From Duncaniella muris (GTDB lineage: Bacteria > Bacteroidota > Bacteroidia > Bacteroidales > Muribaculaceae): a stretch of 64,000 bases of DNA. Of the stretch, positions 1 through 64,000 are shown piece by piece. The notes below the pieces were generated by a model. The model did no database searches. It was not told the origin of the DNA and worked only from the letters and a program-made list of their open reading frames with translations. Position 1 is the stretch's first letter, and the number at the start of each line of letters is the position of its first letter. Location of the stretch: positions 1 to 64,000 of the forward strand of contig NZ_PUEC01000007.1 of the NCBI RefSeq assembly GCF_003024805.1. The letters are read 5' to 3'. A program made the position numbers and the translations under genes.

Positions 1-59
1 TCTAATTGCAGACGTTGTTGGTCTGTCAGTTGTATAACTTTGATTTTTGCGATAGCGAT
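1..59 (-). CDS. 5' end of IS630-like transposase (partial, cut by window edge)
   Basis: Read leftward, this frame gives IAIAKIKVIQLTDQQRLQL, which resembles the N-terminus of IS630-family transposases of Bacteroidales (AKIKVI.L...QR.ELE). No ATG lies between the upstream in-frame stop (66-68) and the conserved part, so the start is non-ATG or lost. A TATCTTTG promoter box sits just upstream at 79-86. Only about 19 codons are visible, so the family call rests on a short match and activity cannot be judged. Confidence 0.45.
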   Translation of the reverse strand, partial: MAIAKIKVIQLTDQQRLQL

Positions 60-78
60 GTGTCTTTATGTGTTTACA

Positions 79-86
79 CAAAGATA
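79..86 (-). promoter_or_regulatory. Bacteroidetes -7 promoter box (TATCTTTG), leftward
   Basis: On the minus strand these bases read TATCTTTG, matching TAnnTTTG. The box is about 20 bases upstream of the leftward transposase-like frame. No clear TTTG partner is seen at the usual distance. Confidence 0.5.
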
Positions 87-126
87 CGCAAAAAAATTGA
101 TATAAACTAATTTTCAACATCTACTT

Positions 127-507
127 ATGAAAAAGATTGAAAACAATTTCGTAGTAACCGGTTTCGTAGGAAAGGATGCAGAAATCCGTCAGTTCACCAA
201 CGCAAGTGTAGCACGTTTCCCTCTGGCAGTAAGCCGACTGGAGAATAATGGCGAGGAATCCAAACGCGTTTCCGCCTTTATGAATTTTGAGGCGTGGCGT
301 AAAAACGAGAACACCGGGTCGTTCGACCAACTGACCAAGGGTACGATGCTGACCGTCGAGGGGTATTTCAAGCCCGAAGAATGGAGCGACCAAAGCGGTG
401 TGAAACACAACCGTATCGTGATGGTCGCCGTCAAGTTCTATCCACCCGTCGAGAAGGAGGAAACTCCTGAAAAGCCGGCCAAACCAGCGAAAAAAGGCAA
501 GAAATAA
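127..507 (+). CDS. ssb: Single-stranded DNA-binding protein
   Basis: A 126-residue SSB of the OB-fold type that coats single-stranded DNA during replication and, in conjugative elements, the incoming strand. The N-terminal 105 residues show the family pattern (NNFVVTGFVGKDAEIRQF, then FMNFEAW and the GTMLTVEGYFKPEEW strand). The tail after residue 110 is short, Lys/Pro-rich (KPAKPAKKGKK) and lacks the usual acidic DDDIPF-type tip that recruits partners. That tail is common in mobile-element SSBs of Bacteroidales. The gene stands alone, followed by a terminator, with the HU remnant converging from the right. Confidence 0.9.
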   Translation: MKKIENNFVVTGFVGKDAEIRQFTNASVARFPLAVSRLENNGEESKRVSAFMNFEAWRKNENTGSFDQLTKGTMLTVEGYFKPEEWSDQSGVKHNRIVMVAVKFYPPVEKEETPEKPAKPAKKGKK

Positions 508-523
508 TCCTTGCCTTATCACG

Positions 524-555
524 ACAAAAGCGGCCTTCGGGTCGCTTTTGTTTTA
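524..555 (+). terminator. Intrinsic terminator after ssb
   Basis: ACAAAAGCG-G-CC, a TTCG tetraloop, then GG-T-CGCTTTTGT and a T-rich run. It lies 17 bases after the ssb stop. The A-rich 5' side would also let it work leftward. Confidence 0.8.
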
Positions 556-594
556 CTCATTACGGTGTTGTTGCACCATCTGTACTTTTATACT

Positions 595-689
595 CTACTT
601 GTTCTCTTTTACCGCATTCAGAAATGCTTTGGCAGGTTTGAATGCAGGGATGTTGTTTTGTCATATTGTTCTTGGGTTTAATGAATACG
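595..689 (-). pseudogene. Remnant of an HU-family DNA-binding protein gene
   Basis: The leftward frame reads LNPRTI, a TGA stop, then IPAFKPAKAFLNAVKENK and a TAG stop. NPxT followed by IPA..(K)FKP.KAF..AV is the signature of the C-terminal third of HU/IHF proteins. A promoter-like TAATTTTG with an upstream TTG 21 bases away lies just before it (693-724), so it looks as if the promoter and C-terminus remain and the body was deleted. The internal stop and missing N-terminal two thirds make it non-functional. Confidence 0.55.
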
Positions 690-731
690 GTGCAAAATTA
701 ACAAATATCCGCTTGTTATAACAATCCAAAC

Positions 732-836
732 TTATTTGTCATCCCGAAAGCTGCTTTTACTGAATCCGCCGAAGACGCCCCTCAAGAGCCTGCCCACTAC
801 CAAAAACACCAGCAATAAAATTATAATATCTCCCAT
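732..836 (-). CDS. 34-residue putative membrane peptide
   Basis: The frame begins MGDIIILLLVFLVVGRLLRG and ends KSSFRDDK: one strongly hydrophobic helix followed by a basic turn and a polar tail. A TATCTTTA box lies at about 869-876, upstream on the same strand. It resembles the short one-helix proteins (DUF4834-like) seen near DNA-metabolism genes in Bacteroidales, but the match is only in character. It is real if conserved in related elements. Nothing else occupies 690-940. Confidence 0.35.
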   Translation of the reverse strand: MGDIIILLLVFLVVGRLLRGVFGGFSKSSFRDDK

Positions 837-939
837 AGGTCTTACTTTTTATAGTTATATCCAACTTAAAGATACGAAAAAATAATGAATTAAGCAAGTA
901 ATCTACTGATTTTCAATATCCATATTTGATTTATAAGTT

Positions 940-1563
940 CTATTTCCGGATGCCCGGCACGCGTCCCGGTGTTCGGTTAAGCTGAACCTTATATTTATTG
1001 AGAATGCTGTACACGGTGCTTTTACTCCGGACACCGCTCTCTTTCCAAATATCACGGATTGAATGCCCATTGTTATACATATCCACGATTTTTTTGTCCC
1101 GTTCAGTTTTACTCATACTTTTTTTGGTAATCGGAATACTGATACTCTGCTGCAGGCGTATAATCTTATCTGACGACTTCCGCAAAACAGCCACTTCCTC
1201 CGGTAATGCCCCGAACATGGACAATACTTCCGCCGGTGTCGTGTCCGGAAACAATTTGTTGTCGGTGTCAATTTTATCGTGAATGGAGATAATACGCACG
1301 ACCTTGATGCGGCATAGCTCGATTAATGCCGCCAGTTCCCGCAGTCCCCGGACAGCATTACTGAATTTTGACACCACCAATTCGTCTCCCCTTTCAAGAT
1401 TCGACATCAGTTGTTTCCATCTCGGTCTGAGCGTCTCGTGTCCGACCGATTCTTCAACCACTTGTACACACCCATACTGGCGCATCCATTCCTTATCCGC
1501 ATCAAACGCATCGTAGGAATTAGCCTCGAATATATAACCGACTTTTGCCATATCAATATACAA
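940..1563 (-). CDS. Degenerate serine-recombinase-like protein with C-terminal HTH
   Basis: A 207-residue protein with the length and plan of resolvase/invertase recombinases: an N-terminal fold beginning AKVGYIFEANSYD, a middle part GDELVVSKFSNAVRGLREL, and a C-terminal helix-turn-helix (GHSIRDIWKESGVRSKSTVYSILNKY). Catalytic positions are altered. The usual GYxRVST start is GYIFEANS, and the KxDRLxR block is KFSNAVR, losing the Asp and first Arg. It may therefore bind DNA without recombining it and act as a regulator of the divergent operon at 1791. Translation may start at 1563 (MYIDMAK) or 1551 (MAK). A TATATTTG box lies at about 1583-1590. Confidence 0.65.
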   Translation of the reverse strand: MYIDMAKVGYIFEANSYDAFDADKEWMRQYGCVQVVEESVGHETLRPRWKQLMSNLERGDELVVSKFSNAVRGLRELAALIELCRIKVVRIISIHDKIDTDNKLFPDTTPAEVLSMFGALPEEVAVLRKSSDKIIRLQQSISIPITKKSMSKTERDKKIVDMYNNGHSIRDIWKESGVRSKSTVYSILNKYKVQLNRTPGRVPGIRK

Positions 1564-1590
1564 TATTCATGATAACAAGTGCAAATATAC

Positions 1591-1790
1591 AAGTTTTATT
1601 CGAGTATATGAATCATACTATATTAAAAAACGAAATTCGTACATTTTTCGTGTTTTTATCTTCACTTGTTTTCATTGGTAATCATACTATTAAGTACGAT
1701 ATTAAAAAAATGCACAAAATACGGTTTTTCGGATGCGAAGTATCAAAAATAATATATAGTTTTGCACTAAATAGTACGAAATGATATAGT
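1591..1790. promoter_or_regulatory. Divergent control region with repeated AGTAYGA motifs
   Basis: This AT-rich spacer separates the recombinase-like gene from the mobilisation operon. It holds copies of an operator-like word: AATCATACTAT at 1611-1621 and 1680-1690, AAGTACGATATT at 1692-1703, ATAGTACGAAA near 1771, and ATAGTATGAAA at 1786-1796, which includes the start codon of the next gene. A rightward -7 box TAGTTTTG is at 1757-1764. The same word recurs before the operons at 33.3 kb and 62.6 kb. Confidence 0.6.
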
Positions 1791-2840
1791 ATGAAAACAT
1801 TAAAATCGAACTTAAAACAGCCGATAATCTTTGCCAGAATAATTGCCGTTTCGATTGCCATATTCCTATGCGCATCATGCGACAACGGCAATGGCAAACG
1901 ATTGGCGAAAGCCAAGAATGACCCTGCCGGAACATACAGGGAATACCTGTCTGACATACGCAGGCAGAAAAGACTCTCCATTAAAGAATTGACCGGACAC
2001 CTCAAGCAATGGCAAACATTGAGGGATTCCGTATTCCTGTATCTCGAATGTGATACGCTTGGCCGGCTTCATTCCACTGTAAAAGAAGAGTGTGAACAGA
2101 TACATGATTCCATCCGCATGGAATTTTCGCGGATGGTGCTGTCTCAGACACGCACTTATAAGGATATACTGTGGGTAAAAGAACAAATCTCGCCGCATCT
2201 TGAAGACAAAGAGTTGCATCGTGTGGCTGAAACAATTCGGCCGTTCTTTGCCTCATTGGATAACCAGCCCGTCAGTCAGAGAAACCGACAACATATTCTT
2301 GCCACTTATCAAGCTACCCTTGCTGAAACGATTGATTACGGTATTCATTGTATGGCAGACCTGACGACCTTTATCGAAAAGGAGGATGCTGTGTACCGGG
2401 CATTCCTTTCACGTCTGCCTGATTTCGACGGCGAGAATCTTTCCGACATCACGCATGACACGGAACGATGCTGCGCACAGGTATTTCTTGCCGCCGAACG
2501 GAACGACATCACCTATCGCAATGCCATGATTTATTTGGCCATGCGCACCAACCGCAGGCTGATTCAGAATGTCCGAACTTGTATCGACGACATCTGCAAT
2601 AAAAAAGTCAAGACACCGGCACAGGCGCAAGCCTACATCTGGATGCTTCTCCAGCCTTATTCGTCGTTGGACGGTTTCTGCCTGGCGTTGCTTTCAGCCG
2701 AAGAAAGAGAGCAACTCGATATGCTTGCCTTGCAGACACCCGACGCTTTCAGAGAGTTGGGCAGGATGCTGCACCCCGGAGACAACCGCTTGGACGAGTT
2801 GCCCGGAATGCTGATGGAAGCATTCATACACACGCTGTAA
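1791..2840 (+). CDS. Putative lipoprotein, first gene of mobilisation operon
   Basis: A 349-residue protein with a signal peptide and lipobox (hydrophobic stretch ending LCASC, Cys at about residue 30), so probably anchored to the outer membrane or periplasmic face. The rest is mostly helical and charged, with no recognised motif. It heads a tightly spaced rightward series that ends with the MobV relaxase. The start codon lies inside a repeated operator-like motif, so translation and transcription control may overlap. Function unknown. Confidence 0.7.
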   Translation: MKTLKSNLKQPIIFARIIAVSIAIFLCASCDNGNGKRLAKAKNDPAGTYREYLSDIRRQKRLSIKELTGHLKQWQTLRDSVFLYLECDTLGRLHSTVKEECEQIHDSIRMEFSRMVLSQTRTYKDILWVKEQISPHLEDKELHRVAETIRPFFASLDNQPVSQRNRQHILATYQATLAETIDYGIHCMADLTTFIEKEDAVYRAFLSRLPDFDGENLSDITHDTERCCAQVFLAAERNDITYRNAMIYLAMRTNRRLIQNVRTCIDDICNKKVKTPAQAQAYIWMLLQPYSSLDGFCLALLSAEEREQLDMLALQTPDAFRELGRMLHPGDNRLDELPGMLMEAFIHTL

Positions 2841-2861
2841 AATATAACAACAGAAAAATAT

Positions 2862-3314
2862 ATGAATATGTTACGACATTTTTATAATGACTTCATGGCA
2901 TTCGTCCCCCTGCAACTTCCGCAGTTGCTCGATGTGACGACGATGGAAGAACCGCTGTTCTACGGCGACTATGTGCTGCTTACATTTCCGTTGCGCACCC
3001 CTTACGAACTGGACGAAGTAATGGATATGTTCGAGGACGACATGGAGTTGATCACGCTTTACCACCATATCCCGATGCGGACGGAAAAATTCGGTCATAG
3101 CACTTGTGCATACTCGAATCCCGCTTTCGGACAGATGTTCAAGATGAACGCCAAGACGGATGCCGAGGGCAATGTAAACAGCATCCTTGTTACCATCTAT
3201 GATTCTTTGGAGCAGATGTACGGGGACCTATGCCTCGATTTGGAACTTCACTCCAAAAGCGGGTTCCTGAAATACAAGAAAGACAAGTCCGACGTGCTGA
3301 TGAATTTCATATGA
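2862..3314 (+). CDS. Conserved protein of unknown function (150 aa)
   Basis: A soluble acidic protein without signal peptide or membrane segment. The middle holds an Asp/Glu-rich helix (ELDEVMDMFEDDMEL). Translation may start at 2862 or at the second ATG (2868). The stop overlaps the next start by four bases (ATGA), which points to translational coupling. I do not recognise a family. Confidence 0.6.
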   Translation: MNMLRHFYNDFMAFVPLQLPQLLDVTTMEEPLFYGDYVLLTFPLRTPYELDEVMDMFEDDMELITLYHHIPMRTEKFGHSTCAYSNPAFGQMFKMNAKTDAEGNVNSILVTIYDSLEQMYGDLCLDLELHSKSGFLKYKKDKSDVLMNFI

Positions 3315-3712
3315 GAGAAACTTTATACCGACAGATGGTCTATTGCATCAACACCTACCGGACGTGGATAGAGGTTGCCGATGACAATCTCTACAAGGAG
3401 CATATCATCTCAAGAACCGACCGCACCGACTACCTCGTTTCCCGTACATTGGTACTGCGTGCCTTCAAGACGAACGGCATACACGCCGAGGGTATGACAT
3501 GGACTATTCCCGAACACGAACTGGACAAGGCTTTGGCCATCTACCGAAAGCAAGACAGTACATTCAAGCAGCGCATCAAGAAAGCGGCCATGTACTTTTC
3601 GCCCAAGGATGCCGAAACCCTTATCCGGCTGGCGACATACGGCATTGTCCAGTTGGAACTCATTGTGCGTCCCACTCCTATACCCGAAAAACCCTATTAC
3701 TTATGTTACTGA
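3311..3712 (+). CDS. Conserved protein of unknown function (133 aa)
   Basis: The ATG at 3311 is chosen because it overlaps the previous stop as ATGA, typical of coupled genes; a longer frame upstream would run through the preceding gene. The product (MRETLYRQMVYC...) is a small, mostly helical, basic protein with no motif I recognise. Its last 10 bases overlap the next gene. Confidence 0.6.
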   Translation: MRETLYRQMVYCINTYRTWIEVADDNLYKEHIISRTDRTDYLVSRTLVLRAFKTNGIHAEGMTWTIPEHELDKALAIYRKQDSTFKQRIKKAAMYFSPKDAETLIRLATYGIVQLELIVRPTPIPEKPYYLCY

Positions 3713-4293
3713 ATATCCTGCTACTCATTTTCTGTGCGATACCTTTCGGGGTATCAATATCATTGTACAAGAACAACAAGCGGTTCATGACAACCTTTTA
3801 CATGGCAATGGCACGAAGCGGCAACGCCCGTAAACTGTATGTGCAAGTATGGCTGATATGCCTGCTTCTTTTCCATTATGTATATGCCTGTGGACATATG
3901 GGTGAGTTTGGAATCCTACTCTCTACCGGTGTCTGTACCGCAATGTTCTCGTTCCGACGGACGGACAACTGGTTACGCAGGTTGCTTGACCGCCCCCGTG
4001 CATTTGTCACACTCGCATCGGTCGCACTGGTCATCGACTTTGTGCCGCATCTGTACACCTTGGCGATAACCATTGCCTATCTTCTTCTGGCAGCCCTGTT
4101 CTATCCCTCCGTTCGGGTCATGTCCGAATGCAAGGATACGGGCACACTTTCCGGATGGGCAAAGCATCCCGGAATGTTGTCAGAATCCTATCACGACAAT
4201 CATCACGCAAATCTGCCGCATGAAGCGGACAGCGGCAACACTAATATATCCGCACAATATGAATCATTAAAACCGAATGAAAATGAAAAATAA
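3703..4293 (+). CDS. Small integral membrane protein (196 aa)
   Basis: The start at 3703 gives MLLNILLLIFCAIPFGVSIS, a first transmembrane helix. Two or three more hydrophobic stretches follow (around residues 48-62, 68-80 and 100-130). A polar, His/Asn-rich tail (from about residue 150) probably lies in the cytoplasm. It overlaps both neighbours (10 and 17 bases), so it belongs to the same transcript. Presence beside a relaxase operon suggests a role in mobilisation, but no family is recognised. Confidence 0.6.
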   Translation: MLLNILLLIFCAIPFGVSISLYKNNKRFMTTFYMAMARSGNARKLYVQVWLICLLLFHYVYACGHMGEFGILLSTGVCTAMFSFRRTDNWLRRLLDRPRAFVTLASVALVIDFVPHLYTLAITIAYLLLAALFYPSVRVMSECKDTGTLSGWAKHPGMLSESYHDNHHANLPHEADSGNTNISAQYESLKPNENEK

Positions 4294-5128
4294 CCAAAAG
4301 ATACCTGTTTCCATATTGGCAGACAGGGAGGTATTCGAATATCTCAAGGAGAAAGGGGATGAACGCAGAACACGCACCGAAGCGTACTGTGACCTGTTGG
4401 ACAAATCACTGGCAGGTTTCGTTTCTCCGTTTTTAAGAAAGAAGGACTACGTGCTGCAACCCAACCAGTGCCACCTGACCGTATCCGCCCTCGCATCGGA
4501 GTGGCATTGGCACAGGGCTACCGTCCGTTCTTTTTTGAGTGCAATGGAGGCATTCGGCTTGCTGACCCGCATCCAGCTTCCCAAAAGCGTGGTCATTACC
4601 ATGACCGTACAATCCGGTCAGGCAGCACAGCCCCGCAATGCACAGGAGCAGCCGGACTTTGCCGGACAGCTCCGTGAGGTATTGTCCGATTGGGTAATCG
4701 GCAAAACGACCGCTGCCGAAACTGGCGTAATATGTGAACAACTCGTAAGTCTGGCAAAGACTGAAATTGCCGACCGTGACGCCGGACACTGTTCGGACAC
4801 CCATTCCATCACGACCTCCGCACATTCCGGCACTTTGGTCATGGAGCATCGTGAAACAGCCTTGTGCTGCATCGCCCACGCCGCCCTGCAAAAAATCCTG
4901 CACAAGTCGAGATTCGATGACAGTTCGCCGCTTGTGGATTTCTTCCGGTTTGACCTCGGTGAAGAATGGGCTGCTTTCATTGAGTCCGCCAAAGACCTCG
5001 CCGGGCTGATTCTCGACACCGAGGCATCAGTGACGGACTTCGACATGGACGAAGACCAAGAACGCCTCAAATCGCTTCGCAAACCCTTTTTATCGCTTCT
5101 GGCGAAGGCACAGGCGATGGTGGATTGA
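4277..5128 (+). CDS. Winged-helix/HTH protein upstream of relaxase
   Basis: A 283-residue cytosolic protein. Residues about 60-105 (QCHLTVSALASEWHWHRATVRSFLSAMEAFGLL) look like a winged-helix DNA-binding unit. The remainder is helical with no catalytic motif. It lies immediately before the oriT candidate and relaxase, so it may be a relaxosome accessory protein or a regulator. A replication-initiator role cannot be excluded. Start at 4277 or the second ATG at 4283. Confidence 0.6.
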   Translation: MKMKNNQKIPVSILADREVFEYLKEKGDERRTRTEAYCDLLDKSLAGFVSPFLRKKDYVLQPNQCHLTVSALASEWHWHRATVRSFLSAMEAFGLLTRIQLPKSVVITMTVQSGQAAQPRNAQEQPDFAGQLREVLSDWVIGKTTAAETGVICEQLVSLAKTEIADRDAGHCSDTHSITTSAHSGTLVMEHRETALCCIAHAALQKILHKSRFDDSSPLVDFFRFDLGEEWAAFIESAKDLAGLILDTEASVTDFDMDEDQERLKSLRKPFLSLLAKAQAMVD

Positions 5129-5346
5129 ACCGGGAGTCGAAAACAGATTGTATAACGCGAACAATCCACCTCCATCCCTTAACGGTTATCCTGCCGGTTA
5201 TAGGAGGCACACGGGCTTGCCCGTCTGCCACGAAACAAAGGGAAGGGGGAGCCTAATACCCCGACCGTCTATCGACCGTCGGGAGGCTGTCCGGGCAAGC
5301 AGCAAGCTGGGACAGGAGGGATTGTCCGAAACAACACGAAAAGAGT
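5129..5346 (+). other. Candidate oriT region upstream of MobV relaxase
   Basis: A 218-base gap directly before the relaxase gene, where oriT of MobV systems usually lies. It holds a 9-base inverted pair GCTTGCCCG (5215-5223) / CGGGCAAGC (5292-5300), a short hairpin ACGGGC-TT-GCCCGT (5211-5224), a direct repeat GACCGTC at 5263-5269 and 5274-5280, and CTGTCC...GGACAG around the GCAAGC repeats. The nick site cannot be placed from sequence alone. Confidence 0.55.
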
Positions 5347-6804
5347 ATGGCAGATCAAAAACAGGTACTTGATGTGAAGGTGTCGAAAGGTATCACCGCA
5401 GCCCAGAGCAACGAACATTTGCGCGATCGCAGTGAAAGGGCGGAAAAGTACGCTATGAATAAGGGGAATTACGACCCCACACGCAAACACCTGAACTTCG
5501 AGATTGCACCCGGAGGCAAGGTACGTCCCATCGACACGAGCCGCAACATTCCCGAACGGATGGCGGACATATTGAACAGGCGCGGGATTAAAGACCCCAA
5601 CGAAGGACTGGCAGAACCGAAGTACCGCACGGTGGTGAACTTCATTTTCGGCGGTTCCCGTAAGCGGATGCACGAACTCGCGTTCGGCACGCAGAACGTG
5701 GATTTTGATGAAGGTGCGGACAATACCCGTATCAAAAGAATGAGCGATATTGAACGCTGGGCGAAAGATGTCTATTCATTCGTGAGTGGCAAATATGGCG
5801 AGCAAAACATCGCCGCATTCATCGTACACCTTGATGAATTGAACCCTCATGTGCATTGTACTTTGTTGCCAATCAAAGACGGCCGCTTTGCGTACAAGGA
5901 AATATTCGCCGGAAAGGACAAGTTTGAATACAGCGCAAGGATGAAACAGCTTCATACCGACTTTTTCGCTGAAGTCAATACAAGGTGGGGAATGTCGAGA
6001 GGAACAAGCATATCCGAAACAGGCGCACGGCACAGGACTACCGAAGAATACCGCCGTATGCTATCGGAAGAATGTACGACCATCGAGGAAAATATCAGCC
6101 GTCATCAAAAAGTTCTGGCTGACCTCCAATCGGACATCCGTCTGGCAGAGCGCAGGGTCAAGGGGCTTACGACAATGGTCGATAACCTTGAGAAGTCGAA
6201 AGCCGAAAAAGAGGTCCTGCTATCGGCAGCCGAACAGGATTTGAAAGCGAACAAGGGTGATGCTGAACAATTAGCCGCACAAGTGAAAAGTCTGGAAAAA
6301 GAGCTGGCCGGAATCAACAGGCAACTGGCAGACAAGCAGGAGAAGTTACAGACGGCTGACCGGCAGCTTGCCGAGCTGAAAGAGAACATGGATGCCATTA
6401 AGGAACGTACCGGGGAACTCAAGGAGGAAGCCTACAAATACTCCCATGATGTACATTCCAAAGTGGACACGTTGCTCAAGGATGTCCTGCTGGAAAATGT
6501 GGTCGGCGAGTATAGGAACGTATCGGCACAAATGGACGTGGCGGAACGGCAACTGTTCGACGGCTCGCTCGTCCAGTCCATAGCGGAACAAGGTACGGAC
6601 GTGATGCACTGCGCGACGATGCTGTTTCTTGGTATGGTCGATGATGCCACCACTTTTGCCGAAACTCGTGGCGGCGGAGGTGGCGGCAGCGACCTGAAAT
6701 GGGGGCGCGACGAGGACGAGGACAACCGTGCATGGGCACTCCGCTGCATGAGGATGGCGAGCCGCATGATGCGTCCGGCCATTGGCAAAAAACCTAAACG
6801 GTAA
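5347..6804 (+). CDS. MobV-family (Pre/Mob) relaxase
   Basis: A 485-residue relaxase that nicks oriT and stays bound to the 5' end during transfer. Residues 161-170 are HLDELNPHVH, the HxDE..PHxH metal-binding motif of MobV enzymes. An upstream block near residues 93-115 (YRTVVNFIFGGSRKRMHEL) fits the N-terminal half. Residues about 230-365 form a long coiled coil, as in other Mob proteins, followed by a C-terminal helical domain and a Gly run (GGGGGGS). It is the last mobilisation gene, 217 bases after the HTH gene, with the oriT candidate in between. Confidence 0.9.
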   Translation: MADQKQVLDVKVSKGITAAQSNEHLRDRSERAEKYAMNKGNYDPTRKHLNFEIAPGGKVRPIDTSRNIPERMADILNRRGIKDPNEGLAEPKYRTVVNFIFGGSRKRMHELAFGTQNVDFDEGADNTRIKRMSDIERWAKDVYSFVSGKYGEQNIAAFIVHLDELNPHVHCTLLPIKDGRFAYKEIFAGKDKFEYSARMKQLHTDFFAEVNTRWGMSRGTSISETGARHRTTEEYRRMLSEECTTIEENISRHQKVLADLQSDIRLAERRVKGLTTMVDNLEKSKAEKEVLLSAAEQDLKANKGDAEQLAAQVKSLEKELAGINRQLADKQEKLQTADRQLAELKENMDAIKERTGELKEEAYKYSHDVHSKVDTLLKDVLLENVVGEYRNVSAQMDVAERQLFDGSLVQSIAEQGTDVMHCATMLFLGMVDDATTFAETRGGGGGGSDLKWGRDEDEDNRAWALRCMRMASRMMRPAIGKKPKR

Positions 6805-6858
6805 GTGGCATACGCCTTACTACAAATCAAAAAGTATAACGAATAATATCATTGGAAT

Positions 6859-8259
6859 ATGACGAAACAAATCTTTTTTATATTGGCCGTGCTTTGCATG
6901 TTGCAGGCACAGGCAAGTGTACGACCCATACAGGTGGATACTGTACAACATACACCGTACTATGATGTCTCGGAGAAACTACAACCGATACAGCCCGTCT
7001 ATCTTGATGGAGTGGTACTTCCGGCAACTCGGACTGGCAACTGGTTTGTCAGCATTACCGGGGGTACGTCCGCCTTTCTCGGCACACCTCTCGGCTGCGA
7101 AGACCTCTTCGGACGCTTGAAACCCTCGTACAGTTTCGCAGTCGGAAAATGGTTCACTCCGTCCGTCGGCGCACGTATCAATTACAGCGGTGTGCAGTTC
7201 AAAGATGGCACATTGTCCAATCAGGACTACCATCATATCCATGCGGATCTGCTGTGGAATGTCCTTGGCCGCAGATATGCCCGGCAAGAACAGGTACGCT
7301 GGAATCTTGCTCCCTTTGCCGGTGTCGGCCTGTTGCACAATGCCTCTAACGGGAATAATCCCTTTGCTGTTTCGTATGGCGTACAGGGAGAATATCGGAT
7401 TTCCAAACGAGTAAGTGCCATGTTGGAACTCTCCGGTACGACCACCTTTCAGGACTTCGATGGTTACGGACGCCCGAACCGCCTCGGCGACCACATGGTA
7501 TCGCTGACCGCCGGTTTCACGTTTCATCTCGGAAAGGTCGGTTGGAAACGCGCGGTTGATGCAACACCTTACATTCGTCAGAATGAGTGGCTCGTGGATT
7601 ATGCCAATGTCTTGTCCGGAGAAAACAAGCGTTATAAAGACTGGTACGACCGCAACCGACGGACGCTCGCAGAATTGAAGAAAATTCTGGAAATAGAAGG
7701 CTTGCTTGACAAGTACGGTCATCTGGTTAATGACGATGAGACCGACCGCCGTCAAGGTTATCCCAGAAATAATTACAGCGGATTGAACTCACTTCGGGCA
7801 AGATTGAAAAACCGGCATTGGGATGGAATCTCGCCACTTGATTCTGTAAATATTGTATATGGCAACAACGGAGATGATTCCGAAAAACCGGGCATAATCG
7901 TCTCTGAAAGGACGGAACTCATACAAGCCGGAAATTGCATCGGGTCGCCTGTCTATTTCTTTTTCAATCTCAACACGGCGCACCTGACGGATGCTTCCCA
8001 AATGCTTAACCTTGATGAACTGGCTCGCGTGGCCAAGAAATACGGATTATCCGTGAAAGTGACCGGCGCGGCCGACAGTTCGACTGGAACTCCCGTGCTT
8101 AATGGTTCATTAAGTACATCGAGAGCGGATCATATCGTTGCAGAATTGGAGAAGCGTGGCATACCGATCGAACGCATCGTCAAGGTAAGCAGGGGCGGCA
8201 TAGCCGACCATGTGCCGGTCGAAGCCAACAGGCATACGAAAGTAGAATTGTTTTTATAA
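6859..8259 (+). CDS. OmpA-family outer membrane protein
   Basis: A 466-residue exported protein: signal peptide of about 20 residues (MTKQIFFILAVLCMLQAQAS), a beta-barrel-like part at about 50-235 with aromatic strand ends, a helical linker, and a C-terminal OmpA-like peptidoglycan-binding domain from about residue 355 (FFFNLNTAHLTDASQMLNLDELARVAKKY ... STSRADHIVAELEKRGI). It probably joins the outer membrane to peptidoglycan. Such proteins occur beside mobilisation genes in Bacteroidales elements. It has its own terminator. Confidence 0.85.
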   Translation: MTKQIFFILAVLCMLQAQASVRPIQVDTVQHTPYYDVSEKLQPIQPVYLDGVVLPATRTGNWFVSITGGTSAFLGTPLGCEDLFGRLKPSYSFAVGKWFTPSVGARINYSGVQFKDGTLSNQDYHHIHADLLWNVLGRRYARQEQVRWNLAPFAGVGLLHNASNGNNPFAVSYGVQGEYRISKRVSAMLELSGTTTFQDFDGYGRPNRLGDHMVSLTAGFTFHLGKVGWKRAVDATPYIRQNEWLVDYANVLSGENKRYKDWYDRNRRTLAELKKILEIEGLLDKYGHLVNDDETDRRQGYPRNNYSGLNSLRARLKNRHWDGISPLDSVNIVYGNNGDDSEKPGIIVSERTELIQAGNCIGSPVYFFFNLNTAHLTDASQMLNLDELARVAKKYGLSVKVTGAADSSTGTPVLNGSLSTSRADHIVAELEKRGIPIERIVKVSRGGIADHVPVEANRHTKVELFL

Positions 8260-8309
8260 GATGTGAAATAGAGCCTTTTTGTTATAACTGCATTTGTGTT
8301 TAACTGATG

Positions 8310-8346
8310 AAGTCTCCCCGCTGTGAAGCGGAGAGACTTTTTTTGA
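8310..8346 (+). terminator. Intrinsic terminator after OmpA-like gene
   Basis: AAGTCTCCCCGCT, GTGA loop, AGCGGAGAGACTT with one mismatch, then a T run. It lies about 50 bases after the stop codon. Confidence 0.85.
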
Positions 8347-8399
8347 TATTGGACATGGCTGTTCCTCTGTTTTCCCTCTTTTAGTCCCTTAAATACTCC

Positions 8400-8756
8400 C
8401 TGTCCGGGTAATTCACTTATTGCGCATCGGGCATCCTCTTCGGAGAGATTTTATATGCAAAGGTACAGCGTGTGTCCGGTCGTCAAGTACCGCTTTCGCT
8501 AACGGTTCCCGGATATTACGGCAGCCTTCCGCAAATCAAAGATGGACTTTCAGCCCCCGTCTCGTAGCAGGGCAAAGCCGGTCGAGCCGAGTTTTGCCCT
8601 TACTTTCGGTGGTTGGGTATTCCGTTCCATCCCGTACACTGTTTACTTGCCTTATCCGTCCTTTTTCCCGCTGTCAGTCCTGCATAAAAATCATTCCCCG
8701 ACGAGAAGCCGAAAGAGCTTCAAGAAAAGGGAAATAAAAAGTTTAACAAATTAAAA
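8400..8756 (+). promoter_or_regulatory. Long leader L1 of the recurring leader family
   Basis: No gene is visible here. The region is a long upstream leader of the gene at 8757. It contains an inverted pair GGGCAAA (8570-8576) / TTTGCCC (8593-8599). It ends with a hairpin GAAGC/GCTTC at 8705-8721, then GGGAAATAAAAA at 8729. It also carries TACCTTTG read leftward (8459-8466) with TTG 18 bases upstream, an antisense promoter shared with leader L2. Five further leaders in the window have the same 3' plan. Confidence 0.6.
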
Positions 8757-9248
8757 ATGACAACTATGCACAGCAGGATTTTTCAAATTTCAACGGAGCC
8801 GATAGACAAAGAGAACTATCTGAATGAGGACACACTTCAGCAAGGAGACGGGAGCTTCTATGACTATTGTTCAGAAATAGACGAGGAAAACCGTAAAGAG
8901 GATATTGCCAATTTGGTCAATTATGCCTTACCCAAAGGAATGTTCGAGCTTATATCCGATGACACCATGCGCTATAATGGTGGAATAGAGCAATGGAAAG
9001 AGGAGTATGTCGCCAATATCAAAAAGAGAGCGGATGCTCTTACGGCAGATAATATGTTGGAATGGGGTTCGACCTATTATCTCAAACAGGCAGTGGAAAA
9101 TCCGTTGGATGTCGCCTATCATTTCTATTTGGATGGCGACGGCTGCCAGTCTTTTGCCGAACAGTCCTTTGCGTTTATGGAGTTTGTTTGTAGGCTTGAA
9201 CCAGGAACGATACTCTACATCGGAGGAGTTGTTGATTACCACTTCTGA
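8757..9248 (+). CDS. Accessory protein of unknown function (163 aa)
   Basis: A soluble acidic protein with no signal peptide. The first ATG (8757) lies 26 bases after the leader's GGGAAATAAAAA; a second ATG at 8766 is possible. No motif is recognised. It is a single-gene transcript between leader L1 and a terminator, typical of the small accessory genes of Bacteroidales conjugative elements. Confidence 0.6.
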   Translation: MTTMHSRIFQISTEPIDKENYLNEDTLQQGDGSFYDYCSEIDEENRKEDIANLVNYALPKGMFELISDDTMRYNGGIEQWKEEYVANIKKRADALTADNMLEWGSTYYLKQAVENPLDVAYHFYLDGDGCQSFAEQSFAFMEFVCRLEPGTILYIGGVVDYHF

Positions 9249-9268
9249 TGTTTGTCCGAAACATTGGC

Positions 9269-9307
9269 AACCATCCGCTTTTGAGGCGGGTGGTTACTCT
9301 CTTTTTT
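9269..9307 (+). terminator. Intrinsic terminator
   Basis: AACCATCCGC, loop TTTTGAG, GCGGGTGGTT (one wobble pair), then ACTCTCTTTTTT. Confidence 0.75.
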
Positions 9308-9399
9308 GCACAGGCTCACCGGTTACTTTTATAAATATGCTCTGCAGAGCTTCTGCCACCAGTTTCACTGCCGGTATATTCCTGTTTTAAGGGTATAAT

Positions 9400-9673
9400 C
9401 CCTTCACAGCCCCGACATACGCCGCAGGTCTGTTTTCGTGTGCAAAGGTACGGTGGATGAACATGGTTCAAGTACCGCTATCGCTACCTGAAATGAAATT
9501 TGACGACAACTTTCCGTAATCGAAGATAACGGTATTTCATAAAATTTCATCGCAGGTTCCTTGTCCGTCGTTCTTGTATCCCCCGTTTGGAACGCACATA
9601 AAAACAATCCTTTTGGGCGAAGTCAGAAGACTTCAAGAAAAGGGGAATAAAAAAATCACTAAATCAAAAGACA
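9400..9673 (+). promoter_or_regulatory. Long leader L2 of the recurring leader family
   Basis: No gene is visible between 9310 and 9673. The region shares blocks with L1: TGCAAAGGTACG, then TCAAGTACCGCTATCGCTA (TCAAGTACCGCTTTCGCTA in L1), an AATC(A/G)AAGAT block, and the same 3' end. The terminal hairpin here is GAAGTC/GACTTC at 9619-9634, then GGGGAATAAAAA at 9642. The base pairs differ from those of L1 while pairing is kept. TACCTTTG read leftward lies within it, with TTG 18 bases upstream. Confidence 0.6.
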
Positions 9674-10150
9674 ATGAGCAAGTACGATTTCATCAAGCAA
9701 GGTAACCTCCTTTATTGGAATACTTCTGACAATGAAAATTCAGAACGAGAATGTAAAATCATTTCCACCCCCGAAAAAGTGGATAGCGACAGTATTATTT
9801 TAATCGCAACAGGTTCTTCAGAGATTGAAGTTTTGGCATCGGAACTATCACCTATTGGCTCATCAAGAAGCCACAAAGAGGAATTTTTGCGCTGGAAAAA
9901 AGAGCGTGAGGCTGAGGGCATGGAGTTTTTCAACCGTCTTTCCGAAGTCATGGCAACAGACAATGATTTGGCTGTAGGCGATATGGTGGCGTTTACAAAC
10001 GACTACGGGGTGGTGTTTGGCCCCAAAGAAGTATTAGCTTTCAGAAAGCCTTGGAATGGCGGTAGATGCGTATATATCGACAGTGATGCCTATTGGTTTC
10101 CAGACCGTCCCGGACAGCTTACCATCCTAAGCAAAGGAGGTACGGAATGA
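9674..10150 (+). CDS. Accessory protein of unknown function (158 aa)
   Basis: A soluble protein. The C-terminal part (about residues 97-150, VGDMVAFTNDYGVVFGPKEVLAF...) has the alternating pattern of a small beta-barrel fold, but no family is recognised. It follows leader L2. Its stop overlaps the next start (ATGA), so the two are coupled. Confidence 0.6.
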   Translation: MSKYDFIKQGNLLYWNTSDNENSERECKIISTPEKVDSDSIILIATGSSEIEVLASELSPIGSSRSHKEEFLRWKKEREAEGMEFFNRLSEVMATDNDLAVGDMVAFTNDYGVVFGPKEVLAFRKPWNGGRCVYIDSDAYWFPDRPGQLTILSKGGTE

Positions 10151-10401
10151 CAACAAACGGCATACTCAAACGACTTGGTGGCAATATTGCCACAGGTCGT
10201 TTCAACTGGCGAAAATACTGCACACCGCAATCTTACTTCGGTTGGGAGATTTGCGTTACCCCTCTGCATTGCTCTTACGGACAGATAGGTTACACCGTTC
10301 ATTTCCCTTATACCAATATACCGGAAGTGGAATACGATTGGGAAATGGGCAAACTGACCATTGACGGCGAGAAGTGGAAAAGTTATTTGCGGAACGAATA
10401 A
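10147..10401 (+). CDS. Accessory protein of unknown function (84 aa)
   Basis: The start at 10147 overlaps the previous stop as ATGA. The product MTTNGILKRLGGNIATGRFN... is short and aromatic, with no motif recognised. It is the second of three genes behind leader L2. Confidence 0.55.
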   Translation: MTTNGILKRLGGNIATGRFNWRKYCTPQSYFGWEICVTPLHCSYGQIGYTVHFPYTNIPEVEYDWEMGKLTIDGEKWKSYLRNE

Positions 10402-10415
10402 TAATAAATATCAAT

Positions 10416-10790
10416 ATGGCACAGAATTTTTATACCAAATGGCAGAACGCTATCCTTGCAGATGCAGGAGGCTATGTTTCAAAAGAGTATCGCAGTTTCC
10501 AGACAGCATTGGTGCGTGAGATTTCCAAATATGCCGCAGCCGTTGGCGCAAAGGTGGCTTCCAATTCAAAAGGGCATTATGACACCTCCTGCTTCATTGA
10601 GCGCAACGGCAAGTTCGTTTACATCAGCCACTCTTCCGGTCTTTCACGAATTGGCAGCGGCGTAAGAATTGAACTCGATTCGTTTCTGATACGGACTGCC
10701 CAACACGCAAAAGACTACAGAGGAGGATATAACCAATATTGTGACATGGCAAATTTGCAGTCCATGATGGATGATTTACTGAAAGAATAA
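10416..10790 (+). CDS. Accessory protein of unknown function (124 aa)
   Basis: The start MAQNFYTKWQNAIL at 10416 is 14 bases after the previous gene; the frame extends further 5' but overlaps it. The product is a small mixed alpha/beta protein (HYDTSCFIERNGKFVYISHSS, then VRIELDSFLIRTA..DYRGG). Its C-terminal 72 residues are repeated almost unchanged at 17092-17308, beyond the cargo block. This is therefore the intact copy. Confidence 0.65.
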   Translation: MAQNFYTKWQNAILADAGGYVSKEYRSFQTALVREISKYAAAVGAKVASNSKGHYDTSCFIERNGKFVYISHSSGLSRIGSGVRIELDSFLIRTAQHAKDYRGGYNQYCDMANLQSMMDDLLKE

Positions 10791-10805
10791 AAAATTGAAA
10801 ACAAG

Positions 10806-10844
10806 AAAAGATGCGGAGCCGTAAGGTTCCGCATCTTTTTCTTT
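10806..10844. terminator. Bidirectional terminator
   Basis: AAAAGATGCGGA ... TCCGCATCTTTTT with A-rich and T-rich flanks. It separates the rightward small gene from the leftward ardC remnant. A diverged copy is at 17314-17352. Confidence 0.8.
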
Positions 10845-10850
10845 CCATCC

Positions 10851-10925
10851 TTACCGGCGCATACCGCTGCCGTATTCTACCTCTTGTAGTTCTGCCCGAT
10901 ACTCTTCCTGTTCGTTCAGCTTCCC
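10851..10925 (-). pseudogene. 3' remnant of an ardC-like gene
   Basis: Read leftward it gives NGKLNEQEEYRAELQEVEY then GSGMRR and a stop. It closely matches the C-terminus of the intact ArdC protein at 17361-19049 (NELEEYRAELQEAEY, GGGMHR). Only about 25 codons remain. The fragment stops at the edge of the MATE gene, marking the left recombination junction at about 10926-10933. Confidence 0.75.
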
Positions 10926-10932
10926 ATTGCCG

Positions 10933-12219
10933 CTATCGTTTATATTTCAGATAAATAATAGCTTGTATTCCAAGCAGTATGGCATATAAGTATTCTACCG
11001 ACCAATAAGCCGCCAGTGGAACACTCCAACGGCTTAGTCCCCATAAACAGGACAGGTAGGCAATCGTAGTTGTCACTTGAAATATGAAGACCGTCCGTGT
11101 CGCTCCCGTCCCGGTTACGGCATTCAGATAGACATAGCCGGGCAGGGCAAAGAAGTAATTCAATAGCATGACTGCGAAAGGTAGCCACGCTACTTGTACG
11201 ATTGTCGGATTGTCCGTGTAAGCCCCGATAATGGGCTGGTGAAAGAGCAAGGCAAGGGCTATCAGCGGAACGCCTGCCGCATACCCCAAACGGATAACCC
11301 GGCGACAAAGTGGAAAAACATTTTTCTTTTCACCCGCACCAATCAGATTGCTGACCAACGAACTGGTGACACCCGATAGGGCATTAACAATGACGGAGAA
11401 CAAGGCGGAAACGCTTCTGACGATATTCGACACCGCCAGCTCCATTTCCCCCAAACGTTCGATAGCCAAGAAGAACAGAAACCAAATGGCTACACTCATA
11501 AAGAATTGCAACATGCTCCATACCGAGATAGAAAGGATTTCTTTCAGTACCGTCATATCCATACTCCAATGTAAGCCATACAGATGTCTGTTGATGTGTC
11601 GAAACACATAGGCTGTCAGGACGATTAACGAACACAGTTCTGCCAATGACGATGCGATAGCCGCCCCCGATATGCCCATACCGAAACCGAATATCAGAAT
11701 CCAGTTCATAGGGATATTTACCAGCACGGCAGTAAAAGCCGCCATGTTCAGGGCTTTTGTCTGCGTGATGCCTACCAAAAACGAGCGTAAGGCAAGAAAC
11801 GGGAAAGAGAAAAACAGTCCCCAAATACGTCCGTCCAAATAACGGATAACAGCGTTATAGACAGCATCCGAAGCAATCAGATGTTTCAAAAGGACAGGAG
11901 AAAGAATTTGGGACAACAGGCAAAGAGCCACCGCCAGCGACAACAGGAAAGAAAAGCCTTGAAAGAAAGTCTTCCCCGTTTCCGAATACTGCTGTTCCCC
12001 GTTACGGCGGGCAATTACCACTTGCAACCCCAAACTGAACCCGAAGCCGAGCATATAAATCGCCAAGAACCATATTCCGGCAATGGCGGATGCGCCCAGT
12101 TCCACATCACCCACATGCCCCAAGAACAAGGCATCGGTAATATTTATCAGTTGTTCAATAAGGATGCTCATCATTACAGGAAAAGCGATGAGCCAAATTT
12201 TCTTATAGGTATAATCCAT
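10933..12219 (-). CDS. MATE-family multidrug efflux protein
   Basis: A 428-residue integral membrane protein with about 12 hydrophobic helices, the usual size for MATE Na+/H+-coupled exporters. The N-terminus YKKIWLIAFPVMMSILIEQLINITDALFLGHVG and the second-half repeat (SALFSVIVNALSGVTSSLVSNLIGAG) are typical. The start at 12219 (MDYTYKK) is preferred; the frame extends to 12318, but the added part overlaps structured leader RNA. It is the last cargo gene, and its stop codon lies at the junction with the ardC remnant. The leader suggests attenuation-type control. Confidence 0.85.
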   Translation of the reverse strand: MDYTYKKIWLIAFPVMMSILIEQLINITDALFLGHVGDVELGASAIAGIWFLAIYMLGFGFSLGLQVVIARRNGEQQYSETGKTFFQGFSFLLSLAVALCLLSQILSPVLLKHLIASDAVYNAVIRYLDGRIWGLFFSFPFLALRSFLVGITQTKALNMAAFTAVLVNIPMNWILIFGFGMGISGAAIASSLAELCSLIVLTAYVFRHINRHLYGLHWSMDMTVLKEILSISVWSMLQFFMSVAIWFLFFLAIERLGEMELAVSNIVRSVSALFSVIVNALSGVTSSLVSNLIGAGEKKNVFPLCRRVIRLGYAAGVPLIALALLFHQPIIGAYTDNPTIVQVAWLPFAVMLLNYFFALPGYVYLNAVTGTGATRTVFIFQVTTTIAYLSCLWGLSRWSVPLAAYWSVEYLYAILLGIQAIIYLKYKR

Positions 12220-12450
12220 TTGTTCAAACCAATATGATACAATAAGCCATGCCGCTTGAACAGCACAACAATCTTGTAGATTTACAATTAGGGATAATGA
12301 CAAGGCAGTAATAGACAAACTTAAACGATAAGCCTGTCTATTGCTGAATAGCGTTAATTGAGGGTGCTATTCGCCCGGCGTAGCTATATGCACAACTGCC
12401 ATTTCATATTGTTGAACAACTATTCTTTTTCTGTTAGAGCTGCAAAGATA
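12220..12450 (-). promoter_or_regulatory. Structured leader of the MATE gene
   Basis: A leftward TATCTTTG box (12443-12450) lies about 225 bases before the MATE start. The leader encodes a possible 7-residue peptide MKWQLCI (12384-12407). It then has a hairpin GAATAGC/GCTATTC (12346-12372) abutting a second one of 12 bases with one mismatch (CAGTAATAGACA 12306-12317 / TGTCTATTGCTG 12335-12346). A TTGAAC-type pair near the start codon (12222-12227, 12256-12261) can also pair with 12412-12417. No strong U tract follows, so translational rather than transcriptional attenuation is likelier. Confidence 0.5.
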
Positions 12451-12505
12451 GCGTTTTTCCCTGAATTTGTATCTGTAAACTATCAATTAGCAGTTTTAGG
12501 AGAAA

Positions 12506-13204
12506 CTATATTTTTGTGCTATACCTATTATATAATATGCAAATCAGCCCCCCGGAAAGAAAGATAGCTGGCAGAATAAACCAATAGTTGTTACTTATCA
12601 GAAACTTGGCTATCCAAAAAGAAGGGAGAAATGAAAATACATATTGGGTACTATCTGTAATCACAAAAGGTATGATTAATCCCACCATAACCAAAGCAGA
12701 TACTTTGGCAAGTGCCATACCTTCCACTTTATTCCCCGCGTATGCTAAAATAATCATAGCAGCCACAACGCTTAGTATTGTAGCCAATATGGATATGATA
12801 AATGTAGTCCATAATGACATATCTGATACGGAACAGAAAGAAAGCAGCACGAAAGAAACAATGGCTGCAAATAAAACAGGAATAATCAATCTTGATATAA
12901 GATAACCCTTCTTCCCAAGTGGGGTGATTGTGATATACCTGTTGATTTTCATGTCCGTTTCATCCAATACCACCAAGACCGAAGCGAAACAAATCATGTA
13001 AGGACACATAATTGCAAGGAATAAATCCAATATCGGATAATATAGACTGAAATCCTTTAGCATCGGATAATGCTGTACAATCAAGGGGAAAACAAACCTG
13101 TATATTGCCGCTAATAGCAACGGAATACATATTATTGCAGATAACATACCGTCTGAGAATATGTTTCTGATGAACATTTTGAAGGAAATAATATTCTGAT
13201 TCAT
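12506..13204 (-). CDS. ABC transporter permease (second subunit)
   Basis: A 232-residue protein with about six hydrophobic helices, an ABC-2-like exporter membrane subunit. The start at 13204 (MNQNIISFK) is chosen because it falls two bases after the upstream permease stop; the longer frame overlaps that gene. It forms a three-gene exporter with the next two genes. Substrate unknown; the paired TetR gene suggests a toxic compound. Codon and base use are AT-rich like the rest of the cargo. Confidence 0.75.
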   Translation of the reverse strand: MNQNIISFKMFIRNIFSDGMLSAIICIPLLLAAIYRFVFPLIVQHYPMLKDFSLYYPILDLFLAIMCPYMICFASVLVVLDETDMKINRYITITPLGKKGYLISRLIIPVLFAAIVSFVLLSFCSVSDMSLWTTFIISILATILSVVAAMIILAYAGNKVEGMALAKVSALVMVGLIIPFVITDSTQYVFSFLPSFWIAKFLISNNYWFILPAIFLSGGLICILYNRYSTKI

Positions 13205-13206
13205 AA

Positions 13207-13869
13207 TTATATCGTCATCATTTTTTTTACTGACAGACAAGAAAAAATATACATCGCAATGCACCAAATGATTATTGCCATTAGAGACATGATACTGATA
13301 TTTCCAGCCATAAGTTCTATAAGGCTTATACTCGGGTGTAATAGCATAACTCCCGACTTATAGCCCATTGTATAAATTGATATGGGAGCTACGGATATTA
13401 TCAAAGTGGGAACCATAATCAGCATAAAATTATTCATGGTTGAAATGAAAGCGGAAAGTGATATTCCAACCAGTGTAAATAATGCTGAACCTAACATAAT
13501 TCCAGTAACAAGGTGTATGTAAGAATGTTCCATGCCAGAGAATAATGCGATTAGCACTCCACTTAGCAAAGAAATCAGCCCGATAGAAATTACCTTTGAC
13601 AAAATGTATGCGTGTACCGATATAGGCGAAACAGCTAATGCCTGCATTACTTTTTCGCTTTTCTCGAATAATATGATTGCTCCCATAAACATTAATCCAA
13701 TCAGTACGGGGTCTGAAAATATAAGTGCAGTTGTGCATAGTTCCTTCCACGGCATAGGAAGAATGCGCAATACTGTAATATACACCAATGTAAATAGCGT
13801 GTATAGGGCATAAAAACCATATTTGTATTGCTGCCGAATATCGCCAAGTATTAAACCTTTAAGTTTCAT
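13207..13869 (-). CDS. ABC transporter permease (first subunit)
   Basis: A 220-residue membrane protein with about six hydrophobic segments, including VLIGLMFMGAIILFEKSEKVMQALAVSP, a pattern of ABC-2 type fluoroquinolone/bacteriocin-exporter permeases. Its start overlaps the ATPase stop by four bases, so the two are translationally coupled. It probably pairs with the 12506-13204 protein as a heterodimeric channel. Confidence 0.75.
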   Translation of the reverse strand: MKLKGLILGDIRQQYKYGFYALYTLFTLVYITVLRILPMPWKELCTTALIFSDPVLIGLMFMGAIILFEKSEKVMQALAVSPISVHAYILSKVISIGLISLLSGVLIALFSGMEHSYIHLVTGIMLGSALFTLVGISLSAFISTMNNFMLIMVPTLIISVAPISIYTMGYKSGVMLLHPSISLIELMAGNISIMSLMAIIIWCIAMYIFSCLSVKKMMTI

Positions 13870-14714
13870 AGTAATTTCCTCCCTGTTATTTCTGAGAATA
13901 TATGGTCTAATGTCGGCTCATTGCTATGTATTGATAACAAGGCATTAGCTTGAATCAGAGATTGCAGCTTTTTGTCTGTACTTATTTTATCAAGTGCGAT
14001 TGTAGTATTCAATTCTTGTTGATTCTCCAAATATGAATATGTCACTTCATTATAACGCCTTGACATGATAAGATTATGAGGAGTGTCCATAGCTTTAATG
14101 TTGCCATCGACAATAAATGCCACACGGTCACAAAGTTCGGTTGCATCGTGCATATTGTGAGTAGTCAGAATAATTGTCACTCCTTTATTTTTAAGCTCAC
14201 GAATAATGTTTTTCATCACTTGGGAGTTTGAGGGGTCTAAACCTGATGTTGGCTCATCCAAAAATAACACTTTGGGCTGATGAATGATTGACCGGGCAAA
14301 GTTTAATCTGGATTTCATACCTTTGGAAAAACCTGCCACTTTCTTGTTGGCATGTTGTGATAGTCCGACCATTTCTAATAATTGTTCGGCAGGAATCAGC
14401 TTACAATCATATAAAGAACCAAAGAATTTTAAGTTCTCCAATGCAGTGAATTTCTCATAAAAACTTGGAAATTCAAAATCGACACCAATACTCTCATAGA
14501 AATGGTCTGGTCTATTTCTAATTTCATGTTCATTAATAGAAACACTCCCCTTATATTTAGGGAGCATACCTATTAATATTTTTTGAAGAGTGCTTTTCCC
14601 TGCTCCAGAAGGCCCTAAGAAGCCAAAGATTTCTCCGCTTCTTACTTGAAAATTCATATTCTCAATAAATGGTAGTTGAGAATAACTAAACGATAAGTTT
14701 TTTACTGTAATCAT
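13866..14714 (-). CDS. ABC transporter ATP-binding protein
   Basis: A 282-residue ATPase. Walker A GPSGAGKST is at residues 34-42, the signature region reads GFSKGMKSRLNFARSI (FSKGM in place of LSGGQ, common in ABC-2 exporters), Walker B is KVLFLDEPTSGLDP, and the switch His is in LTTHNMHDA. It energises the two permeases that follow. It lies 123 bases from the TetR gene, a common drug- or peptide-exporter arrangement. Confidence 0.88.
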   Translation of the reverse strand: MITVKNLSFSYSQLPFIENMNFQVRSGEIFGFLGPSGAGKSTLQKILIGMLPKYKGSVSINEHEIRNRPDHFYESIGVDFEFPSFYEKFTALENLKFFGSLYDCKLIPAEQLLEMVGLSQHANKKVAGFSKGMKSRLNFARSIIHQPKVLFLDEPTSGLDPSNSQVMKNIIRELKNKGVTIILTTHNMHDATELCDRVAFIVDGNIKAMDTPHNLIMSRRYNEVTYSYLENQQELNTTIALDKISTDKKLQSLIQANALLSIHSNEPTLDHIFSEITGRKLL

Positions 14715-14837
14715 AATTTTTCAATTTTGTATTATATGACTAAATCTGCCTATACAGTCATATCGTAGATTCAAAACATCGCTATGTGGCATATTTGCAC
14801 ATAGTCAGTTGATATTATATAATCTTGTCGTGCTGGA
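14715..14837. promoter_or_regulatory. Operator-like region before ABC genes
   Basis: Two inverted repeats lie between the TetR stop and the ATPase start: ATGACT/AGTCAT (14736-14761) and a 7-base CTATGTG/CACATAG (14782-14804). Either could be the TetR binding site that controls the exporter. No clear TAnnTTTG box was found. Confidence 0.45.
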
Positions 14838-15428
14838 TTAGTCTTTAAATAGTTGCTGTACTATCCCCCTAACCATAAACTTGAAAACCTTATTGTAAAT
14901 ATCTGTTCCGATTGTTTTCTCGTTTAGAATAGTCAAGAATGCGGCTCTTAAAGCCCCAGCAAATACCTTTGCGTCAATTGATTTATTTTCTGGAATAAAT
15001 TTCAGTAGTTCGTTTGCCAACATGACATCATCATCTACGTGTTTTGAAAGTACTTCTTGAGGGAGTTTTCTGCTTAGATATTCCACGTCACAATTCGCAA
15101 AGGCAGATACAAAGTATGGCTTGTTGTTGATTAGCAAGTCAGATATAATATCTGTCAATGTATCAACCGTAATATTATCGGTATGCTTATTTATGGCATT
15201 CAGAAATTCTTTTTCCAGTTTCTTATGATAGTCTATTATTGTATCGAAAAAAAGAAGTTCTTTTGATGTATAGAACAGATAAAATGCCCCTTTAGAAATA
15301 TTGGCATATTTAACAAGTTCATCTACAGAAGTTTTGCGTACCCCTTGTTGTTGGATAAATAACAAAGCTCCTTCTTTGAGTTTATCCTTTATAAGCTTTC
15401 TTTCGTTGTCATCAAATGCTTTTGCCAT
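14838..15428 (-). CDS. TetR/AcrR-family transcriptional regulator
   Basis: A 196-residue repressor with an N-terminal HTH at about residues 20-65 (QQGVRKTSVDELVKYANISKGAFYLFYTSKELLF), the TetR pattern, and a helical ligand-binding domain. It probably represses the exporter genes that follow in the same direction and responds to the exported compound. A TATGTTTG promoter box lies at 15462-15469 and a GTGAC/GTCAC inverted pair at 15434-15459, placed for autoregulation. Confidence 0.85.
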   Translation of the reverse strand: MAKAFDDNERKLIKDKLKEGALLFIQQQGVRKTSVDELVKYANISKGAFYLFYTSKELLFFDTIIDYHKKLEKEFLNAINKHTDNITVDTLTDIISDLLINNKPYFVSAFANCDVEYLSRKLPQEVLSKHVDDDVMLANELLKFIPENKSIDAKVFAGALRAAFLTILNEKTIGTDIYNKVFKFMVRGIVQQLFKD

Positions 15429-15560
15429 ATTGTGTGACTATTTAATCATTATTGGTCACTGCAAACATACGCGTTATTTTTGAATTGACAAAGAAATATT
15501 GGTTTATTTTTCCCGGAAAGTTACTTCATATCAACTTGCGGTTATATCTTTCGACACAAA

Positions 15561-15923
15561 TTAGTCGGTGTAAAGTCCAATGTGATTGCCCGCAGGGTCA
15601 GCAAATACGACAAAATACCCTTTCTCCTCGGCTTGAATTTTAGTCTTGGGAATAACTATGCTACCACCTTGCTTCATTACTTGCCGGATTGACCTATCAA
15701 TGTCTTCACAGTTAAAGTGAATTAATACACCATGCTCTGAGGGTTTGAAGTTCGGTGCATAAGATATAGCACCTACCGTTTGTCCGTCCTGCACGAAACA
15801 AGCCATTTTCTCGTTATTATATTCGGTTACCATAAGTTCAACTCCTAAGATTGTTTGATAGAAATTTACTGATTGGTAGAAGTAGGTAACGGGAATTTCA
15901 AAGAATGCGATTAAATTTTTCAC
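15561..15923 (-). CDS. VOC-superfamily (glyoxalase/bleomycin resistance-like) protein
   Basis: A 120-residue protein with the paired beta-alpha-beta-beta-beta pattern: N-terminal FFEIPVTYFYQSVNFYQTILGVEL, central GVLIHFNCEDIDRSIRQVMKQGG, C-terminal GYFVVFADPAGNHIGLYTD. These are hallmarks of VOC enzymes and drug-binding proteins. Substrate cannot be told. A TAATTTTG box at 15963-15970 would start its own short transcript. Confidence 0.85.
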   Translation of the reverse strand: MKNLIAFFEIPVTYFYQSVNFYQTILGVELMVTEYNNEKMACFVQDGQTVGAISYAPNFKPSEHGVLIHFNCEDIDRSIRQVMKQGGSIVIPKTKIQAEEKGYFVVFADPAGNHIGLYTD

Positions 15924-16012
15924 GTTCTTTTAGTTGCTATTTTGTCCTGCGCTAAGACAGTGCAAAATTACGATTGGCATAAGGAACTGGATAGAACGAA
16001 GGGGACATTTTA

Positions 16013-16076
16013 GAGGGTGCAACTTCACACGTTGTTGCACCCTCCTTGTTTTTAACTTTCACTGACAGTGAAAGTT
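16013..16076. terminator. Two hairpins after the methyltransferase gene
   Basis: A perfect 11+1+11 palindrome AACTTTCACTG-A-CAGTGAAAGTT (16054-16076) directly follows the methyltransferase stop. A second inverted pair GAGGGTGCAAC/GTTGCACCCTC is at 16013-16044. Leftward, neither is followed by a U tract, so termination is probable but unproven. Confidence 0.5.
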
Positions 16077-16856
16077 TTAGATTTTCTTTCCGATATAAAA
16101 TACATAACCATAGAAACCTTTATACTTATTGTATAATGCTTCTTCAAGATGTTGAAACTCTATGAGTTTCTTTACGGTTTCATTATGGGGATATTTTTCC
16201 AGCATTAGTTTACGGGCCTCAATCAAAGGCTGATAGTAATGTTCCGTCCAGCATTTTTCCGGCAATACAAATGAAGCGACTGGGAGATAGCCAGCCTTCT
16301 GCAGTTGTGCGACTTTAACAGGAATTGTATCTATCTCTTGATACTCCTGCATCCAAAAATCGTGTATTTCAGCCGGACGCTCTTCTGTAAACCATGAACT
16401 TTCCGAAACAGCAATATACCCATCAGGTTTCAAATAATTACGCCATTCATTTATACCTCTTTCAAAGCCGATATTATAAATAGCACCTTCCGACCATATC
16501 AAGTCTAAAGATTCTTTTTCAAAAGGTAGATTGTCCATTGAGCCAACAATCCCCTTCACTCTGTTTTGCAAATTCAGTTTTAAGGCATCATGATTGAACT
16601 TATCAATACACCCTGAAAAGAAATCAAGTCCTGTAATAGTTCCTGATACATTTTGTGCCAAAACCATAGTTTGACCTCCCGTTCCACAACCAATGTCTGC
16701 AATTTGCGCAGTATCGCTCAGATTATCAATGAAACTTAAAGCCTTTAATGTAACATCAGGACTTCCCGGACCTTGCCTTTTAGTATTAAGAAAAAATTCA
16801 CAAATTAAATTTACATCGAAACCGTAAATTGTGTTGTTATCGTTATTCATTTTCAT
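16077..16856 (-). CDS. Class I SAM-dependent methyltransferase
   Basis: A 259-residue small-molecule-type methyltransferase. The SAM-binding motif I is [12 protein letters not shown] at about residues 52-63, followed by [16 protein letters not shown] and [12 protein letters not shown] (motifs II-IV, Methyltransf_11/25 type). There is no rRNA- or DNA-binding domain, so a resistance role is only suggested by company and by the leader. It is first in the cargo when read leftward. A strong promoter (TTTG-N20-TACCTTTG) and an attenuator-like leader precede it. Confidence 0.82.
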
Positions 16857-16967
16857 TGTATATATTGCGTACAGGGAAAATATGATGATACCTTACCTAT
16901 ACACAGATTAAAATTATAATATAAGCATACGAGAATAGCTCCCGAAAAGAATTATCCGAGAGTAAAC

Positions 16968-17003
16968 ATAAAAAGCAATCTACATTAAAAATGCAGATTG
17001 CTT
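16968..17003 (-). promoter_or_regulatory. Terminator-like hairpin in methyltransferase leader (attenuator)
   Basis: Read leftward, AAGCAATCTGCATT-TTT-AATGTAGATTGCTT forms a 14-pair stem (one G-U) with a 3-base loop, followed by a U tract of five. It lies between the promoter and the gene, 112 bases before the start codon. The leader peptide stop codon overlaps the 5' arm. Confidence 0.6.
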
Positions 17004-17037
17004 ACAACACAATATCCGATTGGTTTGTTTTCTTCAT
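17002..17037 (-). CDS. Putative 11-residue leader peptide MKKTNQSDIVL
   Basis: ATG at 17037 lies only a few bases after the -7 box, so the mRNA would start almost at this codon. The stop TAA (17002-17004) overlaps the first stem of the hairpin. A ribosome stalled near the end would block hairpin formation, as in drug-inducible attenuation. The very short 5' end is a caveat for translation. Confidence 0.45.
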   Translation of the reverse strand: MKKTNQSDIVL

Positions 17038-17042
17038 GCGAG

Positions 17043-17074
17043 CAAAGGTAGTGAATTATTTTATGCCATGCAAA
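17043..17074 (-). promoter_or_regulatory. Bacteroidetes promoter for methyltransferase
   Basis: Minus strand TTTG (17071-17074), 20-base spacer, TACCTTTG (17043-17050). This is a full match to the -33/-7 consensus, reading leftward. Confidence 0.75.
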
Positions 17075-17091
17075 TTCAGTTTTGAATTTAG

Positions 17092-17308
17092 TCATTATGA
17101 TACCTCATGTTTCATCGAGCGCAACGGCAAGTTCGTTTACATCAGCCACTCTTCCACGTTAGCCCGAATGGATAGCGGCGTAAGAATTGAACTCGATTCA
17201 TTCCTGATTCGCACAGCCCAAGACGCAAAAGACTACAGAGGGGGATATAACCAATATTGCAACATGGAGAATTTGCAGTCCATGATAGACACCTTGTTAG
17301 AGGAATGA
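17092..17308 (+). pseudogene. 5'-truncated copy of the 124-aa accessory gene
   Basis: From HYDTSCFIERNGKFVYISHSS onward it matches residues 53-124 of the protein at 10416-10790 (changes such as GLSRIGSG to TLARMDSG). The first 52 residues are absent and replaced by the methyltransferase promoter region. The open frame can be extended to 16991, but that part is unrelated. It marks the right junction at about 17090. Confidence 0.75.
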
Positions 17309-17313
17309 ACAAG

Positions 17314-17352
17314 AAAAAAGATGCGGAACAGGTTTTGCTCCGCATCTTTCCT
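17314..17352. terminator. Bidirectional terminator
   Basis: AAAAAAGATGCGGA ... TCCGCATCTTT. Ends the 17-33 kb operon leftward, 10 bases beyond the ArdC stop. Confidence 0.75.
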
Positions 17353-17360
17353 TTCCATCC

Positions 17361-19049
17361 TTACCGGTGCATACCGCCGCCGTATTCTGCCTCTTGTAGC
17401 TCTGCCCGATACTCTTCCAGTTCGTTCAGCTTCCCGTTCACGGCTTGCAGGTTGGCATCAAGCCCGACATTGTGGTCGTAAGGAAAACGGTGCTGCGCAA
17501 CAAGACCGGCATTCGTAGCCTGCCCGACATCAAGCGTATCGGATTCCTTGTTATATTCGACATACAGCACGTCACCGTTCGGCATCTCGAAGGCCGGAAT
17601 CTTTTGATGCGCCAAAGCGGAGAACTGTTCCACCGCCATCTCCCTGGCAACCTCTTTTATCGTCTCTCCGGCAATATCGACACCGTAACGCCGGATATGG
17701 TCTCGGATTTCCTGCTCCGTGAATTTCAACATCACCTCGTAGGTTCCCCCGACACTCCCGTTGTACACGACAGCGAAATTCTCATCCTCGGCAATAAGGC
17801 TGTCACCCTTGTTGTTCGTGGCCGATAAATAAGTATGCTGTTCGTTGATGCCATTGCCGTCGTAATACTCCTTGGCAAGCGTCAGCAATCCCTCGTAATC
17901 GCCTTTCTCCCGAAGTTCGTCAAGCTGCCTCGTGTCATCCGAAAATTGGAGATACGCAACAGAAGAATAAAATGTCTTCTCCTTTGCTGCCGCTCCGTTT
18001 TCCTGCTTCTCGCCGACATTTTGTTCCAGTTCTTGCGCTATCTTATCCACCTTCTGGGTAATCATCGAGGTTGCCCTTTTCACGTCCAGAAGCGTTGTCT
18101 TGATGAACTGTGGCGATTCCTTCAGCTCATCAAGCCAACCTTTAAGATACGCGCAACTGTCCTCCTTGATATGCTTGGTCATGCCGTAACGCTGTGCGAC
18201 CAGTGCGCTGCCTAACTCTGCCACCAGTTCCTCACGGGCATATTCAGGAGAACCGAAAGTAGTCGGCTTGAACCTGTCAAGTACGTTTTCCGCTCCGGTG
18301 GAGTGCGTCATCTCGTGGAACAGTGTCCCGTAGAACGATTCTCCCGATTTGAACTGCTCCTTTTCGGGTACGATGATTTCGTTCTTCGTGATGGAATAGT
18401 AGGCGTCATTCTGATATTTCGGCGTAATCGGACAAATCCACAGGTTATCCCTTATCATCGTATCGACTGGGGCAAAACTGAAATGCTCGCCCTCCTCGAT
18501 TGCCGGACGCGAATTTTCTCGCTCCAGTTTTTGCCACAGCTCCGGTCTCGCTTCCTGCAAGTTAGTCTGCGCGACATTGAAGACCCGGAACACCTGCATC
18601 TTCGGATAGACATTGTATTGTTCCTTTTCGTCATCGGAGAGTTTCTTGTAATCGTCATACTTGATTTTCTCCTTAGTCTCCTTATGGATACAAGTGAACG
18701 TGGTGAGCATGACCGGAAAGGATTTTTCACCACGAAGCACGGAGACACGCGGCAGTTCCTCTCCATCCTTTCCGGGCTTATTGAGCTTCTGAACACAATC
18801 GAACGTGCAGAAACGGGGAATCTTGTACCCTTCTTTCTCGCAGTGCAAAAGCAGCATAAAAGCATTCATCCCGTTGTACTCGCGCCCGTGAAGGTTGCGG
18901 GGCCACTGTAGCGTACCCTCCGTAAACCAAGGCTTTTTCCAGTCCTTTTGAATGCCCTCGATTTTCTCGATCATCATTTCGGCGAACAGGTCAAGAGCCT
19001 TGTCCTCGCTGTTCGGTCCGTCGGCATTCTTCTTTCTGTAACCGGCCAT
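17361..19049 (-). CDS. ArdC-family antirestriction protein with intact zinc-peptidase motif
   Basis: A 562-residue protein, last gene of the leftward operon. Residues about 20-160 form the ArdC ssDNA-binding domain (REYNGMNAFMLLLHC ... LRGEKSFPV). The zincin-like domain has HEMTH at 245-249 and EELVAE at 273-278, so metal ligands are present. The remaining 280 residues are an extra helical region found in Bacteroidales homologues. ArdC proteins of other plasmids protect incoming ssDNA and can travel to the recipient. The extreme C-terminus is GGGMHR, a tail shared by several operon products. Confidence 0.85.
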   Translation of the reverse strand: MAGYRKKNADGPNSEDKALDLFAEMMIEKIEGIQKDWKKPWFTEGTLQWPRNLHGREYNGMNAFMLLLHCEKEGYKIPRFCTFDCVQKLNKPGKDGEELPRVSVLRGEKSFPVMLTTFTCIHKETKEKIKYDDYKKLSDDEKEQYNVYPKMQVFRVFNVAQTNLQEARPELWQKLERENSRPAIEEGEHFSFAPVDTMIRDNLWICPITPKYQNDAYYSITKNEIIVPEKEQFKSGESFYGTLFHEMTHSTGAENVLDRFKPTTFGSPEYAREELVAELGSALVAQRYGMTKHIKEDSCAYLKGWLDELKESPQFIKTTLLDVKRATSMITQKVDKIAQELEQNVGEKQENGAAAKEKTFYSSVAYLQFSDDTRQLDELREKGDYEGLLTLAKEYYDGNGINEQHTYLSATNNKGDSLIAEDENFAVVYNGSVGGTYEVMLKFTEQEIRDHIRRYGVDIAGETIKEVAREMAVEQFSALAHQKIPAFEMPNGDVLYVEYNKESDTLDVGQATNAGLVAQHRFPYDHNVGLDANLQAVNGKLNELEEYRAELQEAEYGGGMHR

Positions 19050-19054
19050 AACCC

Positions 19055-19663
19055 TTATTGATTATAGTTAGACGAATCCGCCACATATTGCGTCAGTTCC
19101 TCCACCTTGCAGGAAAGGTTGATTTTCCCGTTGTGTGCCGACAGGTTCATTTCACCTTTGGCATCCACCTTTACACCTGGCTGCAACCACGCTTCGCGCT
19201 CCTTACCGAAACAGAAGAAGCGCACCCGCTGGTACTCGAAGCCGTCATCGACCTTCTCTGCGCTAAACGCCGAGAACACCGTATAAGGCTGGTCTTTCTT
19301 ATCCCTTTTTTCCTCGATGTTCTGGCCGACCTTACCACGAAACACCAGCTCGCCCTTGACGCAATCCGCATCATCCGTAGCGGCATTGCAGATTTCATCG
19401 GCGAACAGGTTGAAATATAGCTTGTCGCCCCGGCGTTTGAGATACATCGTACCCCTCACTTCTACACGGGAGCCGTTCCGATAACCGGCGGCTTCCTCCT
19501 GACAGCCCTCCTTGCGGACATCCACCTCGATAGTGTGCCCGCCACCCGTCGCCGGAATCTGTACCCGGAGCGGAAACACCAGAAATTCTTTCTCTTCTTT
19601 GTTATTGCGAACCGACGCATCGCGGCCGATAACGCCGCATACCGTAACATTACATTTAATCAT
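19055..19663 (-). CDS. SSB-like double OB-fold protein
   Basis: Start at 19663 (MIKCNVTVCGVIGRDASVRN) is chosen because the longer frame to 19915 runs antiparallel to nothing conserved and overlaps another small gene. Residues 1-90 match an SSB-type OB fold (VIGRDASVRNNKEEKEFLVFPL ... GSRVEVRGTMYLKRR). A second, similar unit follows at about 110-190 (LVFRGKVGQNI ... VRFFCFGKEREAWLQPGVKVDAKGEM). It probably binds ssDNA with the adjacent ArdC. Gap to ArdC is five bases. Confidence 0.7.
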   Translation of the reverse strand: MIKCNVTVCGVIGRDASVRNNKEEKEFLVFPLRVQIPATGGGHTIEVDVRKEGCQEEAAGYRNGSRVEVRGTMYLKRRGDKLYFNLFADEICNAATDDADCVKGELVFRGKVGQNIEEKRDKKDQPYTVFSAFSAEKVDDGFEYQRVRFFCFGKEREAWLQPGVKVDAKGEMNLSAHNGKINLSCKVEELTQYVADSSNYNQ

Positions 19664-19746
19664 CTGTTTTTTGTCTTTAATGATACATGGATCATCCGGA
19701 CAAGTGATACATGGGTTGATTGATGTTGAACTGTTGTAGGGTGCGG

Positions 19747-19923
19747 TCAGTCGGGTGCGCGTATCATCGCCCAGACCATCCATCCGGCGATGGCTAATTG
19801 CACGCCCACGACAACGAGCGTCCCGATCCACCCCAACAGCAGGTAGCAGAACCGGACGTGCAACGCAAGGAGGGAAACTCCCGCCAGACACTTGCATAGC
19901 TGTATCATCACGCATTTTATCAT
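19747..19923 (-). CDS. 58-residue small membrane protein
   Basis: ATG at 19923 gives MIKCVMIQLCKCLAGVSLLA..., with two hydrophobic helices (about residues 11-20 and 27-54) and a short Arg-containing end. It starts 12 bases after the hydrolase gene stop and fills the gap before the OB-fold gene, so it fits the operon spacing. No family is recognised. Confidence 0.5.
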   Translation of the reverse strand: MIKCVMIQLCKCLAGVSLLALHVRFCYLLLGWIGTLVVVGVQLAIAGWMVWAMIRAPD

Positions 19924-19935
19924 ATCGCCATGCCT

Positions 19936-21501
19936 TTATCTTCGCAGGTTTTCCGTTTGTCCCTGTTGTCGGGACATCCCCTGCTCGAAATTCTGTGAGG
20001 CCGCTTCCGACAGGATAACCGTATTCAGTATACCGGTTACACGCATCCGCTTGGCCTCTTCCGTGAGTGTGCCGTTGTTCAATGTGGCAGACAACCGGTT
20101 CAACTCGGAGGCGGTCAGCTCCCGTGAGACACGCAGTTCCCCGTTGTCCGCTTTCAGAATGGCCTTGCCGTTCTCGCCGATAGTCAGGTCGCAGTTCTTC
20201 ATATTCGGCAACAACGGCTTCAGGTCGATGGTACGAAGATCCATCGCGGCGGATATGGCTGCCTTCTGTTCCTCTTCCTCCCGGTTGTCAATCTGTGTGG
20301 CTAAAAGCATAAGGGAGGCGAAAGCAGTCATCGCCATCTCCACAATCAGGTCGTTGCATCCCGACATTCCCACACCGCTGTCCTCCGACGAAAGGAGTTT
20401 TTTCATCCATCCGTCTGGCGAAAGGTTCTTTTCAGGCACGGTATCTTCCGCCGCCTTGTATTTGACGAGCAGGTCATTTCCGTTGTGCAGCATTTGCAAT
20501 TTGATATGTCCTTTCTGTGCGATTTCAGCCAGATACGCCGCAGGGTCTATATCCCGTTTCGTCCCGTCGGCATAGATATTCTTCACACCGAAATGCAGAT
20601 GTTCCCCGGTCGTCCGTGTCCCCGTATTGCCCGATGTGCCAAGCCGTCCGCCTGCCTGTACCGTATCGCCGACCTTGACGGAAATCTCCTTGAGGTGCAT
20701 ATAGGTACATTGTACCTTGCTGCCGTCCGTCCGGGCATATTCCACCGTCAGCGACTTGCCGCCGGGTGTATTCTTGTTCTGGTTTACCGCCACGACCTTG
20801 CCGCCGCTCTCCGTAGCCAGTACCGCGTCGGCTTTGCAACGGATATCCACGCCCTTGTGCATCTGTTGCTTTGTGCTGTCCAACGGGTCTTGCCGTGTTC
20901 CGAACGGAGAGGTAATGAACAGAAATTCCTCCCGTTCCACCGGGAACGAATACCCCGTTCCATGTTCCGCACTCTCGGAAGTCTGGAGCGGATTGTGTTC
21001 CACCCCGAACTGCCGGCCTTGTGCCGCCATCTCCTGCATCACCTGTCTGTCATACTTCTGCAAGCCGTTCTGCTCAATGATTTTCTGCAGGTTCTCGGCA
21101 TACTTGCCGCCTGTGGCGTAACCGGCTTTCTCAATGCTTTGTGCCCAGCCCTTGTAATCGTCCGGGGAGAGTTTGAAACAACCGGCATAGCGGCTGTTCT
21201 CCTTCAAAAAGCGGGAATGATGCTCGTATGAATCACCCACGCTGTCATAGCTGCAGAACTTTTCATTCGGCTTATCATCGGTGTAGATTCCGTATTTGCC
21301 GCCTCCGGCAATCCACGAGGGTGTCGCCTTGATGCCGAAATGGTTGTTCTCGTTCCTCGCCAGACGGCTCTGTCCGTTGCTGCTTTCCAGTATGCCTTGC
21401 GCCAATGTGACGGAAGCCGGAATGCCATACCTGCGCATCTGTGCCATCGCATAATCCGCGTATTGCAGTGCATATTCCTGATTCTTGCTCATAATCGTCA
21501 C
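19936..21501 (-). CDS. Bifunctional peptidoglycan hydrolase (glucosaminidase-like + M23)
   Basis: A 521-residue protein. Residues about 8-115 match the FlgJ/glucosaminidase fold (YGIPASVTLAQGILESSNGQSRLARNENNHFGIKA, with the catalytic-type Glu in ILES). Residues about 190-330 are an M23 metallopeptidase with HKGVDI and GEHLHFGV, both zinc motifs intact. The C-terminal third is unrecognised and ends QTENLRR. There is no signal peptide, unusual for a wall hydrolase. It may be exported by the conjugation channel or act locally at it. It is the best candidate for opening peptidoglycan during transfer. Confidence 0.82.
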   Translation of the reverse strand: MTIMSKNQEYALQYADYAMAQMRRYGIPASVTLAQGILESSNGQSRLARNENNHFGIKATPSWIAGGGKYGIYTDDKPNEKFCSYDSVGDSYEHHSRFLKENSRYAGCFKLSPDDYKGWAQSIEKAGYATGGKYAENLQKIIEQNGLQKYDRQVMQEMAAQGRQFGVEHNPLQTSESAEHGTGYSFPVEREEFLFITSPFGTRQDPLDSTKQQMHKGVDIRCKADAVLATESGGKVVAVNQNKNTPGGKSLTVEYARTDGSKVQCTYMHLKEISVKVGDTVQAGGRLGTSGNTGTRTTGEHLHFGVKNIYADGTKRDIDPAAYLAEIAQKGHIKLQMLHNGNDLLVKYKAAEDTVPEKNLSPDGWMKKLLSSEDSGVGMSGCNDLIVEMAMTAFASLMLLATQIDNREEEEQKAAISAAMDLRTIDLKPLLPNMKNCDLTIGENGKAILKADNGELRVSRELTASELNRLSATLNNGTLTEEAKRMRVTGILNTVILSEAASQNFEQGMSRQQGQTENLRR

Positions 21502-21504
21502 TCC

Positions 21505-23766
21505 TTATCTATGAATACCCCTATGTGTTTCCTGCTCGTCCTGCCGTTTATCCTGTAGCTCTATCTCACTGATGGCGACACGCTCACCGGCACGGACAAG
21601 TTTGGGCAGATAGCTGTCCAGTTGCGTCCTTGGGAACTCTGCGAAAGTCGAAAATCCATGTTCCGGATATTCCTTGACCGTAATTCCCAGTATTTTTGCT
21701 CCCTTTGCCGCATCCTCATTATAAAGCCGGTACACTTCTCCTGCACGAATCAGATACAGGGCGTCGGGATGCTTTTCCTTGAGGTTGTCCCAAAACTGCC
21801 GTTTCGGAGACACGTTTTCATCATTCGTCTCTTCCGACCGATTTTCCGCCACCGTCTCATTCTGTTGCCGTACCTGCTCTTCCGTTTTCTGTTCCCCGAC
21901 GGATTGTCCCTTTTGCAGCACATCGGCAAACAGCGTAGCCGCCAAATGCCGCTTGTAGCCGTCCCGGTCTTCCGCCACCCACATCCGTTGCCACTGCTGT
22001 GGAGTGACGCTGCGGGGCTGCAGCTTTTGTCCGTCGATGGTTGCCACACACTGGATTCCATCCTGCCTGGTCTTGAAGATGGCAACACGCTGAATACGGT
22101 TCAGGTCAATCTCCGGTGTATCGCTGCCGAACAAATCCACTTTCAGGTCGGGCTTGACCTCCGCCAGTGCATAATACTTGTGCGCCAGCTCCATCCGTAC
22201 CTTGTCAATGTTGTCCATCGCCTGCTTGAGCGTGGAGAAAAAACGGTTCACATCCTCCTTATCGGGATAGACGCTGTACCCCTCCTTGTTTTCCGGCTTG
22301 ATATAGAGTGCCCAACGGTTCTTGTCGTCTTGAATCATCTGCACGGCATCGAACCCGACCTCATTCGCCCGTCTGACCGCCTCCGACACGTCCAACGTGG
22401 AGAGCTTTTCCAACGTGTAGTTCCTTAACCGGGCCAGTGTCACCATTTTTTCATTGAAATAGCTGTCATCGGGTCTGTAGCCCAATGCACCGTCAGTATT
22501 ATAGAAACGCACCTGCTCGATACCCTCTTTCTGCAATGCCCGTTCGATACGTCCCTTGTTCATGCCGGGAATCTCGTTGTTCGTCTCGGTCGAAGCTCCT
22601 GCCGGCAAAATGACATCTGCCGATTTTGCCTCCCGGTCTATGACGAGGACGATGCTTTTCGCCGCCTTGTCCGGGTGCTGGCGGATTTCATTCGCCACAA
22701 AGTAATGCTTGGGCATCTGTTCCTGCATGGTCGTGGTCTGCCGTCTGTTTCGCAGGGTGGCGTACTCAATTTTCTCGCCCCGTTCCGCTTTTCGGATAAC
22801 ATCAAGCGCATTGTTCACGTCGCTTTCGAGAGCGTCCATCATACACGGGTTTTCCTTGAACTCCCGACACCAGTAATCCACCGTCTTCAGGCTTGCATCG
22901 GACAGACGCGCGGGCAGTCCCAATTCCAGCATCTTGATACCCGAAGCCAGTTCCACTACCAACCTTTCATATTTTACCGCATCCTCTGACGGAGCCACGC
23001 CATTCTTCATGACCATGCCTTCACGGGCAAGCCGCTGTTGATGCCCTGTGGCACTCACGATCTGCCGCAAGGCTTCCTGCACATAATCGTGGTAATGCTC
23101 AAAATCCTTTTGACGCGGCATATAGACCGCATCTTTGTCCGTCTCGTAATGAGGAACTCCGCTACCGTCCGAACGCACGGGAACGAGGTTGTCCCGCATC
23201 TTCAATAGAAAGTCGTTGAACCGGGTGCGCAACCTGCGGTTGTCCGCCTCGGCATATCCTCTTTCCTGAACATTGCCGTCCTGCTTTACCGCATCCTCGT
23301 AAGCCGGCTTGTCAACGTAGGGCAACGTCGTCTGGTCGATATTGAAAAGCGTGCGGATCTCCCGGTTATGGACACCCTTGAACTGTGCCTTATGCTCTTC
23401 GTCCAATTGGAGATAGGCGGTGCGGTCGATGGTTTCATTCGGGTTGTTCCGGTTGACATACTTGTTCCAGTTATAGAACAGGAACGGTACGCCCTGCTCA
23501 TGCTCCCGCACCGCAGCACCCCGTGCCTTGGTTTCACTGTAAAGCGTGAACAGGTTGGTCTTGCATCCGTTATTGTCCGAATGCAAGGCCATAAAGAGGG
23601 CATTGAACGGGCTGGCCGAGACCCCTTGCGGATAGAGCCGGGGAAATCCCTTGCCCGATACGTTGAGCCAATGGCCGCCGGCGTTCGATGCCCCGCCCAG
23701 TGCGGCAGACAGCAGTTCCGTCTGCTTTTCTTCGGCTTTTTTTTCGATTTGCGACTTTTCTTTCAT
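21505..23766 (-). CDS. ArdC-like protein with degenerate zincin site
   Basis: A 753-residue protein. N-terminal residues about 45-105 (FNALFMALHSDNNGCKTNLF ... GVPFLFYNWNKYVN) resemble the ArdC ssDNA-binding domain. The expected HExxH of the peptidase part is replaced: the aligned segment reads YVQEALRQIVSATGHQQRL, keeping TGHxxRL but losing the zinc His-Glu. It is therefore probably a DNA-binding or structural ArdC relative, not a protease. The C-terminal half has repeated beta/alpha units of unknown function and ends THRGIHR. Confidence 0.7.
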   Translation of the reverse strand: MKEKSQIEKKAEEKQTELLSAALGGASNAGGHWLNVSGKGFPRLYPQGVSASPFNALFMALHSDNNGCKTNLFTLYSETKARGAAVREHEQGVPFLFYNWNKYVNRNNPNETIDRTAYLQLDEEHKAQFKGVHNREIRTLFNIDQTTLPYVDKPAYEDAVKQDGNVQERGYAEADNRRLRTRFNDFLLKMRDNLVPVRSDGSGVPHYETDKDAVYMPRQKDFEHYHDYVQEALRQIVSATGHQQRLAREGMVMKNGVAPSEDAVKYERLVVELASGIKMLELGLPARLSDASLKTVDYWCREFKENPCMMDALESDVNNALDVIRKAERGEKIEYATLRNRRQTTTMQEQMPKHYFVANEIRQHPDKAAKSIVLVIDREAKSADVILPAGASTETNNEIPGMNKGRIERALQKEGIEQVRFYNTDGALGYRPDDSYFNEKMVTLARLRNYTLEKLSTLDVSEAVRRANEVGFDAVQMIQDDKNRWALYIKPENKEGYSVYPDKEDVNRFFSTLKQAMDNIDKVRMELAHKYYALAEVKPDLKVDLFGSDTPEIDLNRIQRVAIFKTRQDGIQCVATIDGQKLQPRSVTPQQWQRMWVAEDRDGYKRHLAATLFADVLQKGQSVGEQKTEEQVRQQNETVAENRSEETNDENVSPKRQFWDNLKEKHPDALYLIRAGEVYRLYNEDAAKGAKILGITVKEYPEHGFSTFAEFPRTQLDSYLPKLVRAGERVAISEIELQDKRQDEQETHRGIHR

Positions 23767-23793
23767 ATCATCATGCTTTTATTGTTCATGGAT

Positions 23794-25593
23794 TTATTGG
23801 ATGCCCCGTGTGCGCACAATCGTCTCCCGCTGTCCGTCGTCGTAATTCTGCGAGGCGATATGGCGTAACTGGTCGCTCTTGGCAAGCACGGCGTTCGCCA
23901 GCGTGTTCAGCGGCAATGCCCCTGCACGGTAAGCCTCCGCGACGGTCGGCGTGAGCTGGATGGTACAAGGCACACGGTCTATCGTGGCGATGAGCGTGCT
24001 GCCTTGCAGTACAGGGTTTACGATACGGGAATTGAGCGGTTCGTCGGGATAACGGCGGTACTGGTTTTCCGTATGCACGTCGGCGGACGGCATGGGACGC
24101 CCCAACGCCTCGTGTCCAGCCTTGTTCAGCTGGTTCGCGCCGCCCAGACCGACAAGGAGCATCTTCAGCAGCGGGTTACGCACGAACAGACCGGCCACAA
24201 TACTCGCTATCGGCAACAGGTTGTCCCCAAAGCGCAACGATTGCGTCTTGCCGGTAAAAGCTCCCAGCAGGATGTCGGGCAGCATGGCCATGACATATCC
24301 GAGGTTGCCCGTGATATCGCCCAATCCCTCTAATCCCAATGTACCGAGCAATCCGCTCCATCCGTTCGTGTTGGTCTGCACAGCCTCTCTCTCTTGCTTT
24401 TCTTCCTCATGTGGAATAACCACCTGCCGTTCCTCTTTCTCCACTTTTTCCCTCTGTTCCATTTCCGGCTGTGTTGATTCCTTTGTGGATTTTATAGCCG
24501 TTGCATTCTTATATTTCTCCAAATGCTTCAAATAGGCTTCTTCCTGTCCGGGAGCGACGATGAGCGGCACATCCTTGTACCGTTCGGCACGTTCATTTTT
24601 CTTTTCAGGGTGTCCGGGCTTTTCGGACATTTGGAAAGGGGTAAACTTTGGTGCCTGCATCCACTCCAAAAAATTAAAGTTCATCACAGGTGTTTTTTTC
24701 TTCAACTGCTCGTTGGCCACCACAATAAGCGCACTATCACCCGTCTGTACTGTTGCAGCCTCCTTACGGAAGTCCGTAAACACGTTCCGTTCGCTACCGA
24801 ACACTCCTTTGCTGATACATTGCTCCACAGAGAGCTTGGGCGACTTTTCAGGCTCGAAGCGTGAGGCGACTGCCGAGATAGCCACGTCCGCCCCGACAAA
24901 CTTTGCCAATGTCGCCCACGAACCCGCGCCACCCATCATGACGGCATCCGCCGTTGCGCCCAATACCCGACCCGCACCTTTTTCCCATCCTTTCGGACGG
25001 TAGGCCGCTTCGCCCCGTGCCTCGATTTCCTCAGCAAGCGGCGAGCGGTTCAAGGTCTGCGAAAGTCCGAGCAGGCTTGATTCTGCGGCTTTGCGGATGA
25101 TGTAGTCGGCTGACGATTTCGGCATTCGCTCCTTGACCAGCCGGTCGATCATCAGTTCCTCCACCCGATAGTCCATATAGGCGTAGGCAAGGTCACCGCC
25201 CAATTGTTCCGACAGTTCGTTGTACCGTTCACGCCCGATTTCCCGCACGACGGTATCGCGCCATTGCCCGGCCATGTATGCGAGGTCTTGCTGTATCTCC
25301 TTGGAGCCGGTAATCTCCGCCTTGCTCATTCCGATGTAGTCCTCCGTCGTCTTCGAGTTCCATTCGCCCGTAACCTTGAGTACCTGGTACGGGTCGCCCA
25401 TCGGCTGTGCCGCAGACGCCATTGCGCTGAGTATGCCGCCCAATGAGGTGGAATACTCCCTCATTTCCTCGCCCTGCTTCTTCGTGAGGAAAGCCTGCGT
25501 TTTCGACATGACGGGAGCGAGATGGCAATGGAAATAATCGCTCACAAGACGTTCTATTTCCGCGAATTGCCGGCTATGTCTGATTCCATCCAT
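23794..25593 (-). CDS. Unknown 599-residue protein with hydrophobic segments
   Basis: Start at 25593 (MDGIRHSRQFAEIERLVSDYF) is chosen as the first ATG in the conserved-looking part. The frame continues to 25800 but overlaps the preceding reading frame. N-terminal 200 residues are helical. Hydrophobic stretches lie at about 225-255 and 455-505, separated by a Lys/Glu-rich linker. No catalytic motif is seen. It ends RTRGIQ, a weaker form of the Arg-rich tail. Possibly a membrane-associated transfer accessory protein. Confidence 0.6.
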   Translation of the reverse strand: MDGIRHSRQFAEIERLVSDYFHCHLAPVMSKTQAFLTKKQGEEMREYSTSLGGILSAMASAAQPMGDPYQVLKVTGEWNSKTTEDYIGMSKAEITGSKEIQQDLAYMAGQWRDTVVREIGRERYNELSEQLGGDLAYAYMDYRVEELMIDRLVKERMPKSSADYIIRKAAESSLLGLSQTLNRSPLAEEIEARGEAAYRPKGWEKGAGRVLGATADAVMMGGAGSWATLAKFVGADVAISAVASRFEPEKSPKLSVEQCISKGVFGSERNVFTDFRKEAATVQTGDSALIVVANEQLKKKTPVMNFNFLEWMQAPKFTPFQMSEKPGHPEKKNERAERYKDVPLIVAPGQEEAYLKHLEKYKNATAIKSTKESTQPEMEQREKVEKEERQVVIPHEEEKQEREAVQTNTNGWSGLLGTLGLEGLGDITGNLGYVMAMLPDILLGAFTGKTQSLRFGDNLLPIASIVAGLFVRNPLLKMLLVGLGGANQLNKAGHEALGRPMPSADVHTENQYRRYPDEPLNSRIVNPVLQGSTLIATIDRVPCTIQLTPTVAEAYRAGALPLNTLANAVLAKSDQLRHIASQNYDDGQRETIVRTRGIQ

Positions 25594-25601
25594 GTTGTGT
25601 A

Positions 25602-25883
25602 TTATATATTTATCTGTTTCAATAACTGTTCTTTCGTCTGCTCGATGGCGTTGTGGTAAACCTCCATCTGCCGGGGAAAGAACTCTTCCAGCCATGCGTC
25701 CTTTTCGATGTTGTCCTGCATGAACCGTATCGCCTCCTCCCGTTCGATTTCGACGGATGTCTCGCCCTCTTCCCGGTTGTTGAACCATGCCTTGGTCCAC
25801 CAGCGCACACCCGCCCGGTCGGGATAAACCGTGACAAGCCTCGGTATGTCGAAGCTCTGTATGTCGATGTCCAGTTCCGCCAA
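25602..25883 (-). CDS. Downstream frame, probable -1 continuation of the M23-like gene
   Basis: The frame has no ATG near its start; its first usable codon here is TTG. Extended 5' it reads without a stop through KKKLHDEALTYGGIIDPLAEL back into a run of nine A (25926-25934) inside the preceding gene. The product (DIPRLVTVYPDRAGVRWWTKAWF ... EEFFPRQMEVYHNAIEQ) is well-formed and acidic. It is best read as the C-terminal 108 residues of a 378-residue fusion made by a -1 shift, or as the result of a homopolymer indel. Confidence 0.5.
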   Translation of the reverse strand: MAELDIDIQSFDIPRLVTVYPDRAGVRWWTKAWFNNREEGETSVEIEREEAIRFMQDNIEKDAWLEEFFPRQMEVYHNAIEQTKEQLLKQINI

Positions 25884-25906
25884 CGGGTCTATGATGCCGC
25901 CATAGG

Positions 25907-26737
25907 TCAGGGCTTCGTCATGGAGTTTTTTTTTATGTCGCTGCTCGCAGTGGAGAGGTACACATCATGCCGCAGGGCGAGGTAATGCAGGAAATCCGCA
26001 ATAAGGAGGTTCTGCACCTTGCAGGCCAGCGGCATGGCCTTGTGTCCCAGTCCGAGCGGATTGGCCATGCTCGGCATATTCTCGTAGAAATACTCCTTCA
26101 TCGCGCCCACCGTGAAGATGTGGCGTAGCGACTGCTCCGTATTCCGGGGCAAGGTGTATGCTCCATGCCGCAAATCCTCCATATAGTGCGGCAGGAAGCG
26201 CAGCATCAGTTCCTCTATCTCCCTTTTGTCCCGTTCATAATCGGTTTTCAGTTCCATCTCCAAGCCGGATAAATAGTCTGTCTCGTGTCCGCCGGCCTGA
26301 CGCATTGCCTGTATGTTCCCGTACAGCATCGTCAGGAACTCCAGCGGGTTCAGTTCCTCGCCCTTGAAGCGGACAGTCATGTGCAGTTTGTCACCGCTCA
26401 AAGCTACCGTCTGTCCGGCCTTTACACGCTGTCCGAATTGGGCGAAGACATTGGACAGGTTTCCGTATGTCACCTCATACTCCCCGTAGCGGATGGTCTG
26501 GCAGATGCCGTGTCCGGAATCGTTGCCCACGCCCGACACAATGCCGCTGGCGAGGGCAGAAAGCATATAGCACCGCACGTTGAAGTCAATGCCGTGATGA
26601 AAGAATTTCTCGCCCGTCGCCGGGTCGGTCTGTTCGCCGTAGCCGAGCGACAGCTCCACGTCTTTGCCCTGCTGTTCCTCGAAAGGCATACAATAACCGC
26701 TATCGGATTGCAGGATCATTTCTTCTGTATATTTCAT
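25907..26737 (-). CDS. M23-peptidase-like protein with altered active site
   Basis: A 276-residue protein in its own frame. Residues about 25-130 have the M23 pattern: HHGIDF supplies the HxxxD motif, but the second motif reads DKLHMTVRF where HLHFEVR is expected, so one zinc His is Lys. It probably binds without cleaving. No signal peptide. The last codons cross A9 (25926-25934); the zero frame ends NSMTKP nine codons later, whereas a -1 shift at A-AAA-AAC joins it to the next frame. Confidence 0.65.
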   Translation of the reverse strand: MKYTEEMILQSDSGYCMPFEEQQGKDVELSLGYGEQTDPATGEKFFHHGIDFNVRCYMLSALASGIVSGVGNDSGHGICQTIRYGEYEVTYGNLSNVFAQFGQRVKAGQTVALSGDKLHMTVRFKGEELNPLEFLTMLYGNIQAMRQAGGHETDYLSGLEMELKTDYERDKREIEELMLRFLPHYMEDLRHGAYTLPRNTEQSLRHIFTVGAMKEYFYENMPSMANPLGLGHKAMPLACKVQNLLIADFLHYLALRHDVYLSTASSDIKKNSMTKP

Positions 26738-26762
26738 GCTGTTTACCTATTGATTCATATTC

Positions 26763-27428
26763 CTATCTTCTCATCCCTCCGCCATGCGTCTGTTCCTCTG
26801 CCGGAAGTTCGGGCGTCCGGGTGCGCTGCACGTTTTCTGTCTCCGGCGTTCGGAAGACACCCGCATTGTTGCCAATGAGCATCATGCCGAGGAATGCGCC
26901 GGCAATCTTGCCCAGCCAGCCGAAGCGTCCGAATATGAGGAACGCCGCCGCAACCAGCCCGGCAATACTCAGCCCCGACACGTTGCCGCTGCCGAGGTTA
27001 CGGAAAAAGTTGCCGAACATATCAAGGCCTCCGCCACCGGAGGCTTGGCGCAAAAAGTTCGACACGCCGTTCAGCTTGTTGTCAATGCCGGTTACCGCAC
27101 CGCTGACCGAACTGACGGCTTCCCCGGCCTTGCCCGTCAGTTCACGCACCCCGTCCGCTGTCTCCGCGAGGGTATTCGTCGCCGGTTCGCCGATGACCGC
27201 ATCGCTCACGATACGCACCACGCTTTTGTCGGTGGTCAGCTTCTCCCAACCCACATAACCGACCGCGCCGCCGATGGTCGCCGTCTTGACGGCCTGACCC
27301 GCGCCACGCAAGGTCTGCGAAGGGTGCAGCACTGCCTTACCCATACTTTTGCCGGTGGCCGCCGTTGCCGTACCGACACCTTTTGCGGCCTTGCCGCCAT
27401 ATTTCAATAGTGTACTCCAAACGCCCAT
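26763..27428 (-). CDS. Small membrane-associated protein of unknown function (221 aa)
   Basis: The N-terminal half is rich in Gly, Ala and Lys (GGKAAKGVGTATAATGKSMGKAV), and a hydrophobic pair lies at about residues 150-190 (SGLSIAGLVAAAFLIFGRFGWLGKIAGAFLGMMLIG). The protein ends QTHGGGMRR, the clearest example of the tail shared in this operon. No family is recognised. Gap to the next gene is 25 bases. Confidence 0.6.
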   Translation of the reverse strand: MGVWSTLLKYGGKAAKGVGTATAATGKSMGKAVLHPSQTLRGAGQAVKTATIGGAVGYVGWEKLTTDKSVVRIVSDAVIGEPATNTLAETADGVRELTGKAGEAVSSVSGAVTGIDNKLNGVSNFLRQASGGGGLDMFGNFFRNLGSGNVSGLSIAGLVAAAFLIFGRFGWLGKIAGAFLGMMLIGNNAGVFRTPETENVQRTRTPELPAEEQTHGGGMRR

Positions 27429-27442
27429 ACGTTGTCTGTTTT

Positions 27443-28126
27443 TTAAGGTCTTACATTTTTTCCTATCTGCCGCCAGCGTCGCTTGGCAGCTTCCACTATG
27501 TCACGTTTGTCGGCCGCCGGACGTGCTCCCTCGTCGATTTCACGCCAGATGTCGCCCATCGTCGTGTACTTCACCGCCTTGGTCAGCCGTTGCAGTTTCT
27601 TGTTCATCATCTTGAGTTTCGGACGGATGCCGAAAACGATTTCCATGCGCTCCTTTTCCGTCATTTTGTTGTCCGACAGGCACGCCATGCGGATGTCATT
27701 CACAATCTCCACGCTGTTCATGATCAGTTCCCTGTAAATTCGGTTCCGTTGCGTGGAGAGGGCGACGGCCAACGCATGGGAGCTGTTCCGGCTCACCTGT
27801 CTGGTAAAGTCACCCATGTTATCCGTCAGCTTCGATATTTCGTGATAGAAACCGTATATCTGCGCCGCGTAGCAGACTATCGACCGGAAAGAGTCCAGAT
27901 AGCTGTTGAACTCCCGTTGCAGGTCGGTCGTGGCTTTCACTTCCTCTTTCGTCCACAGGTGGCCGGTGGTCTGCAGCAGCATGACTTTCTCCTGATTCTT
28001 CAGCTCCTTTTCCGCCTTGTTGGTATAGAGCAGGATCATTCCGGCCAGTACGGGGTCGTTTTGTGCCTGTGCCTTGCCGATACCGATGCACAACAATAAG
28101 ATGCCTATCCAAATCGTCCGTTTCAT
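27443..28126 (-). CDS. Secreted helical protein (227 aa), conjugation accessory
   Basis: Start at 28126 gives a signal peptide (MKRTIWIGILLLCIGIGKAQAQ). The mature protein is helical and ends with EAAKRRWRQIGKNVRP. A similar A..RW(R) end and size appear in the neighbouring 28141-28830 protein and in two tra-operon proteins (54173 and 54959), so it is likely a paralogue of periplasmic transfer components. It may work with the main channel. Confidence 0.6.
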   Translation of the reverse strand: MKRTIWIGILLLCIGIGKAQAQNDPVLAGMILLYTNKAEKELKNQEKVMLLQTTGHLWTKEEVKATTDLQREFNSYLDSFRSIVCYAAQIYGFYHEISKLTDNMGDFTRQVSRNSSHALAVALSTQRNRIYRELIMNSVEIVNDIRMACLSDNKMTEKERMEIVFGIRPKLKMMNKKLQRLTKAVKYTTMGDIWREIDEGARPAADKRDIVEAAKRRWRQIGKNVRP

Positions 28127-28140
28127 TGTCAGTTCCGTTT

Positions 28141-28830
28141 TTATCGTGCGAGGACGGCAGCCCTGCGCCAACGGGTCATGGCCATCCGAGCCGCCTCCCC
28201 GTTGTTGCGGTCGAGCATCCCGGCCGTCACATTGTTCCACACATCATTGAGGGTATAGTACCGCATGCTCAAGTAGAGCAGGTGCAGCTTCCGGCTGAAA
28301 GCCGAAAGTTTGTCGTTCAACGCCCACAGGGTCTTGCTGCGTTCCGCTCCCGTGAGCATATTCTCTTTTCCGCCCTTGGCCACTGCGTCATTCAGGAGTG
28401 TGAAGACCGATACCAGTTCCGTTGCCGTCTCGATATAGAGGTTGTTCATGCTCATGGAGGCAATGATGCCCTGCGGGTTGTTCCTGATGGCGTTGCCAAG
28501 TTTCCCTAACGTGAGAAAGATTCTCACGCCGTCGTTGTAGAGGTGGGTGCAGGCTTTCAGCGACGAAGCGTAGCCGCTTGCCGTCTTGAGATAGCTGTTA
28601 TATTGCTTCTCCCATTTGTGAATGCGGTTGAACTCGGCGGCGATGCTGTTCTGCAGCATCGCTGTCTTCGTCTGACCGTTTATCTGTTTCTCTATCTGGT
28701 CATTGACGACCTCGTTGCCCTCGGCCAACGCCATCCATTCCAAGGGATTGGACGCCGTGATTTGTGCTTTCGCCCAGTGTGGCATCAGGCAGACGGCAAA
28801 AATGACCAGACTAATGATTCGTGATTTCAT
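28141..28830 (-). CDS. Secreted helical protein (229 aa), paralogue of neighbour
   Basis: Signal peptide (MKSRIISLVIFAVCLMPHWAKAQ) then a helical body with Asn/Lys-rich repeats and an end AARMAMTRWRRAAVLAR. The layout follows that of 27443-28126, 14 bases away. The start overlaps the PH-domain gene by 20 bases. A periplasmic role is expected. Confidence 0.6.
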   Translation of the reverse strand: MKSRIISLVIFAVCLMPHWAKAQITASNPLEWMALAEGNEVVNDQIEKQINGQTKTAMLQNSIAAEFNRIHKWEKQYNSYLKTASGYASSLKACTHLYNDGVRIFLTLGKLGNAIRNNPQGIIASMSMNNLYIETATELVSVFTLLNDAVAKGGKENMLTGAERSKTLWALNDKLSAFSRKLHLLYLSMRYYTLNDVWNNVTAGMLDRNNGEAARMAMTRWRRAAVLAR

Positions 28831-29308
28831 ATATTCCCTTTTTTCGTTTGTTATACTCGACCCGTTCCCGGATAAGCGTTACCACATCGAAGTTGTGTCT
28901 GATACCTACCAAATCAAGCCGGGGCGTATTCCTGTCCATCGAGAAGATGCGTACCGTCTTCAATCCGCAAAGCTGCTGCATGAGGCTTTGGTGTTCCACA
29001 AAGTCCACGATACGGTATTGTTCCATGTAGTCCGTCTTCCGGGACAGCACCCCATGCCTGCTGATAAGCTGCTCGCTGCCGATGTGGTAGCGTGTCCGGC
29101 GCAGATAGATGAAACGGTACAGCAATGCCAAAGAAAGCAATGCGGCGACCGGTACGGCAAGAGCTGTCAGAGGCAGTCCCTCCATGCCACCGTACACCCA
29201 TGCCGCACAGCACAATACGATTGCGGGCAACTCGTCGATAACGAATTGTCCGGCGTGCGGTCGCAGCACGATACTTTGGAAATGTCCTGTGGGTGCATCG
29301 GTCATCAT
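28811..29308 (-). CDS. Bacterial PH-domain membrane protein
   Basis: A 165-residue protein with two hydrophobic segments near residues 28-68 and a C-terminal PH-like domain (RTRYHIGSEQLISRHGVLSRKTDYMEQYRIVDFVEHQSLMQQLCGLKTVRIFSMD), the bPH_2/YdbS pattern. It probably sits in the inner membrane with the PH part in the cytoplasm. The start overlaps the toprim gene stop by four bases. Confidence 0.75.
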   Translation of the reverse strand: MMTDAPTGHFQSIVLRPHAGQFVIDELPAIVLCCAAWVYGGMEGLPLTALAVPVAALLSLALLYRFIYLRRTRYHIGSEQLISRHGVLSRKTDYMEQYRIVDFVEHQSLMQQLCGLKTVRIFSMDRNTPRLDLVGIRHNFDVVTLIRERVEYNKRKKGIYEITNH

Positions 29309-30693
29309 CGGCGAAAGTGTGTTTGTTGTTCCTCTTCCGGTGACTGTTCTCTCGCCTGTGTCTCATCGACCGTCTCTTCCTGTTTCTGCCCGGCCAAAAG
29401 CTGTTCGTTCCAGTCCTTGTTGGGATAGGTAGGCTGTTCACGGACAAAAGAGGCGTCATTCGCCTTGTCCAAACCGAGGAACTCCCGCAATCCTTCACGG
29501 AACTCCTTGTAATGTCCGTTCATGATATCCGTCTGTTCCCGTATGTCGTCCGGATGGCACAGGCCGCTCGAACGCATCGACATGGCTTCTTCCCACGCGG
29601 ATTCATATTTCCCGTAGCTCGACCGCAAAGCGTCGGGCAGCAGGTCTATGTCACCTTCATCGAGGTTTTTGCCATCAGAGACGGAATCTAAATAAGGCTT
29701 CCGCTCCGGTGTCTCCTCGATGGTGGAACGGACAGCCCGGTACATCTCCTGTTGCAGGTTCTTGGCAAACTCGATTCCCGCAAGGTCGGTATCGAAACAG
29801 ATGTGTTGCTTGGCAGGAAGCGTGAGCGTAAGGACACCCCGCATCTGTTCCACCGTCGGGTTGCCGCCGGTAGATATGAAGACCGCTTTCCGCAAATCCT
29901 TGTCGTTTGCCTGATGAAGCTGGTAATAGGCCATCGCGTCGTAGGCACTCTCGAACCAGTAGATATGCCTGGCTTCGGTAAGCGTAGTTTTGGCTGGGCT
30001 GGCAATCCATAGCCCTTGGCTCGAATTGCTCCCTTCCGCCTTCCCTTTATAACTGCCGCTGCCATCCATGCGAGGGCGGCCTCGCTCTTCCAGTCCGACA
30101 ACCTGTCCCGTATCTTTCGGAACGGTCAGCGGAAAGGCGAGGTTGGTGTATTTTATGCCGTTCTCACGGTGTTTCGTCGCCAGACAGAAGTTCCGGTGAA
30201 AGGCATACTGCGTGTAAAGGTCGATGCCCCGATGCTTGAAGAACGGATAGAACTTCTTTTGTGTCGCCCGATCCTGCGGATTGAAGTGGTGAATGTCGTA
30301 ATCCGCCATGTCAAACGGCTTCACATCCCGTTTAGGCTGGATAATCCGGATGTCCCGGTCAGCGACGGGATGGTTCAGCAACCGGTTACAGACAAGGTTT
30401 ACCAGTCGGTCGGGAGACACGCCTGCACGGTATTCCGCAAAAAAATGCGGATGCTCCTTGATAAAGGAAATGATGTTATACGACTTCTGCTGTTGCGGTT
30501 TGAAACAGCATTTCCCTTGCTGCGTGACAATGAACTTGTCGTTGCGGATGCGCCGCCCCTCGCTGTCCAACCGGACATACGAGGGATAACGCAGGCCGTC
30601 GCGCCGGTTCAGGTGATAGCCCGCGTCAATAAGCACGTCCTGAATGTTCAGCCTGCGCAGAAAATCGTCGTAAGTCAGTTCGCCCTCTCTCAT
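29305..30693 (-). CDS. Toprim/DUF3991 primase-like protein
   Basis: A 462-residue protein of the mobile-element primase family: N-terminal zinc-finger-like DUF3991 region without a full Cys set (RYPSYVRLDSEGRRIRNDKFIV), and a toprim core with FESAYDAMAY (Glu motif) and ICFDTDLAGIEFA (DxD motif). Such proteins prime the complementary strand in the recipient. The acidic C-terminus ends QQTHFRR. It starts three bases before the next gene ends. Confidence 0.8.
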   Translation of the reverse strand: MREGELTYDDFLRRLNIQDVLIDAGYHLNRRDGLRYPSYVRLDSEGRRIRNDKFIVTQQGKCCFKPQQQKSYNIISFIKEHPHFFAEYRAGVSPDRLVNLVCNRLLNHPVADRDIRIIQPKRDVKPFDMADYDIHHFNPQDRATQKKFYPFFKHRGIDLYTQYAFHRNFCLATKHRENGIKYTNLAFPLTVPKDTGQVVGLEERGRPRMDGSGSYKGKAEGSNSSQGLWIASPAKTTLTEARHIYWFESAYDAMAYYQLHQANDKDLRKAVFISTGGNPTVEQMRGVLTLTLPAKQHICFDTDLAGIEFAKNLQQEMYRAVRSTIEETPERKPYLDSVSDGKNLDEGDIDLLPDALRSSYGKYESAWEEAMSMRSSGLCHPDDIREQTDIMNGHYKEFREGLREFLGLDKANDASFVREQPTYPNKDWNEQLLAGQKQEETVDETQAREQSPEEEQQTHFRR

Positions 30694-30696
30694 GGT

Positions 30697-32274
30697 TTAC
30701 CTCCCCATTCTCATATCATTGATTTCACGGTTCATCTCTGCCTCGAAACAACGGATGGCCACATCCCTCGGCGTATCGACACCCGGCTTGAAGTACGGGC
30801 GTGGCGGACCGCCGAAACGCTCGCCGTAGAACTCCGGGGCTTGGCAGTGATGGTGGATGCCGTGCGCGACACCCGCCGCGACTACCGTACCTGCGGTGAG
30901 GGCGGCAAAGATTTTCGTACCGAGCCCCCGTTGTGCTTCCGGGCGTGTCTTCATGTCCACTTCGCTGAAAATCTTGGAAAAGAGCTTCATCCGGTGATAG
31001 TCATCCACAGCAAGGAACTTGTCGTAGTCCCGTTGGGTTATCTCATGGCTGATAGCCTGACCGTCGATAACGGCGGTCATCCTGTATTTCCCCTCGGTTT
31101 GTGCCGGTTGAACGGCTATCTGGCTCACTTCAACTTCCCGCCCGTGCTTCTCTTCCCGATACCATCCCTTGTTTTCATTCAGAAACTGGAGGTCACGCCC
31201 GTCAACAGCCGCACCGACATAGCCCTGCACGGATTCCTCTTGCTGTTGCAGCGAGGTTTCCACCGGCATGAAAGCCTCCTGCTCCTGCCGTTGGCGTTGT
31301 TCCAAATCCTGCTGTACTTCGGGATGCAGACCGATAGCGATGCGTTGATCGCTGTTGAGAGCCTCCATCGTCATTTTGTCGGAAAAGTCAGCTCCGATAA
31401 TGCCGTTCAGCAGTTCCAGGCGTTTTTCTACGGGTTGTTCCTCGATGGGTGCGGCAACCAGTGTCCTCACTTCCTCTTCCGTCAGGTCATAGACCATATC
31501 GGCTTGGACGCTTTCCGACTGCACGGTCAGCGTCCGCCTGTCCGCGTCCACGACAAGACCGTGCGAGGCAAGGCACTCCGCCCATTTCTCGTTGGAAAAA
31601 TAGACCGGAGAGGCTATAAGCTCCTTGTACGGCCGTGCCGGTTCCCCGCTGCGCGGACGACTGACCATCGGCGTGATGACCGCCTGCAAGTCCTGCAGAA
31701 CGTCCCGTTGCTGTACTGGTTGCGCCTGTTGATGCCCCTTGTAATAGAATCCGTAACCGCCCGATTGCAACTCGCCGGGCTTCATGCGCCCGTCGGGACG
31801 TTCGGGTACGATGGACGGCCCCGGAAAGAACAGTTGGCCGCCGACCCTGCGCAGGTGGAAGCCCCACTGGTTGCGTGGCGTCCAGCCGAGGAACGGCGGG
31901 GGCATTCCCATCCGTCCCATGCGACCGTACTCGCCGATGCCGATGCGGTAGCCATGCAGCCCCATAGCCACACGCCCGTTGGCATTTCGGGCATGGACGA
32001 AGTTCTTGGGCATATAGAAGTCTTTGCCCACGATGCTCGTGAGCACGTTGTAGGCTTTCTTGTTGGCCGTATTGGTTCCCCAGTCCGTGAGTGCCAACAT
32101 CTGACGTTCGCTTATCGGATAGACCAGCAGCGGAGAATCATGCCCCTGCACAATCAGCCGATACCCTGAACCATCAAGCGCAATATGGGCTTGCAGGCCG
32201 TTACGCATCAGCATATTGCGCATTTCGGGCTGCAAGTCCATCTGCCGGGGATTGGTATTCGTTCGTATCGCCAT
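30697..32274 (-). CDS. Unknown 525-residue protein with internal duplication
   Basis: The sequence holds two similar units: about residues 50-115 (ISERQMLALTDW ... YNVLTSIVGKDF ... RNANGRVAMGLHGYR) and 250-320 (LTEEEVRTLV ... LELLNGIIGADF ... LNSDQRIAIGLHPE). A Gly/Met-rich loop separates them. It resembles the DUF3945/DUF4099-type proteins that accompany toprim primases in Bacteroidales elements. The C-terminus is NDMRMGR. Function unknown. Confidence 0.6.
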   Translation of the reverse strand: MAIRTNTNPRQMDLQPEMRNMLMRNGLQAHIALDGSGYRLIVQGHDSPLLVYPISERQMLALTDWGTNTANKKAYNVLTSIVGKDFYMPKNFVHARNANGRVAMGLHGYRIGIGEYGRMGRMGMPPPFLGWTPRNQWGFHLRRVGGQLFFPGPSIVPERPDGRMKPGELQSGGYGFYYKGHQQAQPVQQRDVLQDLQAVITPMVSRPRSGEPARPYKELIASPVYFSNEKWAECLASHGLVVDADRRTLTVQSESVQADMVYDLTEEEVRTLVAAPIEEQPVEKRLELLNGIIGADFSDKMTMEALNSDQRIAIGLHPEVQQDLEQRQRQEQEAFMPVETSLQQQEESVQGYVGAAVDGRDLQFLNENKGWYREEKHGREVEVSQIAVQPAQTEGKYRMTAVIDGQAISHEITQRDYDKFLAVDDYHRMKLFSKIFSEVDMKTRPEAQRGLGTKIFAALTAGTVVAAGVAHGIHHHCQAPEFYGERFGGPPRPYFKPGVDTPRDVAIRCFEAEMNREINDMRMGR

Positions 32275-32290
32275 AGTCGGATTGTTTTCG

Positions 32291-32515
32291 TTATGCGTCG
32301 CCGCGTTCCATTGCCACCTCTAACTCTTCGTCCTTGAAGCGGACAAACTCGGCAGCGGATTCGTTGCCGACAGCAAGCCCCTTTTCCTCGCAGTAACGGG
32401 CGTATTCCTCCTGCCAGTCGGCGGAGAAATGATTGACGTAATCGAGCCAGCCGTATTCGCCGCTCTGCATCTTCCCGACAAGCACCTCTTCGGGATAATA
32501 TTCGTTTTGTGCCAT
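32291..32515 (-). CDS. Small acidic protein (74 aa)
   Basis: A compact acidic protein (MAQNEYYPEEVLVGKMQSG...DEELEVAMERGDA) between the 525-aa gene and the DUF4099 gene, with 16- and 20-base gaps. Function unknown. Its acidity is compatible with DNA mimicry (antirestriction), but that is speculation. Confidence 0.6.
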   Translation of the reverse strand: MAQNEYYPEEVLVGKMQSGEYGWLDYVNHFSADWQEEYARYCEEKGLAVGNESAAEFVRFKDEELEVAMERGDA

Positions 32516-32535
32516 AATCTACGGATTGATTGTTT

Positions 32536-33294
32536 TTACTTGTGAAGGGCTGCCGCACGGTTGCGCTCGCCGCTCTTCTTCTGTTCGTTCCACAACTCTT
32601 CGGTATAGTCCTCTTCCGAAACGTAGTCAAGGTTGCCGTCATCGTCCATGACCCAGCAACCGTAGCACCCGAAGGTGTATTTGTCCCACTCGCGCTTGGG
32701 CTGGTTGCGCCATTGCTGCGCGTCGCCCGAACAGATGCGGATGCCGGTCTTGGCATGAAGGTCTATGCCCACCGTGGCAGGCTCGCCGTCCACAACGACT
32801 GTCAGCGGCTCGCCGTGCTGCATCCCGTTTACCTCCACCGCACCGAGACGCATGACCTCGGCCAGCACTTTCAGGTTGCGTGCGATGATGGGCGTGGGGA
32901 CATACATCACCTGTTTCGTCTCGGCATCAATCTGCACGAAAGCCTTGCTGCTCCGGCCGTCCGCCATTTCCACGTCGGCGACAATCGTCTTGCCGTCGAG
33001 CAACTGTTTCTGTTGCACTTCGTCATACCGTTCCAGCGGAGAGGATTTCAGTGCCGGATAGAAGACCACATCCACCTGACCGTTGTCCATGCGGATAAAG
33101 GCAAAGCGGCTACGGCTCTCTATTTGCCCGCCATGCTCGTCCGTGACACGCACGGGAAGCACGGGAGAATGCCGACCATTGCAGATGTCGTCCAACACAC
33201 GCATCGGCAAATCCTCGATCATCTCCCGTGTGAGACCGAATCGTTCCAGTGCCGGAAAAGGTAATTCATCAAATTCAATCTGAACTTTTTTCAT
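32536..33294 (-). CDS. DUF4099-type protein, first gene of the leftward operon
   Basis: A 252-residue protein beginning KKVQIEFDELPFPALERFGLTREMIEDLP, a pattern of DUF4099 proteins, with a later unit around residues 95-165 (KTIVADVEMADGRSSKAFVQIDAET). It heads the operon that runs to the ArdC gene. Its start codon lies within an ATAGTATGAAA motif, as at 1791. Function unknown, probably DNA-linked. Confidence 0.65.
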   Translation of the reverse strand: MKKVQIEFDELPFPALERFGLTREMIEDLPMRVLDDICNGRHSPVLPVRVTDEHGGQIESRSRFAFIRMDNGQVDVVFYPALKSSPLERYDEVQQKQLLDGKTIVADVEMADGRSSKAFVQIDAETKQVMYVPTPIIARNLKVLAEVMRLGAVEVNGMQHGEPLTVVVDGEPATVGIDLHAKTGIRICSGDAQQWRNQPKREWDKYTFGCYGCWVMDDDGNLDYVSEEDYTEELWNEQKKSGERNRAAALHK

Positions 33295-33514
33295 ACTATA
33301 TTCATATTATAAAATTGTACTATACAAAGATAGAGACATCTTATTATGACGGACAAAAAATACAGCTATATAAATGGTTGTAATATGCTGTTTTTATCTT
33401 CATTAGTACGATTGTTCAATTCAAATCGTACTAATAGACGCAAAATATCAAACCAATACAAGAAATGACGGCTGTTTGTTTCCGACATGAAAACTCCCGT
33501 TATAACTTTGCCGA
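33295..33514. promoter_or_regulatory. Divergent control region with inverted TTAGTACGATT pair
   Basis: Leftward promoter: minus-strand TTTG (33354-33357), 21-base spacer, TATCTTTG (33325-33332). A perfect 11-base inverted pair TTAGTACGATT (33403-33413) / AATCGTACTAA (33424-33434) is separated by 10 bases. Rightward, TAACTTTG (33503-33510) lies four bases before the M23 start. The inverted pair is a good operator candidate. Confidence 0.7.
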
Positions 33515-34168
33515 ATGAGAAAAATTTTACTGATAGCAATATCGGGTATTTCATTCTGCACGATGCCCGTTCAGGCGCAGTTCAACACGATTGCCAAGAC
33601 ACCAGAAAGATACAAGGTAGAAGCCTTGCAGGAGGGTATGAAAAAGCAGGAGCCGACACCCGAAAGCATGGCTCCTGCACAGGAGGCTTCAACAAAACCT
33701 GCCGATGAAAGTAAGAAGTTGTGGATTGACCGTTATCTCAGCGTGTCTTATCCATTGCAGCGCATCAGAATTACATCGCCATACGGCTACCGGAAAGACC
33801 CGTTTACCGGGAAGAGGAAGTTTCACGGTGGTATCGACCTGCACGCACGAGGCGAGCAGGTATTGGCCATGATGGAGGGGGTAGTCGTCAAAGTGGGACA
33901 GGACAAGACGTCCGGCAAGTATGTGACCCTGCGGCACGGAAATTACACCGTCAGCTATTGCCACCTTTCACGGGTGCTGACCGCCAAGGGTACGGTAGTC
34001 CGTCCCCGCGATGCCGTCGGTATTACCGGCTCGACCGGACGAAGTACAGGCGAGCATCTGCATATCACCTGTAAGCTAAATGGCAAGAATATCAATCCCT
34101 CGGTTCTCTTCGATTACATCAAATCCATGCAGCAGGAGTGTGTGTCGGCATTAGCTGGACTGTTATAG
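33515..34168 (+). CDS. Secreted M23-family peptidase
   Basis: A 217-residue protein with signal peptide (MRKILLIAISGISFCTMPVQAQ), a low-complexity linker, and a complete M23 domain at about 85-200 (SPYGYRKDPFTGKRKFHGGIDL and GEHLHITCKLNG, both zinc motifs). It should cleave peptide cross-links in the periplasm and probably helps assemble the conjugation channel. The promoter box ends four bases before the ATG, so the transcript may be nearly leaderless. Confidence 0.85.
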   Translation: MRKILLIAISGISFCTMPVQAQFNTIAKTPERYKVEALQEGMKKQEPTPESMAPAQEASTKPADESKKLWIDRYLSVSYPLQRIRITSPYGYRKDPFTGKRKFHGGIDLHARGEQVLAMMEGVVVKVGQDKTSGKYVTLRHGNYTVSYCHLSRVLTAKGTVVRPRDAVGITGSTGRSTGEHLHITCKLNGKNINPSVLFDYIKSMQQECVSALAGLL

Positions 34169-34173
34169 GGCTG

Positions 34174-35343
34174 TTAAGCCAACACCTCGTCCAGGTGACT
34201 GTAATTCAGAAGTTTGATTTCTCCGGCAGTATTTTCGAGTGCACCCGCATAGGCCACCGCCTTACCCAGTATGGTTTCTTTGACCCAGCCGTCCATCTGT
34301 TTCAACGCCTTCTCGAAGTCCGCATGGTAGGTCATCGCCGACTTGATTTCAATACCGTATAGCCCCGAATGTTTTTTCAACAGCAAATCGACCTCGTTCT
34401 GGTTCGAATCCCTGTAAAAATAGAGGTTGCTTTCCTTGCCTTGGTTATACCGCCGCTTCAAGGCTTCCGTTACGATGAAGTTCTCGAACAACGCCCCACG
34501 CATCTTGTCCCGTGCGAGCTGTTCCGGCGATTCGATGCCGAGCAGGTGACAGGCAAGCCCTGTATCCGTAAAATAGAGCTTGGGAGTTTTAGTCAGCCGT
34601 TTGCGTGTGTTCTCGAAATAGGGAGGTAGCAGGAAGACAATATAGGATGCCTGTAAGACGGACAGCCATGCCGTAACGGTATGTGAACTGACACCGATTT
34701 CGTTGGCCAATTCAGAGGCTTTGAACAGCGAACCGATACGTCCGGCGCAAAGCCGGATAAACGTATGGAACTGCATCATGTCCTTAATTTGCAGCAGATC
34801 CCGCACGTCTTTGTCCAAATATGTTTTCATGTACGCCGGATAGAGAAATTTGGGTATGTTACGACCCGAATAAATGGCAGGGTAAAACCCGTTAAACAGC
34901 AGGTTGTCAAGTGGTGTATCAGCAGCCTGTTCCCGTATTTCGGAGTATGACAGGGGGAGCAACTCGAAAACAGCGGTACGTCCTGCCAACGACTGCGTAA
35001 CCTTTTTCAGCATGGCAAACTGCGAACTGCCCGAAAGGATAAACCGCCGGTCGGCATCATCGTCCACCATACCCTGAATATACGACAGCAGGTTCGGGGC
35101 GTTGTGTACCTCGTCGAGAATCATGCCCTCCGTGTGCTGGTTCAGAAAAGCGACCGGGTCGTTTTCGGCGAAACTCCGTACATCGAGGTTTTCCAACGAG
35201 TAATACGGCAGGTGTGAGAACAAGTTGCGGAGCAGCGTCGTCTTTCCGGACTGGCGAGGTCCTGTTATCGTGATGACCGAAAAATAGCGGTAAGCCTCTT
35301 CTATCACGGCGGATAGCTCCCTGTGGATATATTTTGCCTCCAT
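34174..35343 (-). CDS. DUF4143 AAA ATPase (AAA_14 type)
   Basis: A 389-residue protein. The start at 35343 (MEAKYIHRELSAVIEEAYRYFSVITITGPRQSGKTTLL) is preferred because a full promoter lies 30-60 bases upstream; the frame itself extends to 35448. Walker A GPRQSGKT is near residue 28, LDEVHNAPNLLSYIQ gives Walker B, and the C-terminal DUF4143 part has a nuclease-like EVDLLLKKHSGLYGIEIKSA. Such ATPases are common chromosomal and mobile accessory genes of unclear role. Confidence 0.85.
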   Translation of the reverse strand: MEAKYIHRELSAVIEEAYRYFSVITITGPRQSGKTTLLRNLFSHLPYYSLENLDVRSFAENDPVAFLNQHTEGMILDEVHNAPNLLSYIQGMVDDDADRRFILSGSSQFAMLKKVTQSLAGRTAVFELLPLSYSEIREQAADTPLDNLLFNGFYPAIYSGRNIPKFLYPAYMKTYLDKDVRDLLQIKDMMQFHTFIRLCAGRIGSLFKASELANEIGVSSHTVTAWLSVLQASYIVFLLPPYFENTRKRLTKTPKLYFTDTGLACHLLGIESPEQLARDKMRGALFENFIVTEALKRRYNQGKESNLYFYRDSNQNEVDLLLKKHSGLYGIEIKSAMTYHADFEKALKQMDGWVKETILGKAVAYAGALENTAGEIKLLNYSHLDEVLA

Positions 35344-35372
35344 ACTGTTTATGCAATTTTGAAATACAACTG

Positions 35373-35403
35373 CAAAATTACATAAAATACGATGCGCCGC
35401 AAA
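35373..35403 (-). promoter_or_regulatory. Bacteroidetes promoter of DUF4143 gene
   Basis: Minus strand TTTG (35400-35403), 19-base spacer, TAATTTTG (35373-35380): a full consensus match. Confidence 0.8.
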
Positions 35404-35449
35404 TTTTTCAGGGTATTTTCTCACATCCCAAGCCGTTTTTTTTATCATA

Positions 35450-35732
35450 TACGACTCTTCTTTTTTACGAAATCCTTGCTTTTACCGGCAGGTCATTCTT
35501 TACTCTTTTCGTCGGCGAATGTAGGACGAAGCGCATAATCGCCAAGCCGCATTGCATTCGGATGACGAAAACAGACTGTTGCACGGTCGGTTTTCTATCC
35601 GGGTTTGGCTTATGATGCCACAACTTCATCCTCTGGCTGCCTCAAAAAGCTGAAAACAAACCTGCACGGCAAACGAAAGCAGGGAAAAATAAAAATCAGC
35701 ATGATAGTTCAACCAATTAAAAGTAAACAAGT
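35450..35732 (+). promoter_or_regulatory. Long leader L5 of the recurring leader family
   Basis: No gene is visible. The 3' end has a hairpin CTGC/GCAG (35662-35682) directly followed by GGGAAAAATAAAAA, with the ATG of the next gene at 35733. The upstream part diverges from the other leaders. Confidence 0.5.
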
Positions 35733-35957
35733 ATGGTAGAAGAAATTAGACAAGACGACAAAGTGATATTGTCGAGCGAAGACGGTTTTTCCGTCCCTAT
35801 GATTTTCAACAACCTTTGTGGAAAGAATTTCATTGGCAAAGAATACAAGGACTATATCAGGCATATAGCCTTTGAGGAAATGGGACTTAAGCCGGGCATC
35901 GTGTCCCATTATCGGGACGGTGTTCTATATAAGAACGGCACAATCCCGGAACTTTGA
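35733..35957 (+). CDS. Small accessory protein (74 aa)
   Basis: A soluble protein (MVEEIRQDDKVILSSEDGFSVPMIFNNLCGK...) behind leader L5, 47 bases before the next gene. No family is recognised. Confidence 0.55.
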   Translation: MVEEIRQDDKVILSSEDGFSVPMIFNNLCGKNFIGKEYKDYIRHIAFEEMGLKPGIVSHYRDGVLYKNGTIPEL

Positions 35958-36004
35958 ACAGGTAAACCAAAATAGGAACAGTAAAAATCAAAATTTATAC
36001 AAAT

Positions 36005-36637
36005 ATGGAAACAACAACTATTCATCCGGCAGAAGCCTATCTCCGAAACGAGCAGAATCCCACCTCTTTATATGTAAGGATTGAAGGACAACGTAGGCGA
36101 TTATTCATCAACCGCAATGAAAACGTCATCGGCATTATTGCGCCAAGAAAACGAAAAAGCGGGTACATCTTCACGGATTGGGTAAGCATTGAGAAGATAT
36201 ACTATCCGTCATCCTCTCCCGAAGATGCAGCGGACATAGAAAAGAAACAGGTCTTGAAATACCAGAAACTTGCCCGACTTGCCACGCATACGAATGATTG
36301 GCTTCGCAAAATCGCTAATGCCGATTTGGATAAATCCCTCTACGAGAACCGCATCACGACCGGCACACGCATCGACGGCAAGTGTATCGGACTTGCCACC
36401 ATCGAGAAGTATTGCGGCAGTTGGGATATGGCTCGTTTCAGAACGGCACTGAAGCAAGGCGAAAAGTTTTCCACCGGACGCTTCGACTTTTGCGGCTATG
36501 ACGGTACGTTATGGTGCGAACCACGCGAAAACGGCGATATGGCGGCTGGATTCAGCAAAGAGTTCCGGAATTGCGGCAACGGCTACTATTATCTGCTTAT
36601 CAACGATGAATACATGATAGGCTATGACATAGACTGA
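36005..36637 (+). CDS. Accessory protein of unknown function (210 aa)
   Basis: A soluble basic protein, second behind leader L5. N-terminal residues 20-60 look like a beta-rich unit (TSLYVRIEGQRRRLFINRNENVIGIIAP), the middle is helical and Lys-rich, and the end is aromatic (NGYYYLLINDEYMIGYDID). Gene order and terminator indicate a two-gene transcript. Function unknown. Confidence 0.6.
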   Translation: METTTIHPAEAYLRNEQNPTSLYVRIEGQRRRLFINRNENVIGIIAPRKRKSGYIFTDWVSIEKIYYPSSSPEDAADIEKKQVLKYQKLARLATHTNDWLRKIANADLDKSLYENRITTGTRIDGKCIGLATIEKYCGSWDMARFRTALKQGEKFSTGRFDFCGYDGTLWCEPRENGDMAAGFSKEFRNCGNGYYYLLINDEYMIGYDID

Positions 36638-36659
36638 GTTATATGCAGGGTAAGGACAG

Positions 36660-36696
36660 ACCGTATCGGGCAAAGTCTCGGTACGGTTTGTTGTTC
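36660..36696 (+). terminator. Intrinsic terminator
   Basis: ACCGTATCG, loop, CGGTACGGT (one wobble), then TTGTTGTT. Confidence 0.65.
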
Positions 36697-36699
36697 CGA

Positions 36700-37218
36700 T
36701 CAACTGACGGCCTTTTATAAAAATCCTTTCTTCCTCTTATAGCCTTATATCCTGCGGTCAGTTTGCCATAAGCCGCTTCACGCATTTGTGTGACACGTTA
36801 CATAAAGTGCGTGAAGCCCCTTTTGCAAAAGGACGGACACGGACAGACTTGGCATTACAGGGGGCGGGATGAATCCTGCCCTCCGCAGTTCCAAGACCGT
36901 CCATCGGGAAGTCCGTCCCGGCTGACCGCATTGCCCTTTTATCCATAGTCTTTCCTTTTCTAAAAGATTTCCATTAAACCCAAGTCCGCTGCCGTGCGAC
37001 CTACGGGAAAGAATTTTCCGCAAAGGTAACCGGCCGCTCCAATCTTGCCAAGGCCGGCGTGCCGCCGCGAGTGACACGTAAAAATCTTCCTCTCCGTCTG
37101 TCGAGCGTATTTTTTCGGATCAGCCTTGCCCAATTGTCTCTTGCCACCTTCTGAAAGCAGAAAAATCTTCCCGGCGGTCGCAAACAGACCGAACAAAGGG
37201 AAATAAGAATCTTGATTC
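36700..37218 (+). promoter_or_regulatory. Long leader L6 of the recurring leader family
   Basis: A 520-base stretch with no gene. It contains a perfect 10-base inverted pair GCTTCACGCA (36775-36784) / TGCGTGAAGC (36808-36817). A leftward TACCTTTG lies near 37021-37028. A block CGTAAAAATCTTCCTCTCC is shared with L4. The terminal hairpin is CGGTC/GACCG (37175-37191), followed by GGGAAATAAGAA at 37198. Confidence 0.55.
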
Positions 37219-37578
37219 ATGAGTATTACAAAAACAATAATAAGTATGGAAATATTGAAAATCGTAATTCCCAAGTGGAATATAGCGGAAATTACTGGCT
37301 ATGACCCGATGACAACCTTTTGGCAGGACTTCTCTATAGCAGACAAGTTCGGGAATGAAGCCATAGCTGACACATACAGAAGGGTTAAGGCAGAATGGAA
37401 AGATAACTACAAGCACTGGACAGAGCTGTGCCTTGTGCTTAATCACAAAATTTGGCAATGGCACGAGCGGGACAACCAGAAAGCCACGCTCTATGACCGC
37501 CTTTGGAAAGAAGCAGACGGAATGACCGCCGAATGGCCAGACGAGCAGCAGGAGTATTACTTTCAAATAACGGATTAA
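37219..37578 (+). CDS. Accessory protein of unknown function (119 aa)
   Basis: A soluble protein (MSITKTIISMEILKIVIPKW...). Translation may instead begin at 37249 (MEILKIV), which gives a leader-to-ATG distance closer to that of L5. Trp-rich and acidic; no family recognised. Followed by another small gene. Confidence 0.55.
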   Translation: MSITKTIISMEILKIVIPKWNIAEITGYDPMTTFWQDFSIADKFGNEAIADTYRRVKAEWKDNYKHWTELCLVLNHKIWQWHERDNQKATLYDRLWKEADGMTAEWPDEQQEYYFQITD

Positions 37579-37626
37579 AGCAATCGTTGGGAAGGTGTGA
37601 AATCTCCCCACTATAAACTCAAAACT

Positions 37627-37989
37627 ATGACCGCTCAAGAAAAGATACAAAAAGTAACGGAAATATCCCAAAGCAAAGGCTGGAGCATAAGTGTGGATGA
37701 CAAAAATAAATCAAATATTCAGTTCGACTTCCAACGCTATACCAACTATGGGCAGGATTTTAATTTCAGTGCCGAAATGAAATGCGAGGACATTGATACC
37801 CTCATTGCTGACATGGAACAATATTTCGAGGGTTTTGACCCGGATTACGAAGCCTATCTATGGATTGGAAATGATGGGCACGGTAAAAATGGCGCACCTT
37901 ACCACATCAAGGACATTGTATCGGATATGGAGGAAGCGGAAAAACAAATACACGACTTGTTGGAAGCACTTGAGACAGAATTTATCTAA
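37627..37989 (+). CDS. Accessory protein of unknown function (120 aa)
   Basis: Start at 37627 (MTAQEKIQKVTEISQSKGWSISVDDKN) is preferred over 37597, whose first ten residues look like spacer. The acidic mixed alpha/beta protein (MKCEDIDTLIADMEQYFEGFDPDYEAYLWIGNDGHG) is typical of small accessory genes of these elements. Function unknown. Confidence 0.55.
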   Translation: MTAQEKIQKVTEISQSKGWSISVDDKNKSNIQFDFQRYTNYGQDFNFSAEMKCEDIDTLIADMEQYFEGFDPDYEAYLWIGNDGHGKNGAPYHIKDIVSDMEEAEKQIHDLLEALETEFI

Positions 37990-38029
37990 TGCGCATGATG
38001 ATTTATAAGACTAATTCCAAAAGGAGCTT

Positions 38030-38250
38030 ATTTTACTGTTATACAACCGATACTAAATGTAGTATATACTAAGGTTAGTAAAGTAGGATATTAGGAAATA
38101 TCCCATCAGAAATGATAGAATGCACTACATTTAGTCAATCAGTATTTTAGTATAGTAGTAGATACTATAATACTAAAATATACAAAAGTAGTAAAATAGT
38201 ATGCACTAATAATAGTAAATACTAAAAATAGTATTATCTTTGTATCAGAT
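38030..38250. repeat. AT-rich repeat region before parA (candidate partition site)
   Basis: Dense in TAGTA/TACTA words. A perfect 12-base inverted pair ACTAAATGTAGT (38052-38063) / ACTACATTTAGT (38124-38135) encloses a hairpin GGATATT-AGGA-AATATCC (38086-38103). A parA promoter box TATCTTTG is at 38235-38242. The layout resembles plasmid centromere/operator sites; an origin cannot be excluded. Confidence 0.6.
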
Positions 38251-38266
38251 ATAAAGACACGAAATT

Positions 38267-39022
38267 ATGACAAAAATAATCGCAGTTTTGAACCACAAGG
38301 GCGGTGTCGGAAAGACAACTACCACCATCAATCTTGCTGCCGCATTGCAGCAGAAGAAAAAGCGTGTACTGCTCATCGACATGGACGGTCAGGCAAACCT
38401 CACGGAATCCTGCGGTCTCTCCATCGAAGAGGAACGGACGGTGTACGGAGCGATGAAAGGCGAATATACCTTACCGGTATTCGAGTTGGAAAACGGTCTT
38501 TCCGTTGTACCGTCCTGCCTCGATTTGTCGGCGACAGAATCCGAGCTTATCAACGAGCCGGGGCGGGAATTAATACTAAAAGGGCTGATTGCAAAATTGC
38601 TTGAAACCCGTAAATTCGACTATATCCTGATTGACTGTCCGCCCTCGCTGGGTTTGCTGACGCTCAACGCCCTCACATCGGCGGATTTCCTGATTATCCC
38701 GGTACAGGCGCAGTTCCTCGCCATGCGCGGAATGGCAAAGATTACAAATGTGGTCGGGATTGTCAAGGAACGTTTGAACCCAAACCTAAATATCGGCGGC
38801 ATTGTCATCACCCAGTTTGACAAGCGCAAGACGCTCAACAAAAGTGTGGCGGAACTAATCAGCGAATCGTTCTGCGACAAGGTATTCAAGACCGTCATCC
38901 GGGACAATGTATCATTGGCCGAAGCTCCGATAAAAGGCATGAATATCTTTGAGTATAACAAGAACAGCAACGGGGCAAAGGACTACATGGAGTTGGCAAA
39001 GGAAGTGTTGAAATTAAAGTAA
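38267..39022 (+). CDS. parA: ParA-family partition ATPase
   Basis: A 251-residue ParA/Soj ATPase. Deviant Walker A KGGVGKTTT at residues 11-19, then VLLIDMDGQANLTES (Walker A') and YILIDCPPSLGLLTLNAL (Walker B). It would separate copies of the element before cell division. Bacteroidales conjugative elements often carry such a gene, sometimes called TraA. The repeat region just upstream, and the RHH gene eight bases downstream, support a partition operon. Confidence 0.9.
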   Translation: MTKIIAVLNHKGGVGKTTTTINLAAALQQKKKRVLLIDMDGQANLTESCGLSIEEERTVYGAMKGEYTLPVFELENGLSVVPSCLDLSATESELINEPGRELILKGLIAKLLETRKFDYILIDCPPSLGLLTLNALTSADFLIIPVQAQFLAMRGMAKITNVVGIVKERLNPNLNIGGIVITQFDKRKTLNKSVAELISESFCDKVFKTVIRDNVSLAEAPIKGMNIFEYNKNSNGAKDYMELAKEVLKLK

Positions 39023-39029
39023 AAACGAT

Positions 39030-39284
39030 ATGGGCAAAAGTGATTCATTGAAAAGCGGCATGAGAAGCGGACTGGACGGCTTGCTGTCATCTACCGGGAA
39101 GTCCACGCAAAAGAAAGAGCCTGCACCGGTCAAAACGGGAAAAGAGCCTGCCGTGCATTGCAATTTTGTTATCGACAAGAGTATTCATATCCGGATGAAA
39201 TACCTCGCTATCGAGAAGAATATGTCGCTCAGGAATATTGTGAACGAGGCGATGAAAGAATATCTGGAGAAGCACGAGAAATAA
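39030..39284 (+). CDS. Small ribbon-helix-helix protein, possible centromere-binding partner
   Basis: An 84-residue protein with a basic flexible N-terminus (GMRSGLDGLLSSTGKSTQKK) and a C-terminal RHH motif (CNFVIDKSIHIRMKYLAIEKNMSLRNIVNEAMKEYL). This matches small ParB/CopG-type partners that bind the site upstream of parA. Spaced eight bases from parA. It is also a candidate regulator for the TTAGTACGATT motif. Confidence 0.75.
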   Translation: MGKSDSLKSGMRSGLDGLLSSTGKSTQKKEPAPVKTGKEPAVHCNFVIDKSIHIRMKYLAIEKNMSLRNIVNEAMKEYLEKHEK

Positions 39285-39289
39285 CCGGG

Positions 39290-39701
39290 GCGGCAATCCT
39301 CCCAATCGACTTTTATACCATACCGCTATCTTATGGCTCACGTCCACAAGGTAGCGGTTTTCCCGTTTATATCCCCTGCAGTTCTCTTGTTCTATTGCAA
39401 GGCTGCATTTCCCCATTCTATCGATTCCTCTTATCGCTCGTCCGGCTTCATTCCTGCCATCGCCGGTTGGTTTTCCAGACGCAAATTTGGACTGCCGCGC
39501 TTGATTTCACCGCTTTGAAGTGCATTTCTCGTAAAATTCTTCCTTTCCGTGAAAGAGTAATTTTCCGGAAAAAGCGTTGAAAATAGCTTGTTCGTCAGTC
39601 CCTTGAAGCATCTGTAAATCCCAAGCGGTTCAGGCAGAAAAAAGAACCGAAAAGAGGGATAAAAAAGAAAATCAATTCAATGACAATTAAATTTTATGAT
39701 T
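39290..39701 (+). promoter_or_regulatory. Long leader L4 of the recurring leader family
   Basis: No gene is visible. It shares CGTAAAATTCTTCCTTTCC-type and GAAAGAGTAATT blocks with L3. The terminal hairpin is CGGTTC/GAACCG (39626-39649), with GGGATAAAAAAG at 39656. Confidence 0.6.
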
Positions 39702-41441
39702 ATGGCAACAACAGCAGTTCAAGCAGTAGAGAAGAACATCACATCGGTAGCATTGGCAGACATTCAGCCGAGCAATTACAACCCTCGTAAGAATTTTGAC
39801 GAGACAAGCCTTGCGGAGCTTGCCGAGAGCATCCGTCGGCAGGGAGTGCTTCAGCCTATCGGAGTGCGCCCCATTGAGGACAACCGCTTCGAGATTGTAT
39901 TTGGAGAACGGAGATACCGAGCCTCCCTCATGGCTGAATTGACGGAAATTCCGGCTATCGTCATGGAAATTTCAGACGAGACAGCCGAGGAAATGGCGAT
40001 TACCGAGAACCTGCAACGCAAGGATGTTACACCCATTGAGGAAGCAAATGCTTATCAAAAGCTCATAGACAGCGGTCGCCACGATGTGCAATCCTTGACC
40101 GTGCAGTTCGGCAAGACCGAGGCATATATTCGTACACGCCTCAAATTCGTGTCCTTAATACCTGAAATCGCCTTGTTGTTGGAGCAGGACGAGCTTACAA
40201 TCAGTGTGGCAACGGAAATCTGCCGTTATGGGGAAGATATACAGCACGACATCTACGACAAGCATTTGAGAGAGGGTTTGACGTTTAATAGTTGGCGAGG
40301 AATGAAAGCCTCCGAGGTAGCAAAAAACATCGAACGAAGCTATACGACTGACCTCAATCGTTATTCGTTTGACAAGACCCTATGCCTTTCGTGTCCCCAC
40401 AACACCAATAACATGATGTTATTCTGCGAGGGAGGTTGCGGTAATTGTGCCAACCGTTCCTGCCTTGATGAAATGCAAACGTCATATCTTATGGAGAAAG
40501 CCGTACAAATCATGGGACAGCGACCTCTCGCTTTACTTTGCCGAGGATCTTACGGTAGCAATGAAAAAGTAGTTGAATGCCTTGTCGCATCGGGTTTTGA
40601 GGTCGAAAACCTATCAATGCGTCCTAACGACTATCCCGAAGAACCCGAAGCTCCCCAAGTAGAGGATTACGAAAATACCGAGGAATATGCGGAAGCATAT
40701 AAAGAGTATGAAAAAGAGCTGTCGGATTATAACGAAGAATGCGAGGAAGTGAACCGCAGGGGCGAAGCAGGAGAAATCACGTTGTATGTGACGATTGAGC
40801 GCAACGATGTATCGCTATGTTATGTAGAAAATACCGAAATGCAAACGGAGGCAGGAGAGACCCAAGAAACGGTTGTTTCCCCGATTGAGAAATTGGAGAA
40901 GCAGGACAAGCGCAACAAGGAGATTGCCCTTGAAAAGACCGTAGAAGACACCAAAAAGCAGATTCTGGAAGTTGATATGACGGAAACCAAATTTGGTGCG
41001 GACGAGGATAAGATGATTTATTTCTTCATGCTGTCCTCACTCCGAAAAGAACATTTCGAGGCGGTAGGCATTGAGGATAAAGGCTCCTATTACTACCTTA
41101 CGAACGAGGACAAAATGCGCATCATCGAGAACCTTACCGCCAAGCAGAAAGCCGTTATCCGCAGGGACTTCTTGATAGCCAACTTCAAGGACGCATTTGG
41201 TAGCAACGCCATCGCCACCCTTTTGCTTGATTTTGCCAAAAAACATATGCCCGACCGATTGGCAGACATCCAAAACGGATATAACGAGATTTACGAGAAG
41301 CGACACCATCGTATTGAGGAAAAGAAAGCCGTTTTGCTCGTGCAGGAACAAGCCAAACAGGAGGAAGCGGAACAGCCCGAAGAACCGCAACCCGAAGCGG
41401 AGACACAGACCGAACCGCAAACGGAAGAAATAGCTGCTTGA
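39702..41441 (+). CDS. ParB/RepB/Spo0J-family nuclease-domain protein
   Basis: A 579-residue protein. N-terminal residues about 10-110 are a ParB/Srx domain (IQPSNYNPRKNFDETSLAELAESIRRQGVLQPIGV ... FGERRYRASL), then an HTH region (VQFGKTEAYIRTRLKFVSLIPEIALLLEQDELTI). A Cys cluster follows (CLSCPHNTNNMMLFCEGGCGNCANRSC), possibly metal-binding. The C-terminal half is acidic, with a Pro/Glu/Thr tail. It stands apart from parA (680 bases) under its own leader, so it may serve gene control or antirestriction as well as partition. An ATG at 39696 adds two residues. Confidence 0.8.
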   Translation: MATTAVQAVEKNITSVALADIQPSNYNPRKNFDETSLAELAESIRRQGVLQPIGVRPIEDNRFEIVFGERRYRASLMAELTEIPAIVMEISDETAEEMAITENLQRKDVTPIEEANAYQKLIDSGRHDVQSLTVQFGKTEAYIRTRLKFVSLIPEIALLLEQDELTISVATEICRYGEDIQHDIYDKHLREGLTFNSWRGMKASEVAKNIERSYTTDLNRYSFDKTLCLSCPHNTNNMMLFCEGGCGNCANRSCLDEMQTSYLMEKAVQIMGQRPLALLCRGSYGSNEKVVECLVASGFEVENLSMRPNDYPEEPEAPQVEDYENTEEYAEAYKEYEKELSDYNEECEEVNRRGEAGEITLYVTIERNDVSLCYVENTEMQTEAGETQETVVSPIEKLEKQDKRNKEIALEKTVEDTKKQILEVDMTETKFGADEDKMIYFFMLSSLRKEHFEAVGIEDKGSYYYLTNEDKMRIIENLTAKQKAVIRRDFLIANFKDAFGSNAIATLLLDFAKKHMPDRLADIQNGYNEIYEKRHHRIEEKKAVLLVQEQAKQEEAEQPEEPQPEAETQTEPQTEEIAA

Positions 41442-41459
41442 CAAATGTTATCATAACGG

Positions 41460-41496
41460 ATAGGGGGACGGAGAAATCCGCCCTCTATTTATTTTT
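41460..41496 (+). terminator. Intrinsic terminator after parB-like gene
   Basis: ATAGGGGGACGGA-GAAA-TCCGCCCTCTAT with one mismatch and one wobble, then TTATTTTTG. Confidence 0.7.
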
Positions 41497-41499
41497 GTA

Positions 41500-41884
41500 T
41501 GCCCTCGGATAAAGAAGCCCCAAATACCTCTTTTAACTTTCTGACGAACCCGTCACCACCCGCCCGTTCTCCATTCATAGCTTCCGTTCCATTTCTTTTT
41601 TACCATTTTCAACTTCCCTTTTATAGCGTTTCCCCGGCTTCATTCCCTGTCAGCCCCGGTTTGGTTTTATCAGATGCAAAGGTCGGCCGTCGCGCTTGAT
41701 CCGGCGGCTTGAAATGTATTTCCTGCAAATTCTTCCTTTCCCTGAAAGAGTAATTGGCAGGAAAAGCCTTCCGTATGAAGCTGTACCGACAGCCGTGTAC
41801 CGCATCCATAAAATCCCAAAGCGGTTCCGACAGAAAGGAATCGAACGAAGGGAAAATAAAAACAAATCATTAAAATTTAAGATT
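41500..41884 (+). promoter_or_regulatory. Long leader L3 of the recurring leader family
   Basis: No gene is visible. It is the closest relative of L4: CGCTTGAT, TTCTTCCTTTCC and GAAAGAGTAATT blocks are shared. The terminal hairpin is CGGTTCC/GGAATCG (41822-41843, one G-U), then GGGAAAATAAAAA at 41850. Confidence 0.6.
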
Positions 41885-42160
41885 ATGGACAACATCAAGG
41901 AAAGCAAGGAGTACCAACTCGCCAAAGACTGGGAAAGAGCAGTGAACGATTACGGCTTCAATCCCAAACGGTTTGCAGCCGCTATCCCCGAAATGCACCC
42001 CACGCTGCAGCAAAGCCTTTACAGGTTGGTAAAGGAGTGTATCGTGGTCATGGCAGACGAGACACGCAACTACGACGACCGCAACCGTGCATCGCACGAG
42101 GAAGCGAAGTGCATCATGGAATACCTCAAGGCTCACGGAAAACACATCCCATTAAGATAA
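41885..42160 (+). CDS. Small accessory protein (91 aa)
   Basis: A soluble helical protein (MDNIKESKEYQLAKDWERAVNDYGF...). No motif recognised. First of three genes behind leader L3; seven bases before the next gene. Confidence 0.6.
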   Translation: MDNIKESKEYQLAKDWERAVNDYGFNPKRFAAAIPEMHPTLQQSLYRLVKECIVVMADETRNYDDRNRASHEEAKCIMEYLKAHGKHIPLR

Positions 42161-42167
42161 CAGATGT

Positions 42168-42440
42168 ATGAAAACGAAAGAATTACAATTTGACGGCAAT
42201 ACCTACATCTGCCGTATCGTGAAATCCAACGAAGGTGAAGAACTCATTATCGGTTCTACCGCTCTGCTCGATGCACTTCATCCGGGCAGTTTCGAGGACG
42301 AGAACGAAGGCTTTGCAAGTAAGGAAGCCGAACAAATATATGACGAGGTTTTCTTTTTCGCCGATACGAAGACCCTCAAATTACCGGACGGCGAACTCAT
42401 CACGGAATTAAAAGAGGATAACCCCGAATGGTTCAACTAA
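42168..42440 (+). CDS. Small accessory protein (90 aa)
   Basis: An acidic protein (MKTKELQFDGNTYICRIVKSNEGEELIIGSTALLDALHPG...). The acidic, aromatic pattern is common among small genes of these elements. Function unknown. Confidence 0.6.
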   Translation: MKTKELQFDGNTYICRIVKSNEGEELIIGSTALLDALHPGSFEDENEGFASKEAEQIYDEVFFFADTKTLKLPDGELITELKEDNPEWFN

Positions 42441-42473
42441 CATAAATCAATAATCATATTAAAAATCAAAGTT

Positions 42474-42854
42474 ATGGATAAAGAGTATGTAATGCACATC
42501 GCACAGACCATCAAAGAACAATTACTGTCATTTACCCCCATACCCGTCTTTATGTCGTGGGGAGTCAGCGAATTTGTCGCTACGGTATTCCAAGAATTAC
42601 CGGCACTGCGGCTGAAAGTAAACGGACGGTTACACGCCGGATATGTCGTTATCGCTCTCAACGGCTCTGATTACTACGAGGTCTATCTACTGAAAGAAGA
42701 TGATAGCAATGCAAAGTGTGTCAATGAAGAAGTCTGCTTCGACGAACTGGGCGATGTTATCGACCGGGCTATCGAAAGCGGTACAGACAAGGAGGAATAC
42801 GATAAATTCTGCGACCGGCAACTTGCCGAACTTTTAAGCGGTACACGAGCTTAA
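42474..42854 (+). CDS. Accessory protein of unknown function (126 aa)
   Basis: A soluble protein (MDKEYVMHIAQTIKEQLLSFTPIPVFMSWGVSEFVATVFQ...) with a central beta-rich part (LRLKVNGRLHAGYVVIALNGSDYYEVYLLKED). Third gene of the transcript, followed by a terminator. No family is recognised. Confidence 0.6.
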   Translation: MDKEYVMHIAQTIKEQLLSFTPIPVFMSWGVSEFVATVFQELPALRLKVNGRLHAGYVVIALNGSDYYEVYLLKEDDSNAKCVNEEVCFDELGDVIDRAIESGTDKEEYDKFCDRQLAELLSGTRA

Positions 42855-42873
42855 ATAAGCGAACTACCATATA

Positions 42874-42913
42874 AATAACACTGCCCCCATTTTCACGCGG
42901 GCAGTGTTATTTG
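42874..42913. terminator. Bidirectional terminator
   Basis: AAATAACACTGCCC, a 12-base loop, GGGCAGTGTTATTT. Confidence 0.85.
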
Positions 42914-42956
42914 TATGAGGTTGGATGCGTCCAAGCCGCAATATCCTATTATAAAC

Positions 42957-43364
42957 TTACTTTTGAAATTCTTGTTCCACTTTTACCGTTACATACATCT
43001 GGTTACGGCTTGTGGGATTGTCCGGCTCCGTCATTTCCAATACCCCTGCACCAATCATCGGATTGATATAGACCTCCATAAGATTTTCCCTATCTTTCAA
43101 TCCTAAATGTTGCAAAATATCAGATAGGGATTGCGGCTCAACACAGAACTCCAAGATTTGCTCTTTTCTCAAATCCTGCTTGCGAGGTTTTCTTGTCGGG
43201 TTTTCTTGTCGGGTTTTCATCCCTAACTGCAAGGTCAGCACAACATAGTCCGGACGTGTTTCCTCGGCTACAGTAGGAAGCGGCCAACCCAAAGACTGCC
43301 AACCGCTCACAATCTTATCCACACCGCTACCGGCTTTCTCGGCACGCCCCAGACACATGAACAT
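42957..43364 (-). pseudogene. C-terminal remnant of an ATP-binding (RecG-like/AlbA) protein
   Basis: The 135-residue frame starts MFMCLGRAEKAGSGVDKIVSGWQSLG, matching the conserved (NPLL..)MF..LGRAE+.GSG.. part of AAA_4/RecG-like transcription-control proteins, followed by a wHTH tail. Just upstream, the same frame reads NLLT then TAG, as if a codon of the conserved NxLLT-MFMCLG block became a stop. Further upstream the match is lost at about 43377. The N-terminal two thirds are missing, replaced by the DUF1016 gene region. Confidence 0.65.
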
Positions 43365-43485
43365 CTAAGTGAGTAGATTGGCAGCAAAGCGAGTGCAGGA
43401 AACCGGAACGCTAAAAATACCGAATAAGACCCACACGGCACTATAATATGTTGGCATTCTGCCCTGTATATCCCGTATTTTTCGT

Positions 43486-43493
43486 ACCTTTGC
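43486..43493 (+). promoter_or_regulatory. Bacteroidetes -7 promoter box (TACCTTTG)
   Basis: TACCTTTG 14 bases before the first ATG of the DUF1016 gene. No clear -33 partner. Confidence 0.55.
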
Positions 43494-43506
43494 GGCACAA
43501 AAACGT

Positions 43507-44727
43507 ATGTATATGGAACAACAAGTTATCCCATCGGATTATACACAATATGCAGAGGCAGTAGAGATAATCAAACATGCCATCGAACGCTGCCGGTATA
43601 GAAGTGCGGCTGCGGTCAACAAAGAAACTCTCTCGTTGTATTTTGGAGTGGGGAAATTCGTGTCTGAAAATTCCCGCATCGGCTGTTGGGGTACTAAAGC
43701 ATTGCCTACCATATCAAAGCTCCTTCAACGGGAGTTGCCCGGTCTGCACGGCTTTTCTGAATCGGGGTTGAAACGGATGCGCTCATTCTATGAGGAATGG
43801 AGGACGTTTTTAATTCGTCCAACAGTGTTGGGCGAATTGGAAAACCATTCGTCGGAAAAGGGTACGGCTTTAATTCATCCAACAGCGTTGGGCGAATTGG
43901 ATATTGACGAGCATCTACTGCTGCAACTTATCGGGCAACCGGTCAATACCGAATTTACCTGGGACGATTTTGTCAAGATTAGCTTTTCACATCATATTGA
44001 AATCCTGACTCGTTCAAAAGACATCGCAGAACGATTGTTCTATATCCATTGTGCCGCTCAAAATGCGTGGTCGCTATCCTCTCTCAAAAATTACTTGAAA
44101 GAAGACATCTATTCAAATCGCGGATCTTTGCCGAGCAACTTCCTTCAAGTGCTGCCCGAAGCCATTTATGCCGTAAAAGCGACATTGGCGTTCAAGGATG
44201 AGTATATGCTCGAAATGGTTAATCTGGAGAATGTGGGAGAACGCGAACAGGACTGGAACGAAAAGGTCATCGAAAACCAAATCGTAACCAATATCAAGCA
44301 GTTCATTCTCCGTTTTGGAAACGACTTCACTTTTATCGACAGTCAGCATCGCCTGATAGTTGCCGGAGAAGAAATGTTTGCTGACCTTGTATTCTTCAAC
44401 AGAGAACTGAATGCCAGCGTAATCGTGGAATTGAAACGGGGCAAGTTCCGCCCGAATTATCTCGGACAGCTTAGCGGTTATCTGACTGTATATGATATGA
44501 CCGACAAGAAACCGCACGAGAACCCTTCAATCGGTATTGTCCTATGTCAGGATGCCAACCGCCAGTTTGTCGAAATCATGGTGCGCGACTATGATAAGCC
44601 TATGGGCGTGGCGACATACCGCACAGCCCAAGAAATGCCGGAAAATTTGCGCAAGACTCTACCGGACATCGACAAATTACAAAATCTGCTGTCGGAAAAC
44701 GATTCCAAATCGGAAACTATCAGATAA
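43507..44727 (+). CDS. DUF1016 (YhcG-type) PD-(D/E)XK nuclease-domain protein
   Basis: A 406-residue protein with N-terminal DUF1016_N helices (QYAEAVEIIKHAIERCRYRSAAAVNKETLSLYFGVGKFV) and a C-terminal nuclease-like part (DSQHRLIVAGEEMFADLVFFNRELNASVIVELKRGKF, with D...E.K catalytic-type residues). Residues about 102-131 hold two copies of a PT(V/A)LGEL word encoded by a 60-base repeat with palindromic DNA, probably an in-frame insert. Members are chromosome- and defence-associated. ATG at 43507 or 43513. Confidence 0.85.
   Translation: MYMEQQVIPSDYTQYAEAVEIIKHAIERCRYRSAAAVNKETLSLYFGVGKFVSENSRIGCWGTKALPTISKLLQRELPGLHGFSESGLKRMRSFYEEWRTFLIRPTVLGELENHSSEKGTALIHPTALGELDIDEHLLLQLIGQPVNTEFTWDDFVKISFSHHIEILTRSKDIAERLFYIHCAAQNAWSLSSLKNYLKEDIYSNRGSLPSNFLQVLPEAIYAVKATLAFKDEYMLEMVNLENVGEREQDWNEKVIENQIVTNIKQFILRFGNDFTFIDSQHRLIVAGEEMFADLVFFNRELNASVIVELKRGKFRPNYLGQLSGYLTVYDMTDKKPHENPSIGIVLCQDANRQFVEIMVRDYDKPMGVATYRTAQEMPENLRKTLPDIDKLQNLLSENDSKSETIR
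43812..43898 (+). repeat. Two palindromic repeats 60 bases apart inside DUF1016
   Basis: Copy 1 (43812-43838) is a 27-base near-perfect palindrome: AATTCGTCCAACA, one central base, TGTTGGGCGAATT. Copy 2 (43872-43898) has the same sequence with two changes (CATCC, GCGTT). Both keep the reading frame. Confidence 0.75.
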
Positions 44728-44791
44728 TTCATTTACGTCCGTAAAACCGGCTTTATGCCCACAAGATTTTGGGTAACTGAAATTGAATATA

Positions 44792-44831
44792 AAAATCCCT
44801 GCAATAATTTCGTGGTTATTGCAGGGATTTT
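44792..44831. terminator. Strong bidirectional terminator
   Basis: AAAATCCCTGCAATAA, 8-base loop, TTATTGCAGGGATTTT: a perfect 16-pair stem between the convergent DUF1016 and tra operons. Confidence 0.9.
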
Positions 44832-44834
44832 GAC

Positions 44835-47021
44835 TTATTTCGCCCCACGCTTGTTCAGTACATCCGCTATCATGTCTTTTACATCCTGTCCGACTTGTAT
44901 GAAATTTTTATACAAGATGCGTTCCCGTTCCTCCCTCGACTTGAAAGTGTAGAACTTCGGTAGCGGTACATAGGCCGCTTCCTCCGCTTTTATCTCCCTC
45001 ATATCGAAATCCGTCTTGCAGAAGAACTTTGTAGTCTTGAACTCTTCCGACTCCTGAATGTTCATCGAGCCTCCCGTACCGGTTTTCGTCTTCACGAAAT
45101 CACGTGCCGTCTGTCCGCAAATCCATCCCGTCGCCATATCCGAAATTTTCGAGGCGGGTACAAGACTGTCCATGTTCTCATTGAGATTGATACTCGTTTT
45201 GTCCCGGTCGATCGTCACGCCCTTTTTGACCTGTACCACCTTGCCGAAAATGTCATTCGACAACCATTCCAGTGTCTCTTTTGCGCGAGCTGAACCGCTT
45301 ACCACGTTGCCCACTGTCGTGATGATTTTTTGCATTCCCACTTTTCCGTAGTCAGCCTCCAACTGCGGCAACTCCTGAAAACCCAGCGTTACGCTTACCT
45401 TGTTGCTTCTCGCCGTACCTATCAGTCGGTCTATCTTGTGGAAATACAGTGTCGGTAGCTCATCCACGATGATGCTGACCGGAATATTTTTCCCCTGCCC
45501 GGTGTTCACACGGGTAACGAGACGGTTCAATATCAGAGCGTTCAACGCTCCGATGATACTTTCCATTTCCGGATCGTTGGCTATCAGCAGATAACTGGGT
45601 GACTTGGGGTCACTAACTTTCAGGTCGAAATCGTCCCCATCCTTGTGGAATATCCAGTAAGATTCCTTTGTAGCCAAACGGCTGGTATAGACACGCAGCG
45701 TACCTATCATACCTTCCAACTGTTCCATCGCCTTGTTTTTGAAGGCCGTCTGGAACGGGCCGAGCAACGGCGCGACCTCGTTGTCCGTCTCAAGTACCTC
45801 AAAAATAGTCTGGTAGCTCTCATTGAGAAATGAAAGGATATGCGGCATATCCGAGTATTTTCCAAGCCAATAGGCAGGTTCCACGATGCTGCCACCCTCA
45901 CGGTCACGAACGACACCCGTCGGCTTCCAGAACTTCGTCTGCGGATCTTGCCGTTTCTCCGCATACAGTTTCTTTCCGTTTGCATCGTAGGGTTCCCGCT
46001 CGTAGTTCACGAAAAAGTAGATACAGGCGGCAAGAAAGTTCACGGCAGAAGTCTGAAAGAACTGGTCACTGCCTCCGCCTCCCTCTTTCTTGCCTTTCTG
46101 CAGGGATTCCAACAGGGTTTCCGCCGTTTCGCTCGCCGCCGCAAGATTATTGATGTACTTTGCCTGAATGGGGTTCACCCGTTTGCTGTACTCCACATCC
46201 ACGAAGTTGATGATGTTGAACTTGCATCCTTTTGGCACTTTGCCGAGCTTCTGGTTTTTCTTGTAATGATAGTAAAGTTTAGTGGCAAGTGTCGGAAATT
46301 TGTAGTCATAGACCACCATCGCAAAGCCCTTGGCACTATGTTGGCGGATGAACGGTTCTATGATACTGAACGTCTTACCGCTACCTGGAGTTCCAACCAC
46401 CCATGTTCCTCTGAAACAGTTGCTTATCGACACCCATCCCTTGCGAAATTTACCTTTGTAATAGTACCGCATCGGTATATTCACGCTATACTGGTTCTCA
46501 ACCTTCTCTTCGCTCTGCTCGAAACTTTCATTCTCGAAGTTAAACCGGTCTTTACCCAGTCCCTCCTTGATGAACTTCGAGATGTTATCCAATGCGATAT
46601 GCACCAATATCACACCGACCAGCGTAGCCGCCATATAGAAGATGATGTTCAGCGGCAAGGTGTAGAGCCTCGTTTCCATCGTATGATGGTACAGCCACAC
46701 GGAGAACACAATCAAGAACAATCCGCAGATAAGTGGATATAACACTTGCCTGCGTGCGTCAAACTCCAAGTGTTTTTTGTTGCGTGTGCCGATACAAGTG
46801 ATGCAGATGAGTAGGAAGGTCGCTATCTTACTATACACGAGGTTGCCGTCGTTATAGATCATCCATCGCTTGATGCGCCCGTGTATATCAATCAATATGC
46901 CGCCCCAGTGGTCGAGCATGGCAGGGTCTATGGCATACTCGAAGAACTCCATCAGCACGGAGATATAGATGACTGCACGGAATATCTTGTAAAATCCTTG
47001 TAGTTCCTTGCTTTCTTCCAT
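44835..47021 (-). CDS. VirD4-like type IV coupling protein
   Basis: A 728-residue ATPase that brings the relaxosome to the channel; last gene of the tra operon. Three to four hydrophobic N-terminal segments lie within residues 10-150, Walker A GTPGSGKT near residue 211, and Walker B VSIIVDELPTLYF in the second half. FQELPQLEADYG and the following segment fit the TraG/VirD4 family (often annotated in Bacteroidales as the YWG-type coupling protein). Ends in a charged tail (DMIADVLNKRGAK). Confidence 0.9.
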   Translation of the reverse strand: MEESKELQGFYKIFRAVIYISVLMEFFEYAIDPAMLDHWGGILIDIHGRIKRWMIYNDGNLVYSKIATFLLICITCIGTRNKKHLEFDARRQVLYPLICGLFLIVFSVWLYHHTMETRLYTLPLNIIFYMAATLVGVILVHIALDNISKFIKEGLGKDRFNFENESFEQSEEKVENQYSVNIPMRYYYKGKFRKGWVSISNCFRGTWVVGTPGSGKTFSIIEPFIRQHSAKGFAMVVYDYKFPTLATKLYYHYKKNQKLGKVPKGCKFNIINFVDVEYSKRVNPIQAKYINNLAAASETAETLLESLQKGKKEGGGGSDQFFQTSAVNFLAACIYFFVNYEREPYDANGKKLYAEKRQDPQTKFWKPTGVVRDREGGSIVEPAYWLGKYSDMPHILSFLNESYQTIFEVLETDNEVAPLLGPFQTAFKNKAMEQLEGMIGTLRVYTSRLATKESYWIFHKDGDDFDLKVSDPKSPSYLLIANDPEMESIIGALNALILNRLVTRVNTGQGKNIPVSIIVDELPTLYFHKIDRLIGTARSNKVSVTLGFQELPQLEADYGKVGMQKIITTVGNVVSGSARAKETLEWLSNDIFGKVVQVKKGVTIDRDKTSINLNENMDSLVPASKISDMATGWICGQTARDFVKTKTGTGGSMNIQESEEFKTTKFFCKTDFDMREIKAEEAAYVPLPKFYTFKSREERERILYKNFIQVGQDVKDMIADVLNKRGAK

Positions 47022-47049
47022 TGTCTTTGTCCTTTCCCTCTTTTCGTTC

Positions 47050-47706
47050 CTACCTGTTCAGTGTGATAATCGGCCGCACCTTGTGCGCCTGTGTCTTCGG
47101 GGTCTCCTGCATCGCACCGCTTCCTGTCGAGTAAAGCCACGCTTTCGCCGTTTCCTGTCCGGTTACCTCCGTCGATGTCCAGTACCAGCAGTCGTTTTCA
47201 TCCAACGGCAGCGGATGGCCGCCACACCGTTCGATGACAGGATTGACGGTTTCCCGGACGGCATACAGCAGCCGCATCTGTGCCACCGACGGGATATAGG
47301 CACTCTGTCCGTACCGCCACAGGTCAAAGACCGCTTCCGCCATAGGCGAAGCCGTCTCCCGTGTGTCGTACAGTGCAAAGGTGTTCATGTTCCCGTCCAA
47401 AGCCTCGATGTCGGCCGACGTCCCTTGTGCGACACCGAGGCTGTCGGCAAAAGCTGCCGGAGCAATGTCCCACAGGTAAACCGCATAGCCGTTCCCTTCC
47501 GTACCTTCACGGTGTTCGGTATCGAAGACAACCGCTATTGCCCGTTTTCCCGACTGTTCATACTGTACGTAGGATAAAGCCGTACCGTCCTCGCAGAGAA
47601 TATGTCCCGGACGTACCGCCGTATCAGGTACGTCGATATGGGCGTCACAGGCAGCGCACAATACCGCCGTCACTGCCATTGCAAACCATTGAATCTTTCG
47701 TATCAT
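47050..47706 (-). CDS. Lipoprotein with DUF1566-like domain (218 aa)
   Basis: Lipobox VLCAAC (Cys 20) gives a lipoprotein. The C-terminal part (SVAQMRLLYAVRE ... CWYWTSTEVTGQETAKAWLY ... AHKVRPIITL) resembles fimbrillin-associated/DUF1566 surface domains. Located between TraO-like and VirD4-like genes, it may sit at the outer surface and act in mating contact. That role is inferred. Confidence 0.65.
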   Translation of the reverse strand: MIRKIQWFAMAVTAVLCAACDAHIDVPDTAVRPGHILCEDGTALSYVQYEQSGKRAIAVVFDTEHREGTEGNGYAVYLWDIAPAAFADSLGVAQGTSADIEALDGNMNTFALYDTRETASPMAEAVFDLWRYGQSAYIPSVAQMRLLYAVRETVNPVIERCGGHPLPLDENDCWYWTSTEVTGQETAKAWLYSTGSGAMQETPKTQAHKVRPIITLNR

Positions 47707-47731
47707 GTTATTTTCGTTTTTTGTTTTTCCT

Positions 47732-48244
47732 TTATTTTATCGGCAGTTTCACCCCCAGCACGATACCTGTCCGCAGCAAATCCGCCCCTTTTATCATCAT
47801 GTCACTCTTTACCTGCCAGAACAGTGTGCATCCCGACCGCAGCACATAATTGTGTTCGTAACCCACATGGATTCCGGCAAGAAACTTGTTCGTGTCGCTT
47901 CCTGCCGAAGCTCCGATACGCAAGTTGCCGTAATGGTTGCGTCCACGCACCACACAAGGTTTGTACGCCACACCGAAACCGTAAGTGCGATAGTTGCGCC
48001 AGAAGGATTCCGGGCAGACATGGCCGCACGAGCCGCATTCCGCCCATTTCAGGTAGCCGTTGGCAAAGAACTCCCACGCATGGCGGTAGTTCATTTCATG
48101 CTCGTAAGCAAGCGTTACGTCCATGCCGTTCTCATACAGCAACCCCACGCCAAGCGAGAGGCGGCCGCTGTTGCGCTGCGCACTTGCATTCATGAAGACG
48201 CACATGCAGGCAAGCATCAGTATTATCGTCTTTTTCATCGTCAT
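47732..48244 (-). CDS. traO: TraO-like conjugal transfer protein
   Basis: A 170-residue secreted protein: signal peptide MTMKKTIILMLACMCVFMNASAQ, then an alternating beta-rich body (GRLSLGVGLLYENGMDVTLAYEHEM). This matches Bacteroides TraO in size, position after TraN, and character, probably an outer membrane barrel-type component. Start overlaps the TraN stop by four bases. Confidence 0.75.
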   Translation of the reverse strand: MTMKKTIILMLACMCVFMNASAQRNSGRLSLGVGLLYENGMDVTLAYEHEMNYRHAWEFFANGYLKWAECGSCGHVCPESFWRNYRTYGFGVAYKPCVVRGRNHYGNLRIGASAGSDTNKFLAGIHVGYEHNYVLRSGCTLFWQVKSDMMIKGADLLRTGIVLGVKLPIK

Positions 48245-49092
48245 TCCTCCTCCAATAAAGCGGTGTTAAATGAATCGGCCGACAGCACATCCTCGTAGTC
48301 AATGTTCAGGCTGATATTGCGCCCGCTGATTTGTTGTTCCGTCATTTCGATGGTCAGCAGCTTGTCGTTCGGAAAGGTCATCTTTTTCACGACAATCACG
48401 TTCCGGTAGCCGTGCTTGAACGTCTTGCCGTGTTCCAATACCAGGGCAGGCGTCAGTTCGATGGTCTGCGCGTTGGTTGCCTTCGAAAGTTTCTTGTCCG
48501 ACAGTTTCACCCGTATCTCGTCAATGTCGAAACGGATGTTCGTTTTGTTCTCGATGGAAAAGTCGATGAAGAAATAGTCGCCCACCGAGTAAATATTGTT
48601 TAGGCGCATTTCCATTCGGTGCGCCTTGGTCGCCACGTTGCGGATTTTCGCGGGCGAGTTCCACACCCGTCTTGCAAAACGCACCATGTCGGCTGTGGAC
48701 ATCGAGACCGTAGGATTGTTGTAGGCATCCCGTTCCTGTAGCTGAATTTCCTTGTCTGCCACCGCCTCGCTTATCCGCGTGGTGTAGATGAGTGCATACT
48801 GCGTGCGATAGCGTTCCGTTACGATGGTGACGATGGCCAGCACTTCACCGTCCTCGTGTCCCGTCTCTTTGGGCTTCAACCGGATGATGTTCTCAATGGG
48901 TTGGTCGCCCGCCACCTTGTCTGTGGAAATATCCACGAAGCGGACCGGTTCCGTGGCTGTGATGACGGTCGTTACCTGTTCATTGACAGTCAGCCGTTCC
49001 ATCTCTTCGTATGTACGCTGAGCCTGTGCGTTACGTGTGGCAAAAAGTCCTGCCGCCAGAAGAAATGCAGTTACAATTATTTTCTTGTTCAT
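48241..49092 (-). CDS. traN: TraN-like conjugal transfer protein (VirB9-like)
   Basis: A 283-residue protein with a signal peptide (MNKKIIVTAFLLAAGLFATRNAQAQ) and a beta-rich body with an N-terminal VirB9-type unit (PIENIIRLKPKETG ... DGEVLAIVTIVTERYRTQYALIY) and a C-terminal unit. It fits Bacteroidetes TraN, the outer core component that joins TraM. Overlaps TraO by four bases. Confidence 0.8.
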   Translation of the reverse strand: MNKKIIVTAFLLAAGLFATRNAQAQRTYEEMERLTVNEQVTTVITATEPVRFVDISTDKVAGDQPIENIIRLKPKETGHEDGEVLAIVTIVTERYRTQYALIYTTRISEAVADKEIQLQERDAYNNPTVSMSTADMVRFARRVWNSPAKIRNVATKAHRMEMRLNNIYSVGDYFFIDFSIENKTNIRFDIDEIRVKLSDKKLSKATNAQTIELTPALVLEHGKTFKHGYRNVIVVKKMTFPNDKLLTIEMTEQQISGRNISLNIDYEDVLSADSFNTALLEEE

Positions 49093-49129
49093 ATCGTTTC
49101 TGTTGATATTGTTTATTTCTTTATTTCCC

Positions 49130-49915
49130 TTATTTCGCTTTCTTTAATCCATGACCACGTTCCAGTTCCTCCCGAATCCGTCGTCCTGCAATTTCGCAAT
49201 ACGTCGGTTCAATCTCGAATCCGATGTAATGCCGCCCCGTACGGATGGCGGCAATGGCGGTCGTACCCGAACCGATGCAGTTGTCCAGCACCACATTGCC
49301 CTCGTTGGTATAGGTACGTATCAGGTACTCTATCAAGGCTACCGGCTTCTGTGTCGGATGATAGAATGCTCCTGTCTTGTGTTCCTTGGGTATGGAAATG
49401 ACAGAGGTCGGGTACTTGTCTTCGGCAACACGCACCGGAGCCAGTTTCATTTCACCGTAACAGCGGTTCGTGAAACCGTCCGTCTTGCGGCGTCCATGAT
49501 TCCTCCGTTCCAGTGGACACGGCGTCATTTGAGGATGATATACCGGCTGACGGTCGTAGAACACGATGATGTCCTCATGCTGGCGTAGCGGCATCCGGTT
49601 GGCATTCAGGTGACCCGTTACCCGGTCTTTCCGCCACACGAGGTTATACCGCCACATCCGGGGTTGCGAGAGCATGAGTTGCGCCGAGAAAATGCCCTGC
49701 GCAAAGAGGATAACGGGGCTTCCCGGCTTGGTGATCCTGCGGTACTGTTTCCACAACGCTTCGAGCGGTATCTGCCTGTCCCAGTGTGCCGCCTTGTTGC
49801 TACGGTTCAACACGCCGTAAGGCAAATCCGCTATCACGGCATCGACACTGCCGTTCGCCATGAGCTTCATACCCTCGATACAGTCCATATTATATATGTT
49901 GTCAATCTCTATCAT
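49130..49915 (-). CDS. DNA methyltransferase (N4/N6 type)
   Basis: A 261-residue modification enzyme with motif IV DLPYG at about 31-35, a middle target region, and motif I-like DNCIGSGTTAIAAIRTGRHYIGFEIE near the C-terminus. Motif order IV then I identifies the beta class. No restriction partner lies near, so it is an orphan that probably protects transferred DNA. It sits inside the tra operon between TraM and TraN. Confidence 0.88.
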   Translation of the reverse strand: MIEIDNIYNMDCIEGMKLMANGSVDAVIADLPYGVLNRSNKAAHWDRQIPLEALWKQYRRITKPGSPVILFAQGIFSAQLMLSQPRMWRYNLVWRKDRVTGHLNANRMPLRQHEDIIVFYDRQPVYHPQMTPCPLERRNHGRRKTDGFTNRCYGEMKLAPVRVAEDKYPTSVISIPKEHKTGAFYHPTQKPVALIEYLIRTYTNEGNVVLDNCIGSGTTAIAAIRTGRHYIGFEIEPTYCEIAGRRIREELERGHGLKKAK

Positions 49916-49926
49916 GGCTTCCGTTT

Positions 49927-51078
49927 TTACTGTTTCTCACGTCCGTTCACCAGATAGACGAAAGTGCCGTATTTCAGCTTTACCTTATTTTTTTTGATAG
50001 CTTTGCCGATGGCATTGCTCGTTTTCTGATAGGCATTCGTAGCGGCTTGCATTCCCCATTGCGAGAGACTGTTGCCGTAACTGCCGGTATTCATGTTCAG
50101 ATTCCCCGACACCGCACCGCTTGCCACATCCTTGCTCGTTTCCCGGAACTGGCTGTTCGGTACATAAAGTCCTTCCATGCCGTCCGTGTCGTAAAGGGAC
50201 AGGCTGACCTTCACCAGTTCGTCCTCGATGAGAATGCTGGTGATGTTCCCCTTCACACGCCCCGACGAGAAGCCGCTCATGGTGGCATACAGATACGACC
50301 CTCGTTTGACCACGCACTCGTTGATCTCCACGTCGTCGAGCAGACGCAACCGCACACGCGAGCCGTCCACCGCCTTGATGTCCTCGTCGATAATGGCCTT
50401 TATCAGTTTCGGTTCACGGGCATTGACCGCAAGCGTATTGAAGTAATCCGAAGCCGTCTTTACCTTGCGTACCACTTCGCTGGGCGGTTCGTTCTCTGAC
50501 GGCGCTTTTACCGAACGGCTCTCTTCCTCTATTTTTCCCTTGACCTCTATGGTTGCCGTCGGGGGTTGCGCCGATGCGGTACTGTCCGTATCGGTCGCTG
50601 GTAATACCTCATTGCGTCCTCTCAACCTTGCTTCGGCAAGGGCTTTCTCCAGTTCCGCGAGAGCTTCTTGCTCGCGTGTCTTGGCATCGGCAATTTGCGC
50701 TGCCGCAGCCTTTTCCTGCTGTTGCTCATCGAGCAAGGCGATGTCGTCCACCGTGTATTGCGATTCATATTCTTCCTTGTTGTCATCGGGTTCATCTCGT
50801 TCTATGTTATCCACTGCGGAGTAATCCTGTATCTTACCCCATGATTTGGCCATGTTCTCGTACTTGCTGCCTATGCCGTCACCGCCTTTAAGCCGGGCAT
50901 CCGGCAAATCGGGGTTCAAAAACTCCGTTGTCTGCAGCGTCTTGTCCGGAATCTCCGCCGTTTCGGTATGAAACAGGTCGAAGATGAAGTACGATGCAAC
51001 CAGAAGCGGGATATACAGGACAGCCGGAAGCATATACTTCGGCTCCCTGAAATTGATTTTATCAAATATCTTCATCAT
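49927..51078 (-). CDS. traM: TraM-like conjugal transfer protein (VirB10-like)
   Basis: A 383-residue protein. Start at 51078 (MMKIFDKINFREPKYMLPAVLYI) leaves seven bases to the previous gene; the frame extends to 51114 across it. One N-terminal membrane helix, a coiled-coil/low-complexity middle (EKAAAAQIADAKTREQEALAELEKALAEARLRGRNEV), and a C-terminal beta-rich domain (VRLRLLDDVEINECVVKRGSYLYATMSGFSSGRVKGNI) characteristic of VirB10/TraM. It spans the periplasm between VirB4 and TraN. Confidence 0.85.
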   Translation of the reverse strand: MMKIFDKINFREPKYMLPAVLYIPLLVASYFIFDLFHTETAEIPDKTLQTTEFLNPDLPDARLKGGDGIGSKYENMAKSWGKIQDYSAVDNIERDEPDDNKEEYESQYTVDDIALLDEQQQEKAAAAQIADAKTREQEALAELEKALAEARLRGRNEVLPATDTDSTASAQPPTATIEVKGKIEEESRSVKAPSENEPPSEVVRKVKTASDYFNTLAVNAREPKLIKAIIDEDIKAVDGSRVRLRLLDDVEINECVVKRGSYLYATMSGFSSGRVKGNITSILIEDELVKVSLSLYDTDGMEGLYVPNSQFRETSKDVASGAVSGNLNMNTGSYGNSLSQWGMQAATNAYQKTSNAIGKAIKKNKVKLKYGTFVYLVNGREKQ

Positions 51079-51085
51079 ACATCTT

Positions 51086-51568
51086 TTAATTGAGTTGTAC
51101 ATACTTGCCTTCAATGCTGCAGTTTTTCAGCACTTCTGCGTTTTCCACTCCGAATGCGATCAGGATGCTGCCGCAACCGGGAGAATCGCCGCGTGTTCCG
51201 TCCGGGCGGTAAAACCGGATGCGGTGGCGCAGGAATTTCATGCCCGTCGCTTTCTCGAAAATGACGTCCTGAAACATTTTGGAATCGCAACGGTTGAACA
51301 ACAGCGCGATGCCGTTGCCGTGTTCCGCCAGCTTTCGGACAAACTGTTCGATAAGGGGACGCGAGTACGGAGGATTGAGCCATACACGCCCTTCCCATTT
51401 CAGGGACAATCCGTCCATGTTCCGGTCATACATGACTTCGGCGGTCGGCCACAACGGACGGACAGGGGCGCAAGGGTCAAGGTCGAACCTGCCTAACGCT
51501 TTCAACACCTCCTTCGGGGTGTACCATTCGTCCGACGAGCGGACTGATTTTTCAAATCGTGTATTCAT
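51086..51568 (-). CDS. Phage-type DNA N6-adenine methyltransferase (Dam-like)
   Basis: A 160-residue protein from MNTRFEKSVRSSDEWYTPKEV (51568; a longer start at 51592 is possible). It has DPCAP near residue 34 and the catalytic NPPY in VWLNPPYSRP, followed by FNRCDSKMFQDVIFEKATG, the DNA_methylase-Dam family of phages and mobile elements. A second orphan methyltransferase in the same operon as 49130-49915. Confidence 0.82.
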   Translation of the reverse strand: MNTRFEKSVRSSDEWYTPKEVLKALGRFDLDPCAPVRPLWPTAEVMYDRNMDGLSLKWEGRVWLNPPYSRPLIEQFVRKLAEHGNGIALLFNRCDSKMFQDVIFEKATGMKFLRHRIRFYRPDGTRGDSPGCGSILIAFGVENAEVLKNCSIEGKYVQLN

Positions 51569-51578
51569 AAGCACTCCT

Positions 51579-51968
51579 TTATTGCGGTTCATATTTCTTG
51601 TTCTCGTTCCGATTTTCCCTTATTTCACCCCCTTGCAGCCTCTTGTGTCTTTCCCGTAGCACCGAATCCTGCATTTCCGTCGCCGTGCGTGTCGGCCGGC
51701 TGTTGCGGTATGCCATTGTAATGCGATAGATGTTCCAAGTGAACCCTCCGATAGCGAAACCAAAGACGATGACCAGAAAAAGTATCCGGTGTGCGTTGGC
51801 GAATCCCTGCACCTTGGCGGCAGCCTTGTCAATGCGTGTCGCTTGGGCGAACTTTCGTCCGGCGGACACCTCCCGCTCGTAACGGTCTTTGTATTTCGGA
51901 TCGTTCTTGTCCGGCATCTTTTCACCGAAGAGCATCCGCCTGAATCCCTTGATATTCATAAACTCCAT
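51579..51968 (-). CDS. TraL-like single-helix transfer protein
   Basis: A 129-residue protein with one hydrophobic helix near residues 58-80 (RILFLVIVFGFAIGGFTW) between a basic N-terminus and a polar C-terminus. Position between TraK and TraM matches the small TraL of Bacteroides elements. Overlap with the next start is 11 bases. Start at 51968 or 51959. Confidence 0.6.
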   Translation of the reverse strand: MEFMNIKGFRRMLFGEKMPDKNDPKYKDRYEREVSAGRKFAQATRIDKAAAKVQGFANAHRILFLVIVFGFAIGGFTWNIYRITMAYRNSRPTRTATEMQDSVLRERHKRLQGGEIRENRNENKKYEPQ

Positions 51969-51971
51969 TGT

Positions 51972-52586
51972 TTAGTAGTTGATCTTCGTTTTCTGTTCGA
52001 TGTCCTTGTTCAGCAGGGTTCGCCAGTTCACGATAAGCAATCCGTGCGGGTTGTTTTCTGTTCGGGGCACACGCTTGAGTTGCCCCGCCGTGACCAGTTC
52101 CCGCATGAGGATGTTGCTCCGCCGCTCAATGCGTTGCCGTCCGTAGTAAGTGAACTCCATCTTCTCCTTGTTGAAAGCCACGCTGTCGCAATAGATGGAG
52201 AACACCGAACTCGTACCCAAAATGTTGGAGTAGAAACCCTTTTCCTTGAGCGTGTTGTATTGTGCCAACCCCGTCTCATCCACCAGATACATCGCTTTTT
52301 CCATCGTATAGCGGATGTATTTGTCATCCGGCGGTAACGTGAAAAAATAATGGTGGAACATTTCCACATGGCTTTTGGCTTCCACGTCAAGCGTTTCGTC
52401 TATTGTCGTGCGGTTCACGAGGATAGGCACGTTGCCGTCCAGCACATACACCTTCTTCTGCGCATCCGAGACCATCGTCCGGGCTGTCCAGATACTTGAC
52501 AAGCTGATGATGACACATCCCACGAGAAAAGCGGTACAGATGATGCCCACCAGTCTTATTTTGTTTTCCAAATTCTTGATGACCAT
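51972..52586 (-). CDS. traK: TraK-like conjugal transfer protein (VirB8-like)
   Basis: A 204-residue protein with one N-terminal membrane anchor (LVGIICTAFLVGCVIISLSSIW) and a periplasmic mixed domain, the VirB8 plan. Residues 75-130 (SHVEMFHHYFFTLPPDDKYIRYTMEKAMYLVD) match Bacteroides TraK. It is an inner-membrane assembly factor that contacts TraM. Confidence 0.82.
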   Translation of the reverse strand: MVIKNLENKIRLVGIICTAFLVGCVIISLSSIWTARTMVSDAQKKVYVLDGNVPILVNRTTIDETLDVEAKSHVEMFHHYFFTLPPDDKYIRYTMEKAMYLVDETGLAQYNTLKEKGFYSNILGTSSVFSIYCDSVAFNKEKMEFTYYGRQRIERRSNILMRELVTAGQLKRVPRTENNPHGLLIVNWRTLLNKDIEQKTKINY

Positions 52587-52589
52587 CGG

Positions 52590-52985
52590 TTATTCCCTTT
52601 TACCGTTCAACATCTGTACATATTCCGTGTGCAGCATGGGTATGACCGCATCCAGAAGTTCCGTCAAAAGATTCTCGAACTCCGCCGAGAATATCTCCAC
52701 GTAATAGCCCTGCATCTCCACGTGGACAAGCACCCACCAGATTCCTCTTTTGCGCTTACCTGCGTTCCGCTGCAGCAGGGCAAGACGCAGCTTGTACGTC
52801 AGGTACGTCACCAAGGGGGCGATGTACCGGTCGTCGTACTCGAAGGCTTCGTCCAGTTCTTCATACTGCGGGTCGATGCGGTGGTTTTCCGCCACCTCGC
52901 AAACCTCTTTTCTCGCTCGTTCCTGCGCAAAGGACATGAATTTCTCATCCTTGCACCAACTTTTGATTTTCTCTTGCAATTTCAT
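52590..52985 (-). CDS. Unknown protein in tra operon (131 aa)
   Basis: A soluble, charged helical protein (MKLQEKIKSWCKDEKFMSFAQERARKEV...) without signal peptide. It lies between TraJ-like and TraK-like genes with three- and 41-base gaps, so it belongs to the operon. No family recognised. Confidence 0.6.
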   Translation of the reverse strand: MKLQEKIKSWCKDEKFMSFAQERARKEVCEVAENHRIDPQYEELDEAFEYDDRYIAPLVTYLTYKLRLALLQRNAGKRKRGIWWVLVHVEMQGYYVEIFSAEFENLLTELLDAVIPMLHTEYVQMLNGKRE

Positions 52986-53026
52986 GTTATTATGATTTTT
53001 ATTGGGTTTATATTATCTTTTGCGGA

Positions 53027-54160
53027 TTATCTCATGATGCCGCCCAACCCTCCGGTTGCCGTCATCTTCGCCTGCTGTGCCACGCCCTCGCCGAAGTTTC
53101 GGGTAGAGAATGCCGTGTCGCCCTCCGGTATCATCCATGCCGCCAAGTCCGGAACAAGGTTCAGGCACTTGAGGGCTACAATCGAAGCCGCCATCAGGTA
53201 GCCTGCCGAGAAGAACGAGTTTTGCAGGTAGGCAGCCATCGTCTGCTCGCTGGCGGTTATCGCCGTCAGGTTCTCGATTTGGATGCACAATACAATGTCA
53301 AAGAGCAGCAGCACATAGAAGCCCACGAAGTAGAGCATCGCCCCGTAGAAATGCACCGTCAGATAGCGTGTCAGCCACTTCGCCCAAGCACCTTCCCATT
53401 TCGGCAGGATGCTGAACGCCCACTGTATCGGTCCGAAAATCGTCAGCATTCCCAACAGGATTTGTTGGCAGTAAATCGTTGCCCACCAACCGATTCGGAA
53501 CACCACGAGGGCAATCAACATGATGATTTTGTCTATCCCCACGATGACTCCTGCCGTCAAAGACGTGAACCACAACTTCGCCGCATCCTTTTCCATGCTC
53601 GTCACTTCGTCCACGCCGGTCTGCTCCATTGTCGCCTCTATCAGATTGGGATCGGATGTGCCCGTGTGGGCGACATCCGCCTGCGCCTGCAGGTTCGTGT
53701 ACATCGTGTCACGCACATGGATGAGCTGTTGAACTTCCTCGAACCTGTCCGATATCTGTGAAGCTTCAGCTTCGTACAAGTCATGGGTGTACGACCCGAT
53801 GCAATTCGGGATGTAGGACAGAAAGTCCAGAAAACACCAGTTGTTCCGGCTCCCCGCCATACCCGTGTCCGCAGGCGGATACCACCAGCAGATGATAATC
53901 GACACGGCAAGCGGCCTAAACAGCTTCATAACGTCCAACGGCTCGTGCTTTACCATCATCTTGTAGGCGATACCTGCCGCCATGACGATGGAGAACAGTG
54001 CCGCGAGTGCCATGCACATCTGCAATATCCACCAAAAAGGACCCTGCGCACCGGTAAAAGTCGCGTCCGTCAGAAACTCGTTGGTCTGAAAGATGACATC
54101 ATCTATTTCCTCCTCCAACAGGTTGATGCCGAAATCCGAAAGTATATCTCCGTTTGCCAT
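53027..54160 (-). CDS. traJ: TraJ-like conjugal transfer protein (VirB6-like)
   Basis: A 377-residue polytopic inner membrane protein: six or more hydrophobic segments, including WILQMCMALAALFSIVMAAGIAYKM and IVGIDKIIMLIALVVFRIGWWATIYCQQILLGML. This fits Bacteroides TraJ. It ends GGLGGIMR, resembling the tails seen in the 17-33 kb operon. Confidence 0.85.
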   Translation of the reverse strand: MANGDILSDFGINLLEEEIDDVIFQTNEFLTDATFTGAQGPFWWILQMCMALAALFSIVMAAGIAYKMMVKHEPLDVMKLFRPLAVSIIICWWYPPADTGMAGSRNNWCFLDFLSYIPNCIGSYTHDLYEAEASQISDRFEEVQQLIHVRDTMYTNLQAQADVAHTGTSDPNLIEATMEQTGVDEVTSMEKDAAKLWFTSLTAGVIVGIDKIIMLIALVVFRIGWWATIYCQQILLGMLTIFGPIQWAFSILPKWEGAWAKWLTRYLTVHFYGAMLYFVGFYVLLLFDIVLCIQIENLTAITASEQTMAAYLQNSFFSAGYLMAASIVALKCLNLVPDLAAWMIPEGDTAFSTRNFGEGVAQQAKMTATGGLGGIMR

Positions 54161-54172
54161 AGCCCTGTCTTT

Positions 54173-54940
54173 TTATTTCCCTCTGTTTACACTCTCGTTG
54201 TCATCTTCGCCGTTTCCGTTGCCGCCCGATTGCGAGCCACACACCGCAAGGCGTGATTCCTGCCACCGGCTCATGGCATTGCGGACAATGCCGCCCTTAT
54301 GCAGGGTACGGTTGTCCGTTGCGTTCAGCAGTGTGCTTGTTGCCGTTGCGTTCTGACGCTTGGCGAGGTAGCTCACTAAAATCTCGTTCTGCCGTGCCAC
54401 ATCCTCGTAGATGCGCAGATACTCCTTCTTTCGCTGGGCGTTTGGCATATAGGCGTCTTTCGTGGCGTTGATGGCGCACTGATAGACGTGGTAGTATTCC
54501 GTCCACCGTTCCTTGTCGGCCGGAGTACCGCCGGACAGGAGAATACGGTCGATGTTGCGCCGGAACCGTTCCATCTGTCTGCTGACCTTATCGCCCTCGG
54601 CAAGCCACGCGATGTCCACCTGCCGGTCGGCAACGTTCAACGCCTCGACCTTCGCCCGCTTGACCAAAGCCGAATCAATGGCTTCCGCTTCGTCCACCTG
54701 GTTGTAGAGATTGATACCGGCAAGTGTGCGGAACGAGAGCTTGTTTTTGGCCGCCGCCGACTTCTTGTATTTGTTGTGCAGCACGGAATAATAGAGGTCG
54801 GGCGAGAGTGCGCCCGTACCGGTTTCCATGACCGTTACCTGATTCTGTTTCGGCGAATCATGGTTGTACGTTACATACTGTGCGTGTACGGCTGTCGTTA
54901 CGGTGACCGCCACTGCCATGAGTAATAGTTTTCTGTTCAT
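54173..54940 (-). CDS. DUF5045-type conjugal transfer protein
   Basis: A 255-residue secreted protein (signal peptide MNRKLLLMAVAVTVTTAVHAQ) with a helical body (RQVDIAWLAEGDKVSRQMERFRRNIDRIL) and GIVRNAMSRWQESRLAVCG near the end. It fits the DUF5045 family adjacent to TraJ in Bacteroidales. It is also one of several proteins here that end in an A..RW word. Confidence 0.7.
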   Translation of the reverse strand: MNRKLLLMAVAVTVTTAVHAQYVTYNHDSPKQNQVTVMETGTGALSPDLYYSVLHNKYKKSAAAKNKLSFRTLAGINLYNQVDEAEAIDSALVKRAKVEALNVADRQVDIAWLAEGDKVSRQMERFRRNIDRILLSGGTPADKERWTEYYHVYQCAINATKDAYMPNAQRKKEYLRIYEDVARQNEILVSYLAKRQNATATSTLLNATDNRTLHKGGIVRNAMSRWQESRLAVCGSQSGGNGNGEDDNESVNRGK

Positions 54941-54958
54941 ATTCTTCTCTTTTTGTCG

Positions 54959-55684
54959 TTAATAATCCAGTCTTCCGGCTCCGCGCCAACGCCCGAAGGC
55001 GTCATCGAGAATCTCCCGCATGGTGCGGGAGCGATATACCTTTGCTTTCCAATAGCCGATGCGCACTTGAATGTACCGCCATGTCTCGAAATAGGCCCGG
55101 TTCAGATGCCGCTCGATGTTGTCCAATGAGCGGTTGATGGCCTCCAACACCATCAGCAGGTCGGAGGTCGAGCAGGCGGCCGCTCCGGTGGCATACAGCA
55201 CGAGGTCGCTCACGGACTTGTAGAGCTGTTCCCCCTCACGGGCAATCGCCCTCAGCCCCCTCGCATTGATGGAGATAATCAGGGTATCTGCGGATTCGAT
55301 GCGTCCACGTTTCAAGATCTTCGCATTGAAATCCTCCAACAACGATTTATAGTCGCCGATACGGTCGCTGACCGATGTATAGGTATTCTTGACGTTCAGC
55401 ACCGTGCGCAACGACTGGTACATGACGTCGATGGCATCGAACGCACGGGTGTATTTGTCAAGGTCAATATTCAACTCTTTATAGTCCCCAACTTCTTTAC
55501 AGCTGTACTCGTGCAACAGCTTGTTGCTGTACTCCAAGGTGCTACGAGCCAACAGCAGGCTGCGCTGCTTCTTGTGGTCGTTGATGTAGGCTTCGACGGA
55601 GACTATATCGAAAGTCCACTGCGCCTTGGCGATACCGGGCAGCAGGGCGAACAGCACGACGGCAATCTGTATGGTACGTTTCAT
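54959..55684 (-). CDS. TraI-like secreted conjugal transfer protein (241 aa)
   Basis: Signal peptide (MKRTIQIAVVLFALLPGIAKAQ), a helical body with conserved SRTMREILDDAFGRWRGAGRLDY at the end. Position after the large secreted protein and before DUF5045 matches the TraI slot of Bacteroides operons. Probably VirB5-like or periplasmic. Overlaps the previous gene by four bases. Confidence 0.65.
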   Translation of the reverse strand: MKRTIQIAVVLFALLPGIAKAQWTFDIVSVEAYINDHKKQRSLLLARSTLEYSNKLLHEYSCKEVGDYKELNIDLDKYTRAFDAIDVMYQSLRTVLNVKNTYTSVSDRIGDYKSLLEDFNAKILKRGRIESADTLIISINARGLRAIAREGEQLYKSVSDLVLYATGAAACSTSDLLMVLEAINRSLDNIERHLNRAYFETWRYIQVRIGYWKAKVYRSRTMREILDDAFGRWRGAGRLDY

Positions 55685-58227
55685 GGCCGTACCTCCTTTC
55701 TGCTATTCCTGCTGTTGCCGCTCCGAAGCGTCCGTGCATTCTCCACCCAGCGGTCATGGCATTCCTCCACGAGTGTCAGCCTACGGCCTTCGTCCGTGTC
55801 CAGTCCGGGCAGCACATCCTTCATCACGTCAAGGATGCTCCGCTTGTAGTGCATCATCTTTTCCAGCGATACCAAGTCGGCATATATCTTGGTGATTCTG
55901 CTGTCCACCTCTCGCGCTATCTCAAGGCGGTCGCTTGACCACAGCAGATGGTACACGTCGCCTGATGGTGTTTCTTCCGTCGGTGCGCTGCGGGCGTATT
56001 CCGTCGTGATTTTACAGGACGGATGTTCACGGGCGATTTCGGCTATCCGGTCGTTTACCAGTTTAGCCTTTTCCGCATCCGAAAGTCCCGGATCAAGGGT
56101 CAGCACGTCAGCGACGTGTGTGTCCGTATATTCCGAAGTGAGTTCCCACTTGATTTGGATAATGGTACGGTGTATTTTTATGCCGAGAAAATATTTCGGC
56201 TTGCGGGCAATGGAGACCGTAGCCCTGAATGTGATGATACCGTTGATATTCGGCATGGTCGCCTTGCGTACATACGAGTAGCCGTTCCATGCTCCGCCGT
56301 CCTGCCAAGTAAGACCGTATGCCGCCTTGCAGTCCTGCATGATGGCAGGGATGCGGTAATAGTCATCCGTCGCCACGCTGTTGTCGTCTGCGGCATCCGA
56401 CTTTGCTTGGGCATAGTCGGACTGTTTCTTCTTCCACTCCGCGAGTTCGCCTTTCAGACGGTCTATCCGTGTCTTGTTCGCGTTGTACTGCTGCCGGTAC
56501 GTCGTCGCATCCTCAATGCTCGCCGTACTGATTTTCTTCAGCAGGACAGCGTTCTCGTTTTCCAATGCCCCGATTTGCGCTTCAATATTGGCCGCTTGGC
56601 TGTTCGCCTCGTTCAATAGCGCGTCCAGTTCCGAAAGGTCGAGGTCGTTTTCCGTCACCGAGGTCTGCATGGCGCACTCCTTGGTGTGGGCATTCAACGA
56701 GCTGCCGCACTTGCGGCACTTGTACTGTGTCGAGCCTTGTCCGAGCGTAACCCCGTCGGAACAGGTCACGCTGATGGTCACGCTCTCGCATCCCTTCAAT
56801 TTGGCTGCGTCCGTTGCTTGGTAATAGTTTCGCGCACCGGAAGATATATAATAGGTGTAGCCGTCCTCGTTCTCGTTGAACTCCGCAAGCCGGACATTCA
56901 GTTGCGCCCGAAACGTGTTCAAGTCCATCGAGTAGGAATCGAAGACTTCCTCATAGACGACCTCTTCTTTGTTCCAGTTTTTGCTCACATGGATTTCGTA
57001 TGCGTATGCCTTTTTGGTCTGCTTGTTTTTCTTGCTGATGATATAGGCACTCATCCAATAGTTGATGCTGTAGCTGAACCCGTCGTTCTGGTTGTTCAAC
57101 TGCTGCACGCGGTTTCTTGACCAACCGGCATATCCTTCCGAGTTGGCAAGTACCTGTTCCCGTTGCGAGGCATCAGGATAGAAATTCGGGTCGCTCGTGT
57201 TGAACCGCACCCATGCGCCCCCGTTCAGGATGCTGTTGTCGTCCGTCGGAGGATAGTAGTCGCACAGCGATACGCTCCCTTGGTCACGCCGGGCAATGTA
57301 CCACCGCTGCGTGTAATAGTTCCCCATCGCTTCGTCCAGGTAGTCGGTCATCCATGCCGTGAGGTTGTAGTTGCTGAAGTTGAACAGACCGGCCACGTTG
57401 TCCGGACCACCCACCATGTCAATCAGCAAGCCGCCGATGTCATGTTCCGCCTGCTCGAATAGACTCCCGTAGTGTTCATACAGGTTGCCGATTTCTTCAA
57501 CCTTTCCACCCAGCAGGTCATGGAACGAGCTGCTTTGCAACAGGGCGTCACCAAGATTGGCAATGCCTGCCGTTGCAAGGCCGACCCCCATGTTATAAAG
57601 GTTGTCGAGGTCGCTTTTCAGGTTCTCGTGGGTGAAGTTGCCCGGTATGCGGGCGAAGTTGTCCATCATCCGCTGCCAGTCGATGTTTCCCGTTTCGGAG
57701 AGTTTCAGCAAGGGGGCAATTTCCGGATTGATTTCGAGAAAGGCGATGTCCGAAAAGGTCAGCGTGCTGTTGGTCACCACGCTCTCGAACTGCATACACA
57801 GACTTTTGGTATCATCGCAGACTTTCATCAGGTAACTGCCCCAATAGATAGCCGTTTGCGGCGAATGGAGCATCTGCTTCGCCACCACCCATATCTTGGG
57901 CATGATTTTCTCCGCCACCATCCGGTAGATGCGCCGGTAGTAGTAGTTTTCCGTACGGCTGTTCCAGATGCCGAGGTCGCTCAGGGCTTTATGCTCCAAG
58001 AACTTGGCCGCGAATATCCCGGCGGTAGCGACCTCCGCTGCCGTGTAGTGCTTGAGGACGTCATCGACCTGCTCCCGGTAGTACCCTTCGGCGACCGCTT
58101 CCGTACCGAAGGCGGCCACCATCGCCGCAACGGTACGGGTGTCGTAGTTCACGCTGTAATACTGGGCGTGAACCGTCTGGCAGAGTGTGACCGAGGCGAT
58201 GGTCAGGATAAGGAGTAGTCGTTTCAT
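55681..58227 (-). CDS. Large secreted protein with zinc-knuckle and coiled coil (848 aa)
   Basis: Signal peptide (MKRLLLILTIASVTLCQTVHAQ), N-terminal 300 residues of helical repeats, a central part with a C-x2-C-x6-H-x3-C cluster (C504, C507, H514, C518), and a coiled coil at about 525-612. It ends CHDRWVENARTL..., again with an RW word. It occupies the slot between VirB4 and TraI and is much longer than usual periplasmic Tra proteins. Function unknown; perhaps an extended periplasmic or surface component. Confidence 0.65.
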   Translation of the reverse strand: MKRLLLILTIASVTLCQTVHAQYYSVNYDTRTVAAMVAAFGTEAVAEGYYREQVDDVLKHYTAAEVATAGIFAAKFLEHKALSDLGIWNSRTENYYYRRIYRMVAEKIMPKIWVVAKQMLHSPQTAIYWGSYLMKVCDDTKSLCMQFESVVTNSTLTFSDIAFLEINPEIAPLLKLSETGNIDWQRMMDNFARIPGNFTHENLKSDLDNLYNMGVGLATAGIANLGDALLQSSSFHDLLGGKVEEIGNLYEHYGSLFEQAEHDIGGLLIDMVGGPDNVAGLFNFSNYNLTAWMTDYLDEAMGNYYTQRWYIARRDQGSVSLCDYYPPTDDNSILNGGAWVRFNTSDPNFYPDASQREQVLANSEGYAGWSRNRVQQLNNQNDGFSYSINYWMSAYIISKKNKQTKKAYAYEIHVSKNWNKEEVVYEEVFDSYSMDLNTFRAQLNVRLAEFNENEDGYTYYISSGARNYYQATDAAKLKGCESVTISVTCSDGVTLGQGSTQYKCRKCGSSLNAHTKECAMQTSVTENDLDLSELDALLNEANSQAANIEAQIGALENENAVLLKKISTASIEDATTYRQQYNANKTRIDRLKGELAEWKKKQSDYAQAKSDAADDNSVATDDYYRIPAIMQDCKAAYGLTWQDGGAWNGYSYVRKATMPNINGIITFRATVSIARKPKYFLGIKIHRTIIQIKWELTSEYTDTHVADVLTLDPGLSDAEKAKLVNDRIAEIAREHPSCKITTEYARSAPTEETPSGDVYHLLWSSDRLEIAREVDSRITKIYADLVSLEKMMHYKRSILDVMKDVLPGLDTDEGRRLTLVEECHDRWVENARTLRSGNSRNSRKEVRP

Positions 58228-58238
58228 GGCTGCAATGT

Positions 58239-60947
58239 TTATTTGGATTCATGCACGGGACGGAGGTTGAGCACACGCCCCGTCTCGTTTACTTTTTGTG
58301 CAAAAGGCAGGGACTTCCCGATACCGCTGGCATCCCAGTCCCGGCAATATGCCTCGATAGCTTCCTGATGGCTGCACCGAAGTTCCTTCTTGTAAAGCTT
58401 CAGTGCCTCCTTTTCCGCCCGTTCGGTCGTGTAGGTCATGTAGCACTCGTGCGGCTCTTCCACGCCGTACACGCCGCTGGTCGTCCCCCGACGGATAAAC
58501 ACTTCGCGGAAGAAGCTGCGCCCATCCTTGTTCTCCAAGCGGTTGATGGTAAATATCTTCTTGCAATCCACCTCGGTCAGACCAAGAATCTTTCGGATTT
58601 CGTCAAAGCGTTCCTTGAACTTGCTCTGGTCAAGCAGCATCACCACGTCCGAGTTGTTGATGATGGCCTCCTTCACGATTTCGCTGCCGATGATGTCCTG
58701 TATCTCCTGCGTCACCACGCCGACAGAAGCCCAAAACTTACGGGCGGTCTTGTACATGAACTTGATGTATTCCGCCATGAGCGGGCTGGCAATGGCCTTC
58801 CACGCCTCTTCGATGACAAGGACTTTACGGTTCTTCTTGATGCGCATTTTCTGCAGGAACACGTCCATGATAATCAGTGTGACAATGGGAAACAGTTTCT
58901 TGTTTTCCTTGATTGCATCCACTTCAAAGACGATGAATGTCTCGTCAAACAGTGCCGAATCCACATTCTCATTGAGAATCTTCTCATACGCGCCTCCCTT
59001 GTAGAACGGCTGCAGCATGGTCGAATAGGTCGAGTAGCTGATTGTCGTGATGTCATTTTCGGTGCAGATCTGCTCCAGACGGTCGAATGAGTAGTCAAAG
59101 AATGAGTTGAAGTTCAGTTCCGACACTTTGAGAGCCGCCCGCCGTGCCTCAAGCACCTCTATCTGTTTGCGCACCATCTCATCCACCTCTCTGGGTGGTT
59201 TGTTTGGGTTCTTTCGGCTGGCCGCCGCAAACAGGTTTTTCAGCAGTACCTCCCGTTGCTCGTCGGTGTATCTTGTAAATCCGTTGAAATAGGCATCATA
59301 GTAGTCTATGATTATCTGCTCGACAATGCGGAACTCGATTTCGGGAATCTGGCTGTCCGACCCTTTCCAAATCATCAGGATAAGGTTCTTGAGGAAGTCT
59401 ATCTTCTCGATATTGTATTCCTCCCGGTTGATGCGAAACGGATTCATCGTAATAGGCCGTTCCTCGGTATAGGAGATATACTTGCCGCCCAGATACTCGC
59501 ACAGTCCCTCGTATGAGTTCCCCGTATCGACCATCACCACATCCGTTCCCTGCTCATGGAGCTGGCGCACGACCGAGTTCATATGAAAACTCTTGCCGCT
59601 GCCCGAAGGCCCCAAACAGAAAAAATTGGAATTATCAGTCAGTTTATTCTTTCCCTCTTTTCCCGTGATGTCGATAGCCACCGGCACGCCCTGACGGTCG
59701 GTGTAGTAAATCTTCAGCGGCGTTTCCTCGCTGTGCAGCACACGCTCCTTGTACATCAGGCACATCGCCGCATCGGAAAGGGTCAGGAAACGGTCGTATT
59801 CCTCATTGAGCGTGTAGCAGTTGCCCGGAAACGAACCGACGAACAGTTCCAGTTGGTTGTATGCCCGCTTGCTGATATGGATACCCATACGCCCGAAAGC
59901 GTTTTCCAAGTGGTTCGTACACTTTTGCAGGTCTGCACCGGCAGACACGGCCACCACCATGTTGAAGTGTGTATATACCAGTTGCTTGCTCTCACGGGCG
60001 ATGACTTCCTGCACACGCTTGATGTCCTCGACCGCCATCTGGTTGTTCGGATTGGGAATGCTCGCGTGGCGGTTCTTCTTTTTGTCGAGCAGCGACAGCT
60101 CACGCTTCTGGTTGGGCAGGAAGATGATTTGGTTATAGACCACTGTCTCGGCGTTCGGGATGCTGTCCACCACCGACACCAAATCGACGGGCATTTCCGT
60201 GTTGTTGACCTCGATATTCGTGTACGGACGTATCATCGAGGGCAGTGCGGCGCAGTCCACATCCACAAGGCTGTACACCTTGCAGCGTTTGTCGCCCATC
60301 GACACGGTTTCATCGTCCGCCTTGAAGTTCGTCATCGACACGGTGCGGTCTTTGAAGTTCATGGCGAAGTAACGATCGACGTACTCGCTCGCTTCGGCTT
60401 TGTTCAGGAATCTGGCCTGTACGCCGCCGTCACGTAACTGGTCGTGCACTTTACGGATTTTCACAAGGAAGTCGCGCCACTTTTTGCTATCGAACGAGAA
60501 CAGACGGCTTTTCTTCGCCTCTTGCGTGATGGTCAGGTAGCAAAGGCTGTCCGTGTAAGGACGTCCCTTGAAATAACGAAAATAGGATGAAGACAGGAAC
60601 TCCTGACCGTCAGTCGGTTCGCTCGCAAACTGTTTCCTGACGAAGATGTCCTGCTTGTGGATGGCGTACCCTTCGCCCAACGTCTGCGCAAGGGCGGTGA
60701 ACAAGTGTGTGAAGTCGTAGTAACTGTCAATGTCCGCCGAATATTTCTGTACCGGATTCTCTATCTTAAGTACGGCGGAATATTCGCCGGTCTTGGTGTA
60801 CAGCACACCCACACCGTCCGTTTCCTCCGCCGAGAAATAGATGTCCTGAAAGATTCGCTTGCGCTTGCCGCCCGTACCGAACGCATAGACCGACAAGGCC
60901 ATACCCGCGCACAAAGCGACAAAACATAAAATGATGTATAGGGTCAT
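58239..60947 (-). CDS. traG: TraG VirB4-like ATPase
   Basis: A 902-residue channel ATPase. Walker A GPSGSGKS at about residue 446, Walker B VLVIEEAWKAI, and the C-terminal VirB4 pattern (FWASVGVVTQEIQDIIGSEIVKEAIINNSDVVMLLDQSKFKERF). One N-terminal hydrophobic segment anchors it. It powers pilus/channel assembly with the VirD4 protein. A 110-base gap before it holds a 29-codon frame (MALLIVERGWVCLEARRTC) that ends at its start codon as ATGA; whether it is translated is unclear. Confidence 0.92.
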   Translation of the reverse strand: MTLYIILCFVALCAGMALSVYAFGTGGKRKRIFQDIYFSAEETDGVGVLYTKTGEYSAVLKIENPVQKYSADIDSYYDFTHLFTALAQTLGEGYAIHKQDIFVRKQFASEPTDGQEFLSSSYFRYFKGRPYTDSLCYLTITQEAKKSRLFSFDSKKWRDFLVKIRKVHDQLRDGGVQARFLNKAEASEYVDRYFAMNFKDRTVSMTNFKADDETVSMGDKRCKVYSLVDVDCAALPSMIRPYTNIEVNNTEMPVDLVSVVDSIPNAETVVYNQIIFLPNQKRELSLLDKKKNRHASIPNPNNQMAVEDIKRVQEVIARESKQLVYTHFNMVVAVSAGADLQKCTNHLENAFGRMGIHISKRAYNQLELFVGSFPGNCYTLNEEYDRFLTLSDAAMCLMYKERVLHSEETPLKIYYTDRQGVPVAIDITGKEGKNKLTDNSNFFCLGPSGSGKSFHMNSVVRQLHEQGTDVVMVDTGNSYEGLCEYLGGKYISYTEERPITMNPFRINREEYNIEKIDFLKNLILMIWKGSDSQIPEIEFRIVEQIIIDYYDAYFNGFTRYTDEQREVLLKNLFAAASRKNPNKPPREVDEMVRKQIEVLEARRAALKVSELNFNSFFDYSFDRLEQICTENDITTISYSTYSTMLQPFYKGGAYEKILNENVDSALFDETFIVFEVDAIKENKKLFPIVTLIIMDVFLQKMRIKKNRKVLVIEEAWKAIASPLMAEYIKFMYKTARKFWASVGVVTQEIQDIIGSEIVKEAIINNSDVVMLLDQSKFKERFDEIRKILGLTEVDCKKIFTINRLENKDGRSFFREVFIRRGTTSGVYGVEEPHECYMTYTTERAEKEALKLYKKELRCSHQEAIEAYCRDWDASGIGKSLPFAQKVNETGRVLNLRPVHESK

Positions 60948-61058
60948 TTCGATATACGTGTAATTAAATAGGGGCAGGTTCGCCTTGCTTCAAGACAAAC
61001 CCACCCGCGTTCAACAATCAATAAAGCCATGCACATTGCCGTGATGGTTTTTCTTTCG

Positions 61059-61355
61059 TCAGATCTTGCGCGAGTGGGCATACACATACACACCCGGAAC
61101 GACCTTCTTGCTATGCAGTCCTTTCCGCTGTTTGAGGAGGATGAGCACGATACCGGCCGATACGACGGCTGCCAGCACGACAAGCCCGGCAATGAAACCG
61201 AGCAGGCAGTAGGCGGCGACAAAGCCGACAATGGCTCCGCACGTCGTCACCGCCGCCCAATATATATACCGGCCTTGGATGCCCAAAAACTCAAGAGGCC
61301 GTTGCAGTCCCTTGAACAGCGGGTAGTCCGGATAGCGTTCGTCCTTGCCTTTCAT
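61059..61355 (-). CDS. traF: TraF-like DUF4133 protein (VirB3-like)
   Basis: A 98-residue protein (MKGKDERYPDYPLFKGLQRPLEFLGIQGRYIYWAAVTTCG...) with two hydrophobic helices and a basic end. DYPLFKGLQRPLEF is typical of DUF4133/TraF of Bacteroidales. It sits next to VirB4, as VirB3 does. Start is 15 bases from the TraE stop. Confidence 0.88.
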   Translation of the reverse strand: MKGKDERYPDYPLFKGLQRPLEFLGIQGRYIYWAAVTTCGAIVGFVAAYCLLGFIAGLVVLAAVVSAGIVLILLKQRKGLHSKKVVPGVYVYAHSRKI

Positions 61356-61370
61356 ACTTATCCTTGATGT

Positions 61371-61748
61371 TTAAGCGGCAATACCGAAGAACAGAGGCAA
61401 CGCCTTGGCCGCCGCAATGAGGAAGATACAGGCTCCCACGACCATCATGATCTTCTTCTTGACGTCCTGCTCCTCGTTGTTCATGGCGATATATACCGAG
61501 ATTGCACCCACGATGGCCACAACGCCGGCAATGGCGTAGCACAATTTCACCATAATAGGCACATACTTGGCAATCTCCTCCGCGACAGTGGATAATGCGC
61601 TCGTACCGGCGGAATAGTCGCCTGCGGAGTTCTGCGCTTTCGCCACCATGCCGGACAGCAGCATGAAAGAGAACATCATTACTTTGGTGGGGATTCTGTT
61701 GACGAATCCGAATGCCTTGCGGCACAGTTGTTTGGTTTTCTGAAACAT
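61371..61748 (-). CDS. traE: TraE-like DUF4134 protein
   Basis: A 125-residue VirB2-like protein with an N-terminal signal-like region ending AKAQ, then two hydrophobic helices (IPIMVKLCYAIAGVVAIVGAISVYIAM, IMMVVGACIFLIAAAKALPLFFG). Probably the pilin-like subunit. Beside a second DUF4134 gene. Confidence 0.85.
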   Translation of the reverse strand: MFQKTKQLCRKAFGFVNRIPTKVMMFSFMLLSGMVAKAQNSAGDYSAGTSALSTVAEEIAKYVPIMVKLCYAIAGVVAIVGAISVYIAMNNEEQDVKKKIMMVVGACIFLIAAAKALPLFFGIAA

Positions 61749-61802
61749 ACGTTTACTTTTTTAGTGAATACTTTATTTGTCTGCGACCTGATACAAGTAA
61801 GG

Positions 61803-62129
61803 TTATATGCGGTAGCCGAAGAAAGCCGGGAAAACATAGAATGCCCCGATCAGGAACAGGCACGCACCTACAAGCGTCATTATCGACTTGGTGATGCCGT
61901 CCTCGCCCGTGTTCATCTTGATGTATATCTGACAGACGGACACGATGACGTAAACTCCGGCGATAGCGCAACAGATATACTGGACATAGAGCATCATCGT
62001 CACCACGAAGTCGTGCATCGTGGCCAACGCGTCCGCTCCCCAGCTATAGTTCACGCTGCCGCTTTTGGCAAAAGTCGTGTAGGGGAACGGGAGGCACAGC
62101 GCACATAGAATCTTTTTAGCTTTCGACAT
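61803..62129 (-). CDS. Second DUF4134 protein
   Basis: A 108-residue protein with signal-like N-terminus (MSKAKKILCALCLPFPYTTFA), then two hydrophobic helices (MMLYVQYICCAIAGVYVIVSVCQIYI, TKSIMTLVGACLFLIGAFYVFPAFFG). Same fold as TraE but only distantly similar. Possibly a minor pilin or a partner in a mixed subunit. Confidence 0.8.
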   Translation of the reverse strand: MSKAKKILCALCLPFPYTTFAKSGSVNYSWGADALATMHDFVVTMMLYVQYICCAIAGVYVIVSVCQIYIKMNTGEDGITKSIMTLVGACLFLIGAFYVFPAFFGYRI

Positions 62130-62130
62130 C

Positions 62131-62577
62131 TCACAACCGGTCTTGAATTGGGTTCCACTTTATTTCCGGTCGGTTGTCTAACCGTCCCTTGGAAATCATA
62201 GCCTTGTACATCTCCTCCGACGTGCGTGCGTCCGACAGGTAAGGCGTGGTATCTTCCATCTGTTCCTCCGCCTCGGCCTTCAGGCGTTCCAGCTTCTCCT
62301 GCGCCGTTCCCTGTTTGTCCTTGACGTCCTCCTCAGGGGATGTTTCGGAAGAGGTAGCCGTACTTTCCGTATCGTAGTTCTCGCTACCGATACTGAAGCC
62401 GGTCTCGCTTTCCGTGACAGCCACACTCTCTTCCTCGTCCGGTGCGCCGAGGTCGAAAACCTCCTCGTCCGGTTTGTCCGTTCCCTTTTTCCCGTAGAGA
62501 TCATGCGCTATGATGACGGCGTAGTAAATGATGTAGGCAACCGTCAGGACAATGGCAAAAATGAAATATGAGTTCAT
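62131..62577 (-). CDS. TraD-like single-helix acidic protein
   Basis: Start at 62577 (MNSYFIFAIVLTVAYIIYYAVIIAHDLYG) is chosen over 62622, which adds 15 residues before the membrane helix. An N-terminal anchor is followed by a long acidic, Ser/Thr-rich low-complexity region and a conserved-looking C-terminus (YLSDARTSEEMYKAMISKGRLDNRPEIKW). First gene of the tra operon and resembles the TraD slot of Bacteroidales elements; role unknown. Confidence 0.6.
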   Translation of the reverse strand: MNSYFIFAIVLTVAYIIYYAVIIAHDLYGKKGTDKPDEEVFDLGAPDEEESVAVTESETGFSIGSENYDTESTATSSETSPEEDVKDKQGTAQEKLERLKAEAEEQMEDTTPYLSDARTSEEMYKAMISKGRLDNRPEIKWNPIQDRL

Positions 62578-62766
62578 GTATTTAGTATGAATATTAAAAT
62601 TTGTATTAGTATGATTTTGCAAAGAAACGCACGAAATATAAAACCATAAAATAATTGAGCATTAAACATCTATTTCGTTAATGAGATTTGTGTAAGTTTC
62701 AAAAATCGAACTATTAAATCGTACTATATTGCAGTCTCCATGGAGGGAAATGGAGAAATCGGGGCA
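62578..62766 (-). promoter_or_regulatory. Control region of the tra operon with repeated TTAGTAYGA motifs
   Basis: TTAGTATGAATATT (from 62582) and TTAGTATGATTTT (62606-62618) are direct copies. Read leftward, two more are ATAGTTCGATTT (62703-62714) and ATAGTACGATTT (62716-62727). A TCTCCA...TGGAGA pair is at about 62734-62755. No clean TAnnTTTG box was found; TATATTTC near 62640 is the closest. Confidence 0.6.
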
Positions 62767-62795
62767 TAAAAAAAGCCCTCGTGGTGGAGAGCTTT
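62767..62795 (-). terminator. Intrinsic terminator after toprim gene
   Basis: Read leftward, AGCTCTC, CACCAC loop, GAGGGCT (one wobble) then a run of seven T. Confidence 0.8.
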
Positions 62796-62820
62796 AGGTG
62801 GCAAAAGAGAACATTGAATA

Positions 62821-63708
62821 TCAGCGTTTCTTTCCGCGCAGGTAGTCGTTCAGGTCTTTGTATTCCGCATAGTGGCAGGATTCATCGCTGACACGTCCGC
62901 CATACATCCCGGCAATGGTCTCTGTGGTTCTCTGCCCGGCAAGGTCATTGTCGAGATAACAGTGAATGTCCGAATACTCCTGTAAACGTGCCAGCGTCTT
63001 TTTCAAATTGTTTACCGAGTTCATCACGAGGTAGTCGCATGGTATGGCAAGACAGACCGTCCGGTCGCCTGCCAGTTTCAGTGTCATATAAGAAAGAAAA
63101 TCCATGAATCCCTCGAAGACACAGACGTTTTCCTGTGTCTCTTCTGTTAGATGTCTTATCAATGAGATGTCCTTGTTGTTCAGGCATCCCTTGTAATAGG
63201 CGTTGCGCACCTCGTAACCGCCTGAGATATTGCCGAATGCGAGAGCAAAGTAATGATGGCCTCGCAGTTCGTAATGCACCTCCTTGCAATACATACGGCT
63301 GATGTCCGAATCTATAAGCCGGGATTGGAGGTAAGAGAACAGGGCGTGATGACGGAGTGGAATCACAATCACGTCTTTCATTTCAGCCTCCACCGGTCGG
63401 GGAGGAGCGGTCGGCATACGGGTTCTCGGTAGTGATGCGCCATTTACAAGCCTCTCGATATACGCCAATGCCTCGCTTACGCTGTCCGTCCGGCAAATGT
63501 ATTTTACCAGTTCCACCAGGTCGCCGCCGGTCGCCTCACCGAAATCGTACCATTCATTGATTCGGTCATTTACCTTGAACGACGGGGTACGCTCGTTCCG
63601 TAACGGTGAGAAGTACCAGTATTGTTCCGACTTTATATGCTGTGCATGGTGGCCGAGCTGTGCCAGAAAATCCACGATACGCACTTGTTTTGCTTCTGCT
63701 ATGGTCAT
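62821..63708 (-). CDS. Toprim primase-like protein (295 aa)
   Basis: N-terminal region resembles a CHC2 primase finger but lacks its Cys (YWYFSPLRNERTPSFKVNDRINEWYDFGEATGGDLVELV). The toprim core has FEGFMDFLSY and CYLDNDLAGQRTTE. It resembles TraP-type primases of Bacteroides elements and the protein at 29305. It may prime the complementary strand after transfer. It stands alone behind a terminator. Confidence 0.82.
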   Translation of the reverse strand: MTIAEAKQVRIVDFLAQLGHHAQHIKSEQYWYFSPLRNERTPSFKVNDRINEWYDFGEATGGDLVELVKYICRTDSVSEALAYIERLVNGASLPRTRMPTAPPRPVEAEMKDVIVIPLRHHALFSYLQSRLIDSDISRMYCKEVHYELRGHHYFALAFGNISGGYEVRNAYYKGCLNNKDISLIRHLTEETQENVCVFEGFMDFLSYMTLKLAGDRTVCLAIPCDYLVMNSVNNLKKTLARLQEYSDIHCYLDNDLAGQRTTETIAGMYGGRVSDESCHYAEYKDLNDYLRGKKR

Positions 63709-63747
63709 TTTTCTTTCAGTTATATCCGAGACAGATTTGCCGCAGTC

Positions 63748-63999
63748 TCATTCTTCATCGAAAAGCATGACCTCGGTAGGTGTCATGTCATTATAAAATA
63801 GCTTATCCCGCTTGATAATAAGTTTAAGATTGTCGGTCAGGTATTGCAGCAACTTTACCATGACACTTCGACCCCGTTTGAACCCGATAGCGGCATAGGA
63901 AGCCATGAGAGCTTCCAATACATTCTCGAATCCTTTGATGGGCTTGTCTCCAAAAGCGGCGGCAAGGGCTTCCCGGTGCTGCTCTATGGATAAGTCCAT
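63748..63999 (-). CDS. Small protein at window edge (83 aa)
   Basis: MDLSIEQHREALAAAFGDKPIKGFENVLEALMASYAAIGFKRGRSVM..., helical with a mid-part basic patch. The frame begins at 63999 with ATG, but the frame could continue past the window edge. No family recognised. Confidence 0.45.
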   Translation of the reverse strand: MDLSIEQHREALAAAFGDKPIKGFENVLEALMASYAAIGFKRGRSVMVKLLQYLTDNLKLIIKRDKLFYNDMTPTEVMLFDEE

Positions 64000-64000
64000 G

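Follow-up and report, generated by a model that had tools for sequence, protein, structure and literature searches.

Promoters that act on single-stranded DNA (ssDNA) have been described in F and other enteric plasmids, and ParB-like genes occur in the leading regions of F-type plasmids. The sso of rolling-circle plasmids is likewise a hairpin on ssDNA that is read by the polymerase, and 6S RNA folds into a long imperfect hairpin resembling promoter DNA. In the portions available of two reports on F-like and IncI plasmids (PMC11541004, PMC8744291), the Frpo/ssi promoters are described as template-strand hairpins with the promoter boxes in the stem, present in several copies per element upstream of ssb, ardA and further entry genes.

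We analysed a 64,000-nt stretch of Duncaniella muris (GCF_003024805.1, NZ_PUEC01000007.1, positions 1-64,000, forward strand), hereafter the window, which contains six leaders (L1-L6) that resemble Frpo/ssi in architecture and gene context. We consider that each leader is a Frpo-like ssDNA promoter carried by an integrative conjugative element of the Bacteroidota, a reading to which we assign a probability of about 0.7. The leaders carry the Bacteroidota boxes TAnnTTTG and TTG, whereas Frpo/ssi carry TTGACA/TATAAT; unlike Frpo/ssi, they also have an apical CTTCCT/AGnGTA motif and a small hairpin accompanied by GGGAAAATAAAAA, and they sit in integrated conjugative elements. In contrast to the sso, they lie before coding genes at a similar short distance, several per element. 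An ssDNA promoter of this form appears to be undescribed so far in the Bacteroides group: we found no earlier description in the open-access literature, and the stem 'Bacteroid' is absent from the main text, in the form available, of the Frpo/ssi paper PMC11541004.

The upstream part of each leader is an imperfect hairpin of 150-250 nt. As ssDNA folds of the minus strand, these hairpins span 8447..8692 in L1 (z only -1.1, hardly beyond shuffles), 9432..9605 in L2 (z -3.5), 35506..35657 in L5 (z -3.1), 37012..37166 in L6 (z -4.2), 39468..39619 in L4 and 41665..41813 in L3 (z -6.6). Model R1 matches the minus strand at 39462-39616 in L4 (E 1.1e-38) and at 41657-41810 in L3 (E 7.5e-38), the L3 copy being one of the 29 sequences from which R1 was built. 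Thus, as in the Frpo class, it is the mRNA-complementary strand that forms the long hairpin, weakly in L1. Covariation across homologues, as anticipated from the window alone, is strong in the L3/L4-class long hairpin, where both partners have changed in 26 of 47 pairs; in the 29-sequence alignment, 152 cells show both-side changes vs 53.4 +/- 5.6 in shuffles, related leaders not being independent events, and the signal collapses once the pairing partner is slid. The minus strand is the more stable in 49 of 62 leaders with DNA parameters and in 54 of 62 with RNA parameters, and it remains better in 44 of 62 after correction by dinucleotide shuffles. The consensus energy of 37 leaders is -20.0 for the minus and -9.4 for the plus strand, and wobble pairs lean to the minus strand both on shared pairs (38:15) and on the plus-derived structure (39:20).

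Within the long hairpin, on the strand opposite to the gene, sits the Bacteroidota -7 box TAnnTTTG. In alignment A1 (37 sequences), the columns G C. A A.. T are invariant, corresponding to A..TT.GC on the minus strand; these are the positions that are fixed in TAnnTTTG, nn being free, and the first base of the box is T in just 37 of 68 leaders. In plus-strand coordinates, the -7 box TACCTTTG and the -33 TTG are located at 8458-8465 and 8484-8486 in L1 (spacer 18 nt), at 9443-9450 and 9469-9471 in L2 (18 nt), and at 37021-37028 and 37049-37051 in L6 (20 nt). The -7-like boxes are TACATTCG in L5 (motif position 35516-35523), CAAATTTG in L4 (39482-39489) and GACCTTTG in L3 (41677-41684). Only the L1/L2 and L6 classes have the -33 TTG; it is absent from the L3/L4 class, including L3 and L4 themselves. 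The arrangement TTG-N17-19-TACCTT(T/C)G, of variable spacer, was found in 11 L1/L2-type leaders from 7 elements, with spacers counted by eye and 3 other examined rows lacking the motif; the TTG-N20 spacing is present in 10/10 L6-type leaders.

A helix flanks the box on both sides in five of the six window leaders (L5 fails) and in 14/14 ardA leaders, compared with 59/400 box-keeping shuffles that served as the control for both sets, and in 46 of 50 relatives vs 139/960 shuffles; this criterion was adopted after the result of the stricter test given below had been seen. Of the 50 relatives, 45 come from a set of 48 body-A leaders, from which two copies in the window and a duplicate were removed, and the other five were hand-picked among 18 further candidates; two of the 50 have no candidate box. 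The stricter test, an unpaired box within the helix, was passed by 3/6 window leaders, 1/14 ardA leaders and 4/200 shuffles, and a premelted bubble is therefore not general. As in the Frpo class, the hairpin thus holds elements of the host primary sigma factor, in sense on the folding strand: the -7 box, except in L5 by the both-sides test, and the -33 TTG in the L1/L2 and L6 classes.

According to the ssDNA-promoter reading, the mRNA-complementary strand (minus here) would fold into the 150-250 nt hairpin when the element is single-stranded, its 3′ arm providing the non-template -7 box TAnnTTTG (and the -33 TTG in the L1/L2 and L6 classes) and its 5′ arm the template. Transcription by RNA polymerase carrying the primary sigma factor would begin near the hairpin base, at about the conserved ATAAAA, and proceed outward along the 5′ arm, through the small hairpin and the A-rich GGGAAAATAAAAA to the gene. 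On duplex DNA, the box faces away from the gene, which would therefore be silent or weakly expressed. The predicted effect is an early, conjugation-specific expression in the new cell of SSB, ParB, ArdA-type and unknown proteins, the latter probably with anti-defence roles. The missing -33 TTG of the L3/L4 class, the failure of L5 in the both-sides test and the weak fold of L1 count against this reading.

The preliminary description had suggested that these regions are a conserved RNA leader for coordinated control or a shared sequence through which cassettes could be exchanged by homologous recombination. They are conserved, folded, covarying and common to several transcripts, as it proposed; the evidence speaks less for the mRNA as the folding molecule. 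A structured mRNA leader of ~200-300 nt, of the riboswitch or protein-binding type, read from an unrecognised upstream promoter and exerting post-transcriptional control, is unlikely, because the minus strand folds better, the wobble pairs lean to it and the box lies on it; a conserved opposite-strand TAnnTTTG would be left unexplained. In favour of such a leader, the plus strand can form the same hairpin (mean z -3.4 vs -4.1 for the minus strand), covariation fits RNA equally well, and the last small hairpin stands at a fixed place ahead of the start codon. Additionally, wobble pairs favour neither strand in a Watson-Crick-only structure (minus 53 : plus 60 in A1; 17:18 in A2). Per-sequence mismatch counts with G-U pairs forbidden were uninformative. 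Nevertheless, a coding-strand TAnnTTTG within 250 nt was found for none of the 38 leader ORFs of 100 aa or more, vs 56 of 209 other ORFs (Fisher p 3e-5), and terminator-like hairpins with T-runs before L1-L4 and an opposing gene before L5, both seen by eye and with L6 ambiguous, also speak against upstream transcription. In two related plasmids, a coding-strand TATCTTTG or TATATTTG precedes parB instead, a point against the ssDNA-promoter reading.

All six small hairpins with their tails were recovered in place on the plus strand. They are located at 8705..8740 in L1 (with GGGAAATAAAAA, a predicted 5′ UTR, before the gene at 8757-9248), 9619..9653 in L2 (with GGGGAATAAAAA, before 9674-10150), 35661..35695 in L5 (CCTGC/GCAGG running into GGGAAAAATAAAAA, before the DUF7688 gene at 35733-35957), 37175..37209 in L6 (with GGGAAATAAGAA, before 37219-37578), 39626..39666 in L4 (with GGGATAAAAAA, before parB at 39696-41441) and 41822..41862 in L3 (with GGGAAAATAAAAA, before 41885-42160). 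The small hairpin with GGGAAAATAAAAA is genuine, but it makes up no more than the final ~40 bases of a longer conserved unit and is a minor part of the conserved structure. The tail had been described as common to all leaders; its exact form GGGRAATAAAAA is present in L1 and L2 only, and L3, L4, L5 and L6 have the variants GGGAAAATAAAAA, GGGATAAAAAA, GGGAAAAATAAAAA and GGGAAATAAGAA, respectively. The reported gap of 6-7 nt between stem and GGG applies to L1-L4 and L6, while the L5 stem continues into GGG. The paired bases do change together, with differing stems and pairing kept across the loci of relatives. A tail-plus-stem scan gave 143 matches, 130 of them on the plus strand of the loci and part of the low-scoring rows being chance matches, with the stems CGGTTC/GAACCG, CGGTC/GACCG, GAAGCC/GGCTTC and CGGCTCC/GGAGCCG, among others.

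The tail is not due to chance, since GGGRAATAAAAA occurs four times in its own genome (3.27 Mb), three of these inside the window, and the reversed control pattern not once. The third window copy (54170-54181, minus strand) has no such hairpin in the inspected flank. With a pattern slightly looser than GGGRAATAAAAA, 39 ParB-relative loci (603,059 bases) gave 36 occurrences on the ParB strand and 14 on the other strand, the reversed control giving 2 and 4. The idea that the small hairpin is clearly RNA was abandoned, given that its wobble counts conflict between methods, one favouring the plus strand, another the reverse and a third being neutral (20:19). It may well be the true 5′ UTR of the mRNA, lying past the predicted start.

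An ORF of at least 45 codons begins 12-97 nt past GGG in 121 of the 123 leaders that carry the box motif, a count that includes near-identical copies and from which 8 candidates without the motif were dropped. These ORFs form up to 21 clusters, and most of those scanned have no Pfam match. The products encoded after leaders include SSB (PF00436, 8e-12), ParB and an N6-methylase/SNF2 protein (methylase-helicase), and ArdA (PF07275, 7e-33) is encoded downstream of a distant leader in an element that carries CtnDOT TraJ and TraM. Early or leading-region genes (ardA, ssb, methylase) are thus found downstream, as in the Frpo class. According to the available part of PMC8744291, the anti-restriction gene ardA on plasmid ColIb-P9 is among the known Frpo-type genes. 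When ardA loci were sorted by eye into 14 with noncoding and 7 with coding sequence upstream, 14/14 copies of the former shared the leader arrangement, several of their leaders being near-identical; these are the best outside support for the ssDNA-promoter reading. A coding-strand box is likewise missing within 330 nt at the 7 loci whose upstream sequence is coding, so the absence of this box alone proves little for ardA. With slightly less confidence than for the individual leaders, we think it probable that phylum-specific, multi-copy ssDNA promoters, differing from Frpo in their boxes and using the Bacteroidota primary sigma factor, drive a whole set of anti-defence and establishment genes from the incoming strand in more than one element type, these being the window's MobV elements and one of the CtnDOT type.

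A covariance-model search gave matches in 14 genomes, several of which contain model-building sequences (e.g., G393, G395 and G396). The copies in G497, G424 and G495 are without the A-rich tail, and their neighbours include leucine-rich-repeat and secreted-protein genes. The body pattern matched 3 of 393 genomes of the window's order, its own included, and a DNA search of 198 genomes of this order gave, outside the own genome, only short tail-end matches. The body pattern also occurred at 37 viral-contig loci, none of which had a leader on a follow-up scan, and these were set aside as chance. In the Rfam comparison suggested by the preliminary description, no family reached the gathering score, the only threshold applied to L1/L2; relaxed searches gave two chance-level matches, and nothing more, for positions 35400-41900 and no match for the distant copies.

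It is very improbable that the box serves as a conventional promoter on double-stranded DNA, driving a leftward antisense RNA, or that the hairpin is a 6S-like polymerase decoy RNA, even though the L1/L2-type boxes form complete TTG-N17-19-TACCTTTG promoters and a long imperfect hairpin with a central bubble recalls 6S RNA in outline. Unlike in 6S RNA, the box is placed such that an RNA started there would exclude the hairpin, because transcription runs away from it; moreover, no 6S family of Rfam matches, distant copies included, and the close association with the starts of downstream genes would be left unexplained. 6S RNA with product RNAs is known in Bacteroides, according to the part of PMC7366714 available. 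We give the least credence to a single-strand origin, in which the hairpins would serve to prime synthesis of the second strand on the transferred one and expression would be secondary: several copies occur in each element and Frpo itself reportedly serves both transcription and priming, according to the title of Masai and Arai (1997) as cited in PMC11541004, but the short, similar distance to the predicted start codons of up to 21 ORF clusters and the link to ardA and ssb point to expression as the selected role.

The window encodes a MobV-family relaxase (5347..6804, plus strand; NCBIfam MobV, 173 bits) with kin of 75-98% identity in 11 other stretches; PF03432 relaxases are present in the own genome, none of them inside the window. 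mobV lies upstream of ParB on the same strand in 11 of 14 ParB loci from 12 genomes, the unmatched loci being L016, L026 and L043. Upstream of mobV, at 5200..5265, an alignment of 11 sequences (the window and 10 others) shows a conserved palindrome GGCAnnCGGGCTTGCCCGnnTGCC and a block AGCCTAATACCCC, a candidate oriT, and leaders are found on both sides of mobV. In pMV158, the MOBV prototype, the nick is on the mobM coding strand, as given in the available part of PMC5863519. If the nick were placed likewise here, the plus strand would be transferred and the ssDNA-promoter model would fail in the recipient. If the minus strand is the one transferred, the leaders to the right of mobV would enter late, not first.

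Conjugative elements are among the chief vehicles by which gut Bacteroidales acquire new genes, and to our knowledge little is known about the expression of their genes during the first minutes in a new cell. If our reading is true, protective genes could be switched on early, from the single strand passed in mating, and the leaders would indicate the strand that is transferred by each element. Being recognisable, such an ssDNA promoter would also mark entry genes directly, and the up to 21 predicted ORF clusters behind the leaders would be candidates for anti-defence proteins.

The six gene-free leaders before the genes at 8757 (L1), 9674 (L2), 41885 (L3), 39702 (L4), 35733 (L5) and 37219 (L6) are probably, at roughly 0.7, single-stranded-DNA promoters similar to Frpo of enteric plasmids such as F, in which the template strand folds on itself; no earlier description of such promoters in Bacteroidota was found in the open-access literature. 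The window, part of a 102,174-base contig, carries much of an integrative conjugative element: a MobV relaxase gene (5347-6804), the two plus-strand genes behind L1 and L2, an operon on the minus strand encoding ArdC-type and Toprim proteins, plus-strand genes including parA and parB and, after these, a minus-strand transfer operon (coupling protein, TraM, TraG). All six leaders precede plus-strand genes. Direct repeats at 10575-10928 and 17093-17438 (82% and 92% alike) enclose MatE, ABC transporter, TetR and methyltransferase genes, and the segment resembles a cargo insertion or duplication. A 753-aa protein (21505-23766, minus) joins ArdC-type/MPTase-PolyVal parts to a C-terminal MutS domain I, a fusion that looks unusual. 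TAGTA/TACTA-type short repeats, also found upstream of parA at another locus (L066), cluster upstream of parA at 38000-38240, possibly as a partition or operator site.

The small hairpin and the tail (GGG and an A-rich run), which form the last ~40 bases of a larger conserved unit, were found in all six leaders at the positions given in the preliminary description. The tail is scarce in the Duncaniella muris genome. A ParB search gave 39 loci, two of them labelled as Clostridia bins and possibly misbinned. Across these loci the tail pattern had 36 matches on the strand of ParB and 14 on the opposite strand (reversed control, 2 and 4). At 54170-54181 (minus), GGGAAATAAAAA lies without a hairpin immediately upstream of the transfer gene 53027-54160. 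A looser-pattern scan of all collected loci identified 121 leader candidates, 114 on the plus strand, reduced to 69 once near-identical copies were dropped. At locus L009, a 1657-aa methylase-SNF2 helicase gene (1220-6193) immediately follows the leader. On related plasmids (L067, ~17645-20719, minus; L065, 6739, plus), parB and its neighbours have in common a different leader, with coding-strand TATCTTTG or TATATTTG and then a hairpin, CTGG/CCAG or CTGC/GCAG.

In whole-leader alignments, the conserved body spans GCRAAnnT to the tail. Folding of the minus strand, opposite to the mRNA, gave a single long hairpin closing near ATAAAA in each window leader, with z-scores of -1.1 (L1), -3.5 (L2), -3.1 (L5), -4.2 (L6), -4.7 (L4) and -6.6 (L3); the means for 62 leaders against dinucleotide shuffles were -4.1 (minus) and -3.4 (plus). 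With RNA parameters, RNAalifold scored 37 leaders at -20.0 for the minus and -9.4 for the plus strand; with DNA parameters, at -4.5 and -1.3. Of the cells in a minus-strand alignment of 29 sequences, 90.3% were paired, falling to 33-47% upon sliding by 1-3 columns; double changes affected 26 of 47 pairs (152 cells vs 53 in shuffles). The proposed conserved, covarying leader is upheld; its reading as a plain RNA leader is the main rival. Wobble pairs numbered 38 (minus) and 15 (plus) in the shared consensus, and 39 and 20 in the plus-derived structure; a Watson-Crick-only structure, which reproduces the same main hairpin, showed no strand preference (53:60). Taken together, these counts moderately support the minus strand as the folding strand. 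The apex CTTCCT ... AGnGTA is nearly invariant in three leader alignments (A1-A3), its position being kept in five distant copies. Three distant copies (L141-L143) carry TACCTTTGC without the A-rich tail; beyond the closing stem, a stretch of sequence is conserved among them.

On the minus strand, the bases of GCRAAnnT that never vary spell A..TT.GC in 37/37 leaders (A1). PMC7366714 gives the Bacteroides promoter consensus as TAnnTTTG at -7 with TTTG near -33, and reports that the latter motif was not detected in Flavobacterium johnsoniae. In L1/L2-type leaders, TTG is followed by 17-19 variable bases and TACCTT(T/C)G, and L6-type leaders have TTG-N20 (10/10); a -33 TTG is missing from the L3/L4 class. 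The box lies within the hairpin and is flanked by helix on either side in five of six window leaders (L5 fails), 46/50 relatives and 14/14 ardA leaders; box-preserving shuffles do so in 14-15%. An unpaired box, a stricter criterion, was found in 3/6 window leaders, 1/14 ardA leaders and 4/200 shuffles.

On the coding strand, TAnnTTTG occurs in 11 of the 69 leader rows (chance expectation, by our own arithmetic, ~8 in 480 nt), and, within 250 nt, before 0/38 leader ORFs vs 56/209 other ORFs. Ordinary coding-strand boxes precede ParA, YhcG and the minus operon of the same window. GCAAAGGT is present in 34/69 rows, mostly at about -175, -200, -223 or -272.

A covariance model of the leader hairpin matched 14 of 121 genomes of one family, several of which had supplied model sequences. 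One distant match lay directly upstream of ArdA; the element concerned also encodes CtnDOT TraJ and TraM. This ArdA, searched against 151 genomes, identified 21 loci in 17 genomes, chosen by ArdA match and not by conjugative-element membership. In seven of these loci the upstream region is coding and there is no leader; each of the remaining 14 has an opposite-strand TAnnTTTG (one TAnnTTCG) inside a long hairpin. With or without a leader, a coding-strand box within 330 nt was found at 0/21. In ColIb-P9, a Frpo-like promoter drives expression of ArdA while the incoming DNA is still single-stranded (PMC8744291), and SSB genes lie downstream of Frpo in enteric plasmids (PMC11541004), as they also do downstream of the leaders described here. 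The ardA result, which leaves polarity unsettled, argues for the single-stranded-DNA promoter from outside the window's element.

In 11/14 matched loci, a conserved MobV lies collinear with ParB. The candidate oriT near mobV is a clear palindrome; upstream of the gene (5140-5347), 11 sequences share conserved inverted repeats together with the block AGCCTAATACCCC, which is identical in all of them. In the family prototype pMV158, the nick is on the relaxase coding strand (PMC5863519); if the same held here, the plus strand would be the one transferred, leaving the hairpins on the strand retained by the donor. Not all leaders lie to the right of mobV; some occur on its other side without a change of strand. 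If the minus strand were transferred, leaders to the right of mobV would enter late, yet the hairpins would be on the right strand.
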